A stretch of DNA of 64,000 bases, taken from the NCBI RefSeq assembly GCF_014640635.1, contig NZ_BMHI01000003.1, forward strand, positions 62,001 to 126,000, read 5' to 3'. A program made the position numbers and the translations under genes. Below are positions 1 to 64,000 of this stretch, piece by piece (the first letter of the stretch is position 1; every line of letters begins with the position of its first letter). The notes under the pieces were generated by a model. The model had not been told where the DNA came from, made no database searches, and worked only from the letters and a program-made list of their open reading frames with translations. This stretch comes from Flexivirga endophytica (lineage in GTDB: Bacteria; Actinomycetota; Actinomycetes; Actinomycetales; Dermatophilaceae).

Positions 1-7
1 AACCTGC

Positions 8-1483
8 TCAGTGCTGCTCCTCCACCGAGCGTGAGTCGGTGAGAGTCACCGCGCCGAGGGTGGCGATGCCGCCGACCACTGCGGCGAGCACCAGGTAGGT
101 GATCCGCTCGCCGTGGAAGAACGACGCCACCAGGCTGCTGCTCCACACGCCGGCCGGCAGGGTCGCGGTGACGAGCGCCGCGATCAGCGTTCCGACGATG
201 GCGGTGCCGACACTGGTGCCGACCTCTTGTGCGGTGTCGTTGAGCGCTGTGCCCATCGACGTGCGGTTCTCCGGCATCGCGTCGACGAGCGCGACCGCGC
301 AGATCGTCATCACGGTGCGCAGGCCGATCGTCATGACGACCATGGAGACCGCGATGGCGAGGTAGCCGTGCTCGACGCCCCACGCCATACCGACGAGGGA
401 GCCGCCGAGGCACGCGGCGCCGACCAGACAGGCGATGCGGTGACCGAAGCGCTTGCCGAGCCACTCCGACAGCGGAGTCGCCACCAGCATGGTCACGATC
501 ATCGGCAGGTTCGCCAGTCCGGCCCGGACCGGGCTCCAGCCGTAGGCGTACTGGAAGTGCAGGATGAGGCCGAACATCACCGATGCCATGGCGATCGCCG
601 TGGCGACCTGCGCGAGGAGGGCGCCGCGGACGGTGCCGTTCGACAGGACGGAGAGGTCCAGCATCGGTGCCTTGCTGGTCCGCTCGCGAAACACCCAAGC
701 GAGTCCGGCGAGGATCGCGCCGGCGATCGACGCGATGGTGGCCAGTGAGAGCCAGCCGTGCTGGACGCCGCTGGTCAGGGAGTAGCAGGCCAGGCCGATC
801 ATCGTGATGCTGAGGGCCGCGCCGGGCAGGTCGAGCTTGTCGTTGGTCAGGCCGTCACGGTCATCGGGAGCCACACCTCGCCATACACCGATGGCGGCGA
901 TCAGAGCGATCGGCGCGTTCACGACGAGCAGCCACTCCCAGCGGATGTGCGCCAGTGCGGTGCCGCCGAGCAGCGGGCCCAGGATGAAGCCGGACATGCC
1001 GACGACGATCATCACCGTCATCGCCCGCATCCGCAGGTCCTTGCCGTCGAAGAGCCGGAAGACCAGCGAGTTGGTGATCGGCGCCATGGCCGCGGCGGCG
1101 ACACCGAGCGCGGCGCGCAGGGCGATGAGTTGGCCGGTCGAGTCGACGAAGACGACCGCCAGACTGATCAGCCCGAAGAGGCCGAGTCCGATGAGCAGCA
1201 CGCGCCGGCGCCCGAAGCGGTCGGCGATCGAGCCGGCGGTCAGCAGCAGTCCGCCGAAGGTCAGCGAGTAGGCGCCGGTGACCCATTGCAGCGCGGTGGT
1301 GCCGCTGCCGAGGTCGCGACCGATGGTCGGCAGCGCGATCGACAGCAGCGTGTTGTCGACCATCTCGACGAAGAAGGCGAGGCACAGCGCTGCGAGCGGG
1401 ATCCATGCTGCGCGCAGCGACGAATAGGTCTTTCGCTGTGGTGGTTTCGGGGTGGTCGGTGGGGAGAGAGTGGTGTTCGTCAT
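8..1483 (-). CDS. MFS drug efflux transporter, DHA2 (14-TM) type
   Basis: Probable proton-driven multidrug exporter in the cytoplasmic membrane, 491 residues. The first membrane segment begins near residue 27 after a Pro/Thr-rich cytoplasmic tail. Helix 1 carries the DHA2-type stretch FFVEMVDNTLLSIALPTIG, and the loop after helix 2 has MFS motif A (GSIADRFGRRRV, residues ~84-95). About fourteen hydrophobic segments follow, the usual number and length for EmrB/QacA transporters. The substrate cannot be read from sequence. The gene ends 7 bases inside the window edge, so downstream neighbours are unseen. The 162 bases to the divergent trmO hold both promoters. A second DHA2 paralogue lies at 5.8-7.2 kb. 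Confidence 0.9.
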   Translation of the reverse strand: MTNTTLSPPTTPKPPQRKTYSSLRAAWIPLAALCLAFFVEMVDNTLLSIALPTIGRDLGSGTTALQWVTGAYSLTFGGLLLTAGSIADRFGRRRVLLIGLGLFGLISLAVVFVDSTGQLIALRAALGVAAAAMAPITNSLVFRLFDGKDLRMRAMTVMIVVGMSGFILGPLLGGTALAHIRWEWLLVVNAPIALIAAIGVWRGVAPDDRDGLTNDKLDLPGAALSITMIGLACYSLTSGVQHGWLSLATIASIAGAILAGLAWVFRERTSKAPMLDLSVLSNGTVRGALLAQVATAIAMASVMFGLILHFQYAYGWSPVRAGLANLPMIVTMLVATPLSEWLGKRFGHRIACLVGAACLGGSLVGMAWGVEHGYLAIAVSMVVMTIGLRTVMTICAVALVDAMPENRTSMGTALNDTAQEVGTSVGTAIVGTLIAALVTATLPAGVWSSSLVASFFHGERITYLVLAAVVGGIATLGAVTLTDSRSVEEQH

Positions 1484-1645
1484 GGCGGCCTCCTTGGCAG
1501 GCTCGAGGGATTCGGTCTGCTGAGGAAGCTATGGACGCTGACTTTCAGGGTGGTTTCGCCGTACCTTCACGGGTTTCACGGGCGGTTTCAGGTCACCTGA
1601 CATCCATCGACCGCTCGGTGCGCGAGCGGTGCCAGAATCCGTGCC

Positions 1646-2122
1646 ATGGATCTCGTCATGGAACCCGTAGCAGTTGTTCGCGAAGGCCGTGCCACACCCG
1701 ACGACGACTACTGGGGCGACTCGGTATGCCGGATCGAGCTGACCGCGGCATACGAGCCGGAGAGCCTGGCGGGGCTGGGTGACTTCTCACATCTCGAGGT
1801 CGTCTACGTCTTCGACCGTGTCGACCCGGAGTCGGTCGAGACCACCGCACGCCATCCGCGAAACCGGGACGACTGGCCGCTGGTGGGGATCTTCGGGCAA
1901 CGCGGCAAGCGTCGGCCGAATCGCCTCGGCGTGAGTCGATGTCGGCTGCTGCAGGTCGACGGGAGGTCGCTCGTGGTGGAGGGGCTGGACGCCGTGGACG
2001 GGACCCCGGTGCTGGACATCAAGCCGTGGATGGTGGAGTTCGGACCGCGGGGTGCGGTGCGGCAACCGGAGTGGTCGACCGAGCTGATGGCTGACTACTA
2101 CCGCCCCGAATCCGAGCGGTGA
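1646..2122 (+). CDS. trmO: tRNA (adenine(37)-N6)-methyltransferase TrmO (TsaA/YaeB family)
   Basis: SAM-dependent enzyme that, in characterised members, N6-methylates t6A37 of tRNA-Thr. The 158-residue product covers the compact TsaA beta-barrel. Family signatures are visible: the RHPRNRDDWPLVGIFGQRGKRRPN block (residues ~68-91, given here as separate hallmark pieces RHPRNR, VGIFGQR and RPN) and DGTPVLDIKPW near residue 117. Start at 1646 is the first ATG; an in-frame ATG at 1658 is possible. It is a lone gene, divergent from the MFS gene and convergent with the GPP34 gene with only 19 bases between stops. The family is clear; the exact tRNA substrate is inferred. Confidence 0.9.
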   Translation: MDLVMEPVAVVREGRATPDDDYWGDSVCRIELTAAYEPESLAGLGDFSHLEVVYVFDRVDPESVETTARHPRNRDDWPLVGIFGQRGKRRPNRLGVSRCRLLQVDGRSLVVEGLDAVDGTPVLDIKPWMVEFGPRGAVRQPEWSTELMADYYRPESER

Positions 2123-2141
2123 CACCGCTGGATGAGTCGGC

Positions 2142-2813
2142 TCAGGAGTTGATGGTCGCCGTCGTGGTTGCAGCAGTGACTGCCGCGGTCACCGCCGCCA
2201 TGGTCGCCGCCTGAGCCTCGCGGACAGCGCGCCCGGCTGCGCCGGAGGCCCAGTCACCGTCCGTCAGCTCCTTGGCCCGTTTGATCAGTTCCTTCTTGCT
2301 CATGCCGAACTGCTCGGGCGGAAAGATCGCCGGCACCGCGCCGCACGCCTGGACGAGTCCGAGCAGGGTCCCGGTGCGCGGATCGGGTCGAGCGGTCCCC
2401 ACCAACACGGCCGCGACGTCGTTCCACACGCGGGCGCGTACGTCCGGCCGACGCAGGGGGAAACGGTTGGGACGCAGGAATCTTCCGCGCTCGATCGCCA
2501 CGATGCCGGCCGCGGCCAGCCGATCGTAGAGTTCGTCGCCGAGGCCTTTGGCCACGCGGCCGAGCACGTCCTTGGGCTTCTTGCCGGCCTTCGACCGGAA
2601 CGTCTCCAGCGCGCGATCGAGCGTCGGATCGCCCTGCGGGGTGGCGCCGCCCGGCAGCGCAAGACGATCCCGCTCATCGACCGCGACACGTCCCTGCAGG
2701 GCGAGTTCGGCGAGTAGGCCGCCGGCGAGAGCAACCGGAACGGACTGGCCGCTGGCCAGCCACTTCCCGTCCTCGGTCGTGCACAACAACAGCAATTCCT
2801 CCGAGAGCAGCAT
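2142..2813 (-). CDS. GPP34 (GOLPH3-like) phosphoprotein family protein
   Basis: 223-residue protein of the GPP34 family, whose eukaryotic members (GOLPH3/Vps74) bind phosphatidylinositol-4-phosphate. Bacterial members are common in Actinobacteria and have no agreed role. Visible features are the N-terminal LLSEELLLLCTTEDGKW segment, the LAGGLLAELALQGRV helix, and a helical C-terminal half with NRFPLRRPDVRARVW. The end is a low-complexity Ala/Thr tail (TMAAVTAAVTAATTTATINS). No signal peptide or membrane segment. Start ATG 2813 sits 10 bases after the stop of the Ada zinc-domain gene at 2824, so it may be the last member of that operon. Confidence 0.85.
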   Translation of the reverse strand: MLLSEELLLLCTTEDGKWLASGQSVPVALAGGLLAELALQGRVAVDERDRLALPGGATPQGDPTLDRALETFRSKAGKKPKDVLGRVAKGLGDELYDRLAAAGIVAIERGRFLRPNRFPLRRPDVRARVWNDVAAVLVGTARPDPRTGTLLGLVQACGAVPAIFPPEQFGMSKKELIKRAKELTDGDWASGAAGRAVREAQAATMAAVTAAVTAATTTATINS

Positions 2814-2823
2814 GAGAGCGACG

Positions 2824-3117
2824 TTACGCCTTGCTCTTCCAGGCTCGGTACTTCTCGGGCAGGCACACCGCGCACGGCCGGTATCCCGCTGCTACCGCGG
2901 TGGATTCGTCGGCGAAGAAGACGCGCACCTTCACGTATCCCCCTCGTTCGAGCGCTCGCAGCGCCGACGGACAGTCGAGGCGACCGTAGAGGTGGTTTCG
3001 GCGGTTGCCGCCGAACGTGCCCGGCACAGCCGACTCGTATGGCGCGCGGTCGGCGCCGAGCAGTGTGAACGTCTTGGCGCCAGAAGGCGTTTCGCCAGCA
3101 GGCCCATCAGGCCGCAT
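2824..3117 (-). CDS. Stand-alone Ada-type metal-binding domain protein
   Basis: Small protein (97 residues from the chosen ATG) made of the N-terminal zinc/methyl-phosphotriester domain of Ada without its partner domains. Residues from about LLGADRAPYES resemble Ada-Zn sequences: a Cys in GRLDCPSALRALERGGYV, then VRVFFADESTAVAAGYRPCAVC with the conserved FxxEAxAxGYRPCxxC pattern. In Ada this zinc site uses four Cys; here I see three Cys (GRLDC, PC, VC), so the ligand set may differ. ATG 3117 overlaps the stop of the preceding oxygenase gene by 11 bases, suggesting translational coupling; a longer reading upstream has no coding character. It forms an operon with Ogt and a 2OG oxygenase, which fits sensing or binding of alkylated DNA, but that role is inferred. 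Confidence 0.7.
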   Translation of the reverse strand: MRPDGPAGETPSGAKTFTLLGADRAPYESAVPGTFGGNRRNHLYGRLDCPSALRALERGGYVKVRVFFADESTAVAAGYRPCAVCLPEKYRAWKSKA

Positions 3118-3817
3118 CGTGGAACACCAGTGCCAACGTGTGCCGCTCACCGGAGCGGATCGCGGAGACGCCATGTCGGACCGGTGCCGCGGACCAGCCA
3201 CGTTGCGACCGCACCGGCCGGTCACGGGTGGTGAAGACATATCCATGACCGTGCGGCAACAGCGTTGCGGTGCCACGAGATTGAGCACGGGGGCGTTGCT
3301 CCAACAACAGGAACTCACCACCGGTGTGGTCGACGCCGGGCTCGTTGAGGTTGATCACCACCTGCAGTGGGAAGACCAGATCGCCATACAGGTCGCGATG
3401 GAGGGCGTTCCAGTCCTTCTCGCCATACTTCAGCAGGATGGCGGTCGACTTGGTCTGGCCGGCCTCGTGGCACATCGCGAGCCACTCGTCGAGGGTGTCC
3501 GGCCAGATCGGGTCGCGCCCGAGTTTGGTCCACCAGTTCAGTGCGATCGGCAGCAGTCGCGGGTAGAGCGCCCGCTTCAGTTCGTCGATCGGCTCGGGGT
3601 ATGGCGCCCGCAAATAACGGTATTCGCCCTCACCGAACCGGTGCCTGCCCATGGTGATCGTGCTGCGGAAGAGCTCGTCGCGTGGGTAGAGCGCGCGGAT
3701 CCGCGCGGTCTCCCCCGCGTCGAGCAACTGCGGCAGCAGCGCTCCGCCGTACTCGTCGAGTTCCTCGGTGATCGCCGTCCAGTCGCCGGAGTCGACGCGG
3801 TCGCTCCACGTGCTCAT
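3107..3817 (-). CDS. 2OG-Fe(II) oxygenase family protein
   Basis: 236-residue putative 2-oxoglutarate/Fe(II)-dependent dioxygenase. An HRDLYGD segment (the HxD iron pair, residues ~145-151) is followed by FPLQVVINLNEPGVDHTGGEFLLLEQRPR and, about 75 residues later, by HGVSAIRSGERHTLALVFHD, which supplies the distal His and the Arg that holds 2-oxoglutarate. It differs from classic AlkB but belongs to the same double-stranded beta-helix superfamily. Start ATG 3817 shares one base with the stop of the upstream ogt gene (TGATG), a classic coupling junction. Context with Ogt and an Ada domain suggests nucleic-acid dealkylation; the substrate is not shown by the sequence. Confidence 0.8.
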   Translation of the reverse strand: MSTWSDRVDSGDWTAITEELDEYGGALLPQLLDAGETARIRALYPRDELFRSTITMGRHRFGEGEYRYLRAPYPEPIDELKRALYPRLLPIALNWWTKLGRDPIWPDTLDEWLAMCHEAGQTKSTAILLKYGEKDWNALHRDLYGDLVFPLQVVINLNEPGVDHTGGEFLLLEQRPRAQSRGTATLLPHGHGYVFTTRDRPVRSQRGWSAAPVRHGVSAIRSGERHTLALVFHDAA

Positions 3818-4434
3818 CACGCGGCACCCTCCATGGTCAGCAGCTTCGTCTTGGCGTCGACTCCCCCGACATACCCGCCGTAGGAGCCGTCGCTGCGCAC
3901 GACTCGGTGGCAGGGGACGACGATCGGCAGTGGGTTCGTCGCGCACGCGGTACCGACGGCACGGACCGCGCGCGGGCGGCCGACCAGTGCCGCGATCTCG
4001 CCGTATGACGCCGTGTGTCCGTAGGCGATCGACGGCAGGCTGCGTTGCACCTCGGCGCGGAATCCCGAGGAGAGCGAGTGGTCCAGTGCCAGGTCGAAGG
4101 TGGTGCGCCGGCCGGTGAAGTACTCGTCCAGCTCGCGGGCGACGTCGTCCAGCCGTGCGGGCGTCCGCAGGATGCGGGCGCTCACCCGTTGGGCGATCGT
4201 GTCGAGCACCCGGTCGAACTCCTCGCGCTCGTAGGCGACGCGCACCAGTCCGCGCTCGGTAGCGGCCAACAGCAGCTGGCCGAGCGGGGTGTCGATCGTG
4301 CGGTAGGTGACGTCGAGCAGGTTGTCGTCCGCCGCTCGACGCGCCAATTCGCTGCGCAGCGAGTCCATTTCGTCTGCGCCGACCGTCAACGCGGATGCCA
4401 GGTCGAACTCGGGAGTGTTGTTCGTGTCCATCAT
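3817..4434 (-). CDS. ogt: Methylated-DNA--protein-cysteine S-methyltransferase (Ogt/MGMT)
   Basis: Suicide repair protein transferring alkyl groups from O6-alkylguanine to its own cysteine. The 205 residues contain an N-terminal RNase-H-like domain (TPLGQLLLAATERGLVRVAY) and the C-terminal DNA-binding/active-site domain. That domain has IAYGHTASYGEIAALVGRP (helix-turn-helix), ATNPLPIVVPCHRVV with the PCHRV active-site Cys near residue 174, and SYGGYVGG. Start: two consecutive ATGs at 4434/4431 follow a good AAGGAA ribosome site. The ATGA overlap with the upstream sigma-factor gene and the TGATG junction with the downstream oxygenase place it in the middle of one operon. Confidence 0.93.
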   Translation of the reverse strand: MMDTNNTPEFDLASALTVGADEMDSLRSELARRAADDNLLDVTYRTIDTPLGQLLLAATERGLVRVAYEREEFDRVLDTIAQRVSARILRTPARLDDVARELDEYFTGRRTTFDLALDHSLSSGFRAEVQRSLPSIAYGHTASYGEIAALVGRPRAVRAVGTACATNPLPIVVPCHRVVRSDGSYGGYVGGVDAKTKLLTMEGAA

Positions 4435-4934
4435 CGTGTTCCTTCCTGAGCTGCGCTCGCGCCATACGTGGTCCGCAGCCGCGTGATGCCGTCGGCCGCC
4501 GCCCTGCGGACCGCCTCGGTGGTGCCGCCGATCAGTGCGGCGGTCTCCTTGTGTGGCAGTCCGCCTACGTAGTGATAGGCCACCGCGAGGCGCTGGCGCT
4601 CCGGGAGCGACGCGACCGCGGACCACAGGTCCGGGTCCGCCTCGTGCGGTATGCCGTCGGTGCCGGCGATGGACGTCGGCAGTTCGTCGACCGGCACCGG
4701 TTGCCGGCTGCGTGCGCGGATGACGTCGACCGTCTTGCGTTGCGCGACCCGCACCAGCCAGGCCTCGACGTTGGTGTCGTCCGGCAGGTCGGGCCAGGCA
4801 CGGAGCGCGGCCAGGAACGTTTCGGACCAGGCGTCGTCGGCGTCGGGCGTCATACCGAGCACTGCGCGACATACCCGCAGCACGGTGGGCCCGTGTGCGT
4901 CGATCGCGTTCTCGAATGGTTTGTTCATCATCAC
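4431..4934 (-). CDS. RNA polymerase sigma factor (ECF/sigma-70 family) heading the alkylation-repair operon
   Basis: 167-residue ECF-type sigma factor. Region 2 spans residues ~13-80 (LRVCRAVLGMTPDADDAWSETFLAALRAW, then EAWLVRVAQRKTVDVIRARSR). Region 4 spans ~105-155 (LPERQRLAVAYHYVGGLPHKETAALIGGT, then VRRAAADGITRLR) with a recognisable helix-turn-helix. No anti-sigma gene is adjacent. Its stop overlaps the start of ogt by four bases, so sigma factor, Ogt, 2OG oxygenase and Ada-Zn protein are probably co-translated. It may direct its own operon, but no promoter motif was verified. Start is the first of three ATGs (MMM); 4934, 4931 or 4928 are all possible. Confidence 0.85.
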   Translation of the reverse strand: MMMNKPFENAIDAHGPTVLRVCRAVLGMTPDADDAWSETFLAALRAWPDLPDDTNVEAWLVRVAQRKTVDVIRARSRQPVPVDELPTSIAGTDGIPHEADPDLWSAVASLPERQRLAVAYHYVGGLPHKETAALIGGTTEAVRRAAADGITRLRTTYGASAAQEGTR

Positions 4935-4973
4935 CGGGTAGTCGCCGTGGAGCGCCGAAACGTGAGGTCCGGC

Positions 4974-5198
4974 TCAGCCCTCACCGAAGTCGATGATCCG
5001 CCACGGTTGGGAGCTGTCGTGCCGGACGAGTTCGAAGGAGAAGATGTGGGCTTCGGGGTCCGGTGTGCCGTCGAAACTCTTCGTCGTCTCCGAAGTGTCG
5101 ACTGTGACGGCTCGCTGCCAGCCGCGATGTTGCAGGTGCCTGACACCGTGGATCTTCATGTCGTGCAGCGCCAACAACGTCCCCCAGTACCACCGCAT
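4974..5198 (-). CDS. Small conserved-looking protein of unknown function
   Basis: 74 residues from ATG 5198 (MRWYWGTLLALHDMKIHGVR...), ending in a PWRIIDFGEG-like C-terminus. No signal peptide or membrane span is seen. Codon use is like the neighbours, with G/C at most third positions, which supports a real gene. The frame stays open upstream to 5291, but that part runs through a perfect hairpin and the csp terminator, so the shorter form is preferred. The C-terminal pattern recalls the last strand of SnoaL/NTF2-like proteins; this is only a resemblance. It lies 39 bases upstream of the sigma factor in the same direction and could be the operon's first gene. Confidence 0.5.
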   Translation of the reverse strand: MRWYWGTLLALHDMKIHGVRHLQHRGWQRAVTVDTSETTKSFDGTPDPEAHIFSFELVRHDSSQPWRIIDFGEG

Positions 5199-5241
5199 CC
5201 CTGCAGTATGGCGAGCCCGGCAACGATGCGGAGGACTAACG

Positions 5242-5270
5242 CGCTGTATGGCGCTGAGCGCCATACAGCG
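5242..5270. repeat. Perfect 13-bp inverted repeat containing two GTATGGCG words
   Basis: Arms CGCTGTATGGCGC and GCGCCATACAGCG pair perfectly around a TGA loop. Each arm carries one copy of the window-wide GTATGNCG word, in opposite orientation. It lies between the csp terminator and the small gene at 4974-5198. It could act as a terminator stem (no T-run) or a protein site. Confidence 0.8.
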
Positions 5271-5279
5271 GCAAAAGCA

Positions 5280-5318
5280 AAGCGGGCGCACCCGGGAAGA
5301 TCCCGGATGCGCCCGCTT
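5280..5318 (-). terminator. Rho-independent terminator of the cold-shock gene
   Basis: Strong GC-rich hairpin (arms starting AAGCGGGCGC, 18 pairs with one mismatch, short loop). On the minus strand it is followed by TTGCTTTT, 20 bases after the csp stop codon. This is the clearest intrinsic terminator in the window. Confidence 0.85.
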
Positions 5319-5338
5319 CGATGAAAAAGTTCAGGCGA

Positions 5339-5542
5339 TCAGATCGCGCGAACGTTCTCGGCCTGCGGGCCCTTCTGACCCTGGGCCGAGTCGAACTCGA
5401 CCTTCTGGTTCTCCTCCAGCGACTTGTAGCCGCTGCCGCTGATGGCGGAGAAGTGCACGAAGACGTCGGGGCTGCCGTCCTCGGGAGCAATGAAGCCGAA
5501 GCCCTTTTCCGCGTTGAACCACTTGACGGTTCCTGTTGCCAT
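5339..5542 (-). CDS. cspA: Cold-shock protein (CspA family)
   Basis: 67-residue single OB-fold cold-shock domain that binds single-stranded RNA/DNA and acts as an RNA chaperone. RNP1 KGFGFI (residues ~16-21) and RNP2 VFVHF (~31-35) are intact, the N-terminus is the standard [15 protein letters not shown], and the length is typical. Start ATG 5542 follows a GAAGGGA ribosome site 9 bases upstream; the frame continues to 5602 but has no family similarity there. A strong terminator follows the gene. The roughly 250-base leader up to 5798 is gene-free and could carry cold-responsive RNA structure, as csp leaders often do. Confidence 0.95.
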
Positions 5543-5798
5543 GGTGGCGATTCCCTTCGGGTTTTCTGCCGGGCCGCACACGGTGCGCGAGCCCGGGGCC
5601 AAACGTCAACGTCGCGGGCGTCCGACAAGGATCGTCGGCACCTCCGCGTCGAGCGCTGCATGGATCCAGCGCGCTCAAGACGTGAAGGAACAACAACTGC
5701 TGACCACTGCCAAGCCTACCCTCTATGGCCGGTGGATCGCACCTACCGCCCCCAGGGGTTCGCGGAACGAGACGCGAGCCGCCCGATCGGCCCGTGGA
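5543..5798 (-). promoter_or_regulatory. Gene-free leader/promoter region of cspA
   Basis: About 255 bases between the upstream MFS stop (5799) and the cspA start hold no convincing gene. By analogy with other csp genes this should contain the promoter and a long 5' UTR. I see no certain -35/-10 pair. Confidence 0.4.
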
Positions 5799-7229
5799 TC
5801 AGGTCGCCGCGCGGGCGTCACCGGCGGCTCCGGAAGCCCGGCGCAACCCCACTGCGGTGAGCAATCCACCGGCGAGAACGACGCCCGCGCACCACCACAT
5901 CGATGCCCGGTAGGAGTCACCGACGGCGATCGGGTCGCGGTATGCCGTGCCCGACAGACCGGTGAGCAGTGGCAGCACCGCCACCGCGATGAGCCCTGCG
6001 GTGCGTGAGATCGCGTTGTTGATCCCGCTGGCGAGTCCTGACTGCCCGTCCGGCACCGCCGCGAGCACGGTGCCGGTCAGCGGCGCGACGAGCATCGACA
6101 ACCCCAGGCCCATGATCACCACACCGGGCAGGATCTGCGTCAGGTACGACGGGTCGTCCGGCGCGAGGGCCAACCAGGCGAACCCGACCATCAGCACGAC
6201 CGCACCGCCGATCATCGGCATACGGGCACCGAACTTCGTTGCCACAGAACCAAATCGGGATGCAAGGAAGAACATCAGGACGGATATCGGCACGGTTGCC
6301 GCGCCGGCCTCGAGCGGCGTCCAGCCGGCACTGACCTGCAGGAAGATCGCGAGGAACAGCATCGAGCCGGTCAGCGCCGCGTAGACGAACAGGGTGACGA
6401 CGTTGATCACCGAGAAGTCCCGCGACCGGAAGAGGTCGGGCGGAACCATCGGGTGCGGTTCACGCATCTCGACCACGATGAAGGCGACACCGGCGACGAT
6501 GCCCACCGCGAGCGCCGACACGGTCGACGTGGATGCCCCGGTGTCCGGCCAGGCGGTCAGCGCCCAGGTGATCCCGGCCAGCGTGATCGGCGCGAGCACG
6601 ACCGCCCACCAGTCGAGGCGGTGCAGCGGACCGGCCTCACGGGACTCCGGTGCGGTGCGGAGCAACCACAACACGACAGCGGCGATCGGCACGTTGATCC
6701 AGAACGCGATGCGCCAGTCGATGCCGACCAGCCAGCCACCGACGACGGGACCGGCGGCGGTGGCGATGCCGAGTGTGCCGGTCCACGCGCCGACGGCCCG
6801 CATCCGGTCCTCCTTGCGGAACGACGACTGCAGCATCGCCAGTGAGCCCGGGGTCAACAGGGCCGCGGCCACACCCTGCAGGACGCGCGCGAATACGAGC
6901 ACCTCGATCGTCGGACTCAGCGCGACGATGACAGAGGTGATGGCGAAACCGGCCACACCCCAGCCATATACCCGCTTGCGTCCCACCCGGTCGCCGAGCG
7001 AGCCGCCGATGAGGATCAGCGACGCGAGCGCCAGCGTGTAGCCGTTGACCACCCACTGCAGGCCGGCGAGCTCGGCGTGTAGGTCGTCGCCGATGTGCGG
7101 CAGCGCGACGTTCGCGATGGTGCCGTCCAGGAAGCCCATGCCCGACCCGAGCACGGTCGTTGCCAGCAGCCGACGACCGGCGGGCTCGTTCATCGCGAGC
7201 AGCCGGGTCGGCTCGACCTCGTCCGTCAT
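5799..7229 (-). CDS. MFS drug efflux transporter, DHA2 type
   Basis: 476-residue exporter of the EmrB/QacA group, from ATG 7229 (MTDEVEPTRLLAMNEPAG). Helix 1 has the TVLGSGMGFLDGTIANVALP pattern and the following loop has motif A (GGSLGDRVGRKRVYGWG). Helix 5 carries a motif-C-like AAGPVVGGWLVG. Fourteen hydrophobic segments are visible. The frame extends to 7280, but 7229 is preferred because the added residues lack family character; an in-frame ATG nearer MNEPAG is also possible. Divergent from the EamA transporter, with a 77-base shared promoter region. No adjacent regulator; substrate unknown. Confidence 0.88.
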   Translation of the reverse strand: MTDEVEPTRLLAMNEPAGRRLLATTVLGSGMGFLDGTIANVALPHIGDDLHAELAGLQWVVNGYTLALASLILIGGSLGDRVGRKRVYGWGVAGFAITSVIVALSPTIEVLVFARVLQGVAAALLTPGSLAMLQSSFRKEDRMRAVGAWTGTLGIATAAGPVVGGWLVGIDWRIAFWINVPIAAVVLWLLRTAPESREAGPLHRLDWWAVVLAPITLAGITWALTAWPDTGASTSTVSALAVGIVAGVAFIVVEMREPHPMVPPDLFRSRDFSVINVVTLFVYAALTGSMLFLAIFLQVSAGWTPLEAGAATVPISVLMFFLASRFGSVATKFGARMPMIGGAVVLMVGFAWLALAPDDPSYLTQILPGVVIMGLGLSMLVAPLTGTVLAAVPDGQSGLASGINNAISRTAGLIAVAVLPLLTGLSGTAYRDPIAVGDSYRASMWWCAGVVLAGGLLTAVGLRRASGAAGDARAAT

Positions 7230-7306
7230 CTGCACATCAAGGCTCCCGTGATCAGCATCATTCCCTGGCTGCGGTCCCATCCTCGTCGTTCGCTAGCGTC
7301 GAGGGA

Positions 7307-8191
7307 ATGTCCGCGACCGCTCTGGCTCTGGTGCTGACCGCAGCGCTGCTGCACGCGATCTGGAACATCGCGGCCAAGCGCGTCGCCAACGGCGGCTACG
7401 TGTTCGTCTTCTGCTACGCGGCGTTGTCCGCTGTCCTCTGGCTGCCGATCGGGTTGATCGTGTTGCTGGCGAACGACACCGGGATCACGTGGGCGCTGCT
7501 CGGCGCGACCGCACTGTCGGGGTTGCTGCACATCGCCTACGGCCTGGCGTTGCAGACCGGCTACCGCAAGGGCGACCTGAGCGTGGTCTACCCCGTCGCC
7601 CGTGGGACCGGGCCACTGCTCACGATGCTCTTCGCCATCCTGGTGCTCGCCGAACGACCCGGTGGCGTGGCCATCTGCGGTGGCTTCGTGATCGTCGCGG
7701 GCGTCGCGGTAGTGGCTTCGGCGCGCGCTCCCGGAGCGCGGCAGCGCCATACGGGAGCAGCACGCAGGTCGGCATACAAGGGATTGCAGTGGGGCACGCT
7801 GACCGGGCTGGCCATCGCGTCATACACGCTCTGGGACGACCACTCGATGACGCAGCTGGCCCTGCTGCCGATCCCCTACTTCGCGCTGAGCACCACCTGG
7901 CAGAGCCTGCTGATGGTGCCGGGGCTGCGCGGTCGGGGCACCGAGCTGGCCCGCGCCCCGCGCGATCACTGGCGCGAAATCGTCTGTGTCGCAGTGCTTT
8001 CCCCGCTCGCCTACATGCTGGTGTTGCAGGCGATGACGACGACATCCGTCGCGCTGGTCGCGCCGGCGCGCGAGTCGAGCATCGTCGTCGGGTCTCTGCT
8101 GGCGTGGAAGCTTTTCCACGAGCCGGCGCCGGCACGGAAGTTCGCCGGCGCGGTCGTGGTGCTGGCGGGCATCGCCCTCATCGCCGTATGA
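7307..8191 (+). CDS. EamA/DMT-family transporter
   Basis: 294-residue integral membrane protein with about ten hydrophobic segments arranged as two EamA repeats. The first repeat starts at residue ~5 (LALVLTAALLHAIWNIAAKRV) and the second at ~150 (GTLTGLAIASYTLWDDHS). The family includes exporters of amino acids and metabolites; the substrate is unknown. ATG 7307 follows GAGGGA. The loop between repeats carries the two rare ATAC words of the window-wide motif. A strong hairpin at 8218-8249 follows the stop. Confidence 0.85.
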   Translation: MSATALALVLTAALLHAIWNIAAKRVANGGYVFVFCYAALSAVLWLPIGLIVLLANDTGITWALLGATALSGLLHIAYGLALQTGYRKGDLSVVYPVARGTGPLLTMLFAILVLAERPGGVAICGGFVIVAGVAVVASARAPGARQRHTGAARRSAYKGLQWGTLTGLAIASYTLWDDHSMTQLALLPIPYFALSTTWQSLLMVPGLRGRGTELARAPRDHWREIVCVAVLSPLAYMLVLQAMTTTSVALVAPARESSIVVGSLLAWKLFHEPAPARKFAGAVVVLAGIALIAV

Positions 8192-8217
8192 CGCGTCCGC
8201 CCGCGCCCGGCACATGG

Positions 8218-8249
8218 CGAAGGCCCCGGCGAGATTGCCGGGGCCTTCG
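8218..8249. terminator. Perfect 13-bp hairpin between the EamA gene and tRNA-Tyr
   Basis: Arms CGAAGGCCCCGGC and GCCGGGGCCTTCG with a six-base loop. It lies 26 bases after the EamA stop and just 3' of the oppositely oriented tRNA-Tyr, so it may end both transcripts. There is no strong T-run on either strand. Confidence 0.6.
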
Positions 8250-8254
8250 TGCAC

Positions 8255-8340
8255 TGGTGCCAGGTCTAGGATTCGAACCTAGGTAGCATTACTGCGACGG
8301 ATTTACAGTCCGCTCCCATTGGCCGCTCGGGCAACCTGGC
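8255..8340 (-). tRNA. tRNA-Tyr, anticodon GUA
   Basis: 86-nt class II tRNA with CCA encoded. The acceptor arms GCCAGGT/ACCTGGC pair fully. The D-arm contains GCCCGAGCGGCC, the anticodon loop is ACTGTAAAT (GTA at 8306-8304), there is a long variable arm, and the T-arm is CTAGGTTCGAATCCTAG. Fold and identity are unambiguous. A degenerate tRNA-like copy lies immediately upstream on the same strand. Confidence 0.97.
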
Positions 8341-8341
8341 G

Positions 8342-8415
8342 TGGTGCTCGAGGCAGGCTAGCAAGTCGGTGTCCTTCGGACCACTCGACCCCGCTGGCCG
8401 CTCGGGCAACCTGGC
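8342..8415 (-). pseudogene. Chimeric tRNA remnant upstream of tRNA-Tyr
   Basis: This 74-nt stretch begins with the first 21 nt of the adjacent tRNA-Tyr and ends in CACCA, exactly abutting the real tRNA. The middle does not fold as a tRNA: there is no T-arm and the acceptor 3' strand does not pair with GCCAGGT. The central part (GAGTGGTCCGAAGG, then ACCGACTTGCTAG) resembles the D-arm and anticodon arm of a tRNA-Ser(GCU). It is therefore probably a recombination relic of two tRNAs. Confidence 0.55.
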
Positions 8416-8534
8416 GTGCGTGGACGAGGATAACAAGCACGGGCGGCCCGAGCCAATCGGAGTCCCACGGCCGTCGCGACGGCCGCGGGCGGCATACTCG
8501 GGCGAGGAATCCAGCCGTCAGAAGGAGCAGCACC

Positions 8535-9032
8535 ATGGCCGACTCTTCGTTCGACATCGTCAGCAAGACCGACAAGCAAGAGGTCAGCAACGCGCTGAAC
8601 CAAGCGGCCAAGGAGATCTCCACCCGCTACGACTTCCGCAATGTCGGCGCGGTGCTGGAGTGGTCCGGCGAGAAGATCGTCATGAAGGCCAACTCCGAGG
8701 AGCGCACGCTCGCCGTGCTCGACGTCTTCCAGACCAAGCTGGTCAAGCGCGGCGTGTCACTGAAGTCGCTCGAGTTGTCCCACGACGGCGAGCCGCAGCT
8801 GTCCGGCAAGGACTATCTCCTGGAGGCGACGCTGAAGGACGGCATCAGCCAGGAGAACGCCAAGAAGATCTCCAAGCTGATCCGCGACGAGGGCCCCAAG
8901 TCGGTCAAGTCGCGTATCGAAGGTGACGAGCTGCGCGTCACCAGCAAGTCGCGGGACGACCTGCAGGAGGTCCAGCGGCTGCTCAAGGGCGCCGATCTGG
9001 ATGTCGCGCTGCAGTTCACCAACTACCGCTGA
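8535..9032 (+). CDS. yajQ: YajQ-family nucleotide-binding protein
   Basis: 165-residue cytoplasmic protein of the YajQ/UPF0234 family. Some members bind cyclic di-GMP and act with transcription factors; the general role is uncertain. The hallmark N-terminus [20 protein letters not shown] is followed by [12 protein letters not shown], and the C-terminus [20 protein letters not shown] is complete, so length is normal. ATG 8535 has a GAAGGAG site at a 6-base spacing. Lysine-rich compared with the neighbours, as is usual for the family. It is a single gene, convergent with the TetR gene 13 bases away. Confidence 0.93.
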
Positions 9033-9044
9033 CCGGTCAAGGAG

Positions 9045-9635
9045 CTACCGCCCGCTGGACGCGCCCGCCATCCGCAGCGCCATCCGGGCACTGTGGTCGG
9101 CGATGCGTTCCGGCGCCCAGGCGTCGCGTTCGTCGTACCAGCGGGCGACGTCGATGCACATGCCCATGATCGCGTTGGTCGTCATACCGACGTCGGCGCA
9201 GTCGAACTCGTCGGTCGCCGCGCCGTCGGCAAGGACACCGCGGATGAGCTGTTGTATGTCGTGGCGCAACGCGTCGATCGTGGCGCGGTGCTCCGGCGCG
9301 AGTGCGGCGAGCTCGTAATTCACCACTCGGGCGAGCGTGTGGTCGGTCGTGTGCCCGAGCACGAACGTGCGAATCATCGCGCCGAGCTGCTCCGTCGGGG
9401 TGTCGGCGGCGGCCGCAGCCTCGCGCAACGCGCGCAGGCTGGCCTCATGCCCGCCCAGCGAGATCGCGAAGAGCAGCGACTCCTTCGTGCGATGGTGCAC
9501 GTAGACCGCCGCCGGCGACATACCGGCTGCGGCGGCGATGTCCCGAGTAGTGGTGCCGTGAAACCCCTTGGCGCCGAAGGCATCCCGCGCAGCATCCAGC
9601 AGTCTGCGTTGCGCTGCCGAGGGCGACGGGTCCAT
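9045..9635 (-). CDS. TetR-family transcriptional regulator
   Basis: 196-residue repressor. The N-terminal helix-turn-helix spans residues ~8-54 (RRLLDAARDAFGAKGFHGTTTRDIAAAAGMSPAAVYVHHRTKESLL). The rest is the helical ligand domain with no assignable ligand. ATG 9635 follows GGAAGGGAA. It is divergent from an SDR/oxidoreductase/SDR set, and the 163-base gap contains a perfect CTAAGC-N4-GCTTAG palindrome, a likely operator. By context it may respond to an acyl-CoA or lipid intermediate, as many actinobacterial relatives do; this is inferred. Confidence 0.9.
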   Translation of the reverse strand: MDPSPSAAQRRLLDAARDAFGAKGFHGTTTRDIAAAAGMSPAAVYVHHRTKESLLFAISLGGHEASLRALREAAAAADTPTEQLGAMIRTFVLGHTTDHTLARVVNYELAALAPEHRATIDALRHDIQQLIRGVLADGAATDEFDCADVGMTTNAIMGMCIDVARWYDERDAWAPERIADHSARMALRMAGASSGR

Positions 9636-9706
9636 CGGTTCCCTTCCCGCTCGACACTCCACCGGCGGTTGCCGATGCGTTGACGAGCATGCCGCAGCGT
9701 GCGACG

Positions 9707-9722
9707 CTAAGCAAGCGCTTAG
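9707..9722. promoter_or_regulatory. Probable TetR operator (CTAAGC-AAGC-GCTTAG)
   Basis: Perfect 6-bp arms around a 4-base spacer, in the divergent region between the TetR gene and the SDR gene. The AAGC...GCTT core is common among actinobacterial TetR operators. Binding is inferred from position. Confidence 0.6.
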
Positions 9723-9798
9723 TAGCGAGCAGCCGACCGACCCGGCCGACCCGGGAGACGTGGTCGCACCGCCGCCCCGCAGACCTCGAAGGAGCATC

Positions 9799-10602
9799 GT
9801 GCCCAGACCACTCACGACCTGGCAGGACCAACGAGTCGTGGTCACGGGCGCCGCTCGCGGCATCGGTGCCGCGGTCGCCGAGCGTTTGCTGTCGCTCGGG
9901 GCGCGCGTCGTGGTGACCGATCTGCTCGAGGACCAGCTGAGGGAGACCGCGGATCGCATCGGCGCACAGCCGATCTCGGCTGACATCTCGACCGAGGACG
10001 GCGTCCGCTCGGTCGTGTCCACCGCGCGCGAGCACCTGTCCGGGATCGATGTGTGGATCGGCAACGCCGGTGTCGCCCGTGGCGCCGGGCTCGATGCTCC
10101 CGACACCGACTGGGAGACCTCCTGGTCGGTCAATGTGATGGCACACGTGCGCGCCGCCCGGCTGCTGTTGCCCGAGTGGCTGGAACGCGGGTCCGGCCGT
10201 TTCGTGGTCACCGCATCCGCCGCCGGCCTACTCACGGTGCTGGGCCAGCCGTCATACGCAGTCACCAAACACGGCGCCGAGTCGTTCGCCGAATGGCTCG
10301 CGGTGACCTACGGCCATCGCGGCATCGACGTGCACGCGATCTGCCCGCAAGGCGTGCGCACCGACATGTATCCCGGTCCGGGCGACGACCCGGTCGCCGA
10401 CGTCATCGGTCACGACGGCGCTCTGGAGCCGGCGGACGTCGCCGACGTGCTGGTGAGGACCCTTGCCACCGGCGACTTCCTGGTGCTGCCGCACCCGGAG
10501 GTGAAGGACTACTTCGCGATGCGCGGGACTGACACCGACAAGTGGCTCAGGGGCATGCAGCGATTGCAGGAGAGGATCGACGAGGCAGGAGAATCGCGAT
10601 GA
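9799..10602 (+). CDS. SDR-family NAD(P)-dependent oxidoreductase
   Basis: 267 residues from GTG 9799, which has GGAGC six bases upstream. Classical SDR: cofactor motif TGAARGIG (residues ~16-23), NAGVARG near 90, catalytic Ser in TASAAG and Tyr/Lys in SYAVTKHG. The unusually polar C-terminus ends in helices (DKWLRGMQRLQERIDEAG). Its stop overlaps the start of the quinone oxidoreductase gene (ATGA), making a tight operon controlled by the divergent TetR. Substrate unknown; the third gene of the set resembles FabG, which suggests fatty-acid or hydroxyacyl chemistry. Confidence 0.88.
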   Translation: MPRPLTTWQDQRVVVTGAARGIGAAVAERLLSLGARVVVTDLLEDQLRETADRIGAQPISADISTEDGVRSVVSTAREHLSGIDVWIGNAGVARGAGLDAPDTDWETSWSVNVMAHVRAARLLLPEWLERGSGRFVVTASAAGLLTVLGQPSYAVTKHGAESFAEWLAVTYGHRGIDVHAICPQGVRTDMYPGPGDDPVADVIGHDGALEPADVADVLVRTLATGDFLVLPHPEVKDYFAMRGTDTDKWLRGMQRLQERIDEAGESR

Positions 10603-11585
10603 AGGCATGGCAGGTCCGAGAGCTCGCGGCACCCGCGGATGCGTTGCACCAGAACGACATTCCGGAGCCGGAGCCCGGGGCGGGTCAGGTGCAGGTCCGT
10701 GTTCGCAGCGCGGCACTGAACTTCCCGGACGTGCTGATGTGCCAGGGCCTCTACCAGGTACGGCCGGAACTGCCCTTCACCCCGGGCGCCGAGCTCTGCG
10801 GGGAGATCACCGCTCTCGGCGACGGCGTCACCGACCGGAACGTGGGTGACCGGATCATCGGGATGGCGGCCCTGCCACACGGCGGCTTCGCCGAGACGGC
10901 GTTGATGCCCGCGGCGAGCGCACTCGCTCCCCCATCGCTGGACGACGACGCGGCAGCGGTGCTGACCATCGCCTACCAGACCGCGTGGGCAGCCCTCTTC
11001 CGTCGGGCGGGGCTGCAGCCCGATGACACGGTGCTGGTGCAGGCGGCCGCGGGCGGCGTCGGATCTGCGACGGTGCAGCTCGCGAAGAACAACGGCAACA
11101 AGGTCATCGCGATCGTCGGTGGCGCCGAAAAGGCAAACGCTGCAACGGCACTGGGCGCTGACGTCGTGATCGACCGCACTAGGGACGACGTCGTGGCGAA
11201 GGTCAAGGACGCCACCGACGGACGCGGGGCCGATGTCATCTTCGACCCCGTCGGCGGAGATGCCTATGAGCTGCTGGCCAAGTGCGTCGCTTTCGAGGGC
11301 CGCATCGTGATCGTGGGTTTCTCCGGTGGCCGGATCCAGGCGCCCCCGCTCAACCACATGCTGCTGAAGAACTACGCGATCCTCGGCTTGCACTGGGGCT
11401 ATTACCAAACGATGCGCCCCGCGGTCATCGCCCAAGGGTTCGCCGAGCTGTCCCGGCTGGCGGCCGAGGGCGTCATACGACCGTTGATCAGCAGGCAGCT
11501 AGGTTTCGAGGAGTTGCCGCACGGACTCACCGAGTTGGCCGCAGGCCGGACCATCGGGCGGCTCGTCTGGCACCCCACCTCCTGA
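10599..11585 (+). CDS. NADPH:quinone oxidoreductase family protein (zinc-independent MDR)
   Basis: 328-residue medium-chain reductase. It has a GroES-like N-terminal half with ALNFPDVLMCQGLYQ and PGAELCGEI, and a Rossmann half with AAAGGVGSATVQLAK (residues ~150-164) for NADPH. The zinc-ligand Cys cluster of alcohol dehydrogenases is absent, as expected for the QOR branch. Start ATG 10599 overlaps the SDR stop. A 37-base gap separates it from the next SDR gene. Many relatives reduce quinones or enoyl thioesters; the natural substrate is not evident. Confidence 0.88.
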   Translation: MKAWQVRELAAPADALHQNDIPEPEPGAGQVQVRVRSAALNFPDVLMCQGLYQVRPELPFTPGAELCGEITALGDGVTDRNVGDRIIGMAALPHGGFAETALMPAASALAPPSLDDDAAAVLTIAYQTAWAALFRRAGLQPDDTVLVQAAAGGVGSATVQLAKNNGNKVIAIVGGAEKANAATALGADVVIDRTRDDVVAKVKDATDGRGADVIFDPVGGDAYELLAKCVAFEGRIVIVGFSGGRIQAPPLNHMLLKNYAILGLHWGYYQTMRPAVIAQGFAELSRLAAEGVIRPLISRQLGFEELPHGLTELAAGRTIGRLVWHPTS

Positions 11586-11622
11586 ACCGTCATCTGACCA
11601 ACCCGCACACCCAAGGAGAACC

Positions 11623-12378
11623 ATGACCGACCAGCGAACCGCCATCGTCACCGGTGCCGCACGCGGCATCGGCGCTGAGATCGCGAGGCGCCTCGCCGCG
11701 GACGGCCTCGCCGTCGCCGTCCTCGACCTGGACGAGGGTGCCTGCCAGGGCGTCGTCGACGACATCAACCAGGGTGGTGGCAAAGCACTCGCAGTCGGCT
11801 GCGACGTGAGTGACGAGGAGTCCGTGTCGGCCGCCGTCGAGCGGGTCGCGACCGAGCTCGGAGCGCCGACAGTGCTGGTCAACAATGCCGGCGTGCTGCG
11901 CGACAACCTCATCTTCAAGATGACCGCGGACGACTGGGACACCGTGATGAACGTGCACCTGCGCGGCAGCTTCCTGATGACGCGCGCGGCACAGAAGCAC
12001 ATGACCGCGGCGAAGTTCGGCCGCATCGTCAACCTGTCGAGCACGTCGGCGCAGGGCAACCGCGGTCAGGTCAACTACTCCGCGGCCAAGGCGGGACTGC
12101 AGGGCTTCACCAAGACGCTGGCCGTCGAGCTCGGCAAGTTCGGGGTCACCGCCAACGCGATCGCGCCGGGCTTCATCGTCACCGACATGACCAAGGCAAC
12201 CGCGGACCGGGTCGGCATCGACTTCGACGAGTTCCAGCAACTGGCCGCCAACGACATCCCCGTGCAGCGCGTCGGTCGACCGGCCGACATCGCCAACGCG
12301 GCGTCGTTCTTCTGCAGCGAGGACGCCGGCTTCGTCAGCGGCCAGGTCCTGTATGTCGCCGGCGGTCCCTACGACTGA
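11623..12378 (+). CDS. 3-oxoacyl-[ACP] reductase-like SDR (FabG type)
   Basis: 251-residue SDR close to FabG/FabG4. Motifs: TGAARGIGAEIARRL near residue 10, NNAGVLRDNLIFKM near 90, NLSSTSAQGNRGQVNYSAAKAG giving catalytic Ser, Tyr and Lys, and the FabG-like end SFFCSEDAGFVSGQVLYVAGG. ATG 11623 has AAGGAG seven bases upstream. It is probably the last gene of the TetR-controlled set. It could act on 3-oxoacyl-CoA rather than ACP, since it lies outside a fab operon. Confidence 0.88.
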   Translation: MTDQRTAIVTGAARGIGAEIARRLAADGLAVAVLDLDEGACQGVVDDINQGGGKALAVGCDVSDEESVSAAVERVATELGAPTVLVNNAGVLRDNLIFKMTADDWDTVMNVHLRGSFLMTRAAQKHMTAAKFGRIVNLSSTSAQGNRGQVNYSAAKAGLQGFTKTLAVELGKFGVTANAIAPGFIVTDMTKATADRVGIDFDEFQQLAANDIPVQRVGRPADIANAASFFCSEDAGFVSGQVLYVAGGPYD

Positions 12379-12405
12379 TCGACGCCCGTCGCCGCTCCTC
12401 CGATC

Positions 12406-12496
12406 GAGCGGACAGCATACCTAGTGAGCGGACAGGAAAAATCGCAGAATCCCGGCGAATTTTCCTGTCCGCTCGGTGCGTTCCTGTCCGCTCGGC
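12406..12496. repeat. Cluster of four GAGCGGACAG words with a 15-bp perfect inverted repeat
   Basis: Two direct copies of GAGCGGACAG (from 12406 and 12426) and two inverted copies (ending near 12474 and 12495). Copies two and three form perfect 15-bp arms GAGCGGACAGGAAAA / TTTTCCTGTCCGCTC (12426-12440, 12460-12474) around 19 bases. The inverted arm ends in TTTTCC rather than a T-run, so it could terminate the fabG transcript or bind a regulator. Confidence 0.7.
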
Positions 12497-12674
12497 GAAG
12501 GGGTTCCGCGAGACTGCGTTGAGGAGTACGAGGGACCGGCGTAAGGAGTCCGGGCGCTACGTGAGGTGTCTGAGGCACTACCTCAGCCACAAATAGGGCA
12601 TCTGCCCGACGCGGCGTGCTACCTCAGCCGACGAATCTCGATGTCACCAGCACAAGACATCGAAAGGCACTCTG

Positions 12675-12881
12675 ATGAAGTACTCGTACTCCACCTCACC
12701 CATCGTCGACGCGGAGATCGCGTTCCGGCAGCAACAGATCGCGCACGACTTCGCCGTCGCGCACGGCTGGGAGCTGAGCGTCCGTCGGCTCTTCGGACGC
12801 CGCCGGCAGCCCGCGGAGCAGAAGCCGACACCGCGCCCGAACACGAACCTGGTCACCCCCGACCGTCTCGGATGGCGGTGA
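12675..12881 (+). CDS. Small basic protein of unknown function, coupled to the LuxR gene
   Basis: 68 residues with a hydrophilic N-terminus (MKYSYSTSPIVDAEIAFRQQQIAHDFAVAHGW), a basic patch VRRLFGRRRQ and a Pro-rich tail. No membrane span. ATG 12675 has GAAAGG upstream. The LuxR-type gene's ATG (12872) lies inside its last codons, a 10-base overlap. This argues that both are translated and that the small protein belongs to the regulator's operon. I do not recognise a family. Confidence 0.55.
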   Translation: MKYSYSTSPIVDAEIAFRQQQIAHDFAVAHGWELSVRRLFGRRRQPAEQKPTPRPNTNLVTPDRLGWR

Positions 12882-15817
12882 CCGCCGGCGGATCGGCGCT
12901 GACCGATCCGCCGGAGCCGTTCGCGGGGGACAATGGGGCCGTGATCCCCGATTCCGCCCCTGCCGGCCCGATCTTCGGCCGCACTGCGGAGATCGACGAC
13001 TTCGCGCAGTTGCTCGGGGACCGCGCGCAGTCGTCGATCACGCTGCTCGGCGGTGACGCCGGCATCGGCAAGACCCGGCTGATGCAGGAGATCGCGGCAA
13101 TCTGCCGCGAGGCCGGCGGTGTCGTTCTCGTCGGGCGCTGCCTCGACCTGGGCGACAGTGCTGCGCCATACCTCCCGATCACCGACATCGCACGCTCGTT
13201 GCGTGAGTTGCCCGCCGCGGACGGCGTCGTCTCGACCGAGCGCCTGGTGCCGAGCGAGGGCGTCCGACCCGTCGAATACTTCGAGACGGTCGCCACCATG
13301 CTCGACGAACTCACCGGGCTCGCACCCGTGCTCGTCGTTCTCGAGGACGTGCACTGGGCCGACCGCGCGACGCGCGAATTGCTCACCTACCAGTTCACCC
13401 ACGACGTCCGGCCCGGTGTGCACGTCGTGGCGACCTACCGCACCGACGACCTGCACCGGAGGCATCCCCTGCGGCCCGCACTCGCCGAGTGGTCCCGCCT
13501 GCCCACCGTGCGTCGGGTGCTGCTGGAGCCGCTCACGGCTGAGCCGTCGCGCGCGCTCGTCGACCATTTACGACCCGGCCTGGCCGATCCCGACGCCGGC
13601 GACATCATCCGCCGTTCCGGCGGAAATCCTTTCTTCGCCGAAGAACTCGTCGCCGCTTCCATGCAACCTCGCGACGCCGGTGGGCCGGCGCTGCCCGGCG
13701 ATCTCGCCGACCTGTTGCTGGTGCGTGCCGACTCGCTCGACGATGACCCGCGTCGAGTGCTTCGCGCCGCGGCCGTCGCAGGCTCGGCCGCCTGCGACAG
13801 GACGCTGCGGGGTCTGGTCGATCTGCCGCCGGAGCGGTTGCAGGACGCCCTGCGCGCTGCCATCGACGCACACCTCCTCGTCACGAGTCGCGACGACACC
13901 TACACCTTCCGACACGCGCTCCTGGCCGAGGCCGTGTATGACGACCTGCTCCCCGGCGAACGCGTCCGGCTGCACGACACGCTGACCGACATACTCCTCG
14001 AGTGCGGCGATTCCTACCGACCCGCAACGCTGGCGATGCACGCCGAGCAGGCGGGCCGCTTCGAGACCGCGCTGCAGGCCAGACTTCGAGCCGGCGACGA
14101 CGCCATGGAGACGGCCGCCCCATCGAACGCCGCGCGACATTTCGAGGCCGCCATCTCGCTGGCCGCCTGGCACCCGGAGCTCACGGATGTCCCGACCGAC
14201 CTGCCGCGACGCGCCGCGCGGGCGTTGCTCGCCGCCGGTGACCCGCACCGTGCGACCGAGCTCGTCCGCGACGCACTGCGAACACATAGCGGCACGCTGG
14301 TGGAGCGGGCAGAGCTGTTACGCCTCTTCCTGTCCGCCCTGCTGCTGACCGACCTGCCGACCACGAGCACCAAACTCGGCATCGACGGCTTGCCCGACGA
14401 CGCCGACGAACTGCTCGACGTCGGCATCGGGTGGGCCCGCGAGTGCGAGGAGAACGTCCTGCTCGGGAAGTTCCTGGCGCTCCGGGCGCGCTACCTGCTG
14501 TCCTTCGAGAGGCACGACGAAGCGGCTGTCGCCGCAGGAGACGCACTCCTCGTCGGGCGCGCGGTCGACGAGCCGATGATCATCACCGATGCGATGACCA
14601 CGCAGGCGAAGCTCGACGGACTCGCCGGCGACATGACCTCTGCGCTGACGACTCTGGAGCACGTGCGGCAACAAGCAGCAGCCGAAGGCGACATCCGCGC
14701 CGAACTACGCGCACTGCATCAACTCGCCGGCCTGCAGGCCCGGGCCGACCAGCACACCGCGGCCGCCGCGACCTTCGACAAGGCGGTCCGGCGGGCCACC
14801 GAGGCGCACGCTCGCACCGAGCTCTACGGCTTGGACTCGCTCGTCTTCGGCGCGACGCTCGCGGCCAAGATGGGCGATTGGGGGCACGTCGACGAACTGC
14901 TCGCGGACACCGATGCCCTGCCGCGCATCGTCACTGCGGCCGCCGCCGCCGTGCGTGAGACGGTCGATGTCGCGCGCGGTCGCTTCGATCGTGCGCTGGC
15001 CGCGCACGAGGAGTTGCGGTCGCACTGGTCGCAGGACATGTTCATCGTGGCCCACGATGCACCGGCGACGATCGACGTCCTGGGTGCGACGGGCGACCTC
15101 GCCGGCGCGGTTGCGGTCTATGACGAAGCCGTTGCCACCGTCCGCCGTGTATGGCGACTGCCCGTCTTCGACGCCGAGATCCGGATGACCGCGCTGCTGC
15201 TGACGCACATCGCCGATGCTGTCGCGGTGAGGCCGCGTGAAGCCACCGATTGGTCTGCCCGGGTGGAGCAGCTCAATGACACACTGGAAGAGATCCTGTC
15301 CGTGCGCGGATGGCGGGAGTCGCTGGGTGAGGAGTCACGTGCGTGGTTCGCACGGGCGCAGGGGGAGCTTGCCCGACTGGCTGGCAACGACGCTCTTGCC
15401 GTGGACGAATATCGTGAGGCAGTAAAGCTTTTCGAGAATGCCGGGTTCGTCTACGAGCAGGCGGTCGCCGAGCTGTCCCTGTCACGGGCGCTGCAGGTGA
15501 CCGGCGAGCTGAGCGAAGCTCGCACGCTGTCCGGGCATGCACTGGCGACCGCACGACGACTCGGAGCCACGCACCTGATCGCGCAGTTGCGCGGTCGGCC
15601 ACGCGCCGAGACCGGTCGCGGCAGCGGACTCACGCCACGCGAGCGCGACGTGCTCCAACTCGTCGCCGAAGGTATGACGAACGGGCAGATCGCCGGCAAG
15701 CTCTTCATCAGCACCAAGACCGCGAGCGTGCACGTCTCGAACATCCTGGCCAAGCTCGGCGCGGCCAACCGGACCGAAGCCGTCGACCTGGCGCGACAGC
15801 AGGGCGAGCTCGACTGA
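12872..15817 (+). CDS. Large ATP-binding LuxR-family regulator (LAL/MalT-like)
   Basis: About 981 residues. N-terminal AAA/NB-ARC-like ATPase: FGRTAEIDDF, Walker A GGDAGIGKT (residues ~60) and Walker B VLVVLEDVHWAD (~150). A long helical repeat region follows. The C-terminal LuxR helix-turn-helix is LTPRERDVLQLVAEGMTNGQIAGKLF, then TASVHVSNILAKLGAANRTEAV. Start: ATG 12872 overlaps the small upstream gene; GTG 12941 is an alternative that begins just before the ATPase domain. The frame is open back to 12566, but that part has no recognisable domain. Convergent with the beta-lactamase-like gene, 4 bases apart. Target and inducer unknown. Confidence 0.88.
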   Translation: MAVTAGGSALTDPPEPFAGDNGAVIPDSAPAGPIFGRTAEIDDFAQLLGDRAQSSITLLGGDAGIGKTRLMQEIAAICREAGGVVLVGRCLDLGDSAAPYLPITDIARSLRELPAADGVVSTERLVPSEGVRPVEYFETVATMLDELTGLAPVLVVLEDVHWADRATRELLTYQFTHDVRPGVHVVATYRTDDLHRRHPLRPALAEWSRLPTVRRVLLEPLTAEPSRALVDHLRPGLADPDAGDIIRRSGGNPFFAEELVAASMQPRDAGGPALPGDLADLLLVRADSLDDDPRRVLRAAAVAGSAACDRTLRGLVDLPPERLQDALRAAIDAHLLVTSRDDTYTFRHALLAEAVYDDLLPGERVRLHDTLTDILLECGDSYRPATLAMHAEQAGRFETALQARLRAGDDAMETAAPSNAARHFEAAISLAAWHPELTDVPTDLPRRAARALLAAGDPHRATELVRDALRTHSGTLVERAELLRLFLSALLLTDLPTTSTKLGIDGLPDDADELLDVGIGWARECEENVLLGKFLALRARYLLSFERHDEAAVAAGDALLVGRAVDEPMIITDAMTTQAKLDGLAGDMTSALTTLEHVRQQAAAEGDIRAELRALHQLAGLQARADQHTAAAATFDKAVRRATEAHARTELYGLDSLVFGATLAAKMGDWGHVDELLADTDALPRIVTAAAAAVRETVDVARGRFDRALAAHEELRSHWSQDMFIVAHDAPATIDVLGATGDLAGAVAVYDEAVATVRRVWRLPVFDAEIRMTALLLTHIADAVAVRPREATDWSARVEQLNDTLEEILSVRGWRESLGEESRAWFARAQGELARLAGNDALAVDEYREAVKLFENAGFVYEQAVAELSLSRALQVTGELSEARTLSGHALATARRLGATHLIAQLRGRPRAETGRGSGLTPRERDVLQLVAEGMTNGQIAGKLFISTKTASVHVSNILAKLGAANRTEAVDLARQQGELD

Positions 15818-15821
15818 CGAC

Positions 15822-16619
15822 TCAGCCCTCGGCCATCCGATCGCGAATCTCCGCACCGATGCGGCCCATCCGAGCCATCACCGAGGACAGTCCGGGCGGG
15901 GAGTCATCGGTCGGCCAGTTGGCGACGGCTGCGTATCCCACGGCTCGGTCGCCGTCACGCACGAGTCCCACGTCGGCACGGATTCCGTCGTCGGTGCCGG
16001 TCTTGTTGATCAGGAAGGGATGCCCGACCTCATCGATCGTGTTGTGCGCCAGTGGGTCCTCGAGGAACGCCGACGCGACCATGGACAGGTCGGTGCTCAG
16101 CGACATCCACTCCTCGACGCGGGCGGACACGACGCCGTCATACAGCTGCCGGAGGTAGTGGACGAGTGCTGCGGCGCTGGCTCGCGAGAGAGTCTCCGGG
16201 GTGCCCGGGACCGACCGGTCCCGTGCTTCGCCGCTCACGTAGTCGAGCATCTCCATCGGCTTGGCGCCGATCGAATCCCCGTATGCCGCAACGGCATCCA
16301 GCCCAACCAGGTCCAGCAACACGTTGGTCGCGAGATTGTCGCTCACCGCACCGACCAGCCGGCACGCGTCCACGAGGGTCAGCTCGTCCTGGTCGAGTGT
16401 GTGCCACAGCCCGGAGTCGCGCACGAACCGTGCACCGGTCTTGCTGACCCGGAGATCGGCAGCCAGCTCGCCGGAGTCGATTCGGCGAGCGACGTCCCCG
16501 AGCACCAGGAGCTTGCCGACCGACGCGGTCTTCAGCACCAGGTCGGACGACTGCTCGATCCAGGGCGCCGCGGCGAGGTCGTCGAGCCGCACCGCCAGGA
16601 TGCTCCAACGGATACTCAT
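15822..16619 (-). CDS. Class A beta-lactamase-related serine hydrolase without signal peptide
   Basis: 265 residues with the active-site set of class A beta-lactamases: S-V-G-K in KTASVGKLL (residues ~33), SDN in VGAVSDNLATN (~94) and KTG in LINKTGTDDG (~207). There is no N-terminal signal peptide; the protein starts MSIRWSILAVRLDDLAAAPW, so it is predicted cytoplasmic. That is unusual for a penicillin-degrading enzyme. Its start overlaps the stop of the upstream pepN (ATGA), so it is the third gene of a PepN-PepN operon, which suggests an amidase or peptidase role. Resistance is not implied by sequence alone. Confidence 0.82.
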   Translation of the reverse strand: MSIRWSILAVRLDDLAAAPWIEQSSDLVLKTASVGKLLVLGDVARRIDSGELAADLRVSKTGARFVRDSGLWHTLDQDELTLVDACRLVGAVSDNLATNVLLDLVGLDAVAAYGDSIGAKPMEMLDYVSGEARDRSVPGTPETLSRASAAALVHYLRQLYDGVVSARVEEWMSLSTDLSMVASAFLEDPLAHNTIDEVGHPFLINKTGTDDGIRADVGLVRDGDRAVGYAAVANWPTDDSPPGLSSVMARMGRIGAEIRDRMAEG

Positions 16620-19108
16620 GCGACATCTCCGAACCGCCGCTGTGCCGCGAGCTGCTCTCGCAGTCTGCTGGTGCCATCGACGAACGAGCGTCGCACGCCT
16701 GCCGGGAGCTGGCCGGCCAGTGCACTCTCTGCCAGCTCGACGGTGCGTTCCTCCACGACGGTGGTGGGATAGCCGTCGGCGGCGAGCAGGTGCAGCACCA
16801 TGTCGCCGAGTTTGCTGGACAGCTGGGGTAATTCGGTGAAGAAGCGCTCGACATACGGCCGGGTGATCTCCTGGTCGGTCGCCCCGAAGAACGTCCGGGC
16901 CACCGCCCCGAGCTCGTGGCTGCTGGCGTTGTCGGACTCGGTCAGCCGGGACCACGCCCAGGTCTTCGCCTCCGCGGTCGGGATGCGGGTGCGGGCCGAC
17001 AACGACCGCAGCACACCGCTGACCGACGGGTCCTTGGCCCGCCACTCGTCGATCTCCGGGACACCCATCGCGCCCAGCGACGCCAGCCGGCTGATGACCG
17101 ACCAGCGGAACTGGTCGTCGCCGGCGAGGAAGGCCGGCAGCCCACGACCAGCGAGCCAGTCGCGCAGCAGGTCCGTGTCGGCAGAGGTGGCCGCGACGAG
17201 TCGTGCGGCGGTCAGCCGCCGCGAGTCGCTGGCCGAAGTCGCCTCGAAGACACGGGTCCCAGTGGCGGCCAGGCGGTCGAGCGCGGCCGGAGTCTTCGCG
17301 ATGGTCAGGAACCGTCCGGGAAGCAGTCCGGAGGTCATGGTGGCGACGGCTTCGAGCAGTGGATCGACGTCTTCGACGGGCCATGCAGCCTCGAAGGTGT
17401 CGATCACCAGCGACGGATCGACGGTGCCGAGCGCGAGACCGTTGAACAACGACGACCAGACCACTCCCCGCGCGGTCGCGTCGCGTAGATGCGGCAGCTC
17501 CTCGGGCAACTGCCGTTGGGTCGCCTCGTCGAGCGCGACGATCGCCCAGGTGCGGTCAGTTGCGTTGGGGAGCAACAGGTTCGGTGTCCGGCCGGGATTG
17601 AGATCGGGGACCTCGGTGCGGTCGGCATCGATGCGCACGTCGACGCGGGAGATCTGGACACCGTGCCGAAAGGCCGCTATGTCGGTCACGTGCGGCCGCT
17701 GTGCCGGGAACTGCGTCGGCGCGGTGCGGGTGATCGACACTGCGTCGCCGTCGACGGATGCCGTCATGACATCGGTGCCCGGGGTCAGCAGCCAGGCCCG
17801 CGCCCAGTCCTGGATGTCCCGGCCGCTCTCCTCGCTCATCGCTTGGAGGAAGTCATGCAGGCTGGCATTGCCGAACTCGTGTGCGTGCAGGTATTTCCGC
17901 ACGGCGGAGAGGAAGACCTCCTCGCCGAGGTATGCCGCAAGCTGCCGCAACGCGGAGGCACCCTTCGGGTACGTGATGCCGTCCAGGTTCTCCAGCGCTG
18001 CGTTCGCGTCGGGCGCGGGCGTCCCGGCGATCGGGTGGGTGGACGGCGCGCGGTCGGCGGCATACCCCCAGTTCTTGCGTATGGCGGAGAAGTCGATCCA
18101 CGCCTCGGAGAACTCGGTGGCCTCGGCCGTGCCCTGCTGGGCGAGGAACTCCGCGAAGGACTCGTTGAGCCACAAGTCGTCCCACCACTGCATGGTGACC
18201 AGGTCGCCGAACCACATGTGCGCCATCTCGTGGATGATCACCACCGCACGCAACAGGTGCTCGGCGCGGGACGCGTGCCCTTGGAAGACGAACTCGTCGC
18301 GCAGGGTCACGCAGCCGGGGTTCTCCATCGCACCCATGTTGAATTCGGGCACGAAGACCTGGTCGTACTTCCCCCACGGATAGCGGATGCCGTAGACGCG
18401 GTGGTAGTAGTCGAAGCCCTGCCGGGTGATGGTGAAGATCTCCTCGGCCTGGTCGGCGAGCTGGTCGGCCAGCGTCGCGCGTGCGTAGATGCCGAGTGGG
18501 ATCCCGTCGTGCTCGCTGGTGCGGACCGCGAAGGGTCCGGCGCACACCGTGAAGAAGTAGGTCGCGATCGGCCGCGTGGTCTCGAACGTGCGCCAGCCGT
18601 CGACGGTTTCGTTCGCCGCACCGTTCGCCGCCACCACCCACTCCTCCGGCGCCTTCACCCGCACCGTGTATGGCGCCTTCAGGTCCGGCTGCTCGAAGCA
18701 GGCGTAGATCTTGCCCGCGGTCGACGATGCCGGGCTGCCGTAGAGGTAGGCCTGCTCGTCCTGCGGGTCGACGGCTCGGTGCATGCCTTCGCCGTCGCGG
18801 ACGTAGCCCATGGTGGCGTCGACGACCAGCTCGTTGTCGGCGTCCAGGTGGTCCAGCCAGAGCCGGCCGCCCTTGACCTGTGACTCGTCGATCGCGTTGC
18901 CGTTCAACGTGATCGAGCCGACTTCACGGGGGTCGAACTCGACGAATGTCGACGCGCCGGGTGTGGAGCAAGTGAAACGGATGGTGACCGCCGACCCGAA
19001 GAGCTCAGCTCCCCGGGTAAAGTCCAGCGCCAGCTCGTAGGACGTGACGTCGACGAGCGATGCGCGCTCCTCGGCCTCGGTGCGCAGTAGGGACGACACA
19101 GTGCTCAA
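16616..19108 (-). CDS. pepN: Aminopeptidase N (M1 family), copy 1
   Basis: 830-residue cytoplasmic zinc aminopeptidase. The substrate-anchoring GAMEN is in NMGAMENPGC (residues ~265) and the zinc site HExxH...E is in VIIHEMAHMWFGDLVT (~300) with WLNESFAEF about 20 residues later. An ERAP1-like helical C-terminal domain fills residues ~520-830. It removes N-terminal residues from peptides in late protein turnover. It overlaps the beta-lactamase-like gene downstream and its tandem paralogue upstream by four bases each. No signal peptide. Confidence 0.93.
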   Translation of the reverse strand: MSTVSSLLRTEAEERASLVDVTSYELALDFTRGAELFGSAVTIRFTCSTPGASTFVEFDPREVGSITLNGNAIDESQVKGGRLWLDHLDADNELVVDATMGYVRDGEGMHRAVDPQDEQAYLYGSPASSTAGKIYACFEQPDLKAPYTVRVKAPEEWVVAANGAANETVDGWRTFETTRPIATYFFTVCAGPFAVRTSEHDGIPLGIYARATLADQLADQAEEIFTITRQGFDYYHRVYGIRYPWGKYDQVFVPEFNMGAMENPGCVTLRDEFVFQGHASRAEHLLRAVVIIHEMAHMWFGDLVTMQWWDDLWLNESFAEFLAQQGTAEATEFSEAWIDFSAIRKNWGYAADRAPSTHPIAGTPAPDANAALENLDGITYPKGASALRQLAAYLGEEVFLSAVRKYLHAHEFGNASLHDFLQAMSEESGRDIQDWARAWLLTPGTDVMTASVDGDAVSITRTAPTQFPAQRPHVTDIAAFRHGVQISRVDVRIDADRTEVPDLNPGRTPNLLLPNATDRTWAIVALDEATQRQLPEELPHLRDATARGVVWSSLFNGLALGTVDPSLVIDTFEAAWPVEDVDPLLEAVATMTSGLLPGRFLTIAKTPAALDRLAATGTRVFEATSASDSRRLTAARLVAATSADTDLLRDWLAGRGLPAFLAGDDQFRWSVISRLASLGAMGVPEIDEWRAKDPSVSGVLRSLSARTRIPTAEAKTWAWSRLTESDNASSHELGAVARTFFGATDQEITRPYVERFFTELPQLSSKLGDMVLHLLAADGYPTTVVEERTVELAESALAGQLPAGVRRSFVDGTSRLREQLAAQRRFGDVA

Positions 19109-21642
19109 CCTTCCGTGGTCGGGTGCTTCGAAGCTGCGGTGGAGTAGCGGTCCTGGGCGACCAGGGCACGGTCCAACCGGTCGAGGGAGTCGGCCAGTGC
19201 CCGGCGGACGCCGGCCGTGTTGTCCGAGGAGTCGATAGCCGTCCGGGCCGCGTCCGCGACCGCACGCTCGACGACGCGGTGTGGGAAGGCCATCAGCACG
19301 AACTTCTCGGCGGCCATGTCGCCGAACTTCTTCGGAACGATTGGTAATGCGGCGAAGAACTGATCGACGTAGGACCGCAGGAGCTCGGCGGCGGCGTTCT
19401 CGCCATACCCCGCGAAGAAGCCCTGCGCGATCGCGAGACCTTCGTAGTTGGACAGGTCCACGGTGCCGAAGAGCTGATCCCAGGCCCAGGTCTTCGCCTC
19501 CTCGGTCGGCAGCGCGGCCCGCGAGCGCAGCGTCGCCAGATGACCGCTGAGGCTCTCATCGGCCGCGGCGGCCCGGTCCACGTCGGCGCTCGCGATCTGG
19601 CCGAGCTCGGCCTGCCGCGCCACCACTGCCCAGCTGAAGTCCTGGTCACCCGCGGCGGCCGCGGGCCGATCGACGTCCGAAGCCCACTGGGACAACAGGT
19701 TCGCGTCGGTGCTGGTCGCTGCCACGAGCCGAGCCGCGGTCAGCGCTGACGGCGACGTCCCGTCCACGGATGCGAGCCGTCGTCGGCCGGCGTCCTGCAG
19801 CACGGCAGACGCGTCTGCCGAATCGGCATGCGGCACCAGGCGGTAGGGGTAGAGCGTCCGGACGCGCCCGGACAACGTGTCGCTCAACGACGGCACCGGC
19901 TCCTGGGGCCAGGCGGCACCGAACGCCTCGACGACGCGGATCGGATCGATGCGCCCGGTGTCCGCTCCGCTGAGCAGCGCCGACCAGATCGCCAGCCGAG
20001 TCAACGGATCCTCGCTCGCGGCCAGCTCCTCGACCACCGAGTCGAGTGACCGTTCGTCGAGCAGGCTCGTCGCCCAGGTCAGGTCGGAAACGTTGGGCAG
20101 CAACAGTTTCGGCCGCGGTGCCCCGGCCAGCTCAGTCAGCGTCGTGCGTGTCGTATCACTCTGCACGCTGACCCGCCGCTCTTCGTGGCCATCGCTGATC
20201 GCACCGATCTCGAGCACGTGCGGCCGTCCGCCCGCCCCGCCCTCCGGCGGGGTCACGACCAGCTCTGCACGCTCGATCACACCGTCCCGCTCGTGCACGT
20301 CCACGCTGATCTCGTCGACACCGGAGCTGCGCAGCCAAGCTTCGGTCCACTCGGTCAGCGACCGGCCGCTCGCAGCTTCGACCGCACCGAGGAAGTCGGA
20401 CATCGTTGCGTTGCCGAAACTGTTGTCGGTCAAGTGCTTTCGGACCCCGGCGATGAACGCGTCGTCGCCGACATACGCAGCTAGCTGACGCAGCGCGGAG
20501 GCACCCTTGGCGTAGGAGATGCCGTCGAAGTTGGTCAGCGCCGACTCGGCGTCCGGCGCCGATGCCCCCGCGATCGGATGTGTCGACGGGCTGCGGTCCA
20601 CGCCGTAGCCCCACGTCTTGCGGGAGATGCCGAAGTCGACCCACGCCTCGGTGTATTGCGTGGCCTCCGCGGTGGTCCGGTGCGCCATGTATTCGGCGAA
20701 CGACTCGTTGAGCCACAGGTCGTCCCACCACTGCATGGTGACCAGGTCGCCGAACCACATGTGTGCCATCTCGTGGGCGATCGTGTTGGCGCGCGTGAGC
20801 AGTTCGGTCCGAGTGTGGGCACCGCGGAAGACGTAGTCGTCGCGCAGCGTGACACAGCCGGGGTTCTCCATCGCGCCGGCGTTGAACTCCGGCACGAAGA
20901 ACTGGTCGTATTTGCCCCAGGGATAGCGGATCCCGAAGAGCCGGTGGTAGTAGTCGAAGGACTGTTTGGTGACCTCGAAGATGTCGTCACGCTGCTCGGC
21001 GAGCTGCTTCGCCAACGAAGCACGGACGTAGATGCCCAGCGGGATGCCGTCGTGTTCGTCGGTCTCGACGGCATACGGGCCGGCACAGATCGTCACGAAG
21101 TATGTCGACAGCGGTGGCGTCGTCGCCAGGGTCCATTCGCCGGGCGCAGTCCGCTCCGCCGCACCGTTGCCGGCGACGATCCAGTCATGTGGCGCGCGCA
21201 CTCGCACGTCATACGGCGCCTTGAGGTCCGGCTGGTCGAAGCAGGCGAAGATCGACGGCCCCGCGTCGAGGAACGACATGCCGTAGACGTAGTGGCGCCC
21301 ATCGGCGGGGTCGACCGCACGATGCAGACCCTCGCCGTCCTGCCGGTAACGCATCACGCTGACCACTCGAACGGTGTTGTGCGGGGCCAGCCCGGCCATC
21401 GTCACCCGGCGGTCGGCGACCGTCGCCGGGTCGATGTCCTCACCGTTCAGGGTGATGGAGATGACCGAGACGGCCTCCAGGTCCAGGAACGTCGACGCGC
21501 CGGGCTCGCGGCAGTCGAAGCCGATCGTCACCTCGGACCCGAACGTCTCCGCGCCCTGATCCAGGTCGAGTGCGACGTCGTAGGAGGTGAGGTCGATCAG
21601 ATCGGCACGTGCCTCTGCCTCGGTGCGCAGCAATGAACCCAT
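19105..21642 (-). CDS. pepN: Aminopeptidase N (M1 family), tandem copy 2
   Basis: 845-residue paralogue of the neighbouring gene, alike from residue 1 (both contain SLLRTEAE at the N-terminus). GAMEN is in NAGAMENPGC and the zinc site in IAHEMAHMWFGDLVT, followed by WLNESFAEYMAH. The two copies diverge strongly in the C-terminal half and in substrate-pocket neighbours (FAEF versus FAEY), so specificities may differ. ATG 21642 has AAAGG about 11 bases upstream. First gene of the three-gene operon; its leader contains repeat copy A (21695-21750). Confidence 0.93.
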   Translation of the reverse strand: MGSLLRTEAEARADLIDLTSYDVALDLDQGAETFGSEVTIGFDCREPGASTFLDLEAVSVISITLNGEDIDPATVADRRVTMAGLAPHNTVRVVSVMRYRQDGEGLHRAVDPADGRHYVYGMSFLDAGPSIFACFDQPDLKAPYDVRVRAPHDWIVAGNGAAERTAPGEWTLATTPPLSTYFVTICAGPYAVETDEHDGIPLGIYVRASLAKQLAEQRDDIFEVTKQSFDYYHRLFGIRYPWGKYDQFFVPEFNAGAMENPGCVTLRDDYVFRGAHTRTELLTRANTIAHEMAHMWFGDLVTMQWWDDLWLNESFAEYMAHRTTAEATQYTEAWVDFGISRKTWGYGVDRSPSTHPIAGASAPDAESALTNFDGISYAKGASALRQLAAYVGDDAFIAGVRKHLTDNSFGNATMSDFLGAVEAASGRSLTEWTEAWLRSSGVDEISVDVHERDGVIERAELVVTPPEGGAGGRPHVLEIGAISDGHEERRVSVQSDTTRTTLTELAGAPRPKLLLPNVSDLTWATSLLDERSLDSVVEELAASEDPLTRLAIWSALLSGADTGRIDPIRVVEAFGAAWPQEPVPSLSDTLSGRVRTLYPYRLVPHADSADASAVLQDAGRRRLASVDGTSPSALTAARLVAATSTDANLLSQWASDVDRPAAAAGDQDFSWAVVARQAELGQIASADVDRAAAADESLSGHLATLRSRAALPTEEAKTWAWDQLFGTVDLSNYEGLAIAQGFFAGYGENAAAELLRSYVDQFFAALPIVPKKFGDMAAEKFVLMAFPHRVVERAVADAARTAIDSSDNTAGVRRALADSLDRLDRALVAQDRYSTAASKHPTTEG

Positions 21643-21694
21643 GAGTTCAGCCTTTCATGGCACGTGCCTCGCGAAATGCTTGATCGGAGGAACT

Positions 21695-21750
21695 CGGGGT
21701 CCCCGCGAAGTGTTCGGAGGAGCGGAGCGTGGGAGAAACTTTGTGGGGTG
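21695..21750 (+). repeat. Dispersed ~55-bp palindromic repeat, copy A
   Basis: Begins CGGGGTCCCCGCGAAGT and ends ACTTTGTGGGGTG, with the core CGGAGGAGCGGAGCG. The outer parts form an imperfect inverted repeat. Copies B (35275-35328) and C (28514-28568, reverse) match over the whole length. It sits between htpX and pepN. Confidence 0.85.
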
Positions 21751-21752
21751 AG

Positions 21753-22640
21753 TCAGCGCGGACCGGAGATCTGCCGACCGTATGCCTGATCCTCCAGCCG
21801 CTGGATGCGCTGCTCGGTCGGCGGGTGGGTCGACATCAGCCGCGAAACATCCTGTGCCCGGAAGGGATTGGCGATCATCATGTGGCTCGCGTTGACGACC
21901 TTGGGCTCCGGCGCGAGCGGGGTCCGCGCCGTGCCGGTCTCGAGCTTGCGCAGCGCGGAGGCGAGCGCCAGCGGGTCGCCGGTGAGTGCGGAGCCGTCCT
22001 CGTCGGCGTCGTATTCGCGGGTGCGGCTGATGGCCATCTGGATCAGGCTCGCGGCAACCGGCGCGAGGAACGCCATGGCCAGCATCGCGAGCGGGTTGGG
22101 CCGGTCGTCGTCGTTGCTGCCACCGCCGCCGAACATCCCGAACCACATCATCATCTGTGCAACCGAGGTGATGATGCCCGCGAGCGCCGCGGCGATCGAC
22201 GAGGTCAGGATGTCGCGGTTGTAGACGTGCATCAGCTCGTGCCCGAGGACACCACGCAGCTCGCGCTCGTCGAGCAGGTCGAGGATGCCCTGCGTGCAGC
22301 AGACTGCCGCGTGCTGGGGGCTGCGGCCGGTGGCGAACGCGTTGGGTGCGTCCGTGGGCGAGATGTAGAGGTTGGGCATGGGCTTGCCGGCCTTGGTCGA
22401 CAGCTCCCGGACGATGCGGTACATCGCCGGTGCCTCCATCTCGCTGACCGGGTAGGCACGCATCGCCTTGATGGCCAGCTTGTCGGAGTTCCAGTAGCTG
22501 TATGCCGTGGTCGCGACACCGATCAGCGCGAAGATCCAGATGTAGCGGCCACCGGCCACCAGCCCACCGATGGCGAGCAGCACGACCCAGATGCCGCCGA
22601 AGAGCGCGGCGGTCTTCAGGCCGTTGAAGTGACGGTGCAT
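21753..22640 (-). CDS. htpX: Membrane zinc metalloprotease HtpX
   Basis: 295-residue M48B protease for quality control of membrane proteins. Two N-terminal membrane segments (residues ~8-27 and ~33-50), zinc motif HELMH in VLGHELMHVYNRD (~143), two more hydrophobic segments, then SRTREYDADEDG with the third ligand Glu. The C-terminus STHPPTEQRIQRLE is family-typical. Start ATG 22640. It lies 64 bases beyond the stop of nuoN in the same direction, so it may be the last gene of the nuo transcript. Confidence 0.93.
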   Translation of the reverse strand: MHRHFNGLKTAALFGGIWVVLLAIGGLVAGGRYIWIFALIGVATTAYSYWNSDKLAIKAMRAYPVSEMEAPAMYRIVRELSTKAGKPMPNLYISPTDAPNAFATGRSPQHAAVCCTQGILDLLDERELRGVLGHELMHVYNRDILTSSIAAALAGIITSVAQMMMWFGMFGGGGSNDDDRPNPLAMLAMAFLAPVAASLIQMAISRTREYDADEDGSALTGDPLALASALRKLETGTARTPLAPEPKVVNASHMMIANPFRAQDVSRLMSTHPPTEQRIQRLEDQAYGRQISGPR

Positions 22641-22704
22641 ACCGGAGAAACGTCCATGACCTGCGGGTTTGTTCCGGCAGCCGTCCTCGTGATCTTTCCG
22701 GTCG

Positions 22705-24153
22705 TCAGCGGCCGACGAGTTGCAGCAGCGAGTGCGGCGCGATGCTCGTCACGACCAGCGCGAGTGCGCCGACGATCACCAGGGTCTGGTGCACCGGGTG
22801 CAGCGCCTCGGGGTTGTCGGGGTCCTTGCGTGCGCCGAAGAGGATCCGCAACCAGCGGAGGTAGACGGCGACGCCGAGCATGGCGTTGATCGCCGCGATG
22901 ATCGCCAGCACCCAGAGCCGGCTGCCAGCGACGGGCCCGATCGCGGCGACCTTGGCCACCAGGCCGATCACCGCGGGCGGCAGGCCCATCAGAGTCAGCA
23001 GCGCCAGCGCGAGGGTCACCGCGAGGAGGGGCCGGCGCTGCAGCAGTCCCCCGTATGACGACAGGCGTGTCGCGTGCTCGCGTCCGTCGGCGTGGGCCAG
23101 CGCGGTCACGACGATGAACGCGACCAGGGTGGCGACGGCATACACGATCAGGTAGGCGGCGGCCGAGCGCACGGCGCGGGAGGACACGGTTGCTAGCGGC
23201 AGCACGACCCAGCCGGCCTGCGACACGGTCGACCAGGCCAGGAAGCGGAGTGTCTTCTTCTCCCGCAACGCCATCAGGTTGCCGAGCGTCATCGACAACG
23301 CCGACAGCACCCCGATCGCGGCGAGCGCGGAGGTGCCGAGCACGGTCACCCCGCGGAAGATGACCAGCAGGGCGGCGAGCGCGGCGACCTTGGAGGTGAC
23401 GGCCAGGAAGGCGCCGATCGGCACGGAGGCACCGCCGAACGCCTCGGGCGTCCAGGCGTGGAACGGCACGAGCGAGATCTTGAACGCCAGGCCCGCCACG
23501 ATGAACACGACTGCGAGCACGAGGATCCGGCGCGAGTCGGGGTCGTTGGAGGCGTGCAGCACGGCGTCGCCGGAGAACAGCGCGGACCCGGTCGCGGCGA
23601 ACCACAGCGCGGCGCCCATGGCGGTGATGGCGAAGCTCACCAGTGACGTCGTCAGCAAGGCCAGGGCACCGTCGACGGCGGCGCGGCGGGCGCGCAATGC
23701 CACCAGAGCGATGGCTGGCAGGGTCGCAAGCTCGAGCATCACCAGCCAGGATCCGAGGTCACGGGCGGCGACCACACCGGTCGCGCCGGCGGTCGCGGCG
23801 AGCACGAGGGTCGCCTGCACGGCGGCCCGCTCGGCCGGCACGCGGATCGGCAACGCCAGCAGTGCGACGACGGCACCACTGACCAGCGCGGTCAGTTGCA
23901 GGCCGACGCCGACGTGGTCGACGGCATACAGGCAGGTGTTGGGTGGCAGGCACAGCGTGCGTCGCGGGTTGTCGGCCGAGGGCAGCGTGCCCGGCACCGC
24001 GGCGGCCGCACCGGCGAGGAGCAACACCGCGGCGATCGCCCAGTGCACCCGGCCGAGGCGGGGCGCGACGGCGTCGATCACCAGCAGCAGGACGCTTCCG
24101 ATGGCCGGGAAGAGGACGGGTGCCAGGAGCAGCCAGTCGTAGGTCAGCTTCAT
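22705..24153 (-). CDS. nuoN: Complex I-like membrane subunit NuoN
   Basis: 482-residue antiporter-like subunit with about 14 hydrophobic segments. It contains the conserved Lys/Glu-bearing helices typical of this group: WLVMLELATLPAIALVAL, FKISLVPFHAWTPEAFGG (proton-path Lys and the HAW motif) and LRFLAWSTVSQAGW. It has a short Cys-flanked insert near residue 65 (TLCLPPNTCLYAV). ATG 24153 overlaps nuoM's stop. Last nuo gene, followed by htpX. Confidence 0.9.
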   Translation of the reverse strand: MKLTYDWLLLAPVLFPAIGSVLLLVIDAVAPRLGRVHWAIAAVLLLAGAAAAVPGTLPSADNPRRTLCLPPNTCLYAVDHVGVGLQLTALVSGAVVALLALPIRVPAERAAVQATLVLAATAGATGVVAARDLGSWLVMLELATLPAIALVALRARRAAVDGALALLTTSLVSFAITAMGAALWFAATGSALFSGDAVLHASNDPDSRRILVLAVVFIVAGLAFKISLVPFHAWTPEAFGGASVPIGAFLAVTSKVAALAALLVIFRGVTVLGTSALAAIGVLSALSMTLGNLMALREKKTLRFLAWSTVSQAGWVVLPLATVSSRAVRSAAAYLIVYAVATLVAFIVVTALAHADGREHATRLSSYGGLLQRRPLLAVTLALALLTLMGLPPAVIGLVAKVAAIGPVAGSRLWVLAIIAAINAMLGVAVYLRWLRILFGARKDPDNPEALHPVHQTLVIVGALALVVTSIAPHSLLQLVGR

Positions 24154-25652
24154 CGGCCGATCACCGCCATCAGCTGGTCCACGGCACCGGAGGTGGTCTG
24201 CAGCAGGATCAGCGGTATGACGCCGAGCACGATCGTCGCAGCACTCAGCACGGAGGTGACCAGCCATTCGTTGCCGCGGGCGTCGCCGGCCGGCTCGGGC
24301 TCCGGTGGCAAACCGCCCTCGGCGGGACCGTGCCAGACGATCCGCAGCACGCGCAGCGCGTAGCCCGCGGCCAGCACGGCGCCGAGCGAGGCGAACATCG
24401 CCAGCACCCGGAACCAACCGGTCGGTCGGTCACCACCCGGTGTCCACGCTCCGAAGATCGCCAGCACCTCTCCCCAGAATCCGGCCAGGCCGGGTAGTCC
24501 CATCGATGCCGCGAAGCCGATCACCAGCGCGAGGCTGAGCCGCGGCGACACGTCACGCAGCGAGCGCCGCGCTGTGTCCAGGTCGTCGTCGCCCCAACGG
24601 TGCTTGAGCCCGCCGACGACGGCGAAGAGCAGCGCGGAGATGACGCCGTGTGCGATGTTCGCGAAGAGCGCCGCCTGCAACCCGATGGTCGTGCCACTCA
24701 TCAATCCGAGCAGCACGAAACCCATGTGCGCGACGGACGACCAGGCGACGAGTCGCTTCAGGCTGCGCTCGACGAGGCAGACCAGACCGCCCCAGATGAT
24801 GCCGATGACCGCGCAGGTGCCGACGTATGGCGCCAGGCGCTCGACACCGTCCGGCAGTGGCGCGACGACCAGCCGGACCACACCGTAGGTGCCCATCTTC
24901 AGCAGCACCGCGGCGAGCAGGATCGACCCGGCCGTCGGTGCGACGGTGTGCGCTCGCGGCAGCCAGGAGTGCAGCGGCCACATCGGCACCTTGATGCCGA
25001 GACCGATCAGCAGCAGGGCCGCGACGGCCGTCTGTTTCCCGGGCGACATCGGGTTCGCGGCGAGGCCGGCCAGGTCGGTGGTGCCGGCCGCGAACGACAT
25101 GGTCAGGATGCCGACCAGCATCAGCGTGGAGCCGAGCACTGTGTAGAGCACGAACGTGCCTGCGGCGCGGGCGCGTTCGCGCGGATCACGTCGATCGCCG
25201 AACCGGTTGATGAGAACCCACATCGGCACCAGCACCACCTCGAACGCGAGGAAGAAGCTGATCGCGTCCTGCACCAGGAACGTGGCGATGCCACCGCCGA
25301 TCACCAGCAGCAGACAGCCGAAGAACGTCGCCGGCGTGCCGCCGGCGGGCTGCTCGTGCCGGGCGTGCAGCACGACGAGGACTCCGACGGCCGCGGTCAT
25401 CAGCAGCAGCGGGACGCTGATGCCGTCGACCGCGAGGTGCAGTCGCATGCCGACCTCGGGGACCCACTGCCGGTCGAGCACGGGCCGGTCGTAGGCGACG
25501 ACGATCGAGGCGAGCAACGACGCGAGCATCGCGACGAGCGACACGATGTATGCGGTGTGCCGGCTCACCGACCGGATGCTGCGGTCGCCGACGACCAGCG
25601 CGAGGCCGGCGACGACGGGTGCCAGCGGAGCGGCGAAGAGCGCTGCTACCAC
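24150..25652 (-). CDS. nuoM: Complex I-like membrane subunit NuoM
   Basis: 500 residues from GTG 25652, which overlaps the nuoL stop by 7 bases. Antiporter-like: FFLAFEVVLVPMWVLI with the key Glu, LGIKVPMWPLHSWLPRAHTVAPTAGSI split around HSWLP, and LKRLVAWSSVAHMGF. Fourteen membrane spans. Length and motifs are those of NuoM; NuoL-specific C-terminal extensions are absent. Proton translocation is the family role. Confidence 0.92.
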   Translation of the reverse strand: MVAALFAAPLAPVVAGLALVVGDRSIRSVSRHTAYIVSLVAMLASLLASIVVAYDRPVLDRQWVPEVGMRLHLAVDGISVPLLLMTAAVGVLVVLHARHEQPAGGTPATFFGCLLLVIGGGIATFLVQDAISFFLAFEVVLVPMWVLINRFGDRRDPRERARAAGTFVLYTVLGSTLMLVGILTMSFAAGTTDLAGLAANPMSPGKQTAVAALLLIGLGIKVPMWPLHSWLPRAHTVAPTAGSILLAAVLLKMGTYGVVRLVVAPLPDGVERLAPYVGTCAVIGIIWGGLVCLVERSLKRLVAWSSVAHMGFVLLGLMSGTTIGLQAALFANIAHGVISALLFAVVGGLKHRWGDDDLDTARRSLRDVSPRLSLALVIGFAASMGLPGLAGFWGEVLAIFGAWTPGGDRPTGWFRVLAMFASLGAVLAAGYALRVLRIVWHGPAEGGLPPEPEPAGDARGNEWLVTSVLSAATIVLGVIPLILLQTTSGAVDQLMAVIGR

Positions 25653-27682
25653 AGGATGACTCCCATCAGGCCGACCGCGACGAGTCCGACGGACACCGCC
25701 ACCAGGCCACTCGTGGGGCGGTGGGTGTGCAGGCGGTCGGCGCGGCGGACGACGGTCGCGGACAGTGCCGGGAGTCGTTGCACGCCTCTGTCCAGCACGT
25801 CGTCGAGACGTGAAACCGCCTGTGCGAGAGCGACGATCGAGCGGCCGAAGGCGACATACAGGCTGTCGACGGCGAAGCCTCGGGAGGCCGAGGCACGCAC
25901 GAAGAGCGGCACTCGGGCGGCCGCGTCGCCGTAGACGGTGCCCACGGACATCAGCCGCACGAGGAGCCCGACCGCGCCCATCAGCAACAGCGAGGCGCCG
26001 ATCAGCCAGACGTTGGGGTGTTTCCAGTCGACGTCGAGCATCGGCGACAGGACCAGCAGGCCACCGACCACGGACAGCAGCGCGAGCAGCTGGAGTCCGA
26101 ATCGCGCTCCGCCACCCGGCTGTTGGTCGGCGAGCTCGAGGTCGTCCGGCAGCTCGATGGGCGCGGTGCGGTCGGTCGGGCGGCCGTGGATGTCGACCTG
26201 GGGCAGGTCGGTCAGCATCTCGACGATGCCGACGTCCTGCACGTCGTAGCTGTCCTCGACCCACTCGCGCACCTGCACCCGCTGGCTGCCGGTGCGGTGG
26301 ATCAGGATCAGCCACATCCGCATCGTGTATGCCGCGGTGAGCAGCACGACACAGATCAGCGCGGCGAACGCGATCCGGGCGGTGAAGTCGCCGTCGATGC
26401 CGCGCCGGGCGGCCTCGTCGACGATGAGGTCTTTGGACACGAAACCGACCAGCGGCGGCACACCAGCGAGCGCGAGGAGGCCGATGCCGACCATCCGTCG
26501 CGCTTCGGGATGCTTGCTGAGCGCTCCGGACAACCGCTCGACGGTGGTGCCGCTGACGACCACCGACAGCCACCCGATCATGAGGAACAGCAACGCCTTG
26601 AACATCGCGTGCGACAGCAGGTGGGCGATGCCGAGGTCCGCGGTCTGATCGGCCGAGACGACGGCGAGGCCGAGCAGCATCAGCCCGACCTGGGAGACGG
26701 TGGACCAGGCGAGCAGCCGCTTGAGGTCATGCTGCAGGAAGGCGAGCACACCGGCACCGACCATCGAGATCGAGGCGACCAGGGCGAGCACGACGCGGGC
26801 GGTGTCGGACAACTCCAGCAAGGTCACCAGCTTGCCGAGCACCACGGTGCCGGCGGCGACCATCGTCGCGGCGTGGATGAGTGCCGACGCGGGGGTCGGG
26901 CCTTCCATCGCATCGGGCAGCCAGTCCTGGAAGGGCACCTGTGCGGACTTGCCGGCGACCGCACAGATCAGGCAGAGCAGCGCGGCGGTGAGCGCGGTGC
27001 CGTGGGCGTCGGCTGCGGCCGACCAGTGGCGGAGGATGGCGTCGATGCCGGTGCTGTGTGCGCCGAGGGAGAGGATCGCCAGGCCGATCACCAGAGGCGC
27101 ATCGGCGATGCGGGTCACGATGAACGCCTTGTATGCCGCCCGCCGCGCCTTTGGCCGTTCGGACTCGTGGCCGATGAGCAGGTAGGAGCACCAGCCCATC
27201 AACTCCCAGCCGACCAGGATCAGCAGCACGTCGCCGGAGAGGACCACCAGCTCCATCGCAGCGGTGAACAGGCCCACGGCGGAAGCGAACTGGCGGTAGC
27301 GCGGGTCGCTGTAGAGGTACCAGCGGGTGAACAGCTGAACCGCCCAGGACACCAGTCCGACGGCGACCGCGACCAGCACCGACAGCCGGTCGACCTGCAG
27401 GTGCAGCGGCACGTCGATACCCGGGCCGAGCGGCAGTTCGCCGATGCTGTCGGGGCTGATCACGGCACCGCCACGGGTCTGCTGCACGAGCAGCGCGACG
27501 GCTGCAGCCAGGCCGAGGAAACTGAACAGCCCGGCGATCGCGAACGCGTGCGAGCTGCGCCGGGTCACCAGGAGGATCAGGACCGGGATCGCGACCTGCA
27601 GGACCACGGCGAGGTGGCTGGGCTGGAGGGGGAAGTCGAGTGCCAAGGTGCTGGTGTCGAACCGGCCGTCGGTAAGCATCAC
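25646..27682 (-). CDS. nuoL: Complex I-like membrane subunit NuoL
   Basis: 678 residues, the largest antiporter-like subunit. LILVGWELMGWCSYLLIGH carries the conserved Glu, PFQDWLPDAMEGPTPASALIHAAT is the classic NuoL/M signature region, and LKRLLAWSTVSQVGLM follows. A long C-terminal extension (residues ~480-678) with an amphipathic stretch should form the lateral helix. A hydrophilic loop (~465-530) contains a Pro/Asp-rich insert. The ATG pair at 27682/27679 overlaps the nuoK stop. Confidence 0.92.
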   Translation of the reverse strand: MMLTDGRFDTSTLALDFPLQPSHLAVVLQVAIPVLILLVTRRSSHAFAIAGLFSFLGLAAAVALLVQQTRGGAVISPDSIGELPLGPGIDVPLHLQVDRLSVLVAVAVGLVSWAVQLFTRWYLYSDPRYRQFASAVGLFTAAMELVVLSGDVLLILVGWELMGWCSYLLIGHESERPKARRAAYKAFIVTRIADAPLVIGLAILSLGAHSTGIDAILRHWSAAADAHGTALTAALLCLICAVAGKSAQVPFQDWLPDAMEGPTPASALIHAATMVAAGTVVLGKLVTLLELSDTARVVLALVASISMVGAGVLAFLQHDLKRLLAWSTVSQVGLMLLGLAVVSADQTADLGIAHLLSHAMFKALLFLMIGWLSVVVSGTTVERLSGALSKHPEARRMVGIGLLALAGVPPLVGFVSKDLIVDEAARRGIDGDFTARIAFAALICVVLLTAAYTMRMWLILIHRTGSQRVQVREWVEDSYDVQDVGIVEMLTDLPQVDIHGRPTDRTAPIELPDDLELADQQPGGGARFGLQLLALLSVVGGLLVLSPMLDVDWKHPNVWLIGASLLLMGAVGLLVRLMSVGTVYGDAAARVPLFVRASASRGFAVDSLYVAFGRSIVALAQAVSRLDDVLDRGVQRLPALSATVVRRADRLHTHRPTSGLVAVSVGLVAVGLMGVILW

Positions 27683-27984
27683 TCGCGCTCACCCGCCTGC
27701 GCCATGTCGATGTTGCCGCGGGCGCGGAAGACCGCGAGGATCACGCCGAGCGCAACGGCGATCTCGGCGGCGGCGATCGTGATGACGAAGATCGTCATCA
27801 CCTGCCCGGCGCGCATCGCGTCCGATGTCAGTGATCCCACGGTGACGAAGAGCAGGCCCGCGGCAGCGAGCATCAGCTCGACGCCGATCAGCACCAGCAC
27901 GGCATTGCGGCGGGCGAGGACGCCATACAGGCCGATACCGAAGAGCAGCCCGACGACGATCATCGGCAGCGCGGAGTGGATCAC
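27679..27984 (-). CDS. nuoK: Complex I-like membrane subunit NuoK
   Basis: 101-residue three-helix subunit of normal length. The conserved Glu residues of the proton path are in VLIGVELMLAAAGLLF (helix 2) and TIAAAEIAVALGVILA (helix 3). ATG 27984 overlaps the nuoJ stop by four bases and its own stop overlaps nuoL. Confidence 0.92.
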   Translation of the reverse strand: MIHSALPMIVVGLLFGIGLYGVLARRNAVLVLIGVELMLAAAGLLFVTVGSLTSDAMRAGQVMTIFVITIAAAEIAVALGVILAVFRARGNIDMAQAGERE

Positions 27985-28511
27985 TTCACGGCTCCCCTCG
28001 CAGTGTCACGCCGCCCGATCGGCAGGCGTGCCAACGCAAGTGCGGCGATCAGGGCGACCAGCAGCAGGGCCGACAGCAGCTCGAACGGCCATACCCAGGT
28101 GCCGAAGAGCCGCGTCGCGAGCGCGTGGGTGGTGCCGCCGTCGACACGCTTCTTGTCGTTGCCGAACGCGCTGATCAGCACCGTCGCGAGCAGTGCCGCG
28201 GTGGCGGCACCGACCACCAGGGCCGCGGCGCGCTGCATCAGTGGTGTGTCGTGCTCGTGGCTGCGGCCGATGGGTGCGCGGGTGAGCATCAGCGCGAAGA
28301 GCACGAGGATGACCACGGCGCCGACGTAGACGAGAAGCTGCACCAGTGCGACGAATTCGGCACCCAGGACGAAGTAACACCCGGACAGGGCCACCAGGCT
28401 GACGATCAGCCAGAGCGCCGAGTGGATCAGGTGCTTGGTGCTGACCGCGAGCAGTGCGGAGGCGACGCTGATGGCACCGGCGATGGTGAACAGCACGTCG
28501 TATGTCGTCAC
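27981..28511 (-). CDS. nuoJ: Complex I-like membrane subunit NuoJ
   Basis: 176 residues from GTG 28511, chosen because it makes a GTGA overlap with nuoI's stop and begins [18 protein letters not shown] like the family. Five hydrophobic segments. [18 protein letters not shown] is the conserved helix 3 segment with the pi-bulge. Repeat copy C lies immediately upstream, inside nuoI. Confidence 0.88.
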
Positions 28512-29053
28512 GAACTCCCCCCGAAGTTCTCCTCCGCTTCGCTCCCCCGATACTTCGCGGGGACCCCGGATCCATGTCCAGGGCTCTCTGAAAGCCCGCT
28601 GTCGACGTGCGCCGGCGGCGGCACGGTCGGCATCCACTCGCCGAGCTTGTCCTTCTCGTGCAACAGGTTCCGGATGTCGCCGTCGGCGTATTCGAACTCC
28701 GGGCTCCAGAAGAGCGCGTCGAAGGGACACACATCGATGCAGATCCCGCAGTACATGCACAGGCTGAAGTCGATCGCGAACCGGTCGAGCATGTTGTGCT
28801 GCCGGGCGCGGCCGCCTTCGGTCTCCGGCGGGGTTGTCTCCTTGTGGGAGTCGATGTAGATGCACCAGTCGGGGCACTCGCGTGCGCAGAGCATGCAGGA
28901 GGTGCAATTCTCCTCCAGCAGTGCGATGACGCCACGGCTGCGCTGCGGTAGCTCGGGCTGCACGTGCGGGTACTGCTGGGTGTGGGCGTGCGTGACCATC
29001 GTGCGACCCGTGGTCGCCATACCCTTCGCGAGGCCTGTGAGGAATTTACTCAT
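28508..29053 (-). CDS. nuoI: Complex I-like 2x[4Fe-4S] subunit NuoI with a repeat-encoded C-terminus
   Basis: 181-residue peripheral iron-sulfur subunit. Two ferredoxin motifs are intact, [12 protein letters not shown] and [12 protein letters not shown] (residues ~51-62 and ~94-105), so it can carry electrons from a soluble donor toward NuoB. After [13 protein letters not shown] the C-terminal part ([19 protein letters not shown]) is translated from the dispersed repeat copy C rather than family sequence. This suggests a repeat inserted near the 3' end and extended or replaced the tail. The ATGA overlap with nuoH and GTGA with nuoJ remain intact. Confidence 0.9.
28514..28568 (-). repeat. Dispersed ~55-bp palindromic repeat, copy C (inside nuoI)
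   Basis: Reverse-strand copy beginning CGGGGTCCCCGCGAAGTATCG and ending AACTTCGGGGGAG (read as two separate pieces of the element). It forms the last ~19 codons of nuoI and stops just before the nuoJ GTG start. Confidence 0.85.
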
Positions 29054-30012
29054 TGAGACGTCACCACCACTCCCACTGCCGTTATTGCGAGCTGCAGCAA
29101 CGCGATCGGGACAAGGCCGAGCCAGGCGACGCGCTGCAGTTGGTCCTCGCGCAGCCGAGGCCACGCGACGCGGATCCAGATGATCAGGAAGGAGAAGATG
29201 CCGCCCTTGATCAGCACCCAGAGCCAGCCGATGGCGTGGTCGAAGGGGCCGGTCCAGCCGCCGAGCCAGAGCGTGGCCAGCAGGAACGACATCACGACGA
29301 TGCCGGCGTATTCGGCGAGCAGGAAGAGCGCGAAGCGCAGCCCGGTGTATTCGGTGTAGGGGCCCATCACCAGCTCGGAGTCGGCGACCGGCATGTCGAA
29401 CGGCGGGCGTTGCAACTCGGCCGTTGCAGCGACAAGGAAAACGAGCGCTCCGGGCAGCTGCCAGATCAGCCACCACGGGTTCCAGGCGTGGGCGATGCCG
29501 ACCAGTGACAGCGACCCGGCCGCGATGGCGAACGAGGCGCTGACCAGGATCAGCGGCAGCTCGTAGGACACCAACTGCGCCGCGGTCCGCATGCCGCCGA
29601 GCAGCGAGTACTTGTTGCCGCTGGACCAGCCGGCCATCAGCGTGCCGACCGTGCCGATGCCGCTGACCGCGAGCACCCAGATCAGGCTGCCGGGGACGTT
29701 CGCGCCGAAGAAGTGCGGCCCGAACGGGATGACCGCGAGCGCGAACAGGTAGGACACGATGCCCAGCGCGGGGGCGACCCGGAAGACGCTCTTGTCCGCG
29801 GCGAGCGGGACGACGTCCTCCTTCTGCGCGAACTTCACACCATCGGCGATCAGCTGCGCCCAGCCGTGGAAACCGCCGGCCTCCATCGGACCGAGGCGAC
29901 CTTGCATGTGCGCCATCACCTTGTGCTCGGTCTGCCCGACCAGCAGCGGCAGCACGAGGAACGCCGCCAGGACGCAGGCCGACCGCAGCACGATCTCGAG
30001 GAAGTCACTCAT
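29050..30012 (-). CDS. nuoH: Complex I-like membrane subunit NuoH
   Basis: 320 residues, about eight membrane spans; the subunit that forms the quinone access channel. Family blocks: [11 protein letters not shown] in the first loop (usually MQ.R.GPN), [16 protein letters not shown], and the conserved acidic stretch [27 protein letters not shown] 30012 follows the nuoC TAG directly, with no room for nuoD-G between them. Confidence 0.93.
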
Positions 30013-30552
30013 CTACCGGGGACCCCAGGACTCGTCGGGGACGCCGGGCGGCTGCATCCGGCGACGGGGTGCACGGGCCGGTTTACCGTCCGTGCCGCCT
30101 CCCCCGGGCTCCTTCGCGCCGGGCCACGGCTTGCTCGCGCGGGCCACCAGGACGAACGACTTGCGCAGCGGGTGGCCGTCGAAACCGTCCGGCAGCAACA
30201 GTTTCCGCAGCTTGCCGTGGTTGGCGTCGGTATAGCCGTCGAAGCCGATGCCGAACATCTCGTGCGTCTCACGCTCGTGCCAGGCGGCGCCGGTCCAGAG
30301 GCCGGTGCAGCTCGGAATCGTGTCGCCGTCGGCGATCCTGGCCCGCACCAGGGTCTCGCGGAGGGCGCCGGGTGTGACGTCATACAGGTGCACGACGACG
30401 TCGAAGCCGGGTGTCTCGTCGGCATCGGTCTCGTCGACCGCGGTGAGGAAGTCGAAGAAGCCGAAGCCTTCGCCGCGCAGGCGCTCCAGGGTGCTCAGCC
30501 AGTCCCCGGGCTCACATGTGACGGCGGGGACCTCGTAGGTCTCGTCGGTCAC
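30013..30552 (-). CDS. nuoC: Complex I-like subunit NuoC (30-kDa subunit)
   Basis: 179 residues from GTG 30552 (GTGA overlap with nuoB). The NuoC core is clear: [14 protein letters not shown], then [15 protein letters not shown], then [21 protein letters not shown] 40-residue Gly/Pro/Arg-rich tail follows ([19 protein letters not shown]...). It is not a NuoCD fusion; the NuoD domain is absent. It normally docks NuoD to NuoB, so what it docks here is an open question. Confidence 0.88.
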
Positions 30553-31142
30553 GCCGTCTTCTCCTTGGCGGGCGGCGCGACGAGTGGGCGGCTCACCTCG
30601 GCGGCGGAGGCCTTGCGACCGGCATACCCGCCGAGCTTGGCACGCAGCCCCTTGGTCTGCAGCCGCTCGTCGGCGATCTGCTGCTGGAGCACCTGGATGC
30701 CGTGCAGCAGCGCCTCGGGACGCGGCGGGCAACCGGGCACGTAGACGTCGACCGGGATCAGCTGGTCGACGCCCTTCGTGACGCAGTAGGAGTCCCAGTA
30801 GGGACCGCCGGAGTTGCTGCAGGCGCCGAAGCTGATGACGTATTTGGGCTCGGGCATCTGGTCGTAGAGCCGTCGCACGGCGGGTGCCATCTTGTCGGTC
30901 ACGGTGCCCGACACGACCATCAGATCGGCCTGGCGGGGCCCGGGCGCGAAGGGGATGACGCCGAGCCGGATGAAGTCGTGGCGAGCCATCGAGGCGGCGA
31001 TGAATTCGATGGCACAGCAGGCCAATCCGAAGTTGAAGACCCACAGCGAGTAGCGGCGCCCCCAGTTGAGGACGATGCGCATCGGCTTCGGCGCGACGGC
31101 CTGGCCGACGCCGACACGGGGCATGGGCAGGTCAGTGGTCAC
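30549..31142 (-). CDS. nuoB: Complex I-like [4Fe-4S] subunit NuoB
   Basis: 197 residues from GTG 31142. It holds cluster N2 in the canonical complex. The ligand Cys are in [26 protein letters not shown] and [12 protein letters not shown], all present. The C-terminal 50 residues ([25 protein letters not shown]) extend beyond the core. GTGA overlaps with nuoA and nuoC on both sides. Confidence 0.93.
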
Positions 31143-31543
31143 TGGTCCGCTCCTTCCGGTGCGTCCTCGCGGTCGGCCCAGGTGAGCATCCCGCGGCGGG
31201 CTGCGTGCAGCAGGCCGACGAGCACGACCGCGATGAAGATCGCCATCTCGACGAGGCTGGCGACGCCCAGGTCATGGTCACGCAGGACCAGGGCCCACGG
31301 GAAGAGGTAGACGGCGTCGACCGCGAAGACGACATACAGGAACGCGTAGGTGATGTAGCGGAAGTGGTTCTGGGCCCAGCCGCCGGTGGCCGGATCGACG
31401 CCCGACTCGTAGGTCGTCAGCTTCGCCAGACTGGGCGCGCGGGGCGCCAACAGCCGCCGGGAGGCCATCGCGGCAACGAAAAGCACTGCTCCGGCGACAC
31501 CGACGCCGAGCAGCACCAAGTAACCGGTCACTCCCGTGGACAC
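31139..31543 (-). CDS. nuoA: Complex I-like membrane subunit NuoA
   Basis: 134 residues, three membrane segments. The conserved loop [23 protein letters not shown] (given in part: YESGVDP) and [17 protein letters not shown] identify NuoA. GTG 31543 is the first start of the operon. The 195 bases upstream contain the operon promoter region and the terminator of the SGNH gene; no certain promoter hexamers are seen. Confidence 0.92.
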
Positions 31544-31641
31544 CCGGAGAGCCTAACCAGCAGGGGGCCCGCGGTGGGTGAGGCGCTCCCAGAATGGACG
31601 GTACATCCGGGTCGCCGGCGCCGTTTCGGGCTCCGCGAGCG

Positions 31642-31703
31642 CGCCGAGAGGTCGACGGATGTCGTGAGAGCGCTCGCTCACAGCATCAAGGGTCCTCTCG
31701 GCG
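31642..31703 (-). terminator. Nested hairpin between the SGNH hydrolase gene and nuoA
   Basis: Outer arms CGCCGAGAGG / CCTCTCGGCG enclose an inner GTGAG...CTCAC hairpin. It lies 36 bases past the SGNH stop on the minus strand. It may end that transcript; no T-run. Confidence 0.5.
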
Positions 31704-31738
31704 ACCGCTGGAGACCGCCAGGGATACGCAGTCTCCGC

Positions 31739-32611
31739 TCAGAGGCCGAGTCGGGCGATGTACTGGTCGGCGTATGCCTTCTCACCTGCGGCGTTCGGGT
31801 GCACCGGCACGTAGTTCGTGCCCCCGATCGCGGGCTCGACCCAGCGGGTACCGACCGGCTTGCAGGCGTCGTGACCGACGGTCGGGGCGGACATGTCAAC
31901 GTAGGTGACACCCGATTCGGCTGCGGCGCGCTGCACCGCGCTGTTGAGCGTCGCCTCGATCGAGTTGACGTAGGCGACGTCTCCGGAGGCGATGGGCATC
32001 ACGGCGAAGCAACTCGAGTTGTCCGCCGGCATCACGTGCGGGTAGCCGGCGATCGCGACTCGGGCGTTCGGCGCCTTGGCCCGCACGGACTTCAGCGCGG
32101 CGACGAGGTTCGGGTAGGTGGAGTTGTTGATGCTGTTGGCGAAGCTGTCGCCATACAAGGCCTTGCAGGGACTGCCGAAGCCGAGCGTCGCCATACCCGC
32201 ACTGCCACAGGCAGCGATCATGCTGACGAACGTGTTGTTGTCGTTGCCGCCGATCGTCATGGTGACCAGATCGGTGGAGGTGCTGAGCGCGTTGAGTTGC
32301 GGTGCCACGACACCGAACTGTTTTCCCGCGAAGTCACCGGTGGTCGCGCCGCCGCACGACACATCGGTCAGCGCGAAGCTCTTGGCCGCGGCGATGACGT
32401 GCGCGGAGTTCAGCGACGACTGGGTGCACAGGGGCGTGGCGTCCGAGAGCGGAAGGATGCCGGAGCCGGCGCTGTAGCTGTCGCCCATGGCGACGTAGTT
32501 GAGCGGCGCCGGGGATGCCGTGGCCGCCGGCGCGGCCAGTCCAGCGGATACGACAACGCCTGCTGCGATTGCGACAGCGGCCCGACGACGTTGGTGGCTC
32601 AAGGCATTCAC
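31739..32611 (-). CDS. Secreted SGNH/GDSL esterase-lipase
   Basis: 290-residue exported hydrolase. The Sec signal peptide (residues 1-~32, RRRAAVAIAAGVVVSAGLAAPAATAS, cut near ATAS-PAP) precedes the SGNH blocks: GDSYSAG with the nucleophile Ser, the Gly in the CGGATTG region, GGNDN with the oxyanion Asn, and PVHPNAAG with the catalytic His. Six Cys in the mature part suggest three disulfides, as in Streptomyces SGNH lipases. Single gene. Substrate probably short or medium acyl esters, inferred. Confidence 0.9.
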   Translation of the reverse strand: MNALSHQRRRAAVAIAAGVVVSAGLAAPAATASPAPLNYVAMGDSYSAGSGILPLSDATPLCTQSSLNSAHVIAAAKSFALTDVSCGGATTGDFAGKQFGVVAPQLNALSTSTDLVTMTIGGNDNNTFVSMIAACGSAGMATLGFGSPCKALYGDSFANSINNSTYPNLVAALKSVRAKAPNARVAIAGYPHVMPADNSSCFAVMPIASGDVAYVNSIEATLNSAVQRAAAESGVTYVDMSAPTVGHDACKPVGTRWVEPAIGGTNYVPVHPNAAGEKAYADQYIARLGL

Positions 32612-32703
32612 GGGTCATCCGATCATTCGAGGGTTGTGACGCACGTCACGCAGGGGCAACTGTGGAGCACAAGTTACCGACTGGTCAAGACCCTCGGTGT
32701 CAA

Positions 32704-33108
32704 TCAGCTCCCGGCACGCAAGGCTGGGAAAACGCTGAGCGCGAGCAGTGGCGCAAGGTCGACCGGTGCTTCGCAAGACAAGTCCGCCCAGCGCAGTTCG
32801 GCGATCTCGGCGGCAGGATCCGCCACCGGCACATAGGCGTGCTCGTACACGGTCGCGGTGACCGTGTGACCGGGCTCGTTGGCAGCGTCCGAGGCGAACG
32901 TGCCGACCAGGCGCAGGTCCGCTGCATGCACCTGTATGTCGAGTTCCTCGCCGACTTCTCGCACGGCCGCATCGATGGCGCGCTCCCCCGGCTCCAGTTT
33001 GCCGCCGGGGAACATGAACTTCGTGGTGCCGGTCTTGCGGACCGTCAGCACACGGCCTTCCGGGTCACGGAAGACGACTGCGCTGACGACGATCTCCGAA
33101 CCGGGCAC
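32704..33108 (-). CDS. NUDIX hydrolase
   Basis: 134 residues. The Nudix box is complete: GGKLEPGERAIDAAVREVGEEL (residues ~35-56; GX5EX7REUXEEXGU pattern with small deviation). It probably hydrolyses a nucleoside-diphosphate-linked compound and may be a house-cleaning enzyme of the MutT-like group. ATG 33108. Divergent from the VOC gene, 58 bases apart. Substrate unknown. Confidence 0.85.
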   Translation of the reverse strand: MPGSEIVVSAVVFRDPEGRVLTVRKTGTTKFMFPGGKLEPGERAIDAAVREVGEELDIQVHAADLRLVGTFASDAANEPGHTVTATVYEHAYVPVADPAAEIAELRWADLSCEAPVDLAPLLALSVFPALRAGS

Positions 33109-33166
33109 GACCTGAGGCTACCGAGCCACCGGGCATAGGAAGCGCGCGAGTTCCGTTGGCCCACTC

Positions 33167-33523
33167 ATGTCGAACGCCTCCTCCAACATCATCGATGTCC
33201 TTGCCCGCGTCTTCGTCGACGACCTGGACGAAGCGCTGCCGTACTACGAGGCGCTGACCGGGTCGACCGCGCAGCGGTTCGGTTTCCGCGACGTGGAACT
33301 GGCTCGTGTCGGGCATTTCCTGCTGCTCGCCGGCAACACCGCGTCCTACCGTGATCGAGTGGCCACGGTGGAGGTGGCCGATCTGTCGCCGGTCCTTCAG
33401 GCGGTGGACGCTGAGGGCGGTGCGGTTGTCGAGGGCCCGACCGGTGGACCCAACGGCCGCCGCCTCATCGCAAAGCACCCGGACGGCGCCGTCTTCGAAT
33501 ACATCGAGGCGAGAACCGAATAG
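33167..33523 (+). CDS. VOC-superfamily (glyoxalase/dioxygenase fold) protein
   Basis: 118 residues in two beta-alpha-beta-beta-beta units: VLARVFVDDLDEALPYYEALTG at the start and RLIAKHPDGAVFEYIEA at the end, typical of glyoxalase-like proteins. Possible metal ligands are few (His in GHFLLLAG and Glu in VFEYIE), so enzymatic activity is uncertain. It may be a binding or resistance protein. Confidence 0.8.
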   Translation: MSNASSNIIDVLARVFVDDLDEALPYYEALTGSTAQRFGFRDVELARVGHFLLLAGNTASYRDRVATVEVADLSPVLQAVDAEGGAVVEGPTGGPNGRRLIAKHPDGAVFEYIEARTE

Positions 33524-33551
33524 CGAGTCAACGCGAGGTCGAGTCAGGGGC

Positions 33552-34337
33552 TCACCGAACGCTGGCCAGGAAATTCCTGGTGCGTTCGTGCTGCGGGTCG
33601 TCCAGCACGTCGCGAGCGCGCCCGTGCTCGATGATCACCCCGTCGGCGAACATCGACAGCGTGTCACCCACCTCCCGGGCGAAGCCGATCTCGTGGGTGA
33701 CGACAACCATCGTCATACCGTCCTCGGCCAGTGCCTTCATCACCACCAGCACCTCGTCGACCAACTCGGGGTCAAGCGCGGACGTCGGCTCGTCGAAGAG
33801 CATCACCTTCGGGTGCATCGCGAGCGCACGGGCGATCGCGACGCGCTGCTGCTGACCGCCGGACAACTGGTGCGGCTTCTTGTGGGCGTGCTCGGACAGG
33901 CCGACCCGCTCCAGTTGGGCGACCGCTTCGTCGTGCGCCACCTTCTTGGATCGCCCGGCGACCTGCACCTGCGCGCACATGACGTTCTCAATCACGCTCT
34001 GGTGCGCGAAGAGGTTGAAGCGCTGGAACACCATGCCGATGTCGGTGCGGAACGTCGCGAATCGCTTTGCGCTCCAAGGGTGATACTTGCCGTTGCCGAG
34101 CTCGAAACCGACCTGCTGGTCGAGCACGCGCAGGCTGCCCTGCTCGACCGTCTCGAGGCCGTTGATGCAGCGCAGGAAGGTCGACTTCCCGGACCCGGAC
34201 GGCCCCACGATGCAGGCGACCTCCCCGGCGTCCACCTCGAGGTCGACCCCGCGCAGGACTTCGACGTCGCCGAAGCCCATCCGGACCTGATCGGCGATGA
34301 CGACGGACGTGTCAAGACGCTCACTTCGTTCGCTCAT
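33552..34337 (-). CDS. Polar amino-acid ABC transporter ATPase (GlnQ type)
   Basis: 261 residues. Walker [10 protein letters not shown] (~45), Q-loop in MVFQRFNLF, signature LSGGQQQR (~155), Walker [13 protein letters not shown] and H-loop [10 protein letters not shown]. It energises uptake with the permease (ATGA overlap at 34334-34337) and the lipoprotein at 35.3-36.3 kb. The start MSERSERL lies on a short GAGCGAACGAAGTGAGCG-like repeat, so a later start ([11 protein letters not shown]) cannot be excluded. Confidence 0.92.
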
Positions 34338-35272
34338 GCCAGGACTCCTGCCGTGGGTGCGGTCTGCTTGCGGAGCAGCCGATCGGCGACGCCGCCCTTG
34401 CGGACCATGCGGACCGCGTCGGAGCCGTAGCGCCGTTCGAGGCGGGACTGCAGCAACGTGGCGATCGCGGTCATCACCATGTACCAGACGCTCGCGACGA
34501 TCAGCAGCTCGATGATCTGGTTGTTCTGCTTGTAGATCTGGCTGGCGTTGGTCATCAGGTCATGCCCGGCGACGACATACACCAGGGAAGTCGTCTTCAG
34601 CATCGAGATGAACTCGTTGCCGGTCGGCGGGATGATGATCCGTAGGGCCTGGGGCAGCACGATGACACGCATCCGCTTGGCCGGCGTCATACCGAGTGCG
34701 TATGCCGCCTCCGACTGACCCGGGTCGACCGCCTGGATCCCGGCCCGGACCGTCTCGGCGAAGTAGGCCGCGAGGTTGAGTCCGAGACCCAGCATGGCTG
34801 CGGTGAAGCCGGTCATCACCGCATTGGTGTCCCAATAGACGCCGGTCTCGGTGAAGGGGATCTTGACGATCAGGATCGGGAAGAGGAAGGCGAGGTTGTA
34901 CCAGAAGATCAGCTGCACCAGCAGTGGCGTTCCCCGGAAGAAGCCGATGTAACCCGTTGCTGTCCAACGCAATACCGGGTTATGAGCCAGCTTCATGACG
35001 GCCAGCACGACACCGAGCACGAGCCCCAGCACGGTGGCCAGGATGGAGATCTCGATCGTCACCCAGATGCCGTCGATGATGCGCTTGTCGAAGAGGTAGT
35101 CCCCCACGATCGACCAGTCGAGCCGCGGGTTGGCGACGATCTCCCAGAGCAACCACGCGACGACGGCCAGCACGACGATGCCGGCCACCCAGCGCCATAC
35201 GTGCTTCGGCCGGGCGACTGCGATCTCGCGGCCGTCAACCGGGTGGGCGATCGGTGCGGTTCGGACGCTCAT
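34334..35272 (-). CDS. Polar amino-acid ABC transporter permease (HisM/GlnP type)
   Basis: 312 residues. One N-terminal membrane segment ([18 protein letters not shown]) precedes the His/Glu/Gln/Arg/opine permease domain: [34 protein letters not shown] and the EAA loop [24 protein letters not shown] 35272 is preferred, with GAGGA supplied by the adjacent repeat copy B. A longer frame to 35347 would translate the repeat and overlap the lipoprotein gene. Confidence 0.9.
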
Positions 35273-35274
35273 TC

Positions 35275-35328
35275 CGGGGTCCTCGCGAAGTATCGGAGGA
35301 GCGGAGCGGGGGAGAACTTCGTGGGGTG
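35275..35328 (+). repeat. Dispersed ~55-bp palindromic repeat, copy B
   Basis: Begins CGGGGTCCTCGCGAAGTATC and ends ACTTCGTGGGGTG. It lies between the solute-binding protein and permease genes of the amino-acid importer and contributes the permease's ribosome-binding GAGGA on the minus strand. Confidence 0.85.
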
Positions 35329-35333
35329 GTCTC

Positions 35334-36299
35334 TCATTCTGAGCCACCGTTGATGGTCGCCTTCTTCACGGCCAACTCCTTCATGTTGTATGCCGCAAGG
35401 ATCTGGTGATACTTCCCGTTGGCGATCAGCTTGTTCAGCGCACCCTGGACCGCCGAGATCAGTTTCTTCTCAGCGGGATTCATCGCGATGCCCCACAGGC
35501 TCTCGGTGCCTTTAAGGGGGACGACATCGAGCTTCTGTTTCGGGTCGGCGGCGTGGCTGGCAGCGACCACGTAGTCGGTGATGTTGGTGTTCGCGCGGCC
35601 GCTCTTGAGTGCCAGCAGCGCATCCTGGTCACCGGTGAATCGCAGGATCTTGATCTTCCTCTTGCCCGCCTTCACGCAGTCCTTGTTGTAACCCTCGGCG
35701 ACCGCGAGCGACGACCCGTTGTCGACCACTGAGACGGTCCGTCCGCACAGGTCACTCGGACCGCTGAGTCGGTCCGGGTTGCCCTTGCGCACCTGCATCG
35801 CGGCGCCCGCCTGGACGTAGTCGACGAACGACACCTTCTGCTGGCGTTCCTTGGTGTCCGACATCGACGACATGACGATGTCGTAGCGGCCGGTGAGGAC
35901 GCCGGGGATCTGCGCATTGAAGTCGGCGTCGTTGATGGTGATCTTCAGTCCAAGCACGCGCGCGATCGCCCAGCCGATCGACGGGTCGACACCGATGATC
36001 GTGGACCCGTCCGACGCGAACAGTTCCATGGGCGGGTAGCCCTGCGAGGTGCTGAACTGCAGGCCGTTCTTGCGCACGGAGGTCGGCACCAGCTTGGCCA
36101 ACTTCTTGTCCGGTGCGATCGAATTGATCGTCTTCGCAGACGGATCCAGCTTCGACGCGTCCTGCGACGTCAGCGCTGTCGCGGCGGCGGCCTCGGACTT
36201 GTGCAGGTCGCTGAGCGGCCGTGCACCGCAGCCCGCGACCAGGACCGCACCTGCGAGCACCGCCGATACGCAGGCGGCGAGACGTCGTGGACTGGTCAT
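35334..36299 (-). CDS. Amino-acid ABC transporter substrate-binding lipoprotein
   Basis: 321 residues. A type II signal peptide ends at lipobox LVAGC (Cys ~residue 23), so it is a membrane-anchored lipoprotein. The SBP_bac_3 fold follows: GYPPMELFASDG, GVDPSIGWAIARVLG, FNAQIPGVLTGRYDIVMSSM and a C-terminal GTESLWGIAMNPAEKK segment. ATG 36299 has AAGGAG at a 6-base spacing. First gene of the importer operon; ligand unknown (a polar amino acid by family). Confidence 0.92.
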   Translation of the reverse strand: MTSPRRLAACVSAVLAGAVLVAGCGARPLSDLHKSEAAAATALTSQDASKLDPSAKTINSIAPDKKLAKLVPTSVRKNGLQFSTSQGYPPMELFASDGSTIIGVDPSIGWAIARVLGLKITINDADFNAQIPGVLTGRYDIVMSSMSDTKERQQKVSFVDYVQAGAAMQVRKGNPDRLSGPSDLCGRTVSVVDNGSSLAVAEGYNKDCVKAGKRKIKILRFTGDQDALLALKSGRANTNITDYVVAASHAADPKQKLDVVPLKGTESLWGIAMNPAEKKLISAVQGALNKLIANGKYHQILAAYNMKELAVKKATINGGSE

Positions 36300-36325
36300 C
36301 GAAGCTCCTTCTGCTGGATGCTGCT

Positions 36326-37900
36326 TCATCGCTGCCATCGGACGGCACCGCCCACCACGGTGGTGAGCACTTCGGTGCCACGAAGTTCGGCTGCGGATGC
36401 CTCGACCGGATCGGTGTCGACGGCGATGAAGTCGGCTAGTCGTCCTGGTGTGAGCAGGCCCTTGTGTTGTTCCTGCCCTGCGGCGTATGCCGATCCGAGC
36501 GTGTAGGCGGTGATCGCGTCACCGATGCCCAGCCGTTGCTCGGGCTGCCACCCGCCGGCCGGCGTGCCGTCGGGCCGCGCTCGGGTGACCGCGGCATACA
36601 GACCGTGGAACGGGTTCGGGTCCTCGACGGGAGCGTCCGAACCGAATGCGAGTGGTGCACCCGCGTTGAGCAGGTCACGCCAGGCGTATGACGCAACGTC
36701 ACGGTCACCGAGCAGTTCTTCGACCAGGTCGATGTCGCTCGTGCAGTGAGTGGGCTGCATGGAGGCCACGACTCCGAGCGCGGCCATCCGATGGATGTCG
36801 TCGGGACGCAGATGCTGCGCGTGCTCGATCCGGTGCCGCAGCCCGCTCCCGCCGGCGGCGACCTGCTCGTAGGCGTCGAGCACCAACTGGGCGGCCCGGT
36901 CACCGATCGCATGGGTTGCGACGGCGATGCCGGCCGCGTCGGCGAGGAATACCAAGCGCAGCATCTCCTGCGCGGAAGTGACTGCCATGCCATGGTTCTC
37001 GGTGCCGGCGAACGGTTGGGTCAGGTGGCAGCTGTGCGACCCGAGGGCACCGTCGCTGAAGAGCTTCACCGGACCGGTGCTGACCCAGTCGTCGCCGTCG
37101 CCGGTCTTGCGTCCCTGCTCGATCGCGGTCTCCAGCGCCCCGACGGGGATGGCCTTGTGCACGCGAATGCCCAAGCGACCCTGGTCGCGCAGTGCGAGGT
37201 ATGCCGCACGCACACTCTCGCCGTCGATGTCGTGGATGCTGGTGAGTCCGACGCTGTGCAGCACCTGCTGCACGGCGAGGAGTCGCTCCGGAAGGTCCGC
37301 TCGGGACGACCGACGCGCGAGCTCGCGGAACTGCGCGATCGCCGATTCCCGCACGATGCCGGTGAATTCGCCCCGGTCGTCGCGGTCGTAGGCGCCTCCT
37401 GCCGGGTCGGACGTCGTCCGGTCGATGCCGGCGATGCGCAGCGCCGCTGAGTTGATCCAGGCGCTGTGTCCGTCCACGCTGTCGAGGACGGCGGGCCGGT
37501 CTCCCAGCAGGGCGTCGAGGGCTGCACGAGTCGGCCGGCCCCGTCCCGTCCAGCGGTTGGCATCCCACCGCCCGCCGGAAACCCATTCGCCTGCAGGCAG
37601 ATTCGCGGTAAATGCGGCGATCCGGCGCAGGGCTTCGTCGAGATCGTGGGCACCGCGCAGGTCGACGGTGGTGAGGCTCTCGGCCAGGTTCTCGGTGTGC
37701 AGGTGGGCGTCATACATGCCCGGCAGCACACACGCGCCCTCGAGGTCGACCAGCTCGGCGCCCGCACCGACGACGGCTCGCACTTCGGCTTCGCCACCCA
37801 CCGCGACAATGCGGCCGGCCTCGGTCGCGATCGCCGTCGCCGTAGCTCCGCCGGGCACACCGGTCCGGATCCGGGCGTGACGAAAGACCTGCACGGGCAT
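36326..37900 (-). CDS. Amidohydrolase family protein (YtcJ-like)
   Basis: 524-residue metal-dependent hydrolase. DAHLHTE (residues ~64-70) gives the first metal-binding His pair. Others come from KLFSDGALGSHSC, VATHAIGDRAAQ, HRIEHAQHL and FGSDAPVED, typical of the COG1574 group. A short N- and C-terminal beta-sandwich frames the TIM barrel. Substrates of this group are mostly unknown amides or formamides. It lies 26 bases upstream of the ABC importer in the same direction, so the importer may feed it. ATG 37900. Confidence 0.88.
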   Translation of the reverse strand: MPVQVFRHARIRTGVPGGATATAIATEAGRIVAVGGEAEVRAVVGAGAELVDLEGACVLPGMYDAHLHTENLAESLTTVDLRGAHDLDEALRRIAAFTANLPAGEWVSGGRWDANRWTGRGRPTRAALDALLGDRPAVLDSVDGHSAWINSAALRIAGIDRTTSDPAGGAYDRDDRGEFTGIVRESAIAQFRELARRSSRADLPERLLAVQQVLHSVGLTSIHDIDGESVRAAYLALRDQGRLGIRVHKAIPVGALETAIEQGRKTGDGDDWVSTGPVKLFSDGALGSHSCHLTQPFAGTENHGMAVTSAQEMLRLVFLADAAGIAVATHAIGDRAAQLVLDAYEQVAAGGSGLRHRIEHAQHLRPDDIHRMAALGVVASMQPTHCTSDIDLVEELLGDRDVASYAWRDLLNAGAPLAFGSDAPVEDPNPFHGLYAAVTRARPDGTPAGGWQPEQRLGIGDAITAYTLGSAYAAGQEQHKGLLTPGRLADFIAVDTDPVEASAAELRGTEVLTTVVGGAVRWQR

Positions 37901-38065
37901 CAGTGATCCTCTTGCTCATCGACGGCATGGGGTAGGTCGATGCCGGGACGCTCCGGCGAATCGACGTGGAACTGCTTTAAGTTGGGCATGACTGTATGAG
38001 CTCGGTCACACTCTGAGAAGACCCGTGGACACGACGATCGGGCCAGCTGAGCCTAAGGAGATCTG

Positions 38066-38983
38066 ATGCTTCGACCGGAGCACCTGCTGACCCTGCGCGA
38101 AGTCCTGCGCTTCGGGTCCTTCGCGCAGGCGGCGAACCGCCTGGGCTACACCTCGTCGGCCGTCTCCCAGCAGATGTCCGCGCTCGAACGCGAGATGGGC
38201 GTGGAGCTCTTCCACCGCTCTGCGCGATCGATCGTGCCCACGGAGGCGGCGCACATGCTGGCACGGCACTCCAACGTCGTGCTGACCGAGATCGACCGGC
38301 TGGTCGCGGCAGCCGATCAGGTGCGCAACCAGTCGGCGGAAGTGACCCGGTTCGGCTGTTTTCCCAGCTTCGCGACGTGGGGACTGCCGCCACTGCTCAA
38401 CCGCCTGGAGCCCGCGGCGCGCGATGGGCTGCGACTGGTGATCGGCGAACCATCCGCACTCTTGGGTCAATTGGGGGCGAAGGGCGACCTCGACGTGGTC
38501 GTCGTCTATCAGGTAGGGCAGAGCGGGCTGTCCTGGCCGTCGTCGCTGCGACGTCATTGGCTGGCCGAGGATCCCTTCGTGGTGGCCTACCCCGCCGACT
38601 GGCCGGCACCCGTTGCGCCATACGCGATCGAGCAGTTCCTGGACCTGCCATGGATCCTCAATGTGCCGGGCACCGGCGACGCCGCCATGACGGACGCAGT
38701 CTTCGCCCGGATGGGGATGCGACCCCAGGTGGCGGCCTACTGCGACGACCTGACCGCCACGTTGACCATGGTGGCGTCCGGGCTGGGGGCGGCGCCCGTC
38801 CCGCGCCTGGGCGTCAGCGCAGCGCTCCCGGACGGCGTGCTCACCCTGCGTGCGCCGTGGCTGAACCTGAGTCGCAGCATCTTCGCCCTGGTTCCGGCCG
38901 ACCGGGACACGGCCGCGGTGACGGAACTGCTGCGAGCGATGGAGAGCGCCATACGGGAGACGCCGGTCCGGCACGGCGGCTGA
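38066..38983 (+). CDS. LysR-family transcriptional regulator
   Basis: 305 residues. N-terminal winged helix (LLTLREVLRFGSFAQAANRLGYTSSAVSQQMSALEREMG, residues ~8-46), linker helix, then a periplasmic-binding-like effector domain (FGCFPSFATWGLPPLL, then ASGLGAAPVPRLGV). ATG 38066 follows AAGGAG. Divergent from the amidohydrolase/importer genes across 165 bases, so it is a good candidate to control them. No T-N11-A site could be fixed with confidence. Confidence 0.9.
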   Translation: MLRPEHLLTLREVLRFGSFAQAANRLGYTSSAVSQQMSALEREMGVELFHRSARSIVPTEAAHMLARHSNVVLTEIDRLVAAADQVRNQSAEVTRFGCFPSFATWGLPPLLNRLEPAARDGLRLVIGEPSALLGQLGAKGDLDVVVVYQVGQSGLSWPSSLRRHWLAEDPFVVAYPADWPAPVAPYAIEQFLDLPWILNVPGTGDAAMTDAVFARMGMRPQVAAYCDDLTATLTMVASGLGAAPVPRLGVSAALPDGVLTLRAPWLNLSRSIFALVPADRDTAAVTELLRAMESAIRETPVRHGG

Positions 38984-39031
38984 GCGAGGTCACGTGATGC
39001 AACTCACAACTACGTAGCGTCACTACACGTT

Positions 39032-39060
39032 TTGACTTATCCAGTAACGCGGACTTATGT
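39032..39060 (+). promoter_or_regulatory. Probable housekeeping promoter of metQNI
   Basis: TTGACT (39032-39037), 17-base spacer, TTATGT (39055-39060). Transcription would start near 39067, exactly where the SAM-IV aptamer begins. Confidence 0.6.
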
Positions 39061-39065
39061 TTGAC

Positions 39066-39150
39066 GAAGTCACGAGACCCAGCGACAAGCCCTGGCTTGC
39101 TGGGCGGCAACCCTCACGCACGTGGCGGGGTGCCCCAGGTGAATGACTAG
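39066..39150 (+). ncRNA. SAM-IV-type riboswitch aptamer upstream of metQNI
   Basis: P1 pairs AGTCA (39068-39072) with TGACT (39144-39148). P2 is a stem of CCCAGC and GCTGGG with an inner CAAGCC/GGCTTG helix. The SAM-core strings GGCAACCCTC and GGGGTGCCCCAGGTGA match the SAM-IV/SAM-I family as found in Actinobacteria. SAM binding is expected to switch off the downstream methionine importer. The 135 bases after the aptamer contain a repeated CCGCAGTGTG (39152 and 39176) that may belong to the expression platform or extra pseudoknot. No other gene lies in this 303-base stretch. Confidence 0.82.
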
Positions 39151-39286
39151 GCCGCAGTGTGAGATTGACCGATCCGCAGTGTGGCAAGCACGGCAGTACC
39201 CCGTTGTTCGCCCGACGCCGATCGCGTGGGGCGACCTGAGCACGGCCGGGCGCATTCGTCATACCAGCGACCCCTGAGGACCAGCG

Positions 39287-40261
39287 ATGTCAGCGAACAC
39301 CCCACCCGACCTGTCGAGCGGCGCCTCCCTCCCGGAGCGACCCACTCTCCCGCCGCGCCCGGGGCGTCCGCGCCGGACCTGGCTCGGCGCCGCCGCACTG
39401 GCGCTGATCATCGGCGCCGGCGGAGGCTTCGCGGTCGGGCGGGCGACGGCGAGTGACGCGTCGTCGGGCACGAAGGTCACCACCGTCAGGATCGGGGTCA
39501 CCGATGCGGACCAGGACTACTGGCCGGTGCTGAAGAAGCTCGCCCGGGAGCACGGCATCAAGATCGAGACCGTCAACTTCTCCGACTACACACAGGCGAA
39601 TCCTGCTGTCGCCCAAGGACAGTTGGACCTCAATCTCTTCCAGCACCTCGTCTTCCTGGCCGGCTACAACAAGCAGGCGCATCAGACCCTGACGCCGGTC
39701 GGATCGACGTATGTCGTGCCGCTCGGCCTCTACTCGAAGAAGCACACGTCGTTGAGTCAGATCCCCGACGGTGCCGACATCGCGATCCCGAACGACGCGA
39801 CCAACCAGGCACGAGCCCTGCTGGTGCTGCAGAAGGCCGGCCTGGTGAAGCTCAAGGACGGCGGCAACATCGTGTCGACACCCGCGGACATCGACAAGGG
39901 TGCTTCCAAGGTGAAGGTGACCCCGGTCGACGCGTCCCAGACGGTCACCTCGCTGTCATCGGTGGACGGAGCGGTCGTCAACAACGACTTCGCGCTCGAT
40001 GGTCACCTCGACCCGAAGAAGGCGCTCTACTCGGACGATCCGAAGTCGGCGACCGCACAGCCCTACACGAACGTGATCGTGTCCCGGGCGGCCGACAAGG
40101 ACAACCCGACGTATGCCGAGATCGTGAAGCTCTATCACGACCCGCGTGTGGAGAAACTTGTCGTTGCCGAGTCCAAGAACACCAGCGTGCCGGTGGTCAA
40201 ACCTGCCGCCGAGTTGCGCAAGCTGCTCAAGGGATACGAGAAGACGGTGACCGGGAAGTGA
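39287..40261 (+). CDS. metQ: Methionine ABC transporter substrate-binding protein MetQ (NlpA family), membrane-anchored
   Basis: 324 residues. The mature domain is NlpA/MetQ: VRIGVTDADQDYWPVLKKLAREHGI, NPAVAQGQLDLNLFQHLVFLAGYNK, then VNNDFALDGHLDP. The N-terminus has a Pro-rich cytoplasmic part then one hydrophobic segment (TWLGAAALALIIGAGGGFAVG) with no Cys after it. It therefore lacks the usual lipobox and should be held by an uncleaved or Sec-cleaved segment. Controlled by the SAM-IV riboswitch. Its stop overlaps metN's GTG. Confidence 0.92.
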   Translation: MSANTPPDLSSGASLPERPTLPPRPGRPRRTWLGAAALALIIGAGGGFAVGRATASDASSGTKVTTVRIGVTDADQDYWPVLKKLAREHGIKIETVNFSDYTQANPAVAQGQLDLNLFQHLVFLAGYNKQAHQTLTPVGSTYVVPLGLYSKKHTSLSQIPDGADIAIPNDATNQARALLVLQKAGLVKLKDGGNIVSTPADIDKGASKVKVTPVDASQTVTSLSSVDGAVVNNDFALDGHLDPKKALYSDDPKSATAQPYTNVIVSRAADKDNPTYAEIVKLYHDPRVEKLVVAESKNTSVPVVKPAAELRKLLKGYEKTVTGK

Positions 40262-41328
40262 CCGCACCACTGGCGAAAAGCACTGGCGAGGCGGTAGTTC
40301 CACCAGACACGCTTGTCCGGCTCGAGTCCGTCTCCAAGGTCTTCGGCAAGGACGATGAGGGCCACCGCGCACTCGACGATGTCGACCTGGAGATCCGCCG
40401 CGGCGAGATCTTCGCAGTCATCGGCTACTCCGGCGCCGGCAAGAGCACCCTGGTCCGGCTCATCAACGGCCTGGAACAGACCACGTCCGGCACGGTCACC
40501 GTGGACGGAGTCGACATCACCCGCTTGCGGGGAAAACCGCTGCGCGCCATACGTCGTCGCATCGGCATGGTGTTCCAGCAGTTCAACCTGATGCGCTCGC
40601 GCACTGTCTTCGGGAACGTCGCGTACCCCCTGCAGCTCGCAGGTCTGGGTCGCGCCGAGCAGGAGGACCGGGTCGCGGAACTGCTGTCCTTCGTCGGCCT
40701 CCTCGACAAGGCGTGGACCTACCCGGAGGAACTGTCCGGCGGGCAGAAGCAGCGGGTCGGCATCGCACGGGCGCTGGCGTCGGACCCCGATCTACTGCTC
40801 GCCGACGAGTCGACCTCGGCCCTCGACCCCGAGACGACTCGCGAGGTGCTGGCCCTGCTGCGACGGGTCAACGAGGAGCTCGGCATCACCATCGTGGTGA
40901 TCACGCACGAAATGGACGTGGTGCGTGCGATCGCCGACCGCGTTGCGGTGCTGGACTCGGGGCGCGTCGTCGAAACCGGGAGCGTGCGCGACATACTCGG
41001 TGCACCGCAGTCCGAAACGACGCAGCGGTTCGTTGCGGCCACGGTCGGGAACCGGCCGAATGCTGACCGTTTGCAACAGCTTCGCGAGGCGTATGACGAC
41101 ACCCTCGTCACCGTCACGGTGACCGACGAGCGTGCATTGGGTTCGGTGCTCAGCGCTGCCGCCAGGAGGCACGGCGTCGACTTCGAGATCGTGTATGGCG
41201 GCATCACCGACCTCAAGCACGAGTCGATCGGCTCCTTCACGCTGGCGCTGCGTGGACCCGACACCGGGGTGCTCGCGACGGTCGATGCGTTGAGTGCCGC
41301 TGGGACCGTGGAAGGGGCGACCGCATGA
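40258..41328 (+). CDS. metN: Methionine ABC transporter ATPase MetN
   Basis: 356 residues from GTG 40258. Walker A GYSGAGKST (~60), Q-loop in MVFQQFNLM, signature LSGGQKQR, Walker B DLLLADESTSALD, H-loop VVITHEMDVV. The C-terminal NIL/ACT-like regulatory domain (~270-356), which binds methionine and inhibits transport in MetN, is present. GTGA overlap with metQ and ATGA with metI. Confidence 0.94.
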   Translation: MTAPLAKSTGEAVVPPDTLVRLESVSKVFGKDDEGHRALDDVDLEIRRGEIFAVIGYSGAGKSTLVRLINGLEQTTSGTVTVDGVDITRLRGKPLRAIRRRIGMVFQQFNLMRSRTVFGNVAYPLQLAGLGRAEQEDRVAELLSFVGLLDKAWTYPEELSGGQKQRVGIARALASDPDLLLADESTSALDPETTREVLALLRRVNEELGITIVVITHEMDVVRAIADRVAVLDSGRVVETGSVRDILGAPQSETTQRFVAATVGNRPNADRLQQLREAYDDTLVTVTVTDERALGSVLSAAARRHGVDFEIVYGGITDLKHESIGSFTLALRGPDTGVLATVDALSAAGTVEGATA

Positions 41329-41987
41329 CCACCGACTGGTCGACACTCTGGCCCACCTTCCAGACAGCCATCTGGCAGACGCTGCTGATGGCGGTCGTGA
41401 CCATCCTCATCGGTGGCATCCTCGGACTCATCCTCGGCGTCGCGCTGTTCACGACACGTGGCGGCGGGCTGATGGAGAACCGCGCGGTCAACACGGTGCT
41501 CAACGTGCTGGTCAACATCGTGCGCCCGATCCCGTTCATCATCTTCGTAACCGCGATCGCACCGCTGACTTTGCAGGCGATGGGGTCGACGATCGGGACC
41601 AAGGCTGTCCTCTTCCCGCTCGTCATCGCCGCGACGTTCGGAGTGTCCCGCATCGTCGAACAGTCTCTGGTCTCAGTGGATCCCGGAGTCATCGAAGCCG
41701 CGGAGGCGATGGGCGCCGGCCCGTGGCAGATCGTTCGATCCGTGCTGGTGCCCGAGGCACTCGGTCCATTGATCCTGGGCTATACGTTCATCTTCGTGGC
41801 GGTCGTCGACATGACTGCGATCGCCGGCGCTGTCGGTGGCGATGGACTCGGTGACTTCGCAATCACGTACGGGTACCACCGGTTCGACTGGGCAGTTACC
41901 TGGATCGCCGTGGCCGTCATCATCGCGCTCGTCCAGCTCGCGCAGTTCGGCGGGAATGCGTTGGCGCGCAAGGCTCTTCGCCGGTAA
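41325..41987 (+). CDS. metI: Methionine ABC transporter permease MetI
   Basis: 220 residues with five membrane segments. Family blocks are FQTAIWQTLLMAVVTILIGG, NIVRPIPFIIFVTAIAPLT and the EAA loop EAAEAMGAGPWQIVRSVLVPEA. The C-terminus DGLGDFAITYGYHRFDW is typical. Ends 4 bases from the convergent PEP-mutase-family gene. Confidence 0.94.
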   Translation: MTTDWSTLWPTFQTAIWQTLLMAVVTILIGGILGLILGVALFTTRGGGLMENRAVNTVLNVLVNIVRPIPFIIFVTAIAPLTLQAMGSTIGTKAVLFPLVIAATFGVSRIVEQSLVSVDPGVIEAAEAMGAGPWQIVRSVLVPEALGPLILGYTFIFVAVVDMTAIAGAVGGDGLGDFAITYGYHRFDWAVTWIAVAVIIALVQLAQFGGNALARKALRR

Positions 41988-41990
41988 CTG

Positions 41991-42788
41991 TTACGCGAAC
42001 AGTCCGTTCATCTCACCCCAGCTTCGCGGCCCCGCCAGTTCGTCATACGTCCCGTGCTCGAGCAGTTCGCGGGTAGCCCGCTCGATGTGGCCGAAGATCG
42101 CGCCGGCCAGGGATGACCCGGCGGACACCCGCCGCGCTCCGGCCTCCTTCAGTGCAGGGACGGCTGGAGCGCCAGGGCCGGTCAGGATGTTGACCGGGGC
42201 GTCGATCGCGGCGGTGAGTCGCGCGACTTCCTCGAGATCGGTCACGCCGGGCACGAAGATGCCGCTCGCGCCAGCACCGAGGTATGCCACCGCACGCGCC
42301 ACGGTGCCTTCGAAGTCGGCCGCGCCGAGGAGGTAGCTGTCGGTGCGGGCGTTGAGGTAGAGGTTCACGCCTGCTGCATCGGCCGCTTCACGGACCACCC
42401 GCACCCGATCGGCCGCCTCCTCGACGGGACGGAGCGCACCGGAGAGCGCGTCCTCGAGGTTGACTCCCACGGCACCGGCCTCGATCACCAGACGTGTCGT
42501 CTCGGCGAGATCCGCTGCGCTGTCGCCGAATCCGCTTTCGACGTCACACGACACCGGCACGGTGGCGACCGCGCAGATCCGTTGCAGGTGCTCCAGCATC
42601 AGGCCACGGTCCAGCATGTTGCCGTCCCGGGTGCCCAGGGACCACGCGACCGCTGCACTCGAGGTCGCGAGCGCTTTGGCGCCGGCGTGCTCGATGACCG
42701 CTGCGGAGGCAGCGTCCCAGCAGTTGGGGAGCACCAGGAGGTCGCCGTGGAGAGCGTGGAAGGCGGCTGCGCGTTCGGTCTGAATCAT
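41991..42788 (-). CDS. Isocitrate lyase/phosphoenolpyruvate mutase family protein
   Basis: 265 residues from ATG 42788; the frame runs on to 42839, but the family begins at ERAAAFHALHGDLLVLPNCWDAASA. TIM barrel with VSCDVESGFGD (Mg site Asp/Glu), GVNLEDAL and YLNARTDSYLLG. This branch includes 2-methylisocitrate-lyase-like and oxaloacetase-like enzymes; the exact C-C or P-C reaction is unknown. The isocitrate-lyase catalytic KKCGH loop is not visible. Confidence 0.85.
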   Translation of the reverse strand: MIQTERAAAFHALHGDLLVLPNCWDAASAAVIEHAGAKALATSSAAVAWSLGTRDGNMLDRGLMLEHLQRICAVATVPVSCDVESGFGDSAADLAETTRLVIEAGAVGVNLEDALSGALRPVEEAADRVRVVREAADAAGVNLYLNARTDSYLLGAADFEGTVARAVAYLGAGASGIFVPGVTDLEEVARLTAAIDAPVNILTGPGAPAVPALKEAGARRVSAGSSLAGAIFGHIERATRELLEHGTYDELAGPRSWGEMNGLFA

Positions 42789-42869
42789 GGAGCCAACGTT
42801 AGAAGGGACGCCCTTCTCGCGCTCGCGGGTTTCCGACATGGATGATCTCGACAGTCGACCCGCATCCCG

Positions 42870-43946
42870 TCACGGGCCCCCACGGCGGCCATGCGTGCGC
42901 GGGGCGTCATACCCGCCCTCGGGCGGCACCATCTCGCCCCGGACACCGAGGAGCCGCACCGGGCGTTCATCGGAAAGCTTGGTGTAGAGGGCGAATGCGG
43001 TGTCGGCGATGACCGCCGAATCGTATGTCGGCTCCGGCAGCTTGCGCACGCGTGTGAAGGTGAAGAACGGTGCGAAGCGGATCTTCAGGTGCACTCGTTG
43101 GCACGGTCGTCCCTCCTGGCGCATGTCCTTCTCGACCAGGACGGCGAGCTCACCGATCGCCTCGCGGATCTCGTCGGGTGTGGTGAGGTCCTGCTGGTAG
43201 GTGGTCTCGTGTCCGTGTGCTCGCGCGACCCACGGTGTGTCGTCCACGACAGCACTGCCGGAGCCGCGGCCGAGCCGCCCGATGTGCGGACCGGTGTTGG
43301 GTCCGAACTCGGCGGCAAGGACGTCGTCCGCGGTGACGGCGAGCTCGTTCACGGTGCGAATGCCGTGTGCCTCGAGTCGTTTCGAGGTCTGACTGCCGAT
43401 ACCCCACAGTGCCTTGACCGGTCGGTCGCCCATCACTTCGAGCCAGTTGTCCCTGGTCAGCTGGAAGACGCCGCGCGGTTTGCCCAGGTCCGTCGCCACC
43501 TTGGCGCGGATCTTGGTGTCGCCGACACCGACGCTGCAATGCAGGCCGGTCGCGTCGAAGACGGCGCGCCGCACCGTTTGCGCGGTCTCCATCGGCTCAT
43601 CGGTGTCGATGCCGACAAACGCTTCGTCCCAACCCAACAACTCGACGACGGCGCCCGGGAAATCTCGGAGCGTCTGCATCACCTTTGCCGAAACAGCTTC
43701 GTAGACAGGGAAATCGACCGGCAGGAAGACGGCGTCCGGGCAGCGGCGGGCCGCGATCTTGAGCGCCATACCCGAGCGGATACCGAACTCGCGCGCCTCG
43801 TAGGACGCTGTCGAGACGACAGCCCGCTCGGTCGGATCGCCACGCCCACCGACCACGACCGGCTTGCCCGCGAGCTCCGGATGACGCTGGATCTCGACGG
43901 CAGCAAGGAATTGATCCATGTCGACGTGCAGGACCCAGGCCGTCAT
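42870..43946 (-). CDS. dinB: DNA polymerase IV (Y-family)
   Basis: 358-residue translesion polymerase. Catalytic carboxylates are in VLHVDMDQFLAAVE (residues ~4-17) and LGWDEAFVGID (~100-110); the second site has GWDEA instead of the common SIDEA. The palm, thumb and little-finger regions are complete: VGDTKIRAKVATDLGKP, ALWGIGSQTSKRL, LKIRFAPFFTFTR. No C-terminal beta-clamp peptide of the QL(S/D)LF type was recognised. ATG 43946 has AGGTGAG upstream. No SOS box is seen in the 52-base gap. Confidence 0.9.
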   Translation of the reverse strand: MTAWVLHVDMDQFLAAVEIQRHPELAGKPVVVGGRGDPTERAVVSTASYEAREFGIRSGMALKIAARRCPDAVFLPVDFPVYEAVSAKVMQTLRDFPGAVVELLGWDEAFVGIDTDEPMETAQTVRRAVFDATGLHCSVGVGDTKIRAKVATDLGKPRGVFQLTRDNWLEVMGDRPVKALWGIGSQTSKRLEAHGIRTVNELAVTADDVLAAEFGPNTGPHIGRLGRGSGSAVVDDTPWVARAHGHETTYQQDLTTPDEIREAIGELAVLVEKDMRQEGRPCQRVHLKIRFAPFFTFTRVRKLPEPTYDSAVIADTAFALYTKLSDERPVRLLGVRGEMVPPEGGYDAPRTHGRRGGP

Positions 43947-43998
43947 ACAGCTCACCTCACTCGAAGCAAGCCTGCCACGGCACGGTGACCTGTGGCGA

Positions 43999-44454
43999 TC
44001 AGCGAGTGCCGGCGAGCTGTCGCGTGGTGACGTTGATCCGGTTGAAGAGATTGGTCGTGGCGATCCACGCCACGAGCGCGGCGAGCGCCTTCTCGTCATA
44101 CCGGTCGGCCACCTCGTCCCAGACCGCGTCCGGGACGGGGTCGAGGCTGTCGGCGATCCGGGTCATGTGCTCGGCGAGCAACAGCGCGGCGCGCTCGTCG
44201 TCGGTGAAGTACGGCGCATCGCGCCAGCCGGCGATCGAGATGAGCCGCTCGTCGCTCTCCCCCGCCTTCTTCGCGTTCTCCATGCCGTACTGCAGGCACC
44301 ACGAGCAGCCGTTGATCTGGCTCACCCTCAAGTGGACGAGCTCCAGCGTCGCATCCGGCACGCCCTGTCCGTGAACGGATGCGGCCAGCGCTTGAATCCC
44401 CTTGATGCCGGAGGGATCGAGCAGGTAGGCAGGGTTCGTCATACGGGGTTCCAT
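43999..44454 (-). CDS. Carboxymuconolactone decarboxylase (CMD)/AhpD-like protein
   Basis: 151 residues from ATG 44454, with AAGGAGC seven bases upstream. CMD core: LVHLRVSQINGCSWCLQYGMENAKKAGES, with the CxxC pair at CSWC but Tyr/Gly where AhpD has the relay His (CxxCxxxH). It could be a peroxidase-like or stress enzyme. Divergent from an ECF sigma gene over 68 bases, the arrangement seen for ECF41-type sigmas that control CMD genes. Confidence 0.87.
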   Translation of the reverse strand: MEPRMTNPAYLLDPSGIKGIQALAASVHGQGVPDATLELVHLRVSQINGCSWCLQYGMENAKKAGESDERLISIAGWRDAPYFTDDERAALLLAEHMTRIADSLDPVPDAVWDEVADRYDEKALAALVAWIATTNLFNRINVTTRQLAGTR

Positions 44455-44522
44455 CGTGTGCTCCTTGTCCTGATTGGATTGGTTCACAGCAGGTGACGTA
44501 CGACGCAGGGAGAATGTGACAG

Positions 44523-45413
44523 GTGAGCGACGACGAATTTCTGGCGCACGAGTTCGACACGCACCGGACGCGGCTGCGGGCGGTCGCCTACCGGGTCCTC
44601 GGGACGTATGGCGACGCGGACGACGCCGTGCAGGAGGCGTGGTTGCGCCTGGCGGGGACTGATCGCGACAGCATCGACAATCTGAGCGGTTGGCTCACGA
44701 CAGTGGTGTCGCGGATCTGCCTGGACATGCTGCGCTCCCGTCGCGCGCGTGCCGAGGACGAGCTGGACGATGGTGACGCACCGTCGGCGCCTGTCACGGA
44801 AGAGCCGGAGTTCGTTGCTGTCCATGACGATTCAGTCACCGGTGCGCTGCTCGTCGTGCTCGATCGGCTCGGCCCGGCAGAGCGTCTGGCGTTCGTGCTG
44901 CACGACCTCTTCGGTGTCCCCTTCGAGCAGATCGCCGCGGTCATAGAGCGCTCCCCCGATGCCACCCGGCAACTGGCGTCGCGCGCCCGGCGCCGGTTGC
45001 GCGAGGCGGACGTGTCCAGCGCGCGTGAGCAGCAACGCAGCGCGGTGTCAGCGTTCCTGCGGGCGTCGCGCAGTGGTGACCTGGCCGGCCTGTTGGAGGT
45101 GCTCGACCCGGAGATCGAGTTGCGCGCGGACCGGGTCGCGGTGGCCGCGGCGGCGGCCGCTCCCGGCGGCGCACCTGACATCGACAGTTCACTGCACGGC
45201 GTGCACGCCGTCGCGGCCGCGTTCCAGGGCCGTGCGCGCGGCGCCGAGCTGGCTCTGATCGACGGTGTGATCGGCGCTGTCTACGCACCCGGCGGGCACG
45301 TGCTTTCGGCCATCGCCGCTCGGGTGGAAGAGGGCCGAATCGTCCGTATCGACATGTGCGCCGACCAGGACACCATCGCCGGCATGAGGATCGAGATTCT
45401 CGGCCGGCCGTGA
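44523..45413 (+). CDS. ECF sigma factor with C-terminal SnoaL-like domain (SigJ/ECF41-like)
   Basis: 296 residues from GTG 44523. Sigma region 2 (DTHRTRLRAVAYRVLGTYGDADDAVQEAWLRLAG, residues ~12-45), region 4 (LGPAERLAFVLHDLFGVPFEQIAAVIERSP, ~117-146), then a 120-residue NTF2/SnoaL-like domain (RSAVSAFLRASRSGDLAGLLEVLDPEIELRAD...). The ECF41 hallmark DGGGK is not present; the region reads RVAVAAAAAAPGG. Such C-terminal domains replace an anti-sigma factor. Its likely target is the divergent CMD gene. Confidence 0.88.
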   Translation: MSDDEFLAHEFDTHRTRLRAVAYRVLGTYGDADDAVQEAWLRLAGTDRDSIDNLSGWLTTVVSRICLDMLRSRRARAEDELDDGDAPSAPVTEEPEFVAVHDDSVTGALLVVLDRLGPAERLAFVLHDLFGVPFEQIAAVIERSPDATRQLASRARRRLREADVSSAREQQRSAVSAFLRASRSGDLAGLLEVLDPEIELRADRVAVAAAAAAPGGAPDIDSSLHGVHAVAAAFQGRARGAELALIDGVIGAVYAPGGHVLSAIAARVEEGRIVRIDMCADQDTIAGMRIEILGRP

Positions 45414-45539
45414 GCTGGGCTCGACTCCTATACGTGATGCCCTGTTCATGTGGTGTTCATGGGGTTCACCAGCGGAATCGGCTTGCTTGCCTGCGCGTTC
45501 GCAGTCTTCTACCCGACGCGCGCGGCCGCACGCGGACTC

Positions 45540-47282
45540 TCAGTCGCCGGGCCGTGTCAGGTATCGACGACCGGACGGACTCGTCCACGTGCAGACGCCG
45601 TCGTGTGTCATCGAAACAGCCCAGCCGCCTTCGTGTTTCGCCCTGTGATGGTGTCGGCAGAGACACTGCAGGTTCCATGCGGCGGTCGGCCCGTCGGGCC
45701 AGCGGATGACGTGGTCGACGTCATCGAGTCGTGCCGGCCTCGTGCAGGTGGGAAAACGGCACTGCTGGTCTCGGGTGACCACGAGGTGTCGTAGGCGGGC
45801 ACCGGGTCGGTAGGTGACGTCGGCGGTTTCGATGGTGGCGCCAGTCCTCATGTCGACGAGAGCACGCGTCAGTTTGGTGCCGAGTGCCCGGTACAGACCG
45901 GTCAGCACGGAGGCGGGTATGACGCCGAGTCCCTCGACGACAGCGTCAGTCACGTGGTGGGTGTCAGGAGGCCCGGAAGCTACCGCCTGGTGCAACTGTT
46001 TGCGTCCGTCCGGTCGTCTTCGGTCGATCTGGTCGAACCGCTGAGAGCATGCGGAACCGTTTGATCCGAAACCGATTCGGAGTCGTGGTCGGATCCTGCC
46101 GCTGGCTGTGGGGTGCTCGCCGGACCTGACGAACTTCTCAGCCACCAATGAGTCCGCGTCGCAGGGTGTGCGGACCCCGACGGTCGTCGTCGGCGTGTCC
46201 AGCCTCGTCAACGTGTCGAGTCCGGCCGCCACGCTCTGCCGGATCAATTGCTCGAGCCCGGTCGCGGCAGGTGTCGATGCCGACCACTCGGCACCGGTCG
46301 AGTCAGCTTCGAAGGTGCGCGGCACCACGGCAGTCCCGGCGGGCGAACCGTTGCCCGCAGCACTCGTGGTGCCGGGCAGGACGGGAGCCTGCACTACACA
46401 CGTGGTGCTGACCGCGACGTTGCCGAGCATGAGATCGACGAACGCGTCCACTCTGCACTCGTCGAGGCTCTTGCCGGTCGTGGTGTCCTTGTGCAGCTGC
46501 CGCGCCAGTTCGTTGATGCCGGCCATGATCCGCATCGCGTCCCCTGTCGGCAGCAATGCGCGGAACACACTCAATGCCGGCTCGTGGTGCGGAAACGCCC
46601 GGGCGCCCTTCGCATTGACACGGCGCTTGGCAGCGGCGTGCTCGGCCTCGGCCGGCCACAGGTCTGCAAGCAGTCGGCGCGTCCGCCGGACGAGCTTGGT
46701 CGAGGTGAACGGCACCGGCTCACCGGTCTCGTCGTCTGCAGCGTTGTCGGCTCGTGCGTCCTCGATCGCGGCGAGCAGCTCGTCCTCGACTGCCCGGGCT
46801 GCCTTCGAACTCACCCCGGACAGGGTGTCGGCGACGATGTTGATCTTGCGCGCGTCGAGCGACCCGCTCGCGGTGAGCTCGAACATCGCTGGCGTGCAAC
46901 GGATTGCGTCGACCGCCTCGCTGAGACGGTCGGTGGTCTGCCGGTCGGACCAGCCGAGTCGCGCACCGATCTCCTGGGGCAGCCATTCGTCGGTATACGT
47001 GCCGATCGCGTGCCGGACTTCACGCGGCTTCTCACCGGGTGACACAACCTCCTCGGTCGCGGCCACCTGTGCAAGTCGGACGGACTGAGCTGCCCACACG
47101 GAATTCTGCACCTGCCGGCAGGTGACCACCTGCTCGATCAGTGCGTCCCGAGAGACGCCCACTGTCCCGGTCCGAGCCTTGCCCGTCGCAGCCCGCACCA
47201 ACGCGTGTGCGGTCGCGAGCAGCTCGTCGACGGACGCGCCGATGATGGGATCCCCTGCGACGAGAAGCCGTTGCTGCGACAT
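45540..47282 (-). CDS. DUF222 (13E12-type) protein with C-terminal HNH endonuclease domain
   Basis: 580 residues from ATG 47282 (the frame runs to 47333). The N-terminal two-thirds are DUF222, helical, with ARKINIVADTLSGV and ELARQLHKDTTTGKSLDECRVDAFVDLMLG (in part). A poorly conserved Ser/Thr-rich linker covers ~310-440. The C-terminal HNH motif is RLDDVDHVIRWPDGPTAAWNLQCLCRHHHRAKH with CRFPTC before it. These genes are multicopy in actinobacteria and look semi-mobile; the function is unproven. It carries only one GTATGNC word in 1.7 kb, less than most neighbours. Confidence 0.88.
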   Translation of the reverse strand: MSQQRLLVAGDPIIGASVDELLATAHALVRAATGKARTGTVGVSRDALIEQVVTCRQVQNSVWAAQSVRLAQVAATEEVVSPGEKPREVRHAIGTYTDEWLPQEIGARLGWSDRQTTDRLSEAVDAIRCTPAMFELTASGSLDARKINIVADTLSGVSSKAARAVEDELLAAIEDARADNAADDETGEPVPFTSTKLVRRTRRLLADLWPAEAEHAAAKRRVNAKGARAFPHHEPALSVFRALLPTGDAMRIMAGINELARQLHKDTTTGKSLDECRVDAFVDLMLGNVAVSTTCVVQAPVLPGTTSAAGNGSPAGTAVVPRTFEADSTGAEWSASTPAATGLEQLIRQSVAAGLDTLTRLDTPTTTVGVRTPCDADSLVAEKFVRSGEHPTASGRIRPRLRIGFGSNGSACSQRFDQIDRRRPDGRKQLHQAVASGPPDTHHVTDAVVEGLGVIPASVLTGLYRALGTKLTRALVDMRTGATIETADVTYRPGARLRHLVVTRDQQCRFPTCTRPARLDDVDHVIRWPDGPTAAWNLQCLCRHHHRAKHEGGWAVSMTHDGVCTWTSPSGRRYLTRPGD

Positions 47283-47436
47283 ACCAGAGTGATACCTGTG
47301 TTCGATGTGCTGAACAACCCTGCAGCGCATCAAAGTCGTCGTTTTGCAGCATTATTCGCGGGAAGCAGATAGATCTGCAGGACCCCAGCTCGATATACGC
47401 AATGACTCGCGGGATCCGCTCTGCGAGGCTGGCCTC

Positions 47437-48075
47437 ATGACACTGCAGTGGCCGTTCGACGAGCTGACGATCACCGGGCGCGACGTGCTGCTCCGACCCG
47501 TGCGGGACGCCGACATCGAGCATCTCGTCGCGATCTTCCCGGATGACTTCGACCTGGACCCGCGCTTTCCTCCGCTGCCCGAACTGCCGCCGGCCACGGA
47601 CCGCGAACGCCTTCTCGTTCAAAGCATCTGGCGGCACCGCGGCTGCTGGTCAGTCGACGACTGGGCCCTGGACTTCGGTGTATGGCGGGACGGCACACCC
47701 GTCGGCATACAGACCCTCGAGGGCACGAGATTCCCGGCCGACCGCACGGTCGACACCGCGTCGTGGATCGCGAAACCGTTCCGCGGCAAGGGTTTCGGCA
47801 TACAAGCTCGCGAGTTGGTGCTCGCTTTCGCATTCGAGCAACTCGAGGCAAGAAGGGCCATCACATCCGCCGTCGTGACCAATCAAGCGTCGCTCGGTGT
47901 GAGCCGGCATCTCGGCTACCGCGACACCGAGGTCACCCCGCACATCACCGACGACGGTGTGGTCGACCTGCAGCATCTGACGCTGGACCGAGACGCCCGG
48001 ACGACCCGCAAACCCGAAACCCGCATCAGAGTCAACGGATTCGACGACTGCGTGCCGTTCTTCGGGCTTGTCTGA
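47437..48075 (+). CDS. GNAT-family N-acetyltransferase (RimJ-like)
   Basis: 212 residues from ATG 47437. Acetyl-CoA motif A is SWIAKPFRGKGFGIQARELVLAFAF (R/Q-x-x-G-x-G/A as RGKGFG), followed by AVVTNQASLGVSRHLGYRD. This is the RimJ/RimL type that often acetylates N-terminal or small-molecule amines. Two rare ATA Ile codons here both fall in the GNCATAC word. Followed 36 bases later by the DinB/DUF664 gene. Confidence 0.85.
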   Translation: MTLQWPFDELTITGRDVLLRPVRDADIEHLVAIFPDDFDLDPRFPPLPELPPATDRERLLVQSIWRHRGCWSVDDWALDFGVWRDGTPVGIQTLEGTRFPADRTVDTASWIAKPFRGKGFGIQARELVLAFAFEQLEARRAITSAVVTNQASLGVSRHLGYRDTEVTPHITDDGVVDLQHLTLDRDARTTRKPETRIRVNGFDDCVPFFGLV

Positions 48076-48111
48076 GCGTCCGGCAAACGATCAGGTGCAA
48101 AACTGACGCAC

Positions 48112-48684
48112 ATGGCCACGGACCCCAAGGACGCACTGAAGAACTACCTACAGGGTGCGCGAGACGTGCTCGTCTGGAAGCTGGACGGACTGTCCGAGCG
48201 CGAGATGCGGTTACCTCGAACGCCGACAGGGACGAACCTGCTCGGCCTGGTCAAGCACGCGCTCAACACCGAGGTGATCTACTTCGGCCCGACGTTCGGG
48301 CGCGCCTGGCCGACACCTGATGAGCTCGTCGCGCCGGACGATCCCGACCCGCGCGCCGGCTGGTACGCGACCGAGCACGAGACGGCCGCAGGCATCATCG
48401 ACCTTTACCGCCGCGTGCAGGTCTTTGCTGACGACACCATCGATGCCCTGCCGCTCGACGCGATCGGCCATGTCGCCCACTGGGGCGACGCGGAGGTGAC
48501 GCTCCACGAGATCCTGGTCCACAAGACGTCGGACCTGCAGCGTCACGCCGGCCACGCCGATATCCTGCGCGAGCAACTCGACGGATCGGTCGGCCTGCTA
48601 CCCGGTCACAGCAACGTGCCGGACACCACCGACTGGCCGGCGCACTGCGAGCGCCTGACACGAATCGCGGATCGGTTCGACTGA
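48112..48684 (+). CDS. DinB/DUF664-family protein (mycothiol-dependent transferase type)
   Basis: 190 residues, a four-helix bundle with metal-binding His residues: LVKHALNTEVIYF near residue 47 and TLHEILVHKTSDLQRHAGHADILREQLDG near 128-156. The HxxxHxxxxxxRHxGHxDxLRE pattern is typical of actinobacterial DUF664 proteins linked to mycothiol S-transfer. Substrate unknown. Convergent with the methyltransferase gene, 3 bases apart. Confidence 0.85.
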   Translation: MATDPKDALKNYLQGARDVLVWKLDGLSEREMRLPRTPTGTNLLGLVKHALNTEVIYFGPTFGRAWPTPDELVAPDDPDPRAGWYATEHETAAGIIDLYRRVQVFADDTIDALPLDAIGHVAHWGDAEVTLHEILVHKTSDLQRHAGHADILREQLDGSVGLLPGHSNVPDTTDWPAHCERLTRIADRFD

Positions 48685-48687
48685 CCT

Positions 48688-49338
48688 TCAGCAGTCAGCC
48701 GGTCGCGTGAACTCGCCCACCCACCGATCACCGCCACGCATCGGGATCCGGCGTAGGCGCATGAGTCGGACTCCTCCGACCGCAACGCTCTCCACTTCAC
48801 CGCGCGGCAGGAGGAATGGCGGCCCGGGCGGATCGTCAACACCAGGACACCGCGCGATCACAAGCACTTCCCCACCTTCTGCACAGAGTGACGCGGCACC
48901 TGCCGCGCCGCGCATGTGCAGCGCCTGCGGCATGCTCTGCAGCGTCGTGCACTCGACCACCAGGTCGAACGCCTGGCGCCACCCAACCGGCAGATCGAGT
49001 AGGTCGGCGAGCCGGTAGTCGACGACCGAGTCCGGGTGCCGGGCACGCGCCGCCGCAACCGCCGCCGCCGAGACGTCGAACCCCACGACATCGAAGCCGT
49101 ATGACGCCACGAGCTCGGCATCGTCGCCATACGCCGCGCCGATGAGCACCGACCGACCGCTGCCGATGCCCTTCGGAAAGCGCTCGCGCAGCCACGTCAC
49201 CAAGTAAGGCGTCGGCTCGCCGTGATCCCACGGCACGGCAACCGAGCCGTCGCATGCTTCGGCATACAGCCGCTCGTACCACTCCGATCCCCCGGCAGCG
49301 TTGATGGCGCATTCCGGAATCTGCTCCTCGTCACTCAC
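48688..49338 (-). CDS. Class I SAM-dependent methyltransferase
   Basis: 216 residues from GTG 49338 (VSDEEQIPECAINAAGG); the frame runs to 49431, and an in-frame ATG at ~49389 is possible. SAM-binding motif I LIGAAYGDDAELVASYGFDVVGFDVS, then DYRLADLLDL and LVVECTTLQSMP. The start at 49338 has no ribosome site but has CATAAT 7-12 bases upstream, so it could be leaderless. The group includes thiopurine- or small-molecule methyltransferases; substrate unknown. Confidence 0.82.
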   Translation of the reverse strand: MSDEEQIPECAINAAGGSEWYERLYAEACDGSVAVPWDHGEPTPYLVTWLRERFPKGIGSGRSVLIGAAYGDDAELVASYGFDVVGFDVSAAAVAAARARHPDSVVDYRLADLLDLPVGWRQAFDLVVECTTLQSMPQALHMRGAAGAASLCAEGGEVLVIARCPGVDDPPGPPFLLPRGEVESVAVGGVRLMRLRRIPMRGGDRWVGEFTRPADC

Positions 49339-49427
49339 CGGATTATGATGGCCGACGAGAATCGCACGTTCTTCGAAACGTGGCCGCATCTCCTGCCGGC
49401 CCCAACCCCGGGCGCGGTCGCGTCGGC

Positions 49428-49892
49428 TCACATCAACGTGTGGACACCCGGCCTCTCGGAATAGTCGACGATCCCCTCATAGAAGAACTGCAGGTTGTCC
49501 TCGGCGCCGTTCGAGATGCGCCCCTCGACCTTCTGCCAGCCCAGCACCTTCACGTTGTTCCGCGGCTCGCCGACCACCATGATCACCGGATTCCCCGGAG
49601 CGCTGCTCACGAACCAACGGTCCGGGAAGTCCCTGATGATCGTCGCATAGAGATACCCGGTCACCTGCCGGTGCAACACCCGTTTCGCGTCATCGGTGAG
49701 CGACTGCTCGAGCGCGGCGGCGATGATGTCCTCGACCTGAGCCATCTCGCTCCGGGTGTAACCCAGACCGTGCGCCTCGGCGAAGTCTTTGCCCTGCACC
49801 ATCAGCGCGTGCATCTGCTCCTGCATCGCCACCATCTCCGGGCTGGACATCTTGTCCGCCCCGGTCTTCTTCGCCTTCCGGAACAAGCCCAT
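49428..49892 (-). CDS. Protein of unknown function, divergent from lon
   Basis: 154 residues from ATG 49892, chosen because GAGGAG lies 6 bases upstream; the in-frame ATG at 49898 touches that site. Basic N-terminus (GLFRKAKKTGADKM), Met-rich helix MVAMQEQMHALMVQG, then a compact domain with HRQVTGYLYATIIRDFPDRWFVSS and a hydrophobic VIMVVGEP strand. No signal peptide or span. I do not recognise the family. It shares its 200-base upstream region, including the HAIR box, with lon and might be co-regulated by HspR. Confidence 0.75.
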   Translation of the reverse strand: MGLFRKAKKTGADKMSSPEMVAMQEQMHALMVQGKDFAEAHGLGYTRSEMAQVEDIIAAALEQSLTDDAKRVLHRQVTGYLYATIIRDFPDRWFVSSAPGNPVIMVVGEPRNNVKVLGWQKVEGRISNGAEDNLQFFYEGIVDYSERPGVHTLM

Positions 49893-49993
49893 GCCCATCT
49901 CCTCGTATGCCGCAGTTTCCTCGGTATGACGCGGACATCGCGCATTCCGCTCCCGGCGAACAACCCTTCGGGAACAAATCTCCCGCACCGAGC

Positions 49994-50014
49994 CTTGAGC
50001 CGATAAGACTCAAC
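49994..50014. promoter_or_regulatory. HAIR box (HspR operator) upstream of lon
   Basis: CTTGAGC-N7-ACTCAAC matches the HspR consensus CTTGAGT-N7-ACTCAAG at 12 of 14 positions, 79 bases before the lon start. In Streptomyces lon is repressed by HspR and induced on heat shock. The spacer GATAAG might double as a -10. Confidence 0.78.
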
Positions 50015-50092
50015 TTTCACCGCGACACGACCCGTCCACCGGCACCGGCCGACGAACCCGCTCGTGTCGCCATACGCCTCACGAGGAGAGCG

Positions 50093-52456
50093 ATGACCCG
50101 AACAACACAGCTGCCGGTGCTGTTTCTGCACGACCAGGTGGCACTGCCCGGTATGACGCTGCCGATCGAACTCGACGACGAGGCCCGCGCGGCGGTCGAT
50201 GCGGCCCGCGCAGCCGACATCGAGCAGCTGCTGCTCGCGCCGCGCATCGACGACAAATACCCGACGGTCGGCGCGGTTGTGACCATCGAGCAGGTCGGCC
50301 GGATGCCGAATGGCGAGGCAGCCGCAGTGCTGCGCGCCACCGACCGCGCCCGCATCGGTCGCGGTGTGGCCGGTCCCGGTGCCGCCCTCTGGGTGGAAGC
50401 CGAGGTCGTCGAGCCCGGCGAGCCGACCGAGCACACCTTGGAGCTAGCCACCGACTACAAGCGGCTCGTGGTCGCGACCTTGAAGCACCGCAATGCGTGG
50501 CAGGTGATCGACCATGTCGAGTCGACCAGCGACCCGCACGCGCTCGCCGATCTGGCCGGTTGGGCGTCATACCTCTCACCGCAGCAGCGCATCCAGCTGC
50601 TCGAGGAGACCGACGTCGACAAGCGGCTCGAGACACTGATCAAGTGGACCGGCGACCACCTTGCCGAGCAGGAAGTGTCGGACAAGATCGCCACCGACGT
50701 CCGCGACGGCATGGAGAAGAGCCAGCGCGAATTCCTGCTGCGCCAGCAGTTGGACGCGATCCGCAAGGAGCTCGGCGAGAACGAGCCCGAGGGCGCGGAC
50801 GATTACCGCACCCGGGTCGAGGCAGCCGAGCTGCCCGACGCCGTACGGGACGCCGCGTTGCGCGAGGTCGGGAAGCTGGAGCGCTCCAGTGAGCAGAGCC
50901 CGGAGGGCGGCTGGATCCGCACCTGGCTCGACACCGTCCTCGAACTCCCTTGGAACGACAAGACTTCCGACCGCACGGACATCACTGCTGCCCGCGAGGT
51001 GCTCGACGCCGACCACCACGGCCTGGACGACGTGAAGGACCGCATCGTCGAATACCTCGCCGTGCGTGGCCGCCGCGCCGAGCGCGGCATGGAGGTCGTC
51101 GGTGGTCGTGGCTCCGGCGCCGTGCTCGCCCTCGTCGGCCCGCCCGGGGTCGGCAAGACGTCGCTCGGCGAGAGCGTGGCGCGTGCGCTCGACCGCAAGT
51201 TCGTGCGCGTCGCCCTCGGCGGTGTGCGTGACGAGGCCGAGATCCGCGGTCACCGGCGCACGTATGTCGGGGCTCTTCCCGGCCGGATCGTCCGCGCCAT
51301 CAAGGAAGCCGGCTCGATGAACCCGGTCGTGCTGCTCGACGAGATCGACAAGGTCGGCTCCGACTTCCGGGGCGACCCGGCGGCCGCGCTGCTCGAGGTG
51401 CTGGACCCGGCACAGAACCACACGTTCCGTGACCACTACCTCGAACTCGACCTCGACCTGTCCGACGTGGTCTTCATCGCCACGGCCAACACGCTCGAGA
51501 CGATCCCCAGCGCCCTGCTGGACCGGATGGAGTTGGTCGCCCTCGACGGCTACACCGAGGACGACAAGGTGGCCATCGCGTCGACGCACCTGCTGCCCCG
51601 GCAGCTCGAGCGCGCGGCACTGACCGCTGACGACGTCACCATCGACGACGCTGCATTGCGTGAGATGGCAGGCGATTACACCCGCGAAGCCGGCGTCCGG
51701 CAGATGGAGCGAATGATCGGCAAGATCCTGCGCAAGGTCGCCACCAATCTCGCGATGGACAAGGCGGAAGCGCCGGTGCGAGTGACGGTGGAGGACCTGC
51801 ACGACTACCTCGGCAGGCCACGCTTCACTCCGGAGTCACCGGAGCGCACCGCGGTGCCCGGTGTGGCCACCGGACTCGCCGTCACCGGCATGGGTGGTGA
51901 CGTGCTCTTCATCGAGGCGGCGAAGCCGACGACGACGTTGCAATCCACCTCTGCCGACAAGGATTCCGCGCCGTCGCTGACCCTCACCGGCCAGCTGGGC
52001 GACGTGATGAAGGAGTCCGCGCAGATCGCGCTGTCCTACCTGCGCGCGCACGGGTCCGAGCACGGCGTCGACGTGTCCACGCTCGCCGGGCAGATCCACC
52101 TGCACGTGCCCGCCGGTGCGACGCCGAAGGACGGTCCGTCCGCGGGTGTCACCATGGTGACCGCGCTGACGTCACTGGCCACCGGTCGCCCAGTCCGCAG
52201 CGACGTCGGTATGACGGGAGAAGTGACCCTCAACGGTCGTGTCCTCCCGATCGGCGGTGTGAAGCAAAAGCTGCTCGCGGCCCAACGCGCAGGCCTGACA
52301 ACGGTGTTCATCCCGCAGCGGAACGAACCCGACCTGGAGGACGTGCCCGACGAGGTGAAGTCCGCGCTCGACATACGACCGGTCAGTGACGTGGCGCAGA
52401 TCCTCGACGCCGCGTTCGAAGCGACCACGGTCGGCAGCGCACACGGCGCAGCCTGA
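50093..52456 (+). CDS. lon: ATP-dependent Lon protease
   Basis: 787-residue LonA protease. The N-terminal substrate domain is divergent (residues 1-~200). Walker A is GPPGVGKTSLGESVA (~350), Walker B PVVLLDEIDKVG, sensor and arginine-finger regions are intact. The catalytic Ser-Lys pair is in PKDGPSAGVTMVTAL (Ser ~690) and LPIGGVKQKLLAAQRAG (Lys ~732). ATG 50093 follows GAGGAGAG. Degrades misfolded proteins; a HAIR box predicts heat-shock control. Ends before a bidirectional hairpin terminator. Confidence 0.95.
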   Translation: MTRTTQLPVLFLHDQVALPGMTLPIELDDEARAAVDAARAADIEQLLLAPRIDDKYPTVGAVVTIEQVGRMPNGEAAAVLRATDRARIGRGVAGPGAALWVEAEVVEPGEPTEHTLELATDYKRLVVATLKHRNAWQVIDHVESTSDPHALADLAGWASYLSPQQRIQLLEETDVDKRLETLIKWTGDHLAEQEVSDKIATDVRDGMEKSQREFLLRQQLDAIRKELGENEPEGADDYRTRVEAAELPDAVRDAALREVGKLERSSEQSPEGGWIRTWLDTVLELPWNDKTSDRTDITAAREVLDADHHGLDDVKDRIVEYLAVRGRRAERGMEVVGGRGSGAVLALVGPPGVGKTSLGESVARALDRKFVRVALGGVRDEAEIRGHRRTYVGALPGRIVRAIKEAGSMNPVVLLDEIDKVGSDFRGDPAAALLEVLDPAQNHTFRDHYLELDLDLSDVVFIATANTLETIPSALLDRMELVALDGYTEDDKVAIASTHLLPRQLERAALTADDVTIDDAALREMAGDYTREAGVRQMERMIGKILRKVATNLAMDKAEAPVRVTVEDLHDYLGRPRFTPESPERTAVPGVATGLAVTGMGGDVLFIEAAKPTTTLQSTSADKDSAPSLTLTGQLGDVMKESAQIALSYLRAHGSEHGVDVSTLAGQIHLHVPAGATPKDGPSAGVTMVTALTSLATGRPVRSDVGMTGEVTLNGRVLPIGGVKQKLLAAQRAGLTTVFIPQRNEPDLEDVPDEVKSALDIRPVSDVAQILDAAFEATTVGSAHGAA

Positions 52457-52472
52457 CGCCGGGGCACTAGGA

Positions 52473-52504
52473 ACGGCCGGGCAGGGCGACTCCTGTCCGG
52501 CCGT
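52473..52504. terminator. Bidirectional hairpin between lon and the glycosidase gene
   Basis: ACGGCCGG/CCGGCCGT arms with inner CAGG/CCTG pairing. It sits between two convergent stops (52456, 52511). Confidence 0.65.
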
Positions 52505-52510
52505 CGCGCG

Positions 52511-53568
52511 TCACGACTTGCGCGCGTCCACCCCGGTGACCTTCGGCACGCCGCTGAAGAAGCCCAACTCACCGCTGTAGAGATAGAACGGGTGCGACTT
52601 CCCCGCACCACCCGGCCGGCCGGACCAGAAGATCCGGTAGGCCTTCGCCCGCGGTGAGTAGTAGACGTCCGCGTCGCCCTGACCACAGGTGTTGGTGTTG
52701 GCCGGGAAGCTCAACCGATGGGAGGTGGACGGCCAACTCCACGGATGCGTCGAAGTCCGGTACTCCGTGTGATAGCTGCACAGCGTGTAACCACCGAGCG
52801 AGGTGAACAGAGTGAAGGTGTTGCCGCGCTGCACCATCACCGGGTTCTCCTCGATGTTGTCGGGGCGTGTCGTGAGAATGTGACTCGCTCCCCAGATCTT
52901 CACCGCCGTCGCATTGCTGGCGGCCTGCACCCGCACCATCCGGATCGTCGAGTAGTAGTGGAAACCTGGCTGGCCCTTCGTGCCGACGCTGTGCTGCGTC
53001 TTGTACGTCACGTAGAGGCCCCGTGACCCGTTGACCGTCAGGAAGCGCGGTGTCGCATCGATCACCGAGTCGTTCGACGCGGCACCAGCCATCACGTCGG
53101 GTGCGCCATACCGCCCGTTGACGCAGGACAGCGGCGTCTTGGCCGGCGTGTAGGGACCGGTCGCCTTCGTCGCGAAGGCGACACCGATGCAGCGCAGGTA
53201 GCTCGAGTCCTTCCGCTGGGCCGCATAGGTGAGCATGTACTTCCCGGTCGACACCTTGATGGCCGAGGGTGCCCAGACCGCGGGGTGCGACGTCGACGTC
53301 GATTGCTTCGACCACACCGGATCGGCGTTCATCGCGTGGGGCACCTGCTTCCACGGCCGTTCGCGTATGGCGCGGTCGCGACCTTCCCCCGCCAGCCGGT
53401 GTAGAAGTTCACGAACTGCCCGCTGTCCCAGAGGATCCCCGGATCGCCGACCGGGAAGGTCGACACGGGGGTGCGGTAACCGGCGGCCTGCGCGGGCGTT
53501 GCGAGCACCACGGTGGTGGAGGCTGCGGCCGCGATGGCGAGGGCGGCGGCTGTGCGACGAAGCTTCAT
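52511..53568 (-). pseudogene. Secreted GH43-like glycosidase, frameshifted
   Basis: Two frames of one gene. The 5' part (53568 to ~53345) encodes a Sec signal peptide (RRTAAALAIAAAASTTVVLATPAQA) and the propeller start DPGILWDSGQFVNFYTGW...VATAPYANG. It then goes out of frame and stops at 53329. The other frame picks up at once with WKQVPHAMNADPVW and runs to 52511, with APDVMAG, IEENPVMVQRGNTF and a YLYSGELGFF end. One base is missing near 53355-53360 relative to an intact N-G-R-W-K-Q reading. The five-blade-propeller character suggests an arabinosidase/xylosidase-like enzyme; substrate unknown. Either a real frameshift or a sequencing error. Confidence 0.75.
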
Positions 53569-53709
53569 GGGGTTCTCCTGACTACTGAGGTTCCGGCTAC
53601 GGTCCAGGAAGCTAGGGGCTCGCCCTGCGAATCGACTGCGACGCGGGCCGGGCGCTCGCAGCGGAATCGCAGTGCGGACTCGAGCACCCGGCTGGCATAC
53701 CGTGGGTCC

Positions 53710-54150
53710 GTGAGTGAGCAGCCGAAGTGGACCGGTCCGACCCGCCCCGAACTCCGTGGATTACTGCGCGACGCCCGGACGGTCGCGGTGGTCGGCGTCT
53801 CCGACAAGCCCGCCCGGCCCAGCCACGGCGTGGCGGCATACCTGATCGAGCACACCCACTACGAGGTGTGGCTGGTCAACCCGCACCTGACCACGCTCTT
53901 CGGCCGGACCGTCTACCCGAGTCTTGCCGCGCTGCCGTCCGCACCGGACATCGTCGACGTGTTCCGACGCTCGAGCGAGTTGCCCGGCATCACCGACGAG
54001 GCCATCGCCGTCGGCGCGAACACCCTGTGGTTCCAGCTTGGCCTGTATGACGAAAGGCTGGCAACCGCAGCGACTTCGGCCGGCCTCACGGTCGTGATGG
54101 ACCGCTGCCTCAAGGTCGAACATCGGGCGCTGCTCGGCCCGGCAGACTAG
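53710..54150 (+). CDS. CoA-binding domain protein (YccU-like)
   Basis: 146 residues from GTG 53710. Rossmann fold: RTVAVVGVSDKPARPSHGVAAYLIEHTHYEVWLVNP (in part), then TVYPSLAALPSAPDIVDVFRRS and TLWFQLGLYDERLATAATSAGLTVVMDRCLKVEH. This is the stand-alone CoA-binding family; role unknown, possibly a CoA or acyl-CoA sensor. Its 3' end overlaps the convergent membrane-protein gene by 41 bases. Confidence 0.88.
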   Translation: MSEQPKWTGPTRPELRGLLRDARTVAVVGVSDKPARPSHGVAAYLIEHTHYEVWLVNPHLTTLFGRTVYPSLAALPSAPDIVDVFRRSSELPGITDEAIAVGANTLWFQLGLYDERLATAATSAGLTVVMDRCLKVEHRALLGPAD

Positions 54151-54964
54151 TCGCGGCATCGCGGCGCGGGTCCATCAGATCGACGGTCTGCAGGATCCAA
54201 AAAGCTGCGAAGAGACCCAAGAGCGCGATCTCCAGCCCCAGCATCGCGTAGTCCCACGACGTCCGAAAGATCGCGAACCCGACCGCGGCGCAACCCATTC
54301 CGATGAGCACCACCCAGTAGGCCAAGTCGAAGCGGGTGCGGCTCGCAGTCGCCTTCCGGGCGATCACCCGCACACCCCAGTCGGTGTTGAGCGCCACGAC
54401 TCCGGCGAACGGTAGGAAGGTGAACGTCGCCGCCAGCGTGTGCGCGTGGCCGGCGAATGAGGTGCGATCCACCGCCAGCCACACCACCCCGACCAGCCAG
54501 GCGAGTGCCACCGACGCCAGTCCGATGACGCTCCAGCCGGACACGCGCTCGTGTCGGCGTACTCGCCGAACGGCGAACCCCAACACGATGAAGTAGCCGA
54601 TGCCCAGCACGGTCAGGAAGGTCGCAGCGTTGTTGGTGATCGCGACCACGTCCGGTGACCGCCCACTCTCCGGCGTCGGCACGAACGCCACCATCGGGGC
54701 GCTGATGCCGGCAAGCTTGAGGCAGACGTTCTCCGCATCGGTGTAGCCGCGCAGCGCGACCAAGCAGACCCCGACACTCGCCAGCACCGCGACGAACACC
54801 GGCCCGGCGGGTGTGTAGTAGTACGCGCTGATCGACGTCTGCCAGCCGCCACGGACCGTCTCGATCCCGACCGAGACGGTCAGCGCCAGGAGCAGCGCCA
54901 GCAGGCAGGACCGCAGGTAACGGTAGGTCGTCACCTCGGCGGTCATCTCCAGATTGTCTTCCAT
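54110..54964 (-). CDS. Polytopic membrane protein of unknown function
   Basis: 284 residues with about seven hydrophobic segments (first LRSCLLALLLALTVSVGI, last MLGLEIALLGLFAAFWILQTV). Two Trp/Tyr-rich outer loops (GGWQTSISAYYYTPAGPVF) and Arg-rich cytosolic loops (RRVRRHERVSGW, ARKATASRTRF) are visible. Layout resembles DUF998-like proteins, but I cannot assign a family. ATG 54964 or 54946. The C-terminal 14 codons lie opposite the CoA-binding gene. Confidence 0.75.
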   Translation of the reverse strand: MEDNLEMTAEVTTYRYLRSCLLALLLALTVSVGIETVRGGWQTSISAYYYTPAGPVFVAVLASVGVCLVALRGYTDAENVCLKLAGISAPMVAFVPTPESGRSPDVVAITNNAATFLTVLGIGYFIVLGFAVRRVRRHERVSGWSVIGLASVALAWLVGVVWLAVDRTSFAGHAHTLAATFTFLPFAGVVALNTDWGVRVIARKATASRTRFDLAYWVVLIGMGCAAVGFAIFRTSWDYAMLGLEIALLGLFAAFWILQTVDLMDPRRDAATSLPGRAAPDVRP

Positions 54965-55006
54965 GTCATCAAGGAGTGCGCGGTATGGCGTGTTGATGCA
55001 TCGCGG

Positions 55007-55606
55007 CTACAGCCGGATGTGTCGTATGCCGACGGCGAGCCGCCGAACCTGGTATCGCGCCGGCCGCATCCGGGCACCGGTCAGCGGGAGTCCGGCGTCG
55101 GCTGCGATCCGCTCCACGACCTGGTCGATCGACAGGTCGTCGGTCGGCACGTGGGTCGCGTATCGATCCCCTCTCAGTGCTGCCACACAGCGATCGATGT
55201 TGCTCAGTGCGAACGTGTCCTCGAAACCGACGATTGTCGAAAGTCGTGACCTCAAGCGACTTTTCAAGGTCTCCGGAGTTGCCGACAACGCGAAGTGGCG
55301 CACATCGACGCCACGACCTCGCAGACCGCCGACGATCTCGTCAAAGTAGTCGTCCCGCACGATCGTCATCGGCACGATGACCGGCCCGCGTGCGGCACGC
55401 TCAGCCTGCTGCAAGGTGTCGACGATGCCGGACCGCCACTGCGGGATGTCCTGGAAGTCGCCCCGCTCGTGCGCCGGAAGCATCTTGTGCAGTGCGTAGC
55501 CGAGTAGCTCGGGGTCCGCGACATGCGCATCCTCCACTCGACGCTGCAGCTCATGAGCAGTCTGCGTCTTTCCCGCCCCGAAGGCACCGTTGATCCAGAT
55601 CAGCAC
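55007..55606 (-). CDS. P-loop kinase-like protein resembling tunicamycin-resistance protein TmrB
   Basis: 199 residues. Walker A INGAFGAGKTQTAHEL (residues ~5-20) follows the TmrB-like MLIWINGAFG. The PLLY-like PELLGYALHKMLP and DFQDIPQWR segments and VIVPMTIVRDDYFDEIVGGLRGRG also match that group. TmrB binds tunicamycin and protects UDP-GlcNAc transferases; many homologues are uncharacterised. ATG 55606; single gene. Resistance is a family-based guess. Confidence 0.75.
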   Translation of the reverse strand: MLIWINGAFGAGKTQTAHELQRRVEDAHVADPELLGYALHKMLPAHERGDFQDIPQWRSGIVDTLQQAERAARGPVIVPMTIVRDDYFDEIVGGLRGRGVDVRHFALSATPETLKSRLRSRLSTIVGFEDTFALSNIDRCVAALRGDRYATHVPTDDLSIDQVVERIAADAGLPLTGARMRPARYQVRRLAVGIRHIRL

Positions 55607-55638
55607 CCAAACACCGTACGAGACGGGCTATCAGCCCG

Positions 55639-56601
55639 GTGCGCTACTTTCCGCTCGTGGCAGTTTCAGGGGACCGCATCAGTCCCACCCGTCGCGACGT
55701 GCTGACGCTGATCGGAGCGGGCGGTACGGCGGCCGTCCTCGGTGCGTGCAGCAATGGGGCTGCGGCCGCGAGCAGTTCGAAACACCCAGCGAATCTGCCT
55801 GCAGACGTCGTCGGCCGGATCGAGGACAGCAGCGACATCCCCGTCGAATTGTGGAAGCGCACCGACCTGAGAAGCAAGGTGTCGGCGCGGGTGATCACAG
55901 TCGGCGACATCGCCGCGAGCGACCTTTCGGAGTGCGCGCTTTTTGCCCAGGAGTCTGTCGCCGCCATCGAGCGGATCACCGGGATCCACCCGAATGAGGC
56001 GTAGCTCATGCTTCTCCCGCGCAACGGTGCCGAGTTCAAGAAGTGGATAGTCGGTTCTTCGAAAGATGTAGCCGGAGGGTACGTCCCACCGGGGTCCCCG
56101 GGCACCCAAGGCTGGATCGTCATCGACACCGCATCAAGCATCGGCCCCGGCCGAACACTGCTCGACAACCGCGCATGGTTGGAACACGACATTCGCCACG
56201 AGTTCTTTCATGCCAACACCCTGCCGGAGTCCGACAGTGCAGGGAACGCACCGCTGTGGGTCACGGAGGGATACGCCGAGTGGGCAGGGTCAACGGCGAT
56301 CGTTGTGTTTCCGCAGACCGCACCGCCGCCGACCCTGCCGGTGACGAACTCTGAATTCGCGAAAGTCAGAGCCACCGATGCCTACGCGCAATCTTTCATG
56401 TTCGTCTCCTACCTGGTTGCGCGCTTCGGCCAGGCTGCCGCTATCCGCTTCTACAAGCGGTCGCTCGAACCGGCCTACGGCAGCACGGCCGCCAGCTTCG
56501 CGCACGTCTTCAAACACGACCTCGCGTCGGTCGAGAAGGGCTGGTCCCGGCAATACAAGAAGCAGGTCGCCGCGCTCGACGTTGACGTCTACGTGAAGTG
56601 A
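55639..56601 (+). pseudogene. Tat/lipoprotein zinc-metallopeptidase split by an in-frame TAG
   Basis: GTG 55639 starts a Tat-like lipoprotein signal (PTRRDVLTLIGAGGTAAVLGAC, lipobox LGAC) and a 120-residue front part. A TAG stands at 56002-56004. The same frame continues directly with L-MLLPRNGAEFKKWIVG to 56601. The second part carries a gluzincin site (RHEFFHANT, then WVTEGYAEWAG), like peptidase-MA proteins. Both parts are in frame, so a single nonsense change explains the break; readthrough or restart at ATG 56008 would give a signal-less peptidase. The region lacks the GTATGNC word from 55024 to 56685. Confidence 0.7.
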
Positions 56602-56610
56602 GTCGGCCGC

Positions 56611-57927
56611 CTACTCCCAGCTGATTGGCAGTCGCTTGACGCCGCGCTGGAAGTTCGAGCGGAGCAACACCGGCTCGCCGGCAAGTTGTATGGCGCGCGT
56701 GCGCCCCAGCACCTCACGGAAGAGATGCGTCATCTGCACGCGAGCGAAGTGTGCACCGACACAGACATGCGGTCCGTGCCCGAAAACTCTGTGGTTGTTG
56801 GGCTTTCGACCGATGAGCAGCTCGTCCGAGCGCTCGAACACGGCTGGGTCGCGGTTGGCGCCGAGGTAGGACACCACCACCTTGTCCCCGGCAGCGATCG
56901 CGGTCCCGGCAAGCACCGTGTCGCAGGTCGCGGTGCGGCGGAACGTCATCACCGGTGTCCACCAGCGCAGCAACTCGTCGACAGCACCCGGGATGAGCGA
57001 CGGGTCCGCACGCAGGGTCGTCATCGTGTCCGGATTCGACAACAGCGCGATCATCGCGCCGGGCAGTCCGTTGCGCAGTGTCTCGTTCCCCGCGACGGCG
57101 AAGAGCCAGAACATGTTCTCGAACTCCTCGACCGACAGCTCGCCGCCGTCCTCGCTCCGCTGGGCGAGCAGGATCGACATCACGTCGTCGCCGGGTTCGG
57201 CGCGCTTGGCGTCACCGAGCAGGTGCGCGTAGTGGTAGAGGTCCGGCATACCGTCGCGGCCGCGCGGGTCCGGCATCCGGCCGTCGGCATCCGGCGCAGG
57301 CCGCAGTGCCACCGCCTCGCGGGCGATCGAAGTGCCTTGTCCCGCATCGAAACTCGCGGAGCTCGCGTAGTCGGGGTCGAGGAAGCCGATCACCCTGTTG
57401 GACCAGTCGAACATCAGCCAGCGGTCCTCCGCCGGCACGCCGAGGATGTCCGCGAGCGTGAGCAGGGGCAGATCGGCCGCGACGTCCTTGGCGAAGTCGC
57501 ACTCCTGAGGACCGGCGAGCATGCGATCGACGATCCGCTCGGCATGCCCCGCGATCCGGTCCTCCAGAGCACGCACCGCACGCGGAGTGAACGACGCTGC
57601 GATCATCCGGCGCAGCCGGGTGTGCTCCGGCGGGTCCATGTTGAGCATCATCCGCTGCACGTAGTGCAGGTCGCGCTCCGTCGCAGGGTCGCGGATCTGG
57701 GTGCCGCCGAGCGCCGAGGAGTAGGTCGCCGCGTCTCGCACGACCTCGGTGACCAGACCGTGATCGATCACCAGGTGATAGCCCGAACCTGCTGGCAACC
57801 CTGGCAATTCGGGTTCGTCCACCCAGTGCACGGGCCCGCGAGCACGTAACTGCTCGAGCAGGTCGAACGGGACGCCGGTGGTGTAGGTGTCCGGGTCGTG
57901 CAGCGGGGCGGTCGACGGGTGCGCCAT
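56611..57927 (-). CDS. Cytochrome P450
   Basis: 438-residue soluble bacterial P450. I-helix LFAVAGNETLRN (A/G-G-x-E/D-T variant), K-helix region with DELLRW, and heme loop FGHGPHVCVGAHFARVQ with the Cys thiolate (~residue 382). MMLNMDPPEHTRLRRMIAASFTPR is the typical C-helix block. It resembles the CYP125/142/124-like or linalool-type group in general form; substrate unknown. No ferredoxin gene adjacent. It lies 6 bases downstream of the alpha/beta hydrolase gene, so the two are an operon. Confidence 0.92.
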   Translation of the reverse strand: MAHPSTAPLHDPDTYTTGVPFDLLEQLRARGPVHWVDEPELPGLPAGSGYHLVIDHGLVTEVVRDAATYSSALGGTQIRDPATERDLHYVQRMMLNMDPPEHTRLRRMIAASFTPRAVRALEDRIAGHAERIVDRMLAGPQECDFAKDVAADLPLLTLADILGVPAEDRWLMFDWSNRVIGFLDPDYASSASFDAGQGTSIAREAVALRPAPDADGRMPDPRGRDGMPDLYHYAHLLGDAKRAEPGDDVMSILLAQRSEDGGELSVEEFENMFWLFAVAGNETLRNGLPGAMIALLSNPDTMTTLRADPSLIPGAVDELLRWWTPVMTFRRTATCDTVLAGTAIAAGDKVVVSYLGANRDPAVFERSDELLIGRKPNNHRVFGHGPHVCVGAHFARVQMTHLFREVLGRTRAIQLAGEPVLLRSNFQRGVKRLPISWE

Positions 57928-57933
57928 ACGGGC

Positions 57934-58695
57934 TCAGTCCAGTGCGTCGAGGGTGCGGTTCAGGTCCGCCATGAACTCACCCGGCGACTCGTACATCGGG
58001 TAGTGCCCGGCGTCCTCGATGACGTCCAACTGCGCGTCGGGGAACAGCTGCAGCCAGGTCGCTTCGCAGGTCTGCGGACCGAGCGCCGGGTCCCTGGCAC
58101 CGGCGATGAGACGCAGCGGGACGTCGACCGTCGGCACCTCGTCGTGGAAATCGGTCGTGCCCCACGAAGGCAGGTAGGCAGCGAACGCCTCGCGTCGGGA
58201 GTTGGCGACCGAGAAGCGCACCATCTCCTGAACCCATTCCTTCGGATGCGCGTTGCCGGTCGTGAAGGCGATGATCGCGGCACGGTTGTCGTCGCTGGCC
58301 GCGGCGCCGTCGAACAGCGCCCAAGACTCGGCATCGAACGGTATGCCGGTCGGTGGCACCGGGGACACGCCGACCAGCGCAGTCACACGCTCGGGCGCGT
58401 CCGCGAATGTCCGCATCATCGCAGTGCCGCCCATCGAGTGACCGAGCAATGCGTAACGATCCCAACCGAGTTCGTCGGCGAGCCTGCGCGCGTCGACGCT
58501 GATCTCGGCCAGGTCGTAGTCGCCGGTCTCGTCCTGTCGGCTGCCATAACCGCGGTAGTCCAGGAACGCGAACGTGTAGCGGTCCTGGTCGATCAGCAGC
58601 GGCAGATCGCCCCATCCCTTCGCCGAGCCGAACCAGCCGTGCAGCGCGAGCACATGAACGGGGCCGGAGCCCACCACTACGTGTCCAACGGTCAT
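57934..58695 (-). CDS. Alpha/beta-fold hydrolase
   Basis: 253 residues. HGWFGSAKGW is the oxyanion region (His-Gly), GHSMGG the nucleophile elbow (Ser ~95), GARDPALG the acid strand and DAGHYPMYE the catalytic His. First gene of a two-gene operon with the P450, so its product may process the same lipid or terpenoid substrate; inferred. ATG 58695. Confidence 0.9.
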   Translation of the reverse strand: MTVGHVVVGSGPVHVLALHGWFGSAKGWGDLPLLIDQDRYTFAFLDYRGYGSRQDETGDYDLAEISVDARRLADELGWDRYALLGHSMGGTAMMRTFADAPERVTALVGVSPVPPTGIPFDAESWALFDGAAASDDNRAAIIAFTTGNAHPKEWVQEMVRFSVANSRREAFAAYLPSWGTTDFHDEVPTVDVPLRLIAGARDPALGPQTCEATWLQLFPDAQLDVIEDAGHYPMYESPGEFMADLNRTLDALD

Positions 58696-58748
58696 CTCCG
58701 CACAATAATGCGTAGCGGGCCCTCCGAACCGTGACTAGCTTCGAATGT

Positions 58749-59657
58749 ATGACGAGCAGCGTGACCGTCCGACCCGCGACCGTCGAAGATGCGGACGCGA
58801 TGGCCGCCCTCCGGCGGGTGGTGTTCCCCTACAAGCTGATGCCGGCCGCGATGGTTCGCCGCTCGATCACCAGGCACCAGCCGGAAGAACGCTCGCTCGC
58901 GATGGTCGCCGAGGCCGGCGGCAGCATCGTGGGCTGGGGCACCGCCCGGCTGAACATCTGGACCAGCGTCGCCGGACAGAGCAACATCTCGGTCCTGGTC
59001 GACCCCGAGCACCGCGGGCGCGGGATCGGCAGCGCGCTCGTCGAATGCTTCCACGACCACCTCGCGGCCGCGGGCGCCGCGAGGACCCAGGTCTTCGCCC
59101 GGCAGGACAGCGCAGCCTTCGCGCAGCGCCGCGGTTACGAGGTCACCCGGACGATGCACTACGCCGGCGTGCCGCTGACCGATCTGCCCCCGCAGCCCGA
59201 TGCTCCGGCCGGGGTACGGGTGCACGCCTATGACGACGCCGAACTCGACCCGCACGCCGTCTACACCGCCGAGATGCTGGCATCCGCCGACGAGCCGGGC
59301 GACGCCCCGTTGGACTCGATCGACTACGACCGCTGGTTGACCGACTTCTGGAACAACCCGTCGATCGACCGGACCCTCAGCACCGCAGCGGTGTCCGGTG
59401 ACGAGGTGCTGGCGTTCACGATCGTCGAGACCGACGGCGAGCGGTTGTGGTCGGCGTTCAGCGGGACGGTCCCCCAGCACCGCGGGCGTGGCCTGTCCAA
59501 GCTGGTCAAATCGGCCGCCCTGCACCGGGCCGCGGCGCACGGCGTCAGCCGGGCGTTCACGTCCAACGATGATCGGAACGGCCCGATGCTCGCGGTCAAC
59601 GACTCGCTCGGTTACCGCCGGGTCGCCACCGAGAAGGGCCTCAGCCGCACGTTGTGA
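58749..59657 (+). CDS. Tandem-GNAT acetyltransferase
   Basis: 302 residues containing two GNAT domains. The first has VDPEHRGRGIGSALVECFHDHL (residues ~85-105) and the second TVPQHRGRGLSKLVKSAALHRA (~240-262). This is the double-GNAT arrangement of MshD (mycothiol synthase) and related actinobacterial acetyltransferases; MshD identity is not established. ATG 58749 lies inside a GTATGACG word. GTG 58731 is an alternative start. Confidence 0.85.
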   Translation: MTSSVTVRPATVEDADAMAALRRVVFPYKLMPAAMVRRSITRHQPEERSLAMVAEAGGSIVGWGTARLNIWTSVAGQSNISVLVDPEHRGRGIGSALVECFHDHLAAAGAARTQVFARQDSAAFAQRRGYEVTRTMHYAGVPLTDLPPQPDAPAGVRVHAYDDAELDPHAVYTAEMLASADEPGDAPLDSIDYDRWLTDFWNNPSIDRTLSTAAVSGDEVLAFTIVETDGERLWSAFSGTVPQHRGRGLSKLVKSAALHRAAAHGVSRAFTSNDDRNGPMLAVNDSLGYRRVATEKGLSRTL

Positions 59658-59740
59658 GCGGGCCTGCTCGCGTTGTCACGTTCTGAGGGCCGCCGTTCGT
59701 CATACCTGAAGACAGAGCAGAACGCTCGGAAGGAGCAACG

Positions 59741-60181
59741 ATGGAACCACGGATGAAGATCGCGAACGTTGTACCCGAGGCCTACGAGAAGGTGATCGCG
59801 CTCGAGCAGTACGCCTCGGCGAACGTCGACCCCACCCTCTACGAGCTGGTCAAGTTGCGCGCCTCGATGATCAACGGCTGCGGATTCTGCATCGACATGC
59901 ACAGCCATGACGCGATGAAGGCCGGCGAGAAGCCGCAGCGACTCTTCGAGTTGATGGCCTGGCGTGAGGTCGGTTGCTACACCGACAAGGAACGCGCCGC
60001 CCTCGCCCTGGTCGACCAGGTCACCCGACTCGGCGAGGAGGGCGTCACCGACGAGGTGTGGGACAACGCCGCGGACGAGTTCAGCGAGGAAGAGCTCGCC
60101 AACCTGTTGGTCGCGATTGCGACAATCAATGTGTGGAACCGCGTCGCCATACCGACCAGGATGCAGCCGCCGAAGCGGTGA
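59741..60181 (+). CDS. Carboxymuconolactone decarboxylase/AhpD-family protein
   Basis: 146 residues. Full AhpD-type redox motif: ASMINGCGFCIDMHSHDAMKAGE with CGFC and the His four residues on (CxxCxxxH). ATG 59741 with GGAAGGAG upstream. The stop overlaps the following ECF41 sigma gene (GTGA), a well-known ECF41-CMD pairing. Likely a thiol-peroxidase-like or stress enzyme. Confidence 0.9.
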   Translation: MEPRMKIANVVPEAYEKVIALEQYASANVDPTLYELVKLRASMINGCGFCIDMHSHDAMKAGEKPQRLFELMAWREVGCYTDKERAALALVDQVTRLGEEGVTDEVWDNAADEFSEEELANLLVAIATINVWNRVAIPTRMQPPKR

Positions 60182-61041
60182 GAGCACCCGCCGACCACGC
60201 AGCCCAGGCCTCCGCGCGCGCAGCGGTCTGGGCTGCTGCACGCGGCCGGATGCTCGCGCACGCCTATCGGATGCTGGGCTCCTGGCAGGACGCCGAAGAC
60301 GTCGTCCAGGAGGCGTGGCTGCGTATGGCGACAGCCGACGACATACGCACACCCGACTCGTTCCTGACGACGACGGTGACCCGGCTGGCGATCGACCGGC
60401 TGCGGCAGCGAAAGCGCCGCCAGGAGGACTACATCGGCCCGTGGATCGCCGAGCCCGTCGCTTCCGACCTGTTGCCGGAGGACGCGGCGATCGACCGGGA
60501 TCTGTTGTCGCTGGCGGCAATTCAGCTGTTGGAACGACTCACCCCGCCGGAGCGGGCGACCTACGTGTTGCGTACCGGTTTCGCCTACTCGTTCCGCGAC
60601 ATCGGCGTCGTCATCGACCACACCGAGAGCGCGTGCCGGCAGCTGTATCGCCGGGCGACCGCTCGACTCGGCGCCGATGCGCGCTTCGACGCCGACCCCT
60701 CGACGCACGGCCGGCTGCTCGACGCGCTGCTGCACGCGGCGCGGGACGGCGCCCTGCGCGAGTTGGAGACATTGCTCGCCCATGAGGCCGTGTTGTGGGC
60801 CGACGGTGGCGGCAAGGTCAGCTCCGCTCTCAAGCCGATCCACGGGCGAGTCAAGATCGCCCGTTTCCTGGTCGGGATCACCCGCGAGCACGACGTGATT
60901 CGCGTCGCCGACATCAACGGCCTACCGACCCTGGAGATCCACCCCGACGGCCTCACCCGGTTCATCAGTCTCAGGGTGCGGGACGGGCTGATCGACGAGT
61001 TGCTCGTGCCCGGCAACCCCGACAAGCTCGGCGCGACCTGA
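60178..61041 (+). CDS. ECF41-type sigma factor with fused SnoaL-like C-terminal regulator domain
   Basis: 287 residues from GTG 60178. Region 2 (RGRMLAHAYRMLGSWQDAEDVVQEAWLRMA), region 4 (LTPPERATYVLRTGFAYSFRDIGVVIDHTESACRQLYRRA), then a C-terminal domain with the ECF41 hallmark WADGGGKVSSALKPIHG (DGGGK, residues ~202-206) and FISLRVRDGLIDELLVPGNPDKL. In ECF41 factors the C-terminal domain both aids and restrains activity, in place of an anti-sigma. The coupled CMD gene is the expected target. Confidence 0.92.
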   Translation: MRAPADHAAQASARAAVWAAARGRMLAHAYRMLGSWQDAEDVVQEAWLRMATADDIRTPDSFLTTTVTRLAIDRLRQRKRRQEDYIGPWIAEPVASDLLPEDAAIDRDLLSLAAIQLLERLTPPERATYVLRTGFAYSFRDIGVVIDHTESACRQLYRRATARLGADARFDADPSTHGRLLDALLHAARDGALRELETLLAHEAVLWADGGGKVSSALKPIHGRVKIARFLVGITREHDVIRVADINGLPTLEIHPDGLTRFISLRVRDGLIDELLVPGNPDKLGAT

Positions 61042-61100
61042 GTCGAGCTGCACTACTTCCCGACGCCGACCAAAACCTCCAGCCGACTCGAACTATAAGT

Positions 61101-61130
61101 TTGAGTTATGCATATCCACCCGGCTGTAAT
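61101..61130 (+). promoter_or_regulatory. Possible promoter of korAB
   Basis: TTGAGT (61101-61106), 18-base spacer, TGTAAT (61125-61130), in an AT-rich patch. It would give a leader of about 47 bases before the korA GTG. Confidence 0.4.
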
Positions 61131-61183
61131 CGGTGGAGGCGGGCCGCGTAGATTTGGTCGTAGATCCAATAGCGGGAGAACCA

Positions 61184-63055
61184 GTGAGCAACCTGAAACA
61201 GATCAACAGCGTCGTCGTGCGGTTCGCCGGAGACTCCGGGGACGGCATGCAGCTGACCGGCGATCGCTTCACCAGCGACTCCGCCGTGCTCGGCAACGAC
61301 CTGTCGACGCTGCCCAACTTCCCGGCGGAGATCCGCGCACCTCAGGGGACGCTCCCCGGCGTCTCCAGCTTCCAGGTGCACTTCGCCGACCACAGCGTCC
61401 TGACTCCCGGCGATGCGCCGGACGTGCTCGTCGCGATGAACCCGGCAGCCCTGAAGGCCAACCTCGGCGACCTGCCGCGTGGGTCGACGATCATCGTCAA
61501 CACCGACGAATTCACCAAGCGCAACCTGTCCAAGGTCGGCTACACGGACAACCCGTTGGACGACGACTCGCTCGATGCCTGGCAGGTCCACCCGGTGCCG
61601 CTGACGTCGATCACCGTCGAAGCGCTCGCCGACTTCGACCTGGGCCGCAAGGACAAGGAGCGCGCGAAGAACATGTTCGCGCTCGGCCTGTTGTCCTGGA
61701 TGTACACCCGCACCCTCGACGGCACCCGTGCGTTCCTGGCCACCAAGTTCGCCGACCAGCCGGACATCCTGGAGGCCAACCTGGCCGCGCTGCGCGCGGG
61801 TCATGCGTATGGCGAGACCACCGAGGCGTTCTCGGTGCAATACGCGGTGGCTCCGGCGCCGATGGAGGCCGGGACCTACCGCAACATCACCGGCAACGTC
61901 GCCCTGGCCTACGGGCTCACGACCGCGGCACACCGCGCGAAACTACCGCTCGTGCTCGGCAGCTATCCGATCACGCCGGCCTCCGACCTGCTGCACAACC
62001 TGTCCCGTCTCAAGCACTTCGGGGTCACGACGATCCAGGCCGAGGACGAGATCGCGGCGATCGGCACCGCGCTCGGTGCGTCGTTCGGCGGATCTATCGG
62101 GGTCACCACCACCAGCGGCCCGGGTCTCGCGTTGAAGTCCGAAACCATCGGTCTCGGAGTCTCGTTGGAGCTTCCGCTGGTCATCATCGACGTGCAGCGC
62201 GGTGGGCCGTCGACGGGTCTGCCGACCAAGACCGAGCAGGCCGACCTGCTGCAGGCGATGTTCGGCCGCAACGGTGAGTCCCCGGTCGCGGTGATCGCAG
62301 CCAACTCTCCCTCCGACTGTTTCGACGCGGCGGTCGAGGCGGTGCAGATCGCGACCACCTACCGCACACCGGTCATCCTGCTCAGTGACGGCTACCTGGC
62401 CAACGGCTCGCAACCCTGGCGATTGCCGACCGACATCGACCACCTCCCCTCGGTGAGTGTCGAGTTCGCGACCGAGCCGAACGCCACCGACGCCAAGGGC
62501 AATCCGACCTTCCACCCCTACGTCCGCGACGAGCAAACCCTCGCACGCCCGTGGGCCGTCCCCGGCACACCGGGTCTGGAGCACCGGGTCGGTGGCATCG
62601 AGAAGGCCGACGGCACCGGCGACATCAGCTACGACCCGGCCAACCACGACCACATGGTCCGCACCCGCCAGGCCAAGATCGACGGCATCACGGTCCCCGA
62701 CATCGAGGTCGACGACCCGAGTGATGACGCGAAACTCCTTGTCCTCGGCTGGGGTTCGACATACGGACCGATCGCGGCGGGCGCGCGCCTGGCCCGTGCG
62801 ACCGGCGCGAAGGTCGCGCGCGCGCACCTGCGCAACCTCGCACCACTGCCGGCCAACCTCGGCGATGTGCTGCGCCGCTACGAGCGGGTCGTCCTGCCGG
62901 AGATGAACCTCGGCCAGCTCGCCCTGCTGCTGCGCGGCAAATACCTCGTCGACATACAGAGCCACACGGCGGTGCGTGGGTTGCCCTTCACCGGAGCGGA
63001 GATCGCAGCGGTGATCGGCGAACACCTGGACGTCCTGGAAGGGAGCCCCTCATGA
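61184..63055 (+). CDS. korA: 2-oxoglutarate (2-oxoacid):ferredoxin oxidoreductase, fused gamma-alpha subunit KorA
   Basis: 623 residues from GTG 61184, with GGGAGA seven bases upstream; an ATG at 61133 would add 17 non-family residues. N-terminal gamma domain (VVRFAGDSGDGMQLTGD, residues ~9-25) is fused to the alpha domain (LPLVLGSYPITPASDLLHNL, then GGPSTGLPTKTEQADLLQAMFGRNGE in part). The C-terminal domain II is complete. With KorB it converts 2-oxoglutarate plus CoA to succinyl-CoA and reduces ferredoxin. ATGA overlap with korB. Confidence 0.93.
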   Translation: MSNLKQINSVVVRFAGDSGDGMQLTGDRFTSDSAVLGNDLSTLPNFPAEIRAPQGTLPGVSSFQVHFADHSVLTPGDAPDVLVAMNPAALKANLGDLPRGSTIIVNTDEFTKRNLSKVGYTDNPLDDDSLDAWQVHPVPLTSITVEALADFDLGRKDKERAKNMFALGLLSWMYTRTLDGTRAFLATKFADQPDILEANLAALRAGHAYGETTEAFSVQYAVAPAPMEAGTYRNITGNVALAYGLTTAAHRAKLPLVLGSYPITPASDLLHNLSRLKHFGVTTIQAEDEIAAIGTALGASFGGSIGVTTTSGPGLALKSETIGLGVSLELPLVIIDVQRGGPSTGLPTKTEQADLLQAMFGRNGESPVAVIAANSPSDCFDAAVEAVQIATTYRTPVILLSDGYLANGSQPWRLPTDIDHLPSVSVEFATEPNATDAKGNPTFHPYVRDEQTLARPWAVPGTPGLEHRVGGIEKADGTGDISYDPANHDHMVRTRQAKIDGITVPDIEVDDPSDDAKLLVLGWGSTYGPIAAGARLARATGAKVARAHLRNLAPLPANLGDVLRRYERVVLPEMNLGQLALLLRGKYLVDIQSHTAVRGLPFTGAEIAAVIGEHLDVLEGSPS

Positions 63056-64000
63056 CCTCCTCGATCGATCTCGGTATGCCCGGCGCCAGCGGCGTCGCGG
63101 GCGTTCCGCTGCTGGCCGACGGCGAGAAGCAGACCAAGCGCGACTTCACTTCCGATCAGGAGGTGCGCTGGTGCCCCGGTTGCGGCGACTACATCATCCT
63201 CAACGCGGTGCAGAGCTTCCTGCCGGAGCTCGGACTGCGCAGGGAGAACATCGTTTTCATCTCCGGGATCGGCTGCTCGAGCCGCTTCCCCTACTACCTC
63301 GACACCTACGGCATGCACTCGATCCACGGGCGCGCGCCGGCGATCGCGACCGGGCTGGCCACCAGCCGGCCGGACCTGTCGGTGTGGGTCGTCACCGGCG
63401 ACGGCGACGCGCTGTCGATCGGCGGCAACCACCTGATCCACGCGCTGCGCCGCAACGTCAACCTCAAGATCCTGCTCTTCAACAACAAGATCTATGGCCT
63501 GACCAAGGGGCAGTACTCCCCCACCTCGGACATCGGCGCGATCACCAAGTCGACCCCGCTCGGCTCGGTCGACCAGCCGTTCAACCCGGTCTCGCTCGCG
63601 CTCGGCGCGGAGGCGACTTTCGTTGCGCGCACGATGGATTCGGACCGCAAGCACCTCACCGACGTGCTGCGCGCGGCCGCTCAGCACCGCGGGACCGCAC
63701 TGGTGGAGATCTACCAGAACTGCCCGATCTTCAACGACGGCGCGTTCGACGTCCTCAAGGACGCCGACGAAGGAGAGGGCCGCATCCTGCGACTGGGCGA
63801 CGGCGAGCCGGTGCGTTCCGGAGAGGGTGAGCAGGCGCGGGTCGTCATACGCAATGCGGACGGCAACCTCGAGCTGGCGCCGGAAGCGACCGCCGATCCC
63901 GCACGGGTGCTGCGACACGACACCTCGGCCGACGATCCGTCGACGGCGTTCGCACTCTCACGCCTGGACGGTGCTGCCATGACGAGCGTGCCGATGGGCA
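63052..64000 (+). CDS. korB: 2-oxoglutarate:ferredoxin oxidoreductase beta subunit KorB (3' end outside window)
   Basis: First ~316 residues of the TPP/[4Fe-4S] subunit. Cluster Cys are in VRWCPGCGDY and GIGCSSRFPYY, the TPP/Mg motif is VVTGDGDALSIGGNHLIHALRRN (GDGDA, ~residue 120), and LFNNKIYGLTKGQYSPTS completes it. YQNCPIFN supplies the further Cys. The reading frame is still open at the window end, so it is partial. Together with korA it is the likely ferredoxin source for the nuo operon at 22.7-31.5 kb. Confidence 0.93.
   Translation, partial: MTSSIDLGMPGASGVAGVPLLADGEKQTKRDFTSDQEVRWCPGCGDYIILNAVQSFLPELGLRRENIVFISGIGCSSRFPYYLDTYGMHSIHGRAPAIATGLATSRPDLSVWVVTGDGDALSIGGNHLIHALRRNVNLKILLFNNKIYGLTKGQYSPTSDIGAITKSTPLGSVDQPFNPVSLALGAEATFVARTMDSDRKHLTDVLRAAAQHRGTALVEIYQNCPIFNDGAFDVLKDADEGEGRILRLGDGEPVRSGEGEQARVVIRNADGNLELAPEATADPARVLRHDTSADDPSTAFALSRLDGAAMTSVPMG

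Follow-up and report, generated by a model that had tools for sequence, protein, structure and literature searches.

Highly iterated words are known from few groups, and the reason for the existence of HIP1 is unsettled. The cyanobacterial HIP1 (GCGATCGC) is highly iterated, is replaced by variants in some genomes and is coupled to methyltransferases (PMC4390886). DNA uptake words are reported to form dialects that set genera of one family apart by single bases (PMC3630211) and to show a graded excess of mismatched forms (PMC1939737). The actinobacterium Micrococcus luteus is described as transformable, with ComEA/ComEC and Flp/Tad pili (PMC6370729, PMC4322843). A search of open-access papers found no uptake sequence for Actinobacteria and no earlier description of the strings GTATGNCG and CGNCATAC.

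The window, a 64-kb stretch of the draft genome of a Flexivirga, a soil actinobacterium (4,720,532 bases in 13 contigs; Dermatophilaceae, Actinomycetota), contains 128 copies of the octamer GTATGNCG, 55 on the plus strand and 73 on the minus strand, located by exact pattern scan:

1724 to 61814, plus strand: GTATGNCG, 55 copies of 8 bases each, with first bases at 1724, 3037, 3599, 4003, 4649, 5206, 5246, 5940, 8186, 9254, 12351, 13936, 15149, 15672, 16281, 17930, 18079, 18668, 21100, 22500, 23053, 24215, 24825, 26327, 27131, 28500, 32934, 34700, 35388, 36485, 36686, 37199, 39709, 40111, 41091, 41193, 43023, 44606, 45917, 47680, 49099, 49905, 49924, 50151, 51262, 52209, 53365, 54045, 54983, 55024, 56688, 58341, 58747, 60323 and 61807.
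383 to 63850, minus strand: GTATGNCG, appearing as CGNCATAC on the plus strand, 73 copies of 8 bases each, with first plus-strand bases at 383, 879, 1746, 3382, 3421, 3867, 4460, 4848, 4867, 5259, 6216, 7745, 7770, 7818, 8490, 9180, 9516, 10250, 11471, 13164, 13987, 16136, 16849, 18058, 19401, 20469, 21069, 21207, 23136, 23922, 25852, 27921, 29015, 30378, 30620, 31330, 32149, 32189, 33711, 34573, 34685, 35193, 36592, 37708, 38616, 38947, 39257, 40545, 40989, 42041, 42905, 43764, 43941, 44094, 44437, 47277, 47703, 47796, 49125, 49260, 50068, 50565, 52369, 53104, 53834, 57244, 57922, 59698, 60145, 60339, 62757, 62950 and 63843.

Chance predicts far fewer sites: Markov models of order 1, 2 and 3 gave means of 5.3, 6.6 and 19.6 and maxima of 11, 12 and 27 in 60 simulations of the window. 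An earlier note on this DNA had counted about 138 GTATG/CATAC sites by hand, and the exact scan finds 138 (61 plus, 77 minus); its figure of about 134 GTATGNC sites (59 plus, 75 minus) is reproduced identically, and 128 of the 134 read GTATGNCG, as it had said of most. Its view that N can be any base is borne out (A 36, C 39, G 40, T 23; n = 138), and the four exceptions that it listed are real, at slightly shifted positions (12416 and 22638 on the minus strand, 25548 and 37994 on the plus strand). CTATG, which it put at under ten, occurs 14 times.

The whole genome holds 8,019 copies of GTATGNCG (4,048 and 3,971 on the two strands; 1.70 per kb), compared with 1,249 of the backwards control GCNGTATG. 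Because this control contains GTATG, it is inflated in word-rich genomes, so that the whole-genome ratio is a poor measure and the true excess is larger than the ratio. The comparison with a Markov model that the earlier note had called for places the word far above expectation, with 851 copies in a 464-kb sample of the same genome against 48.6 expected (order 2). Under a codon-shuffle null, GTATGNCG has the top score among all octamers with one free position.

Within the genes of the 464-kb sample, which were called with a simple purpose-made gene caller, we found 699 copies where synonymous-codon shuffling gives 59.7, an 11.7-fold excess in which every base at N takes part (observed/expected A 171/14.9, C 223/18.7, G 197/14.5, T 108/11.6). 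Intergenic density (1.97 per kb; 153 in 77.7 kb) is close to genic density (1.81 per kb; 698 in 386.3 kb), and genic copies fall in each of the six frames (30/81/254 sense, 130/14/189 antisense). A bias in codons, dipeptides or gene expression could be invoked as the maker of the excess on the ground that the commonest frame places a tyrosine TAT codon in G-TAT-GNC-G (254 of 698 genic sites). The use of six frames, the equal intergenic density and the synonymous shuffle speak against it, the last two refuting codon and dipeptide bias, and the probability of this explanation is negligible.

Tyrosine codons in aligned genes of six genomes show a matching pattern: after G and before GNCG, TAT occurs 113 times and TAC 22 times, between G and G lacking NCG the counts are 2 and 34, and elsewhere they are 142 and 901. 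Tri- and tetrapeptides compatible with the word, taken relative to amino-acid frequencies, are commoner in Flexivirga and genome G007 than in word-poor relatives in six of six frames (1.33/1.08, 1.32/1.06, 1.61/0.68, 2.15/0.70, 1.49/0.98 and 0.83/0.69, where two word-poor counts are small, at 11 and 7, and the last frame lies below 1 in both groups). Five control peptide patterns gave smaller differences between the same groups (0.90/0.85, 0.83/0.80, 1.16/1.01, 1.01/1.04 and 1.12/1.00). The word appears to be favoured so strongly that protein sequences are shifted. That it is not a coding signal, as had been claimed earlier, agrees with its use of six frames and intergenic DNA and with the enrichment of compatible peptides.

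Where a specified position of the word falls on a third codon base, the word's base can be compared with its synonyms, the rest of the word being present. The resulting synonymous odds favour the word in all 13 position/frame/orientation cells with n of at least 15 (9.0 to 496), compared with a median of 1.05, a 95th percentile of 3.6 and a maximum of 7.1 among 166 control cells of shuffled words; all seven specified positions of GTATGNCG favour the word. The 21 one-mismatch words, pooled, are depleted in the genome (770 against 1068.5 expected under codon shuffling, or 0.72), while the figure in word-poor relatives is 1.09. Sixteen of the 21 fall below expectation; GTACGNCG is depleted (97 against 166.5) and GCATGNCG mildly so (95 against 126.5). 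With all positions favoured and mismatched words depleted, recognition is near all-or-none, with no single precursor converted.

These results bear on a Vsr-like process, raised in the earlier note, in which sequence-specific one-step mutation or repair would turn one ancestral word, GTACGNCG or GCATGNCG, into GTATGNCG. Such a process would fit the depletion of GTACGNCG and the finding that orthologs one step apart differ most often by T-to-C at position 4 (40 of 121), but it is very improbable, since the word is favoured in every position and frame examined and 16 one-mismatch words, instead of one, lie under expectation. Simple one-step conversion is thereby refuted. Conservation of GTATGNCG among orthologs (410 of 899 ordered pairs, 46%, against 32% for pooled shuffled words) is unremarkable, as at least 10 control words exceed it in raw conservation; codon-matched conservation is clearer at word positions 2, 3, 4 and 7 (TAT, for example, is kept in 63% against 31%), with positions 1, 5 and 8 showing it weakly. 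Equilibrium odds are roughly 10- to 60-fold per position, with a scaled bias near 3.

Over 21 stretches of the draft genome, whose origin and terminus are unmapped, the word lacks strand skew (435 against 416; chi2 12.7, 21 df), so that the earlier idea of a segregation signal is not supported. In three contiguous stretches the distances between copies are close to random (coefficient of variation 1.23, 0.80 and 1.06), and copies in the window are spread a little more evenly than chance would give (variance/mean 0.47 per 4 kb). Intergenic copies avoid A directly 5' of the word and T at the free position. In the window region, genes that lack an ortholog in the compared relatives carry 42 words in 18.3 kb (2.29 per kb), and those with an ortholog 86 in 50.6 kb (1.70 per kb). 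Contig C10 (locus L291 of this genome, G000; 19,014 bases) contains 3 words, against about 32 predicted from the genome rate, and none in its first 12 kb; it carries restriction-modification genes, and its products include a methylase-associated MTaX1 protein, a C5 DNA methylase and DUF2726 proteins. A low-GC stretch at 92-98 kb of contig C1 has 1 word in 6 kb.

Several other features of this genome deserve mention. Relative to an order-2 Markov model, GGTACC (50/285), GTACCG/CGGTAC (77/362) and CGGTTC/GAACCG (263/686) are depleted in the 464-kb sample, which could be restriction avoidance. A dispersed repeat of about 54 bp with ends CCCCCCGAAGT and ACTTCGCGGGG lies at 28517-28570, 35273-35326 and 21695-21748 of the window; its core has 20 matches in the stretches of this genome that were searched, and more copies occur in other Flexivirga genomes. 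Two overlapping, similar long genes form a tandem pair on the minus strand of the window (16616-19108 and 19105-21642) and presumably encode M1 aminopeptidases of the PepN-like type.

With a cut-off of 0.2 words per kb, 21 of 36 Dermatophilaceae genomes are carriers, compared with none of the 22 taken from the order's other families; when 197 genomes spanning the phylum were scanned, none exceeded the cut-off apart from the three that belong to the family. Even sister genomes differ (G008 1.50 per kb, G014 0.05). On a tree of 37 genomes built from four linked proteins of the comEC neighbourhood (support reaches at least 0.9 at 26 of 34 nodes; root uncertain, with the outgroup G036 placed inside the family), carriers and non-carriers alternate with at least nine changes, a number as low as which arose in 16 of 500 shuffles.

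Carriers also differ in the form of the word. Among 20 sampled, ten carry C at the free position in 80-100% of copies (GTATGCCG), four have an intermediate share (38-64%) and six, five Flexivirga and G007, have a relaxed sixth base (C 29-36%). Eight C-type genomes together hold 78 copies of GTATGCCG against 4.5 expected, while the other three N words together number 4 against 6.5. The density of GTATGCCG is alike in relaxed (0.36-0.59 per kb, six genomes) and C-fixed genomes (0.30-0.92, ten genomes), and a relaxed N brings about threefold more words. Relaxing thus raises the number of words and does not merely redistribute a constant total, which supports independent favour at each site and argues against selection for a set spacing.

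Three family members poor in GTATGNCG (0.02-0.07 per kb) use GGATGCCG in its place, with observed/expected counts under codon shuffling of 26/3.5 in G030, 26/6.1 in G020 and 19/5.1 in G005. Their whole genomes contain 5,222, 5,418 and 3,021 copies of GGATGNCG, respectively, or 1.31, 1.08 and 0.86 per kb, compared with 0.39-0.66 in the other 33 family members; G055, outside the family, has 0.78. Humibacillus loci show the same word as these three genomes (26/4.6 and 18/3.2). Provisional dialects are GTATGCGG in G024 (9/0.7, from 40 kb) and GAATGCCG in G016 (10/0.5, from 20 kb). The top word of G027 was discarded as a dialect, being a 24-bp tandem array (L040, about 5013-5643, inside a predicted gene region). 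We also rejected GTACGNCG as a phylum-wide dialect: its pooled Streptomyces excess is a CGTACG effect, with odds of about 1 at the last CG. Pooled Streptomyces loci L064-L128 show CGTACG words about twofold over codon shuffling (GNCGTACG 1142 against 590), unlike GTATGNCG. Only one Nocardioidaceae locus, 20 kb of a MAG (L109), treats GTACGNCG as a complete word, with 43 copies against 9.6 and all seven positions favoured (odds 2-23), and this is possibly another dialect, outside Dermatophilaceae.

We compared these distributions with those of candidate reader genes. RecC (PF04257) occurs in 8 of 21 carriers and in 7 of 15 word-poor family genomes; two of the 13 carriers that lack it are incomplete assemblies. 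This bears on the possibility that the word is bound, under weak selection per site, by an abundant protein of chromosome organisation, recombination or repair (Chi-like or nucleoid-associated). Such a protein would suit the whole-word preference at all tested positions, the strict specificity and the genome-wide presence in genes and spacers, but the lack of orientation skew in the 21 stretches and the near-random spacing weigh against it, and its RecBCD/Chi version is rejected because of the RecC distribution. We consider a binding protein of this kind unlikely.

The main rival to an uptake signal is HIP1-type coupling, in which a DNA methyltransferase or modification enzyme would mark the word and mark-tied repair or selection would keep and create it. 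The near all-or-none specificity suits an enzyme, and the patchy gain and loss suits modification systems. PF01555 was found in 8 of 14 carriers and PF00145 in 9 of 14 (searches of 35 genomes, among them 23 of the family's 36); for PF02384 the figure is 14 of 21. None of the three occurs in every carrier examined, and G011, a carrier whose assembly is 98% complete, has no match to any of them. The earlier suggestion of a methylase recognition site is weakened by this absence of a shared family. The word is moreover non-palindromic, and its density looks uncapped, given the gain of words when N is relaxed. On balance, HIP1-type coupling is doubtful, though it keeps a real chance of being right.

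Competence genes are widespread among carriers: ComEC occurs in 20 of 21, the exception being a 58%-complete assembly, the pilus-motor family PF00482 in 21 of 21, and each of the 37 loci read gave a ComEA match. All 15 word-poor members of the family have ComEC too, and the presence of ComEC or PF00482 is uninformative as a discriminator. The word-poor G010 has no PF00482 match, and in the word-poor G018 the ComEA match is short and one PF00482 match contains a stop; these are the only word-poor genomes to show possible competence lesions. The reader is not pinpointed by the distribution of RecC, the three methyltransferase families, ComEC or PF00482.

GTATGNCG is favoured as a whole, against every tested base change, on both strands, in genes and spacers, and in dialect-like forms between genera. 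Whole-word favour and dialects are expected where a strictly sequence-specific reader makes site-bearing alleles win, an effect that uptake during transformation has on established principles. Our tentative preference, for which we would claim somewhat less than an even chance, is that the word serves natural transformation as a strict signal of self DNA and has spread through biased uptake. The reader would belong to natural transformation; free DNA bearing the word would be preferentially taken up or recombined, word-bearing alleles would spread by molecular drive, each site independently, and the word would thereby come to mark self DNA. An altered reader would give a new dialect, and loss of the reader or of competence would let the words decay.

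The synonymous odds in 13 of 13 cells, the similar intergenic and genic densities and the peptide enrichment in six frames are consistent with this uptake signal, as are the missing strand skew, the near-random spacing, the dialects, a GTATGCCG density such as per-site drive predicts, the word-poor C10, ComEC and PF00482 in nearly all or all carriers, and the transformability of the actinobacterium Micrococcus luteus. Against it stand ComEC in all word-poor family genomes, with competence genes that do not set carriers apart from non-carriers; genes lacking an ortholog that are as word-rich as those with one; and the depletion of one-mismatch words, whereas uptake words reportedly show a graded excess. 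It may be, and we put this forward cautiously, that GTATGNCG represents the first sequence-specific code for self-DNA uptake in Actinomycetota: an octamer that forms dialects, is read all-or-none by a putative receptor, spreads by a molecular drive strong enough to bend the amino-acid sequence of the whole proteome, and has been repeatedly lost within one family. Should it prove to be an uptake signal, it would mean self-recognition in actinobacterial transformation and a practical handle for the genetics of these organisms. The word also appears to be an extra, non-coding force on protein sequence, and studies of codon and protein evolution should allow for it.

The earlier view that the word behaves like HIP1 or DNA-uptake words is supported by these comparisons. 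Chi of RecBCD is likewise a non-palindromic word of octamer length, and the Haemophilus Chi has a free base; GTATGNCG differs in having 13 of 21 carriers devoid of RecC, and it shows no strand skew over the 21 stretches. Vsr-type very short patch repair draws its gain from one mismatched precursor, a pattern that GTATGNCG does not follow. Like DUS (Neisseriaceae) and USS (Pasteurellaceae), GTATGNCG occurs in thousands of copies on both strands and has single-base dialects among genera of a family, and its carriers have competence genes; it differs in that its mismatched forms are depleted, where those of uptake words are reported to be in graded excess (PMC1939737), and in that its host is a Gram-positive-type actinobacterium. 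From HIP1 it differs in being no palindrome (it is not its own reverse complement), in having a free base in Flexivirga, and in its actinomycetotal carriers, which share none of the three methyltransferase families. It resembles HIP1 and alternate HIPs (PMC4390886) in being a short word with thousands of copies, on the order of one per kb, that is missing or replaced in relatives: we find a large genome-wide excess of one word (8,019 copies, 11.7-fold) and its replacement by another word in some relatives. GTATGNCG thus adds another highly iterated word, from a different phylum, whose closely related carriers, non-carriers and dialects lie side by side, which brings its reader within reach of gene comparisons and of simple assays for uptake or methylation.
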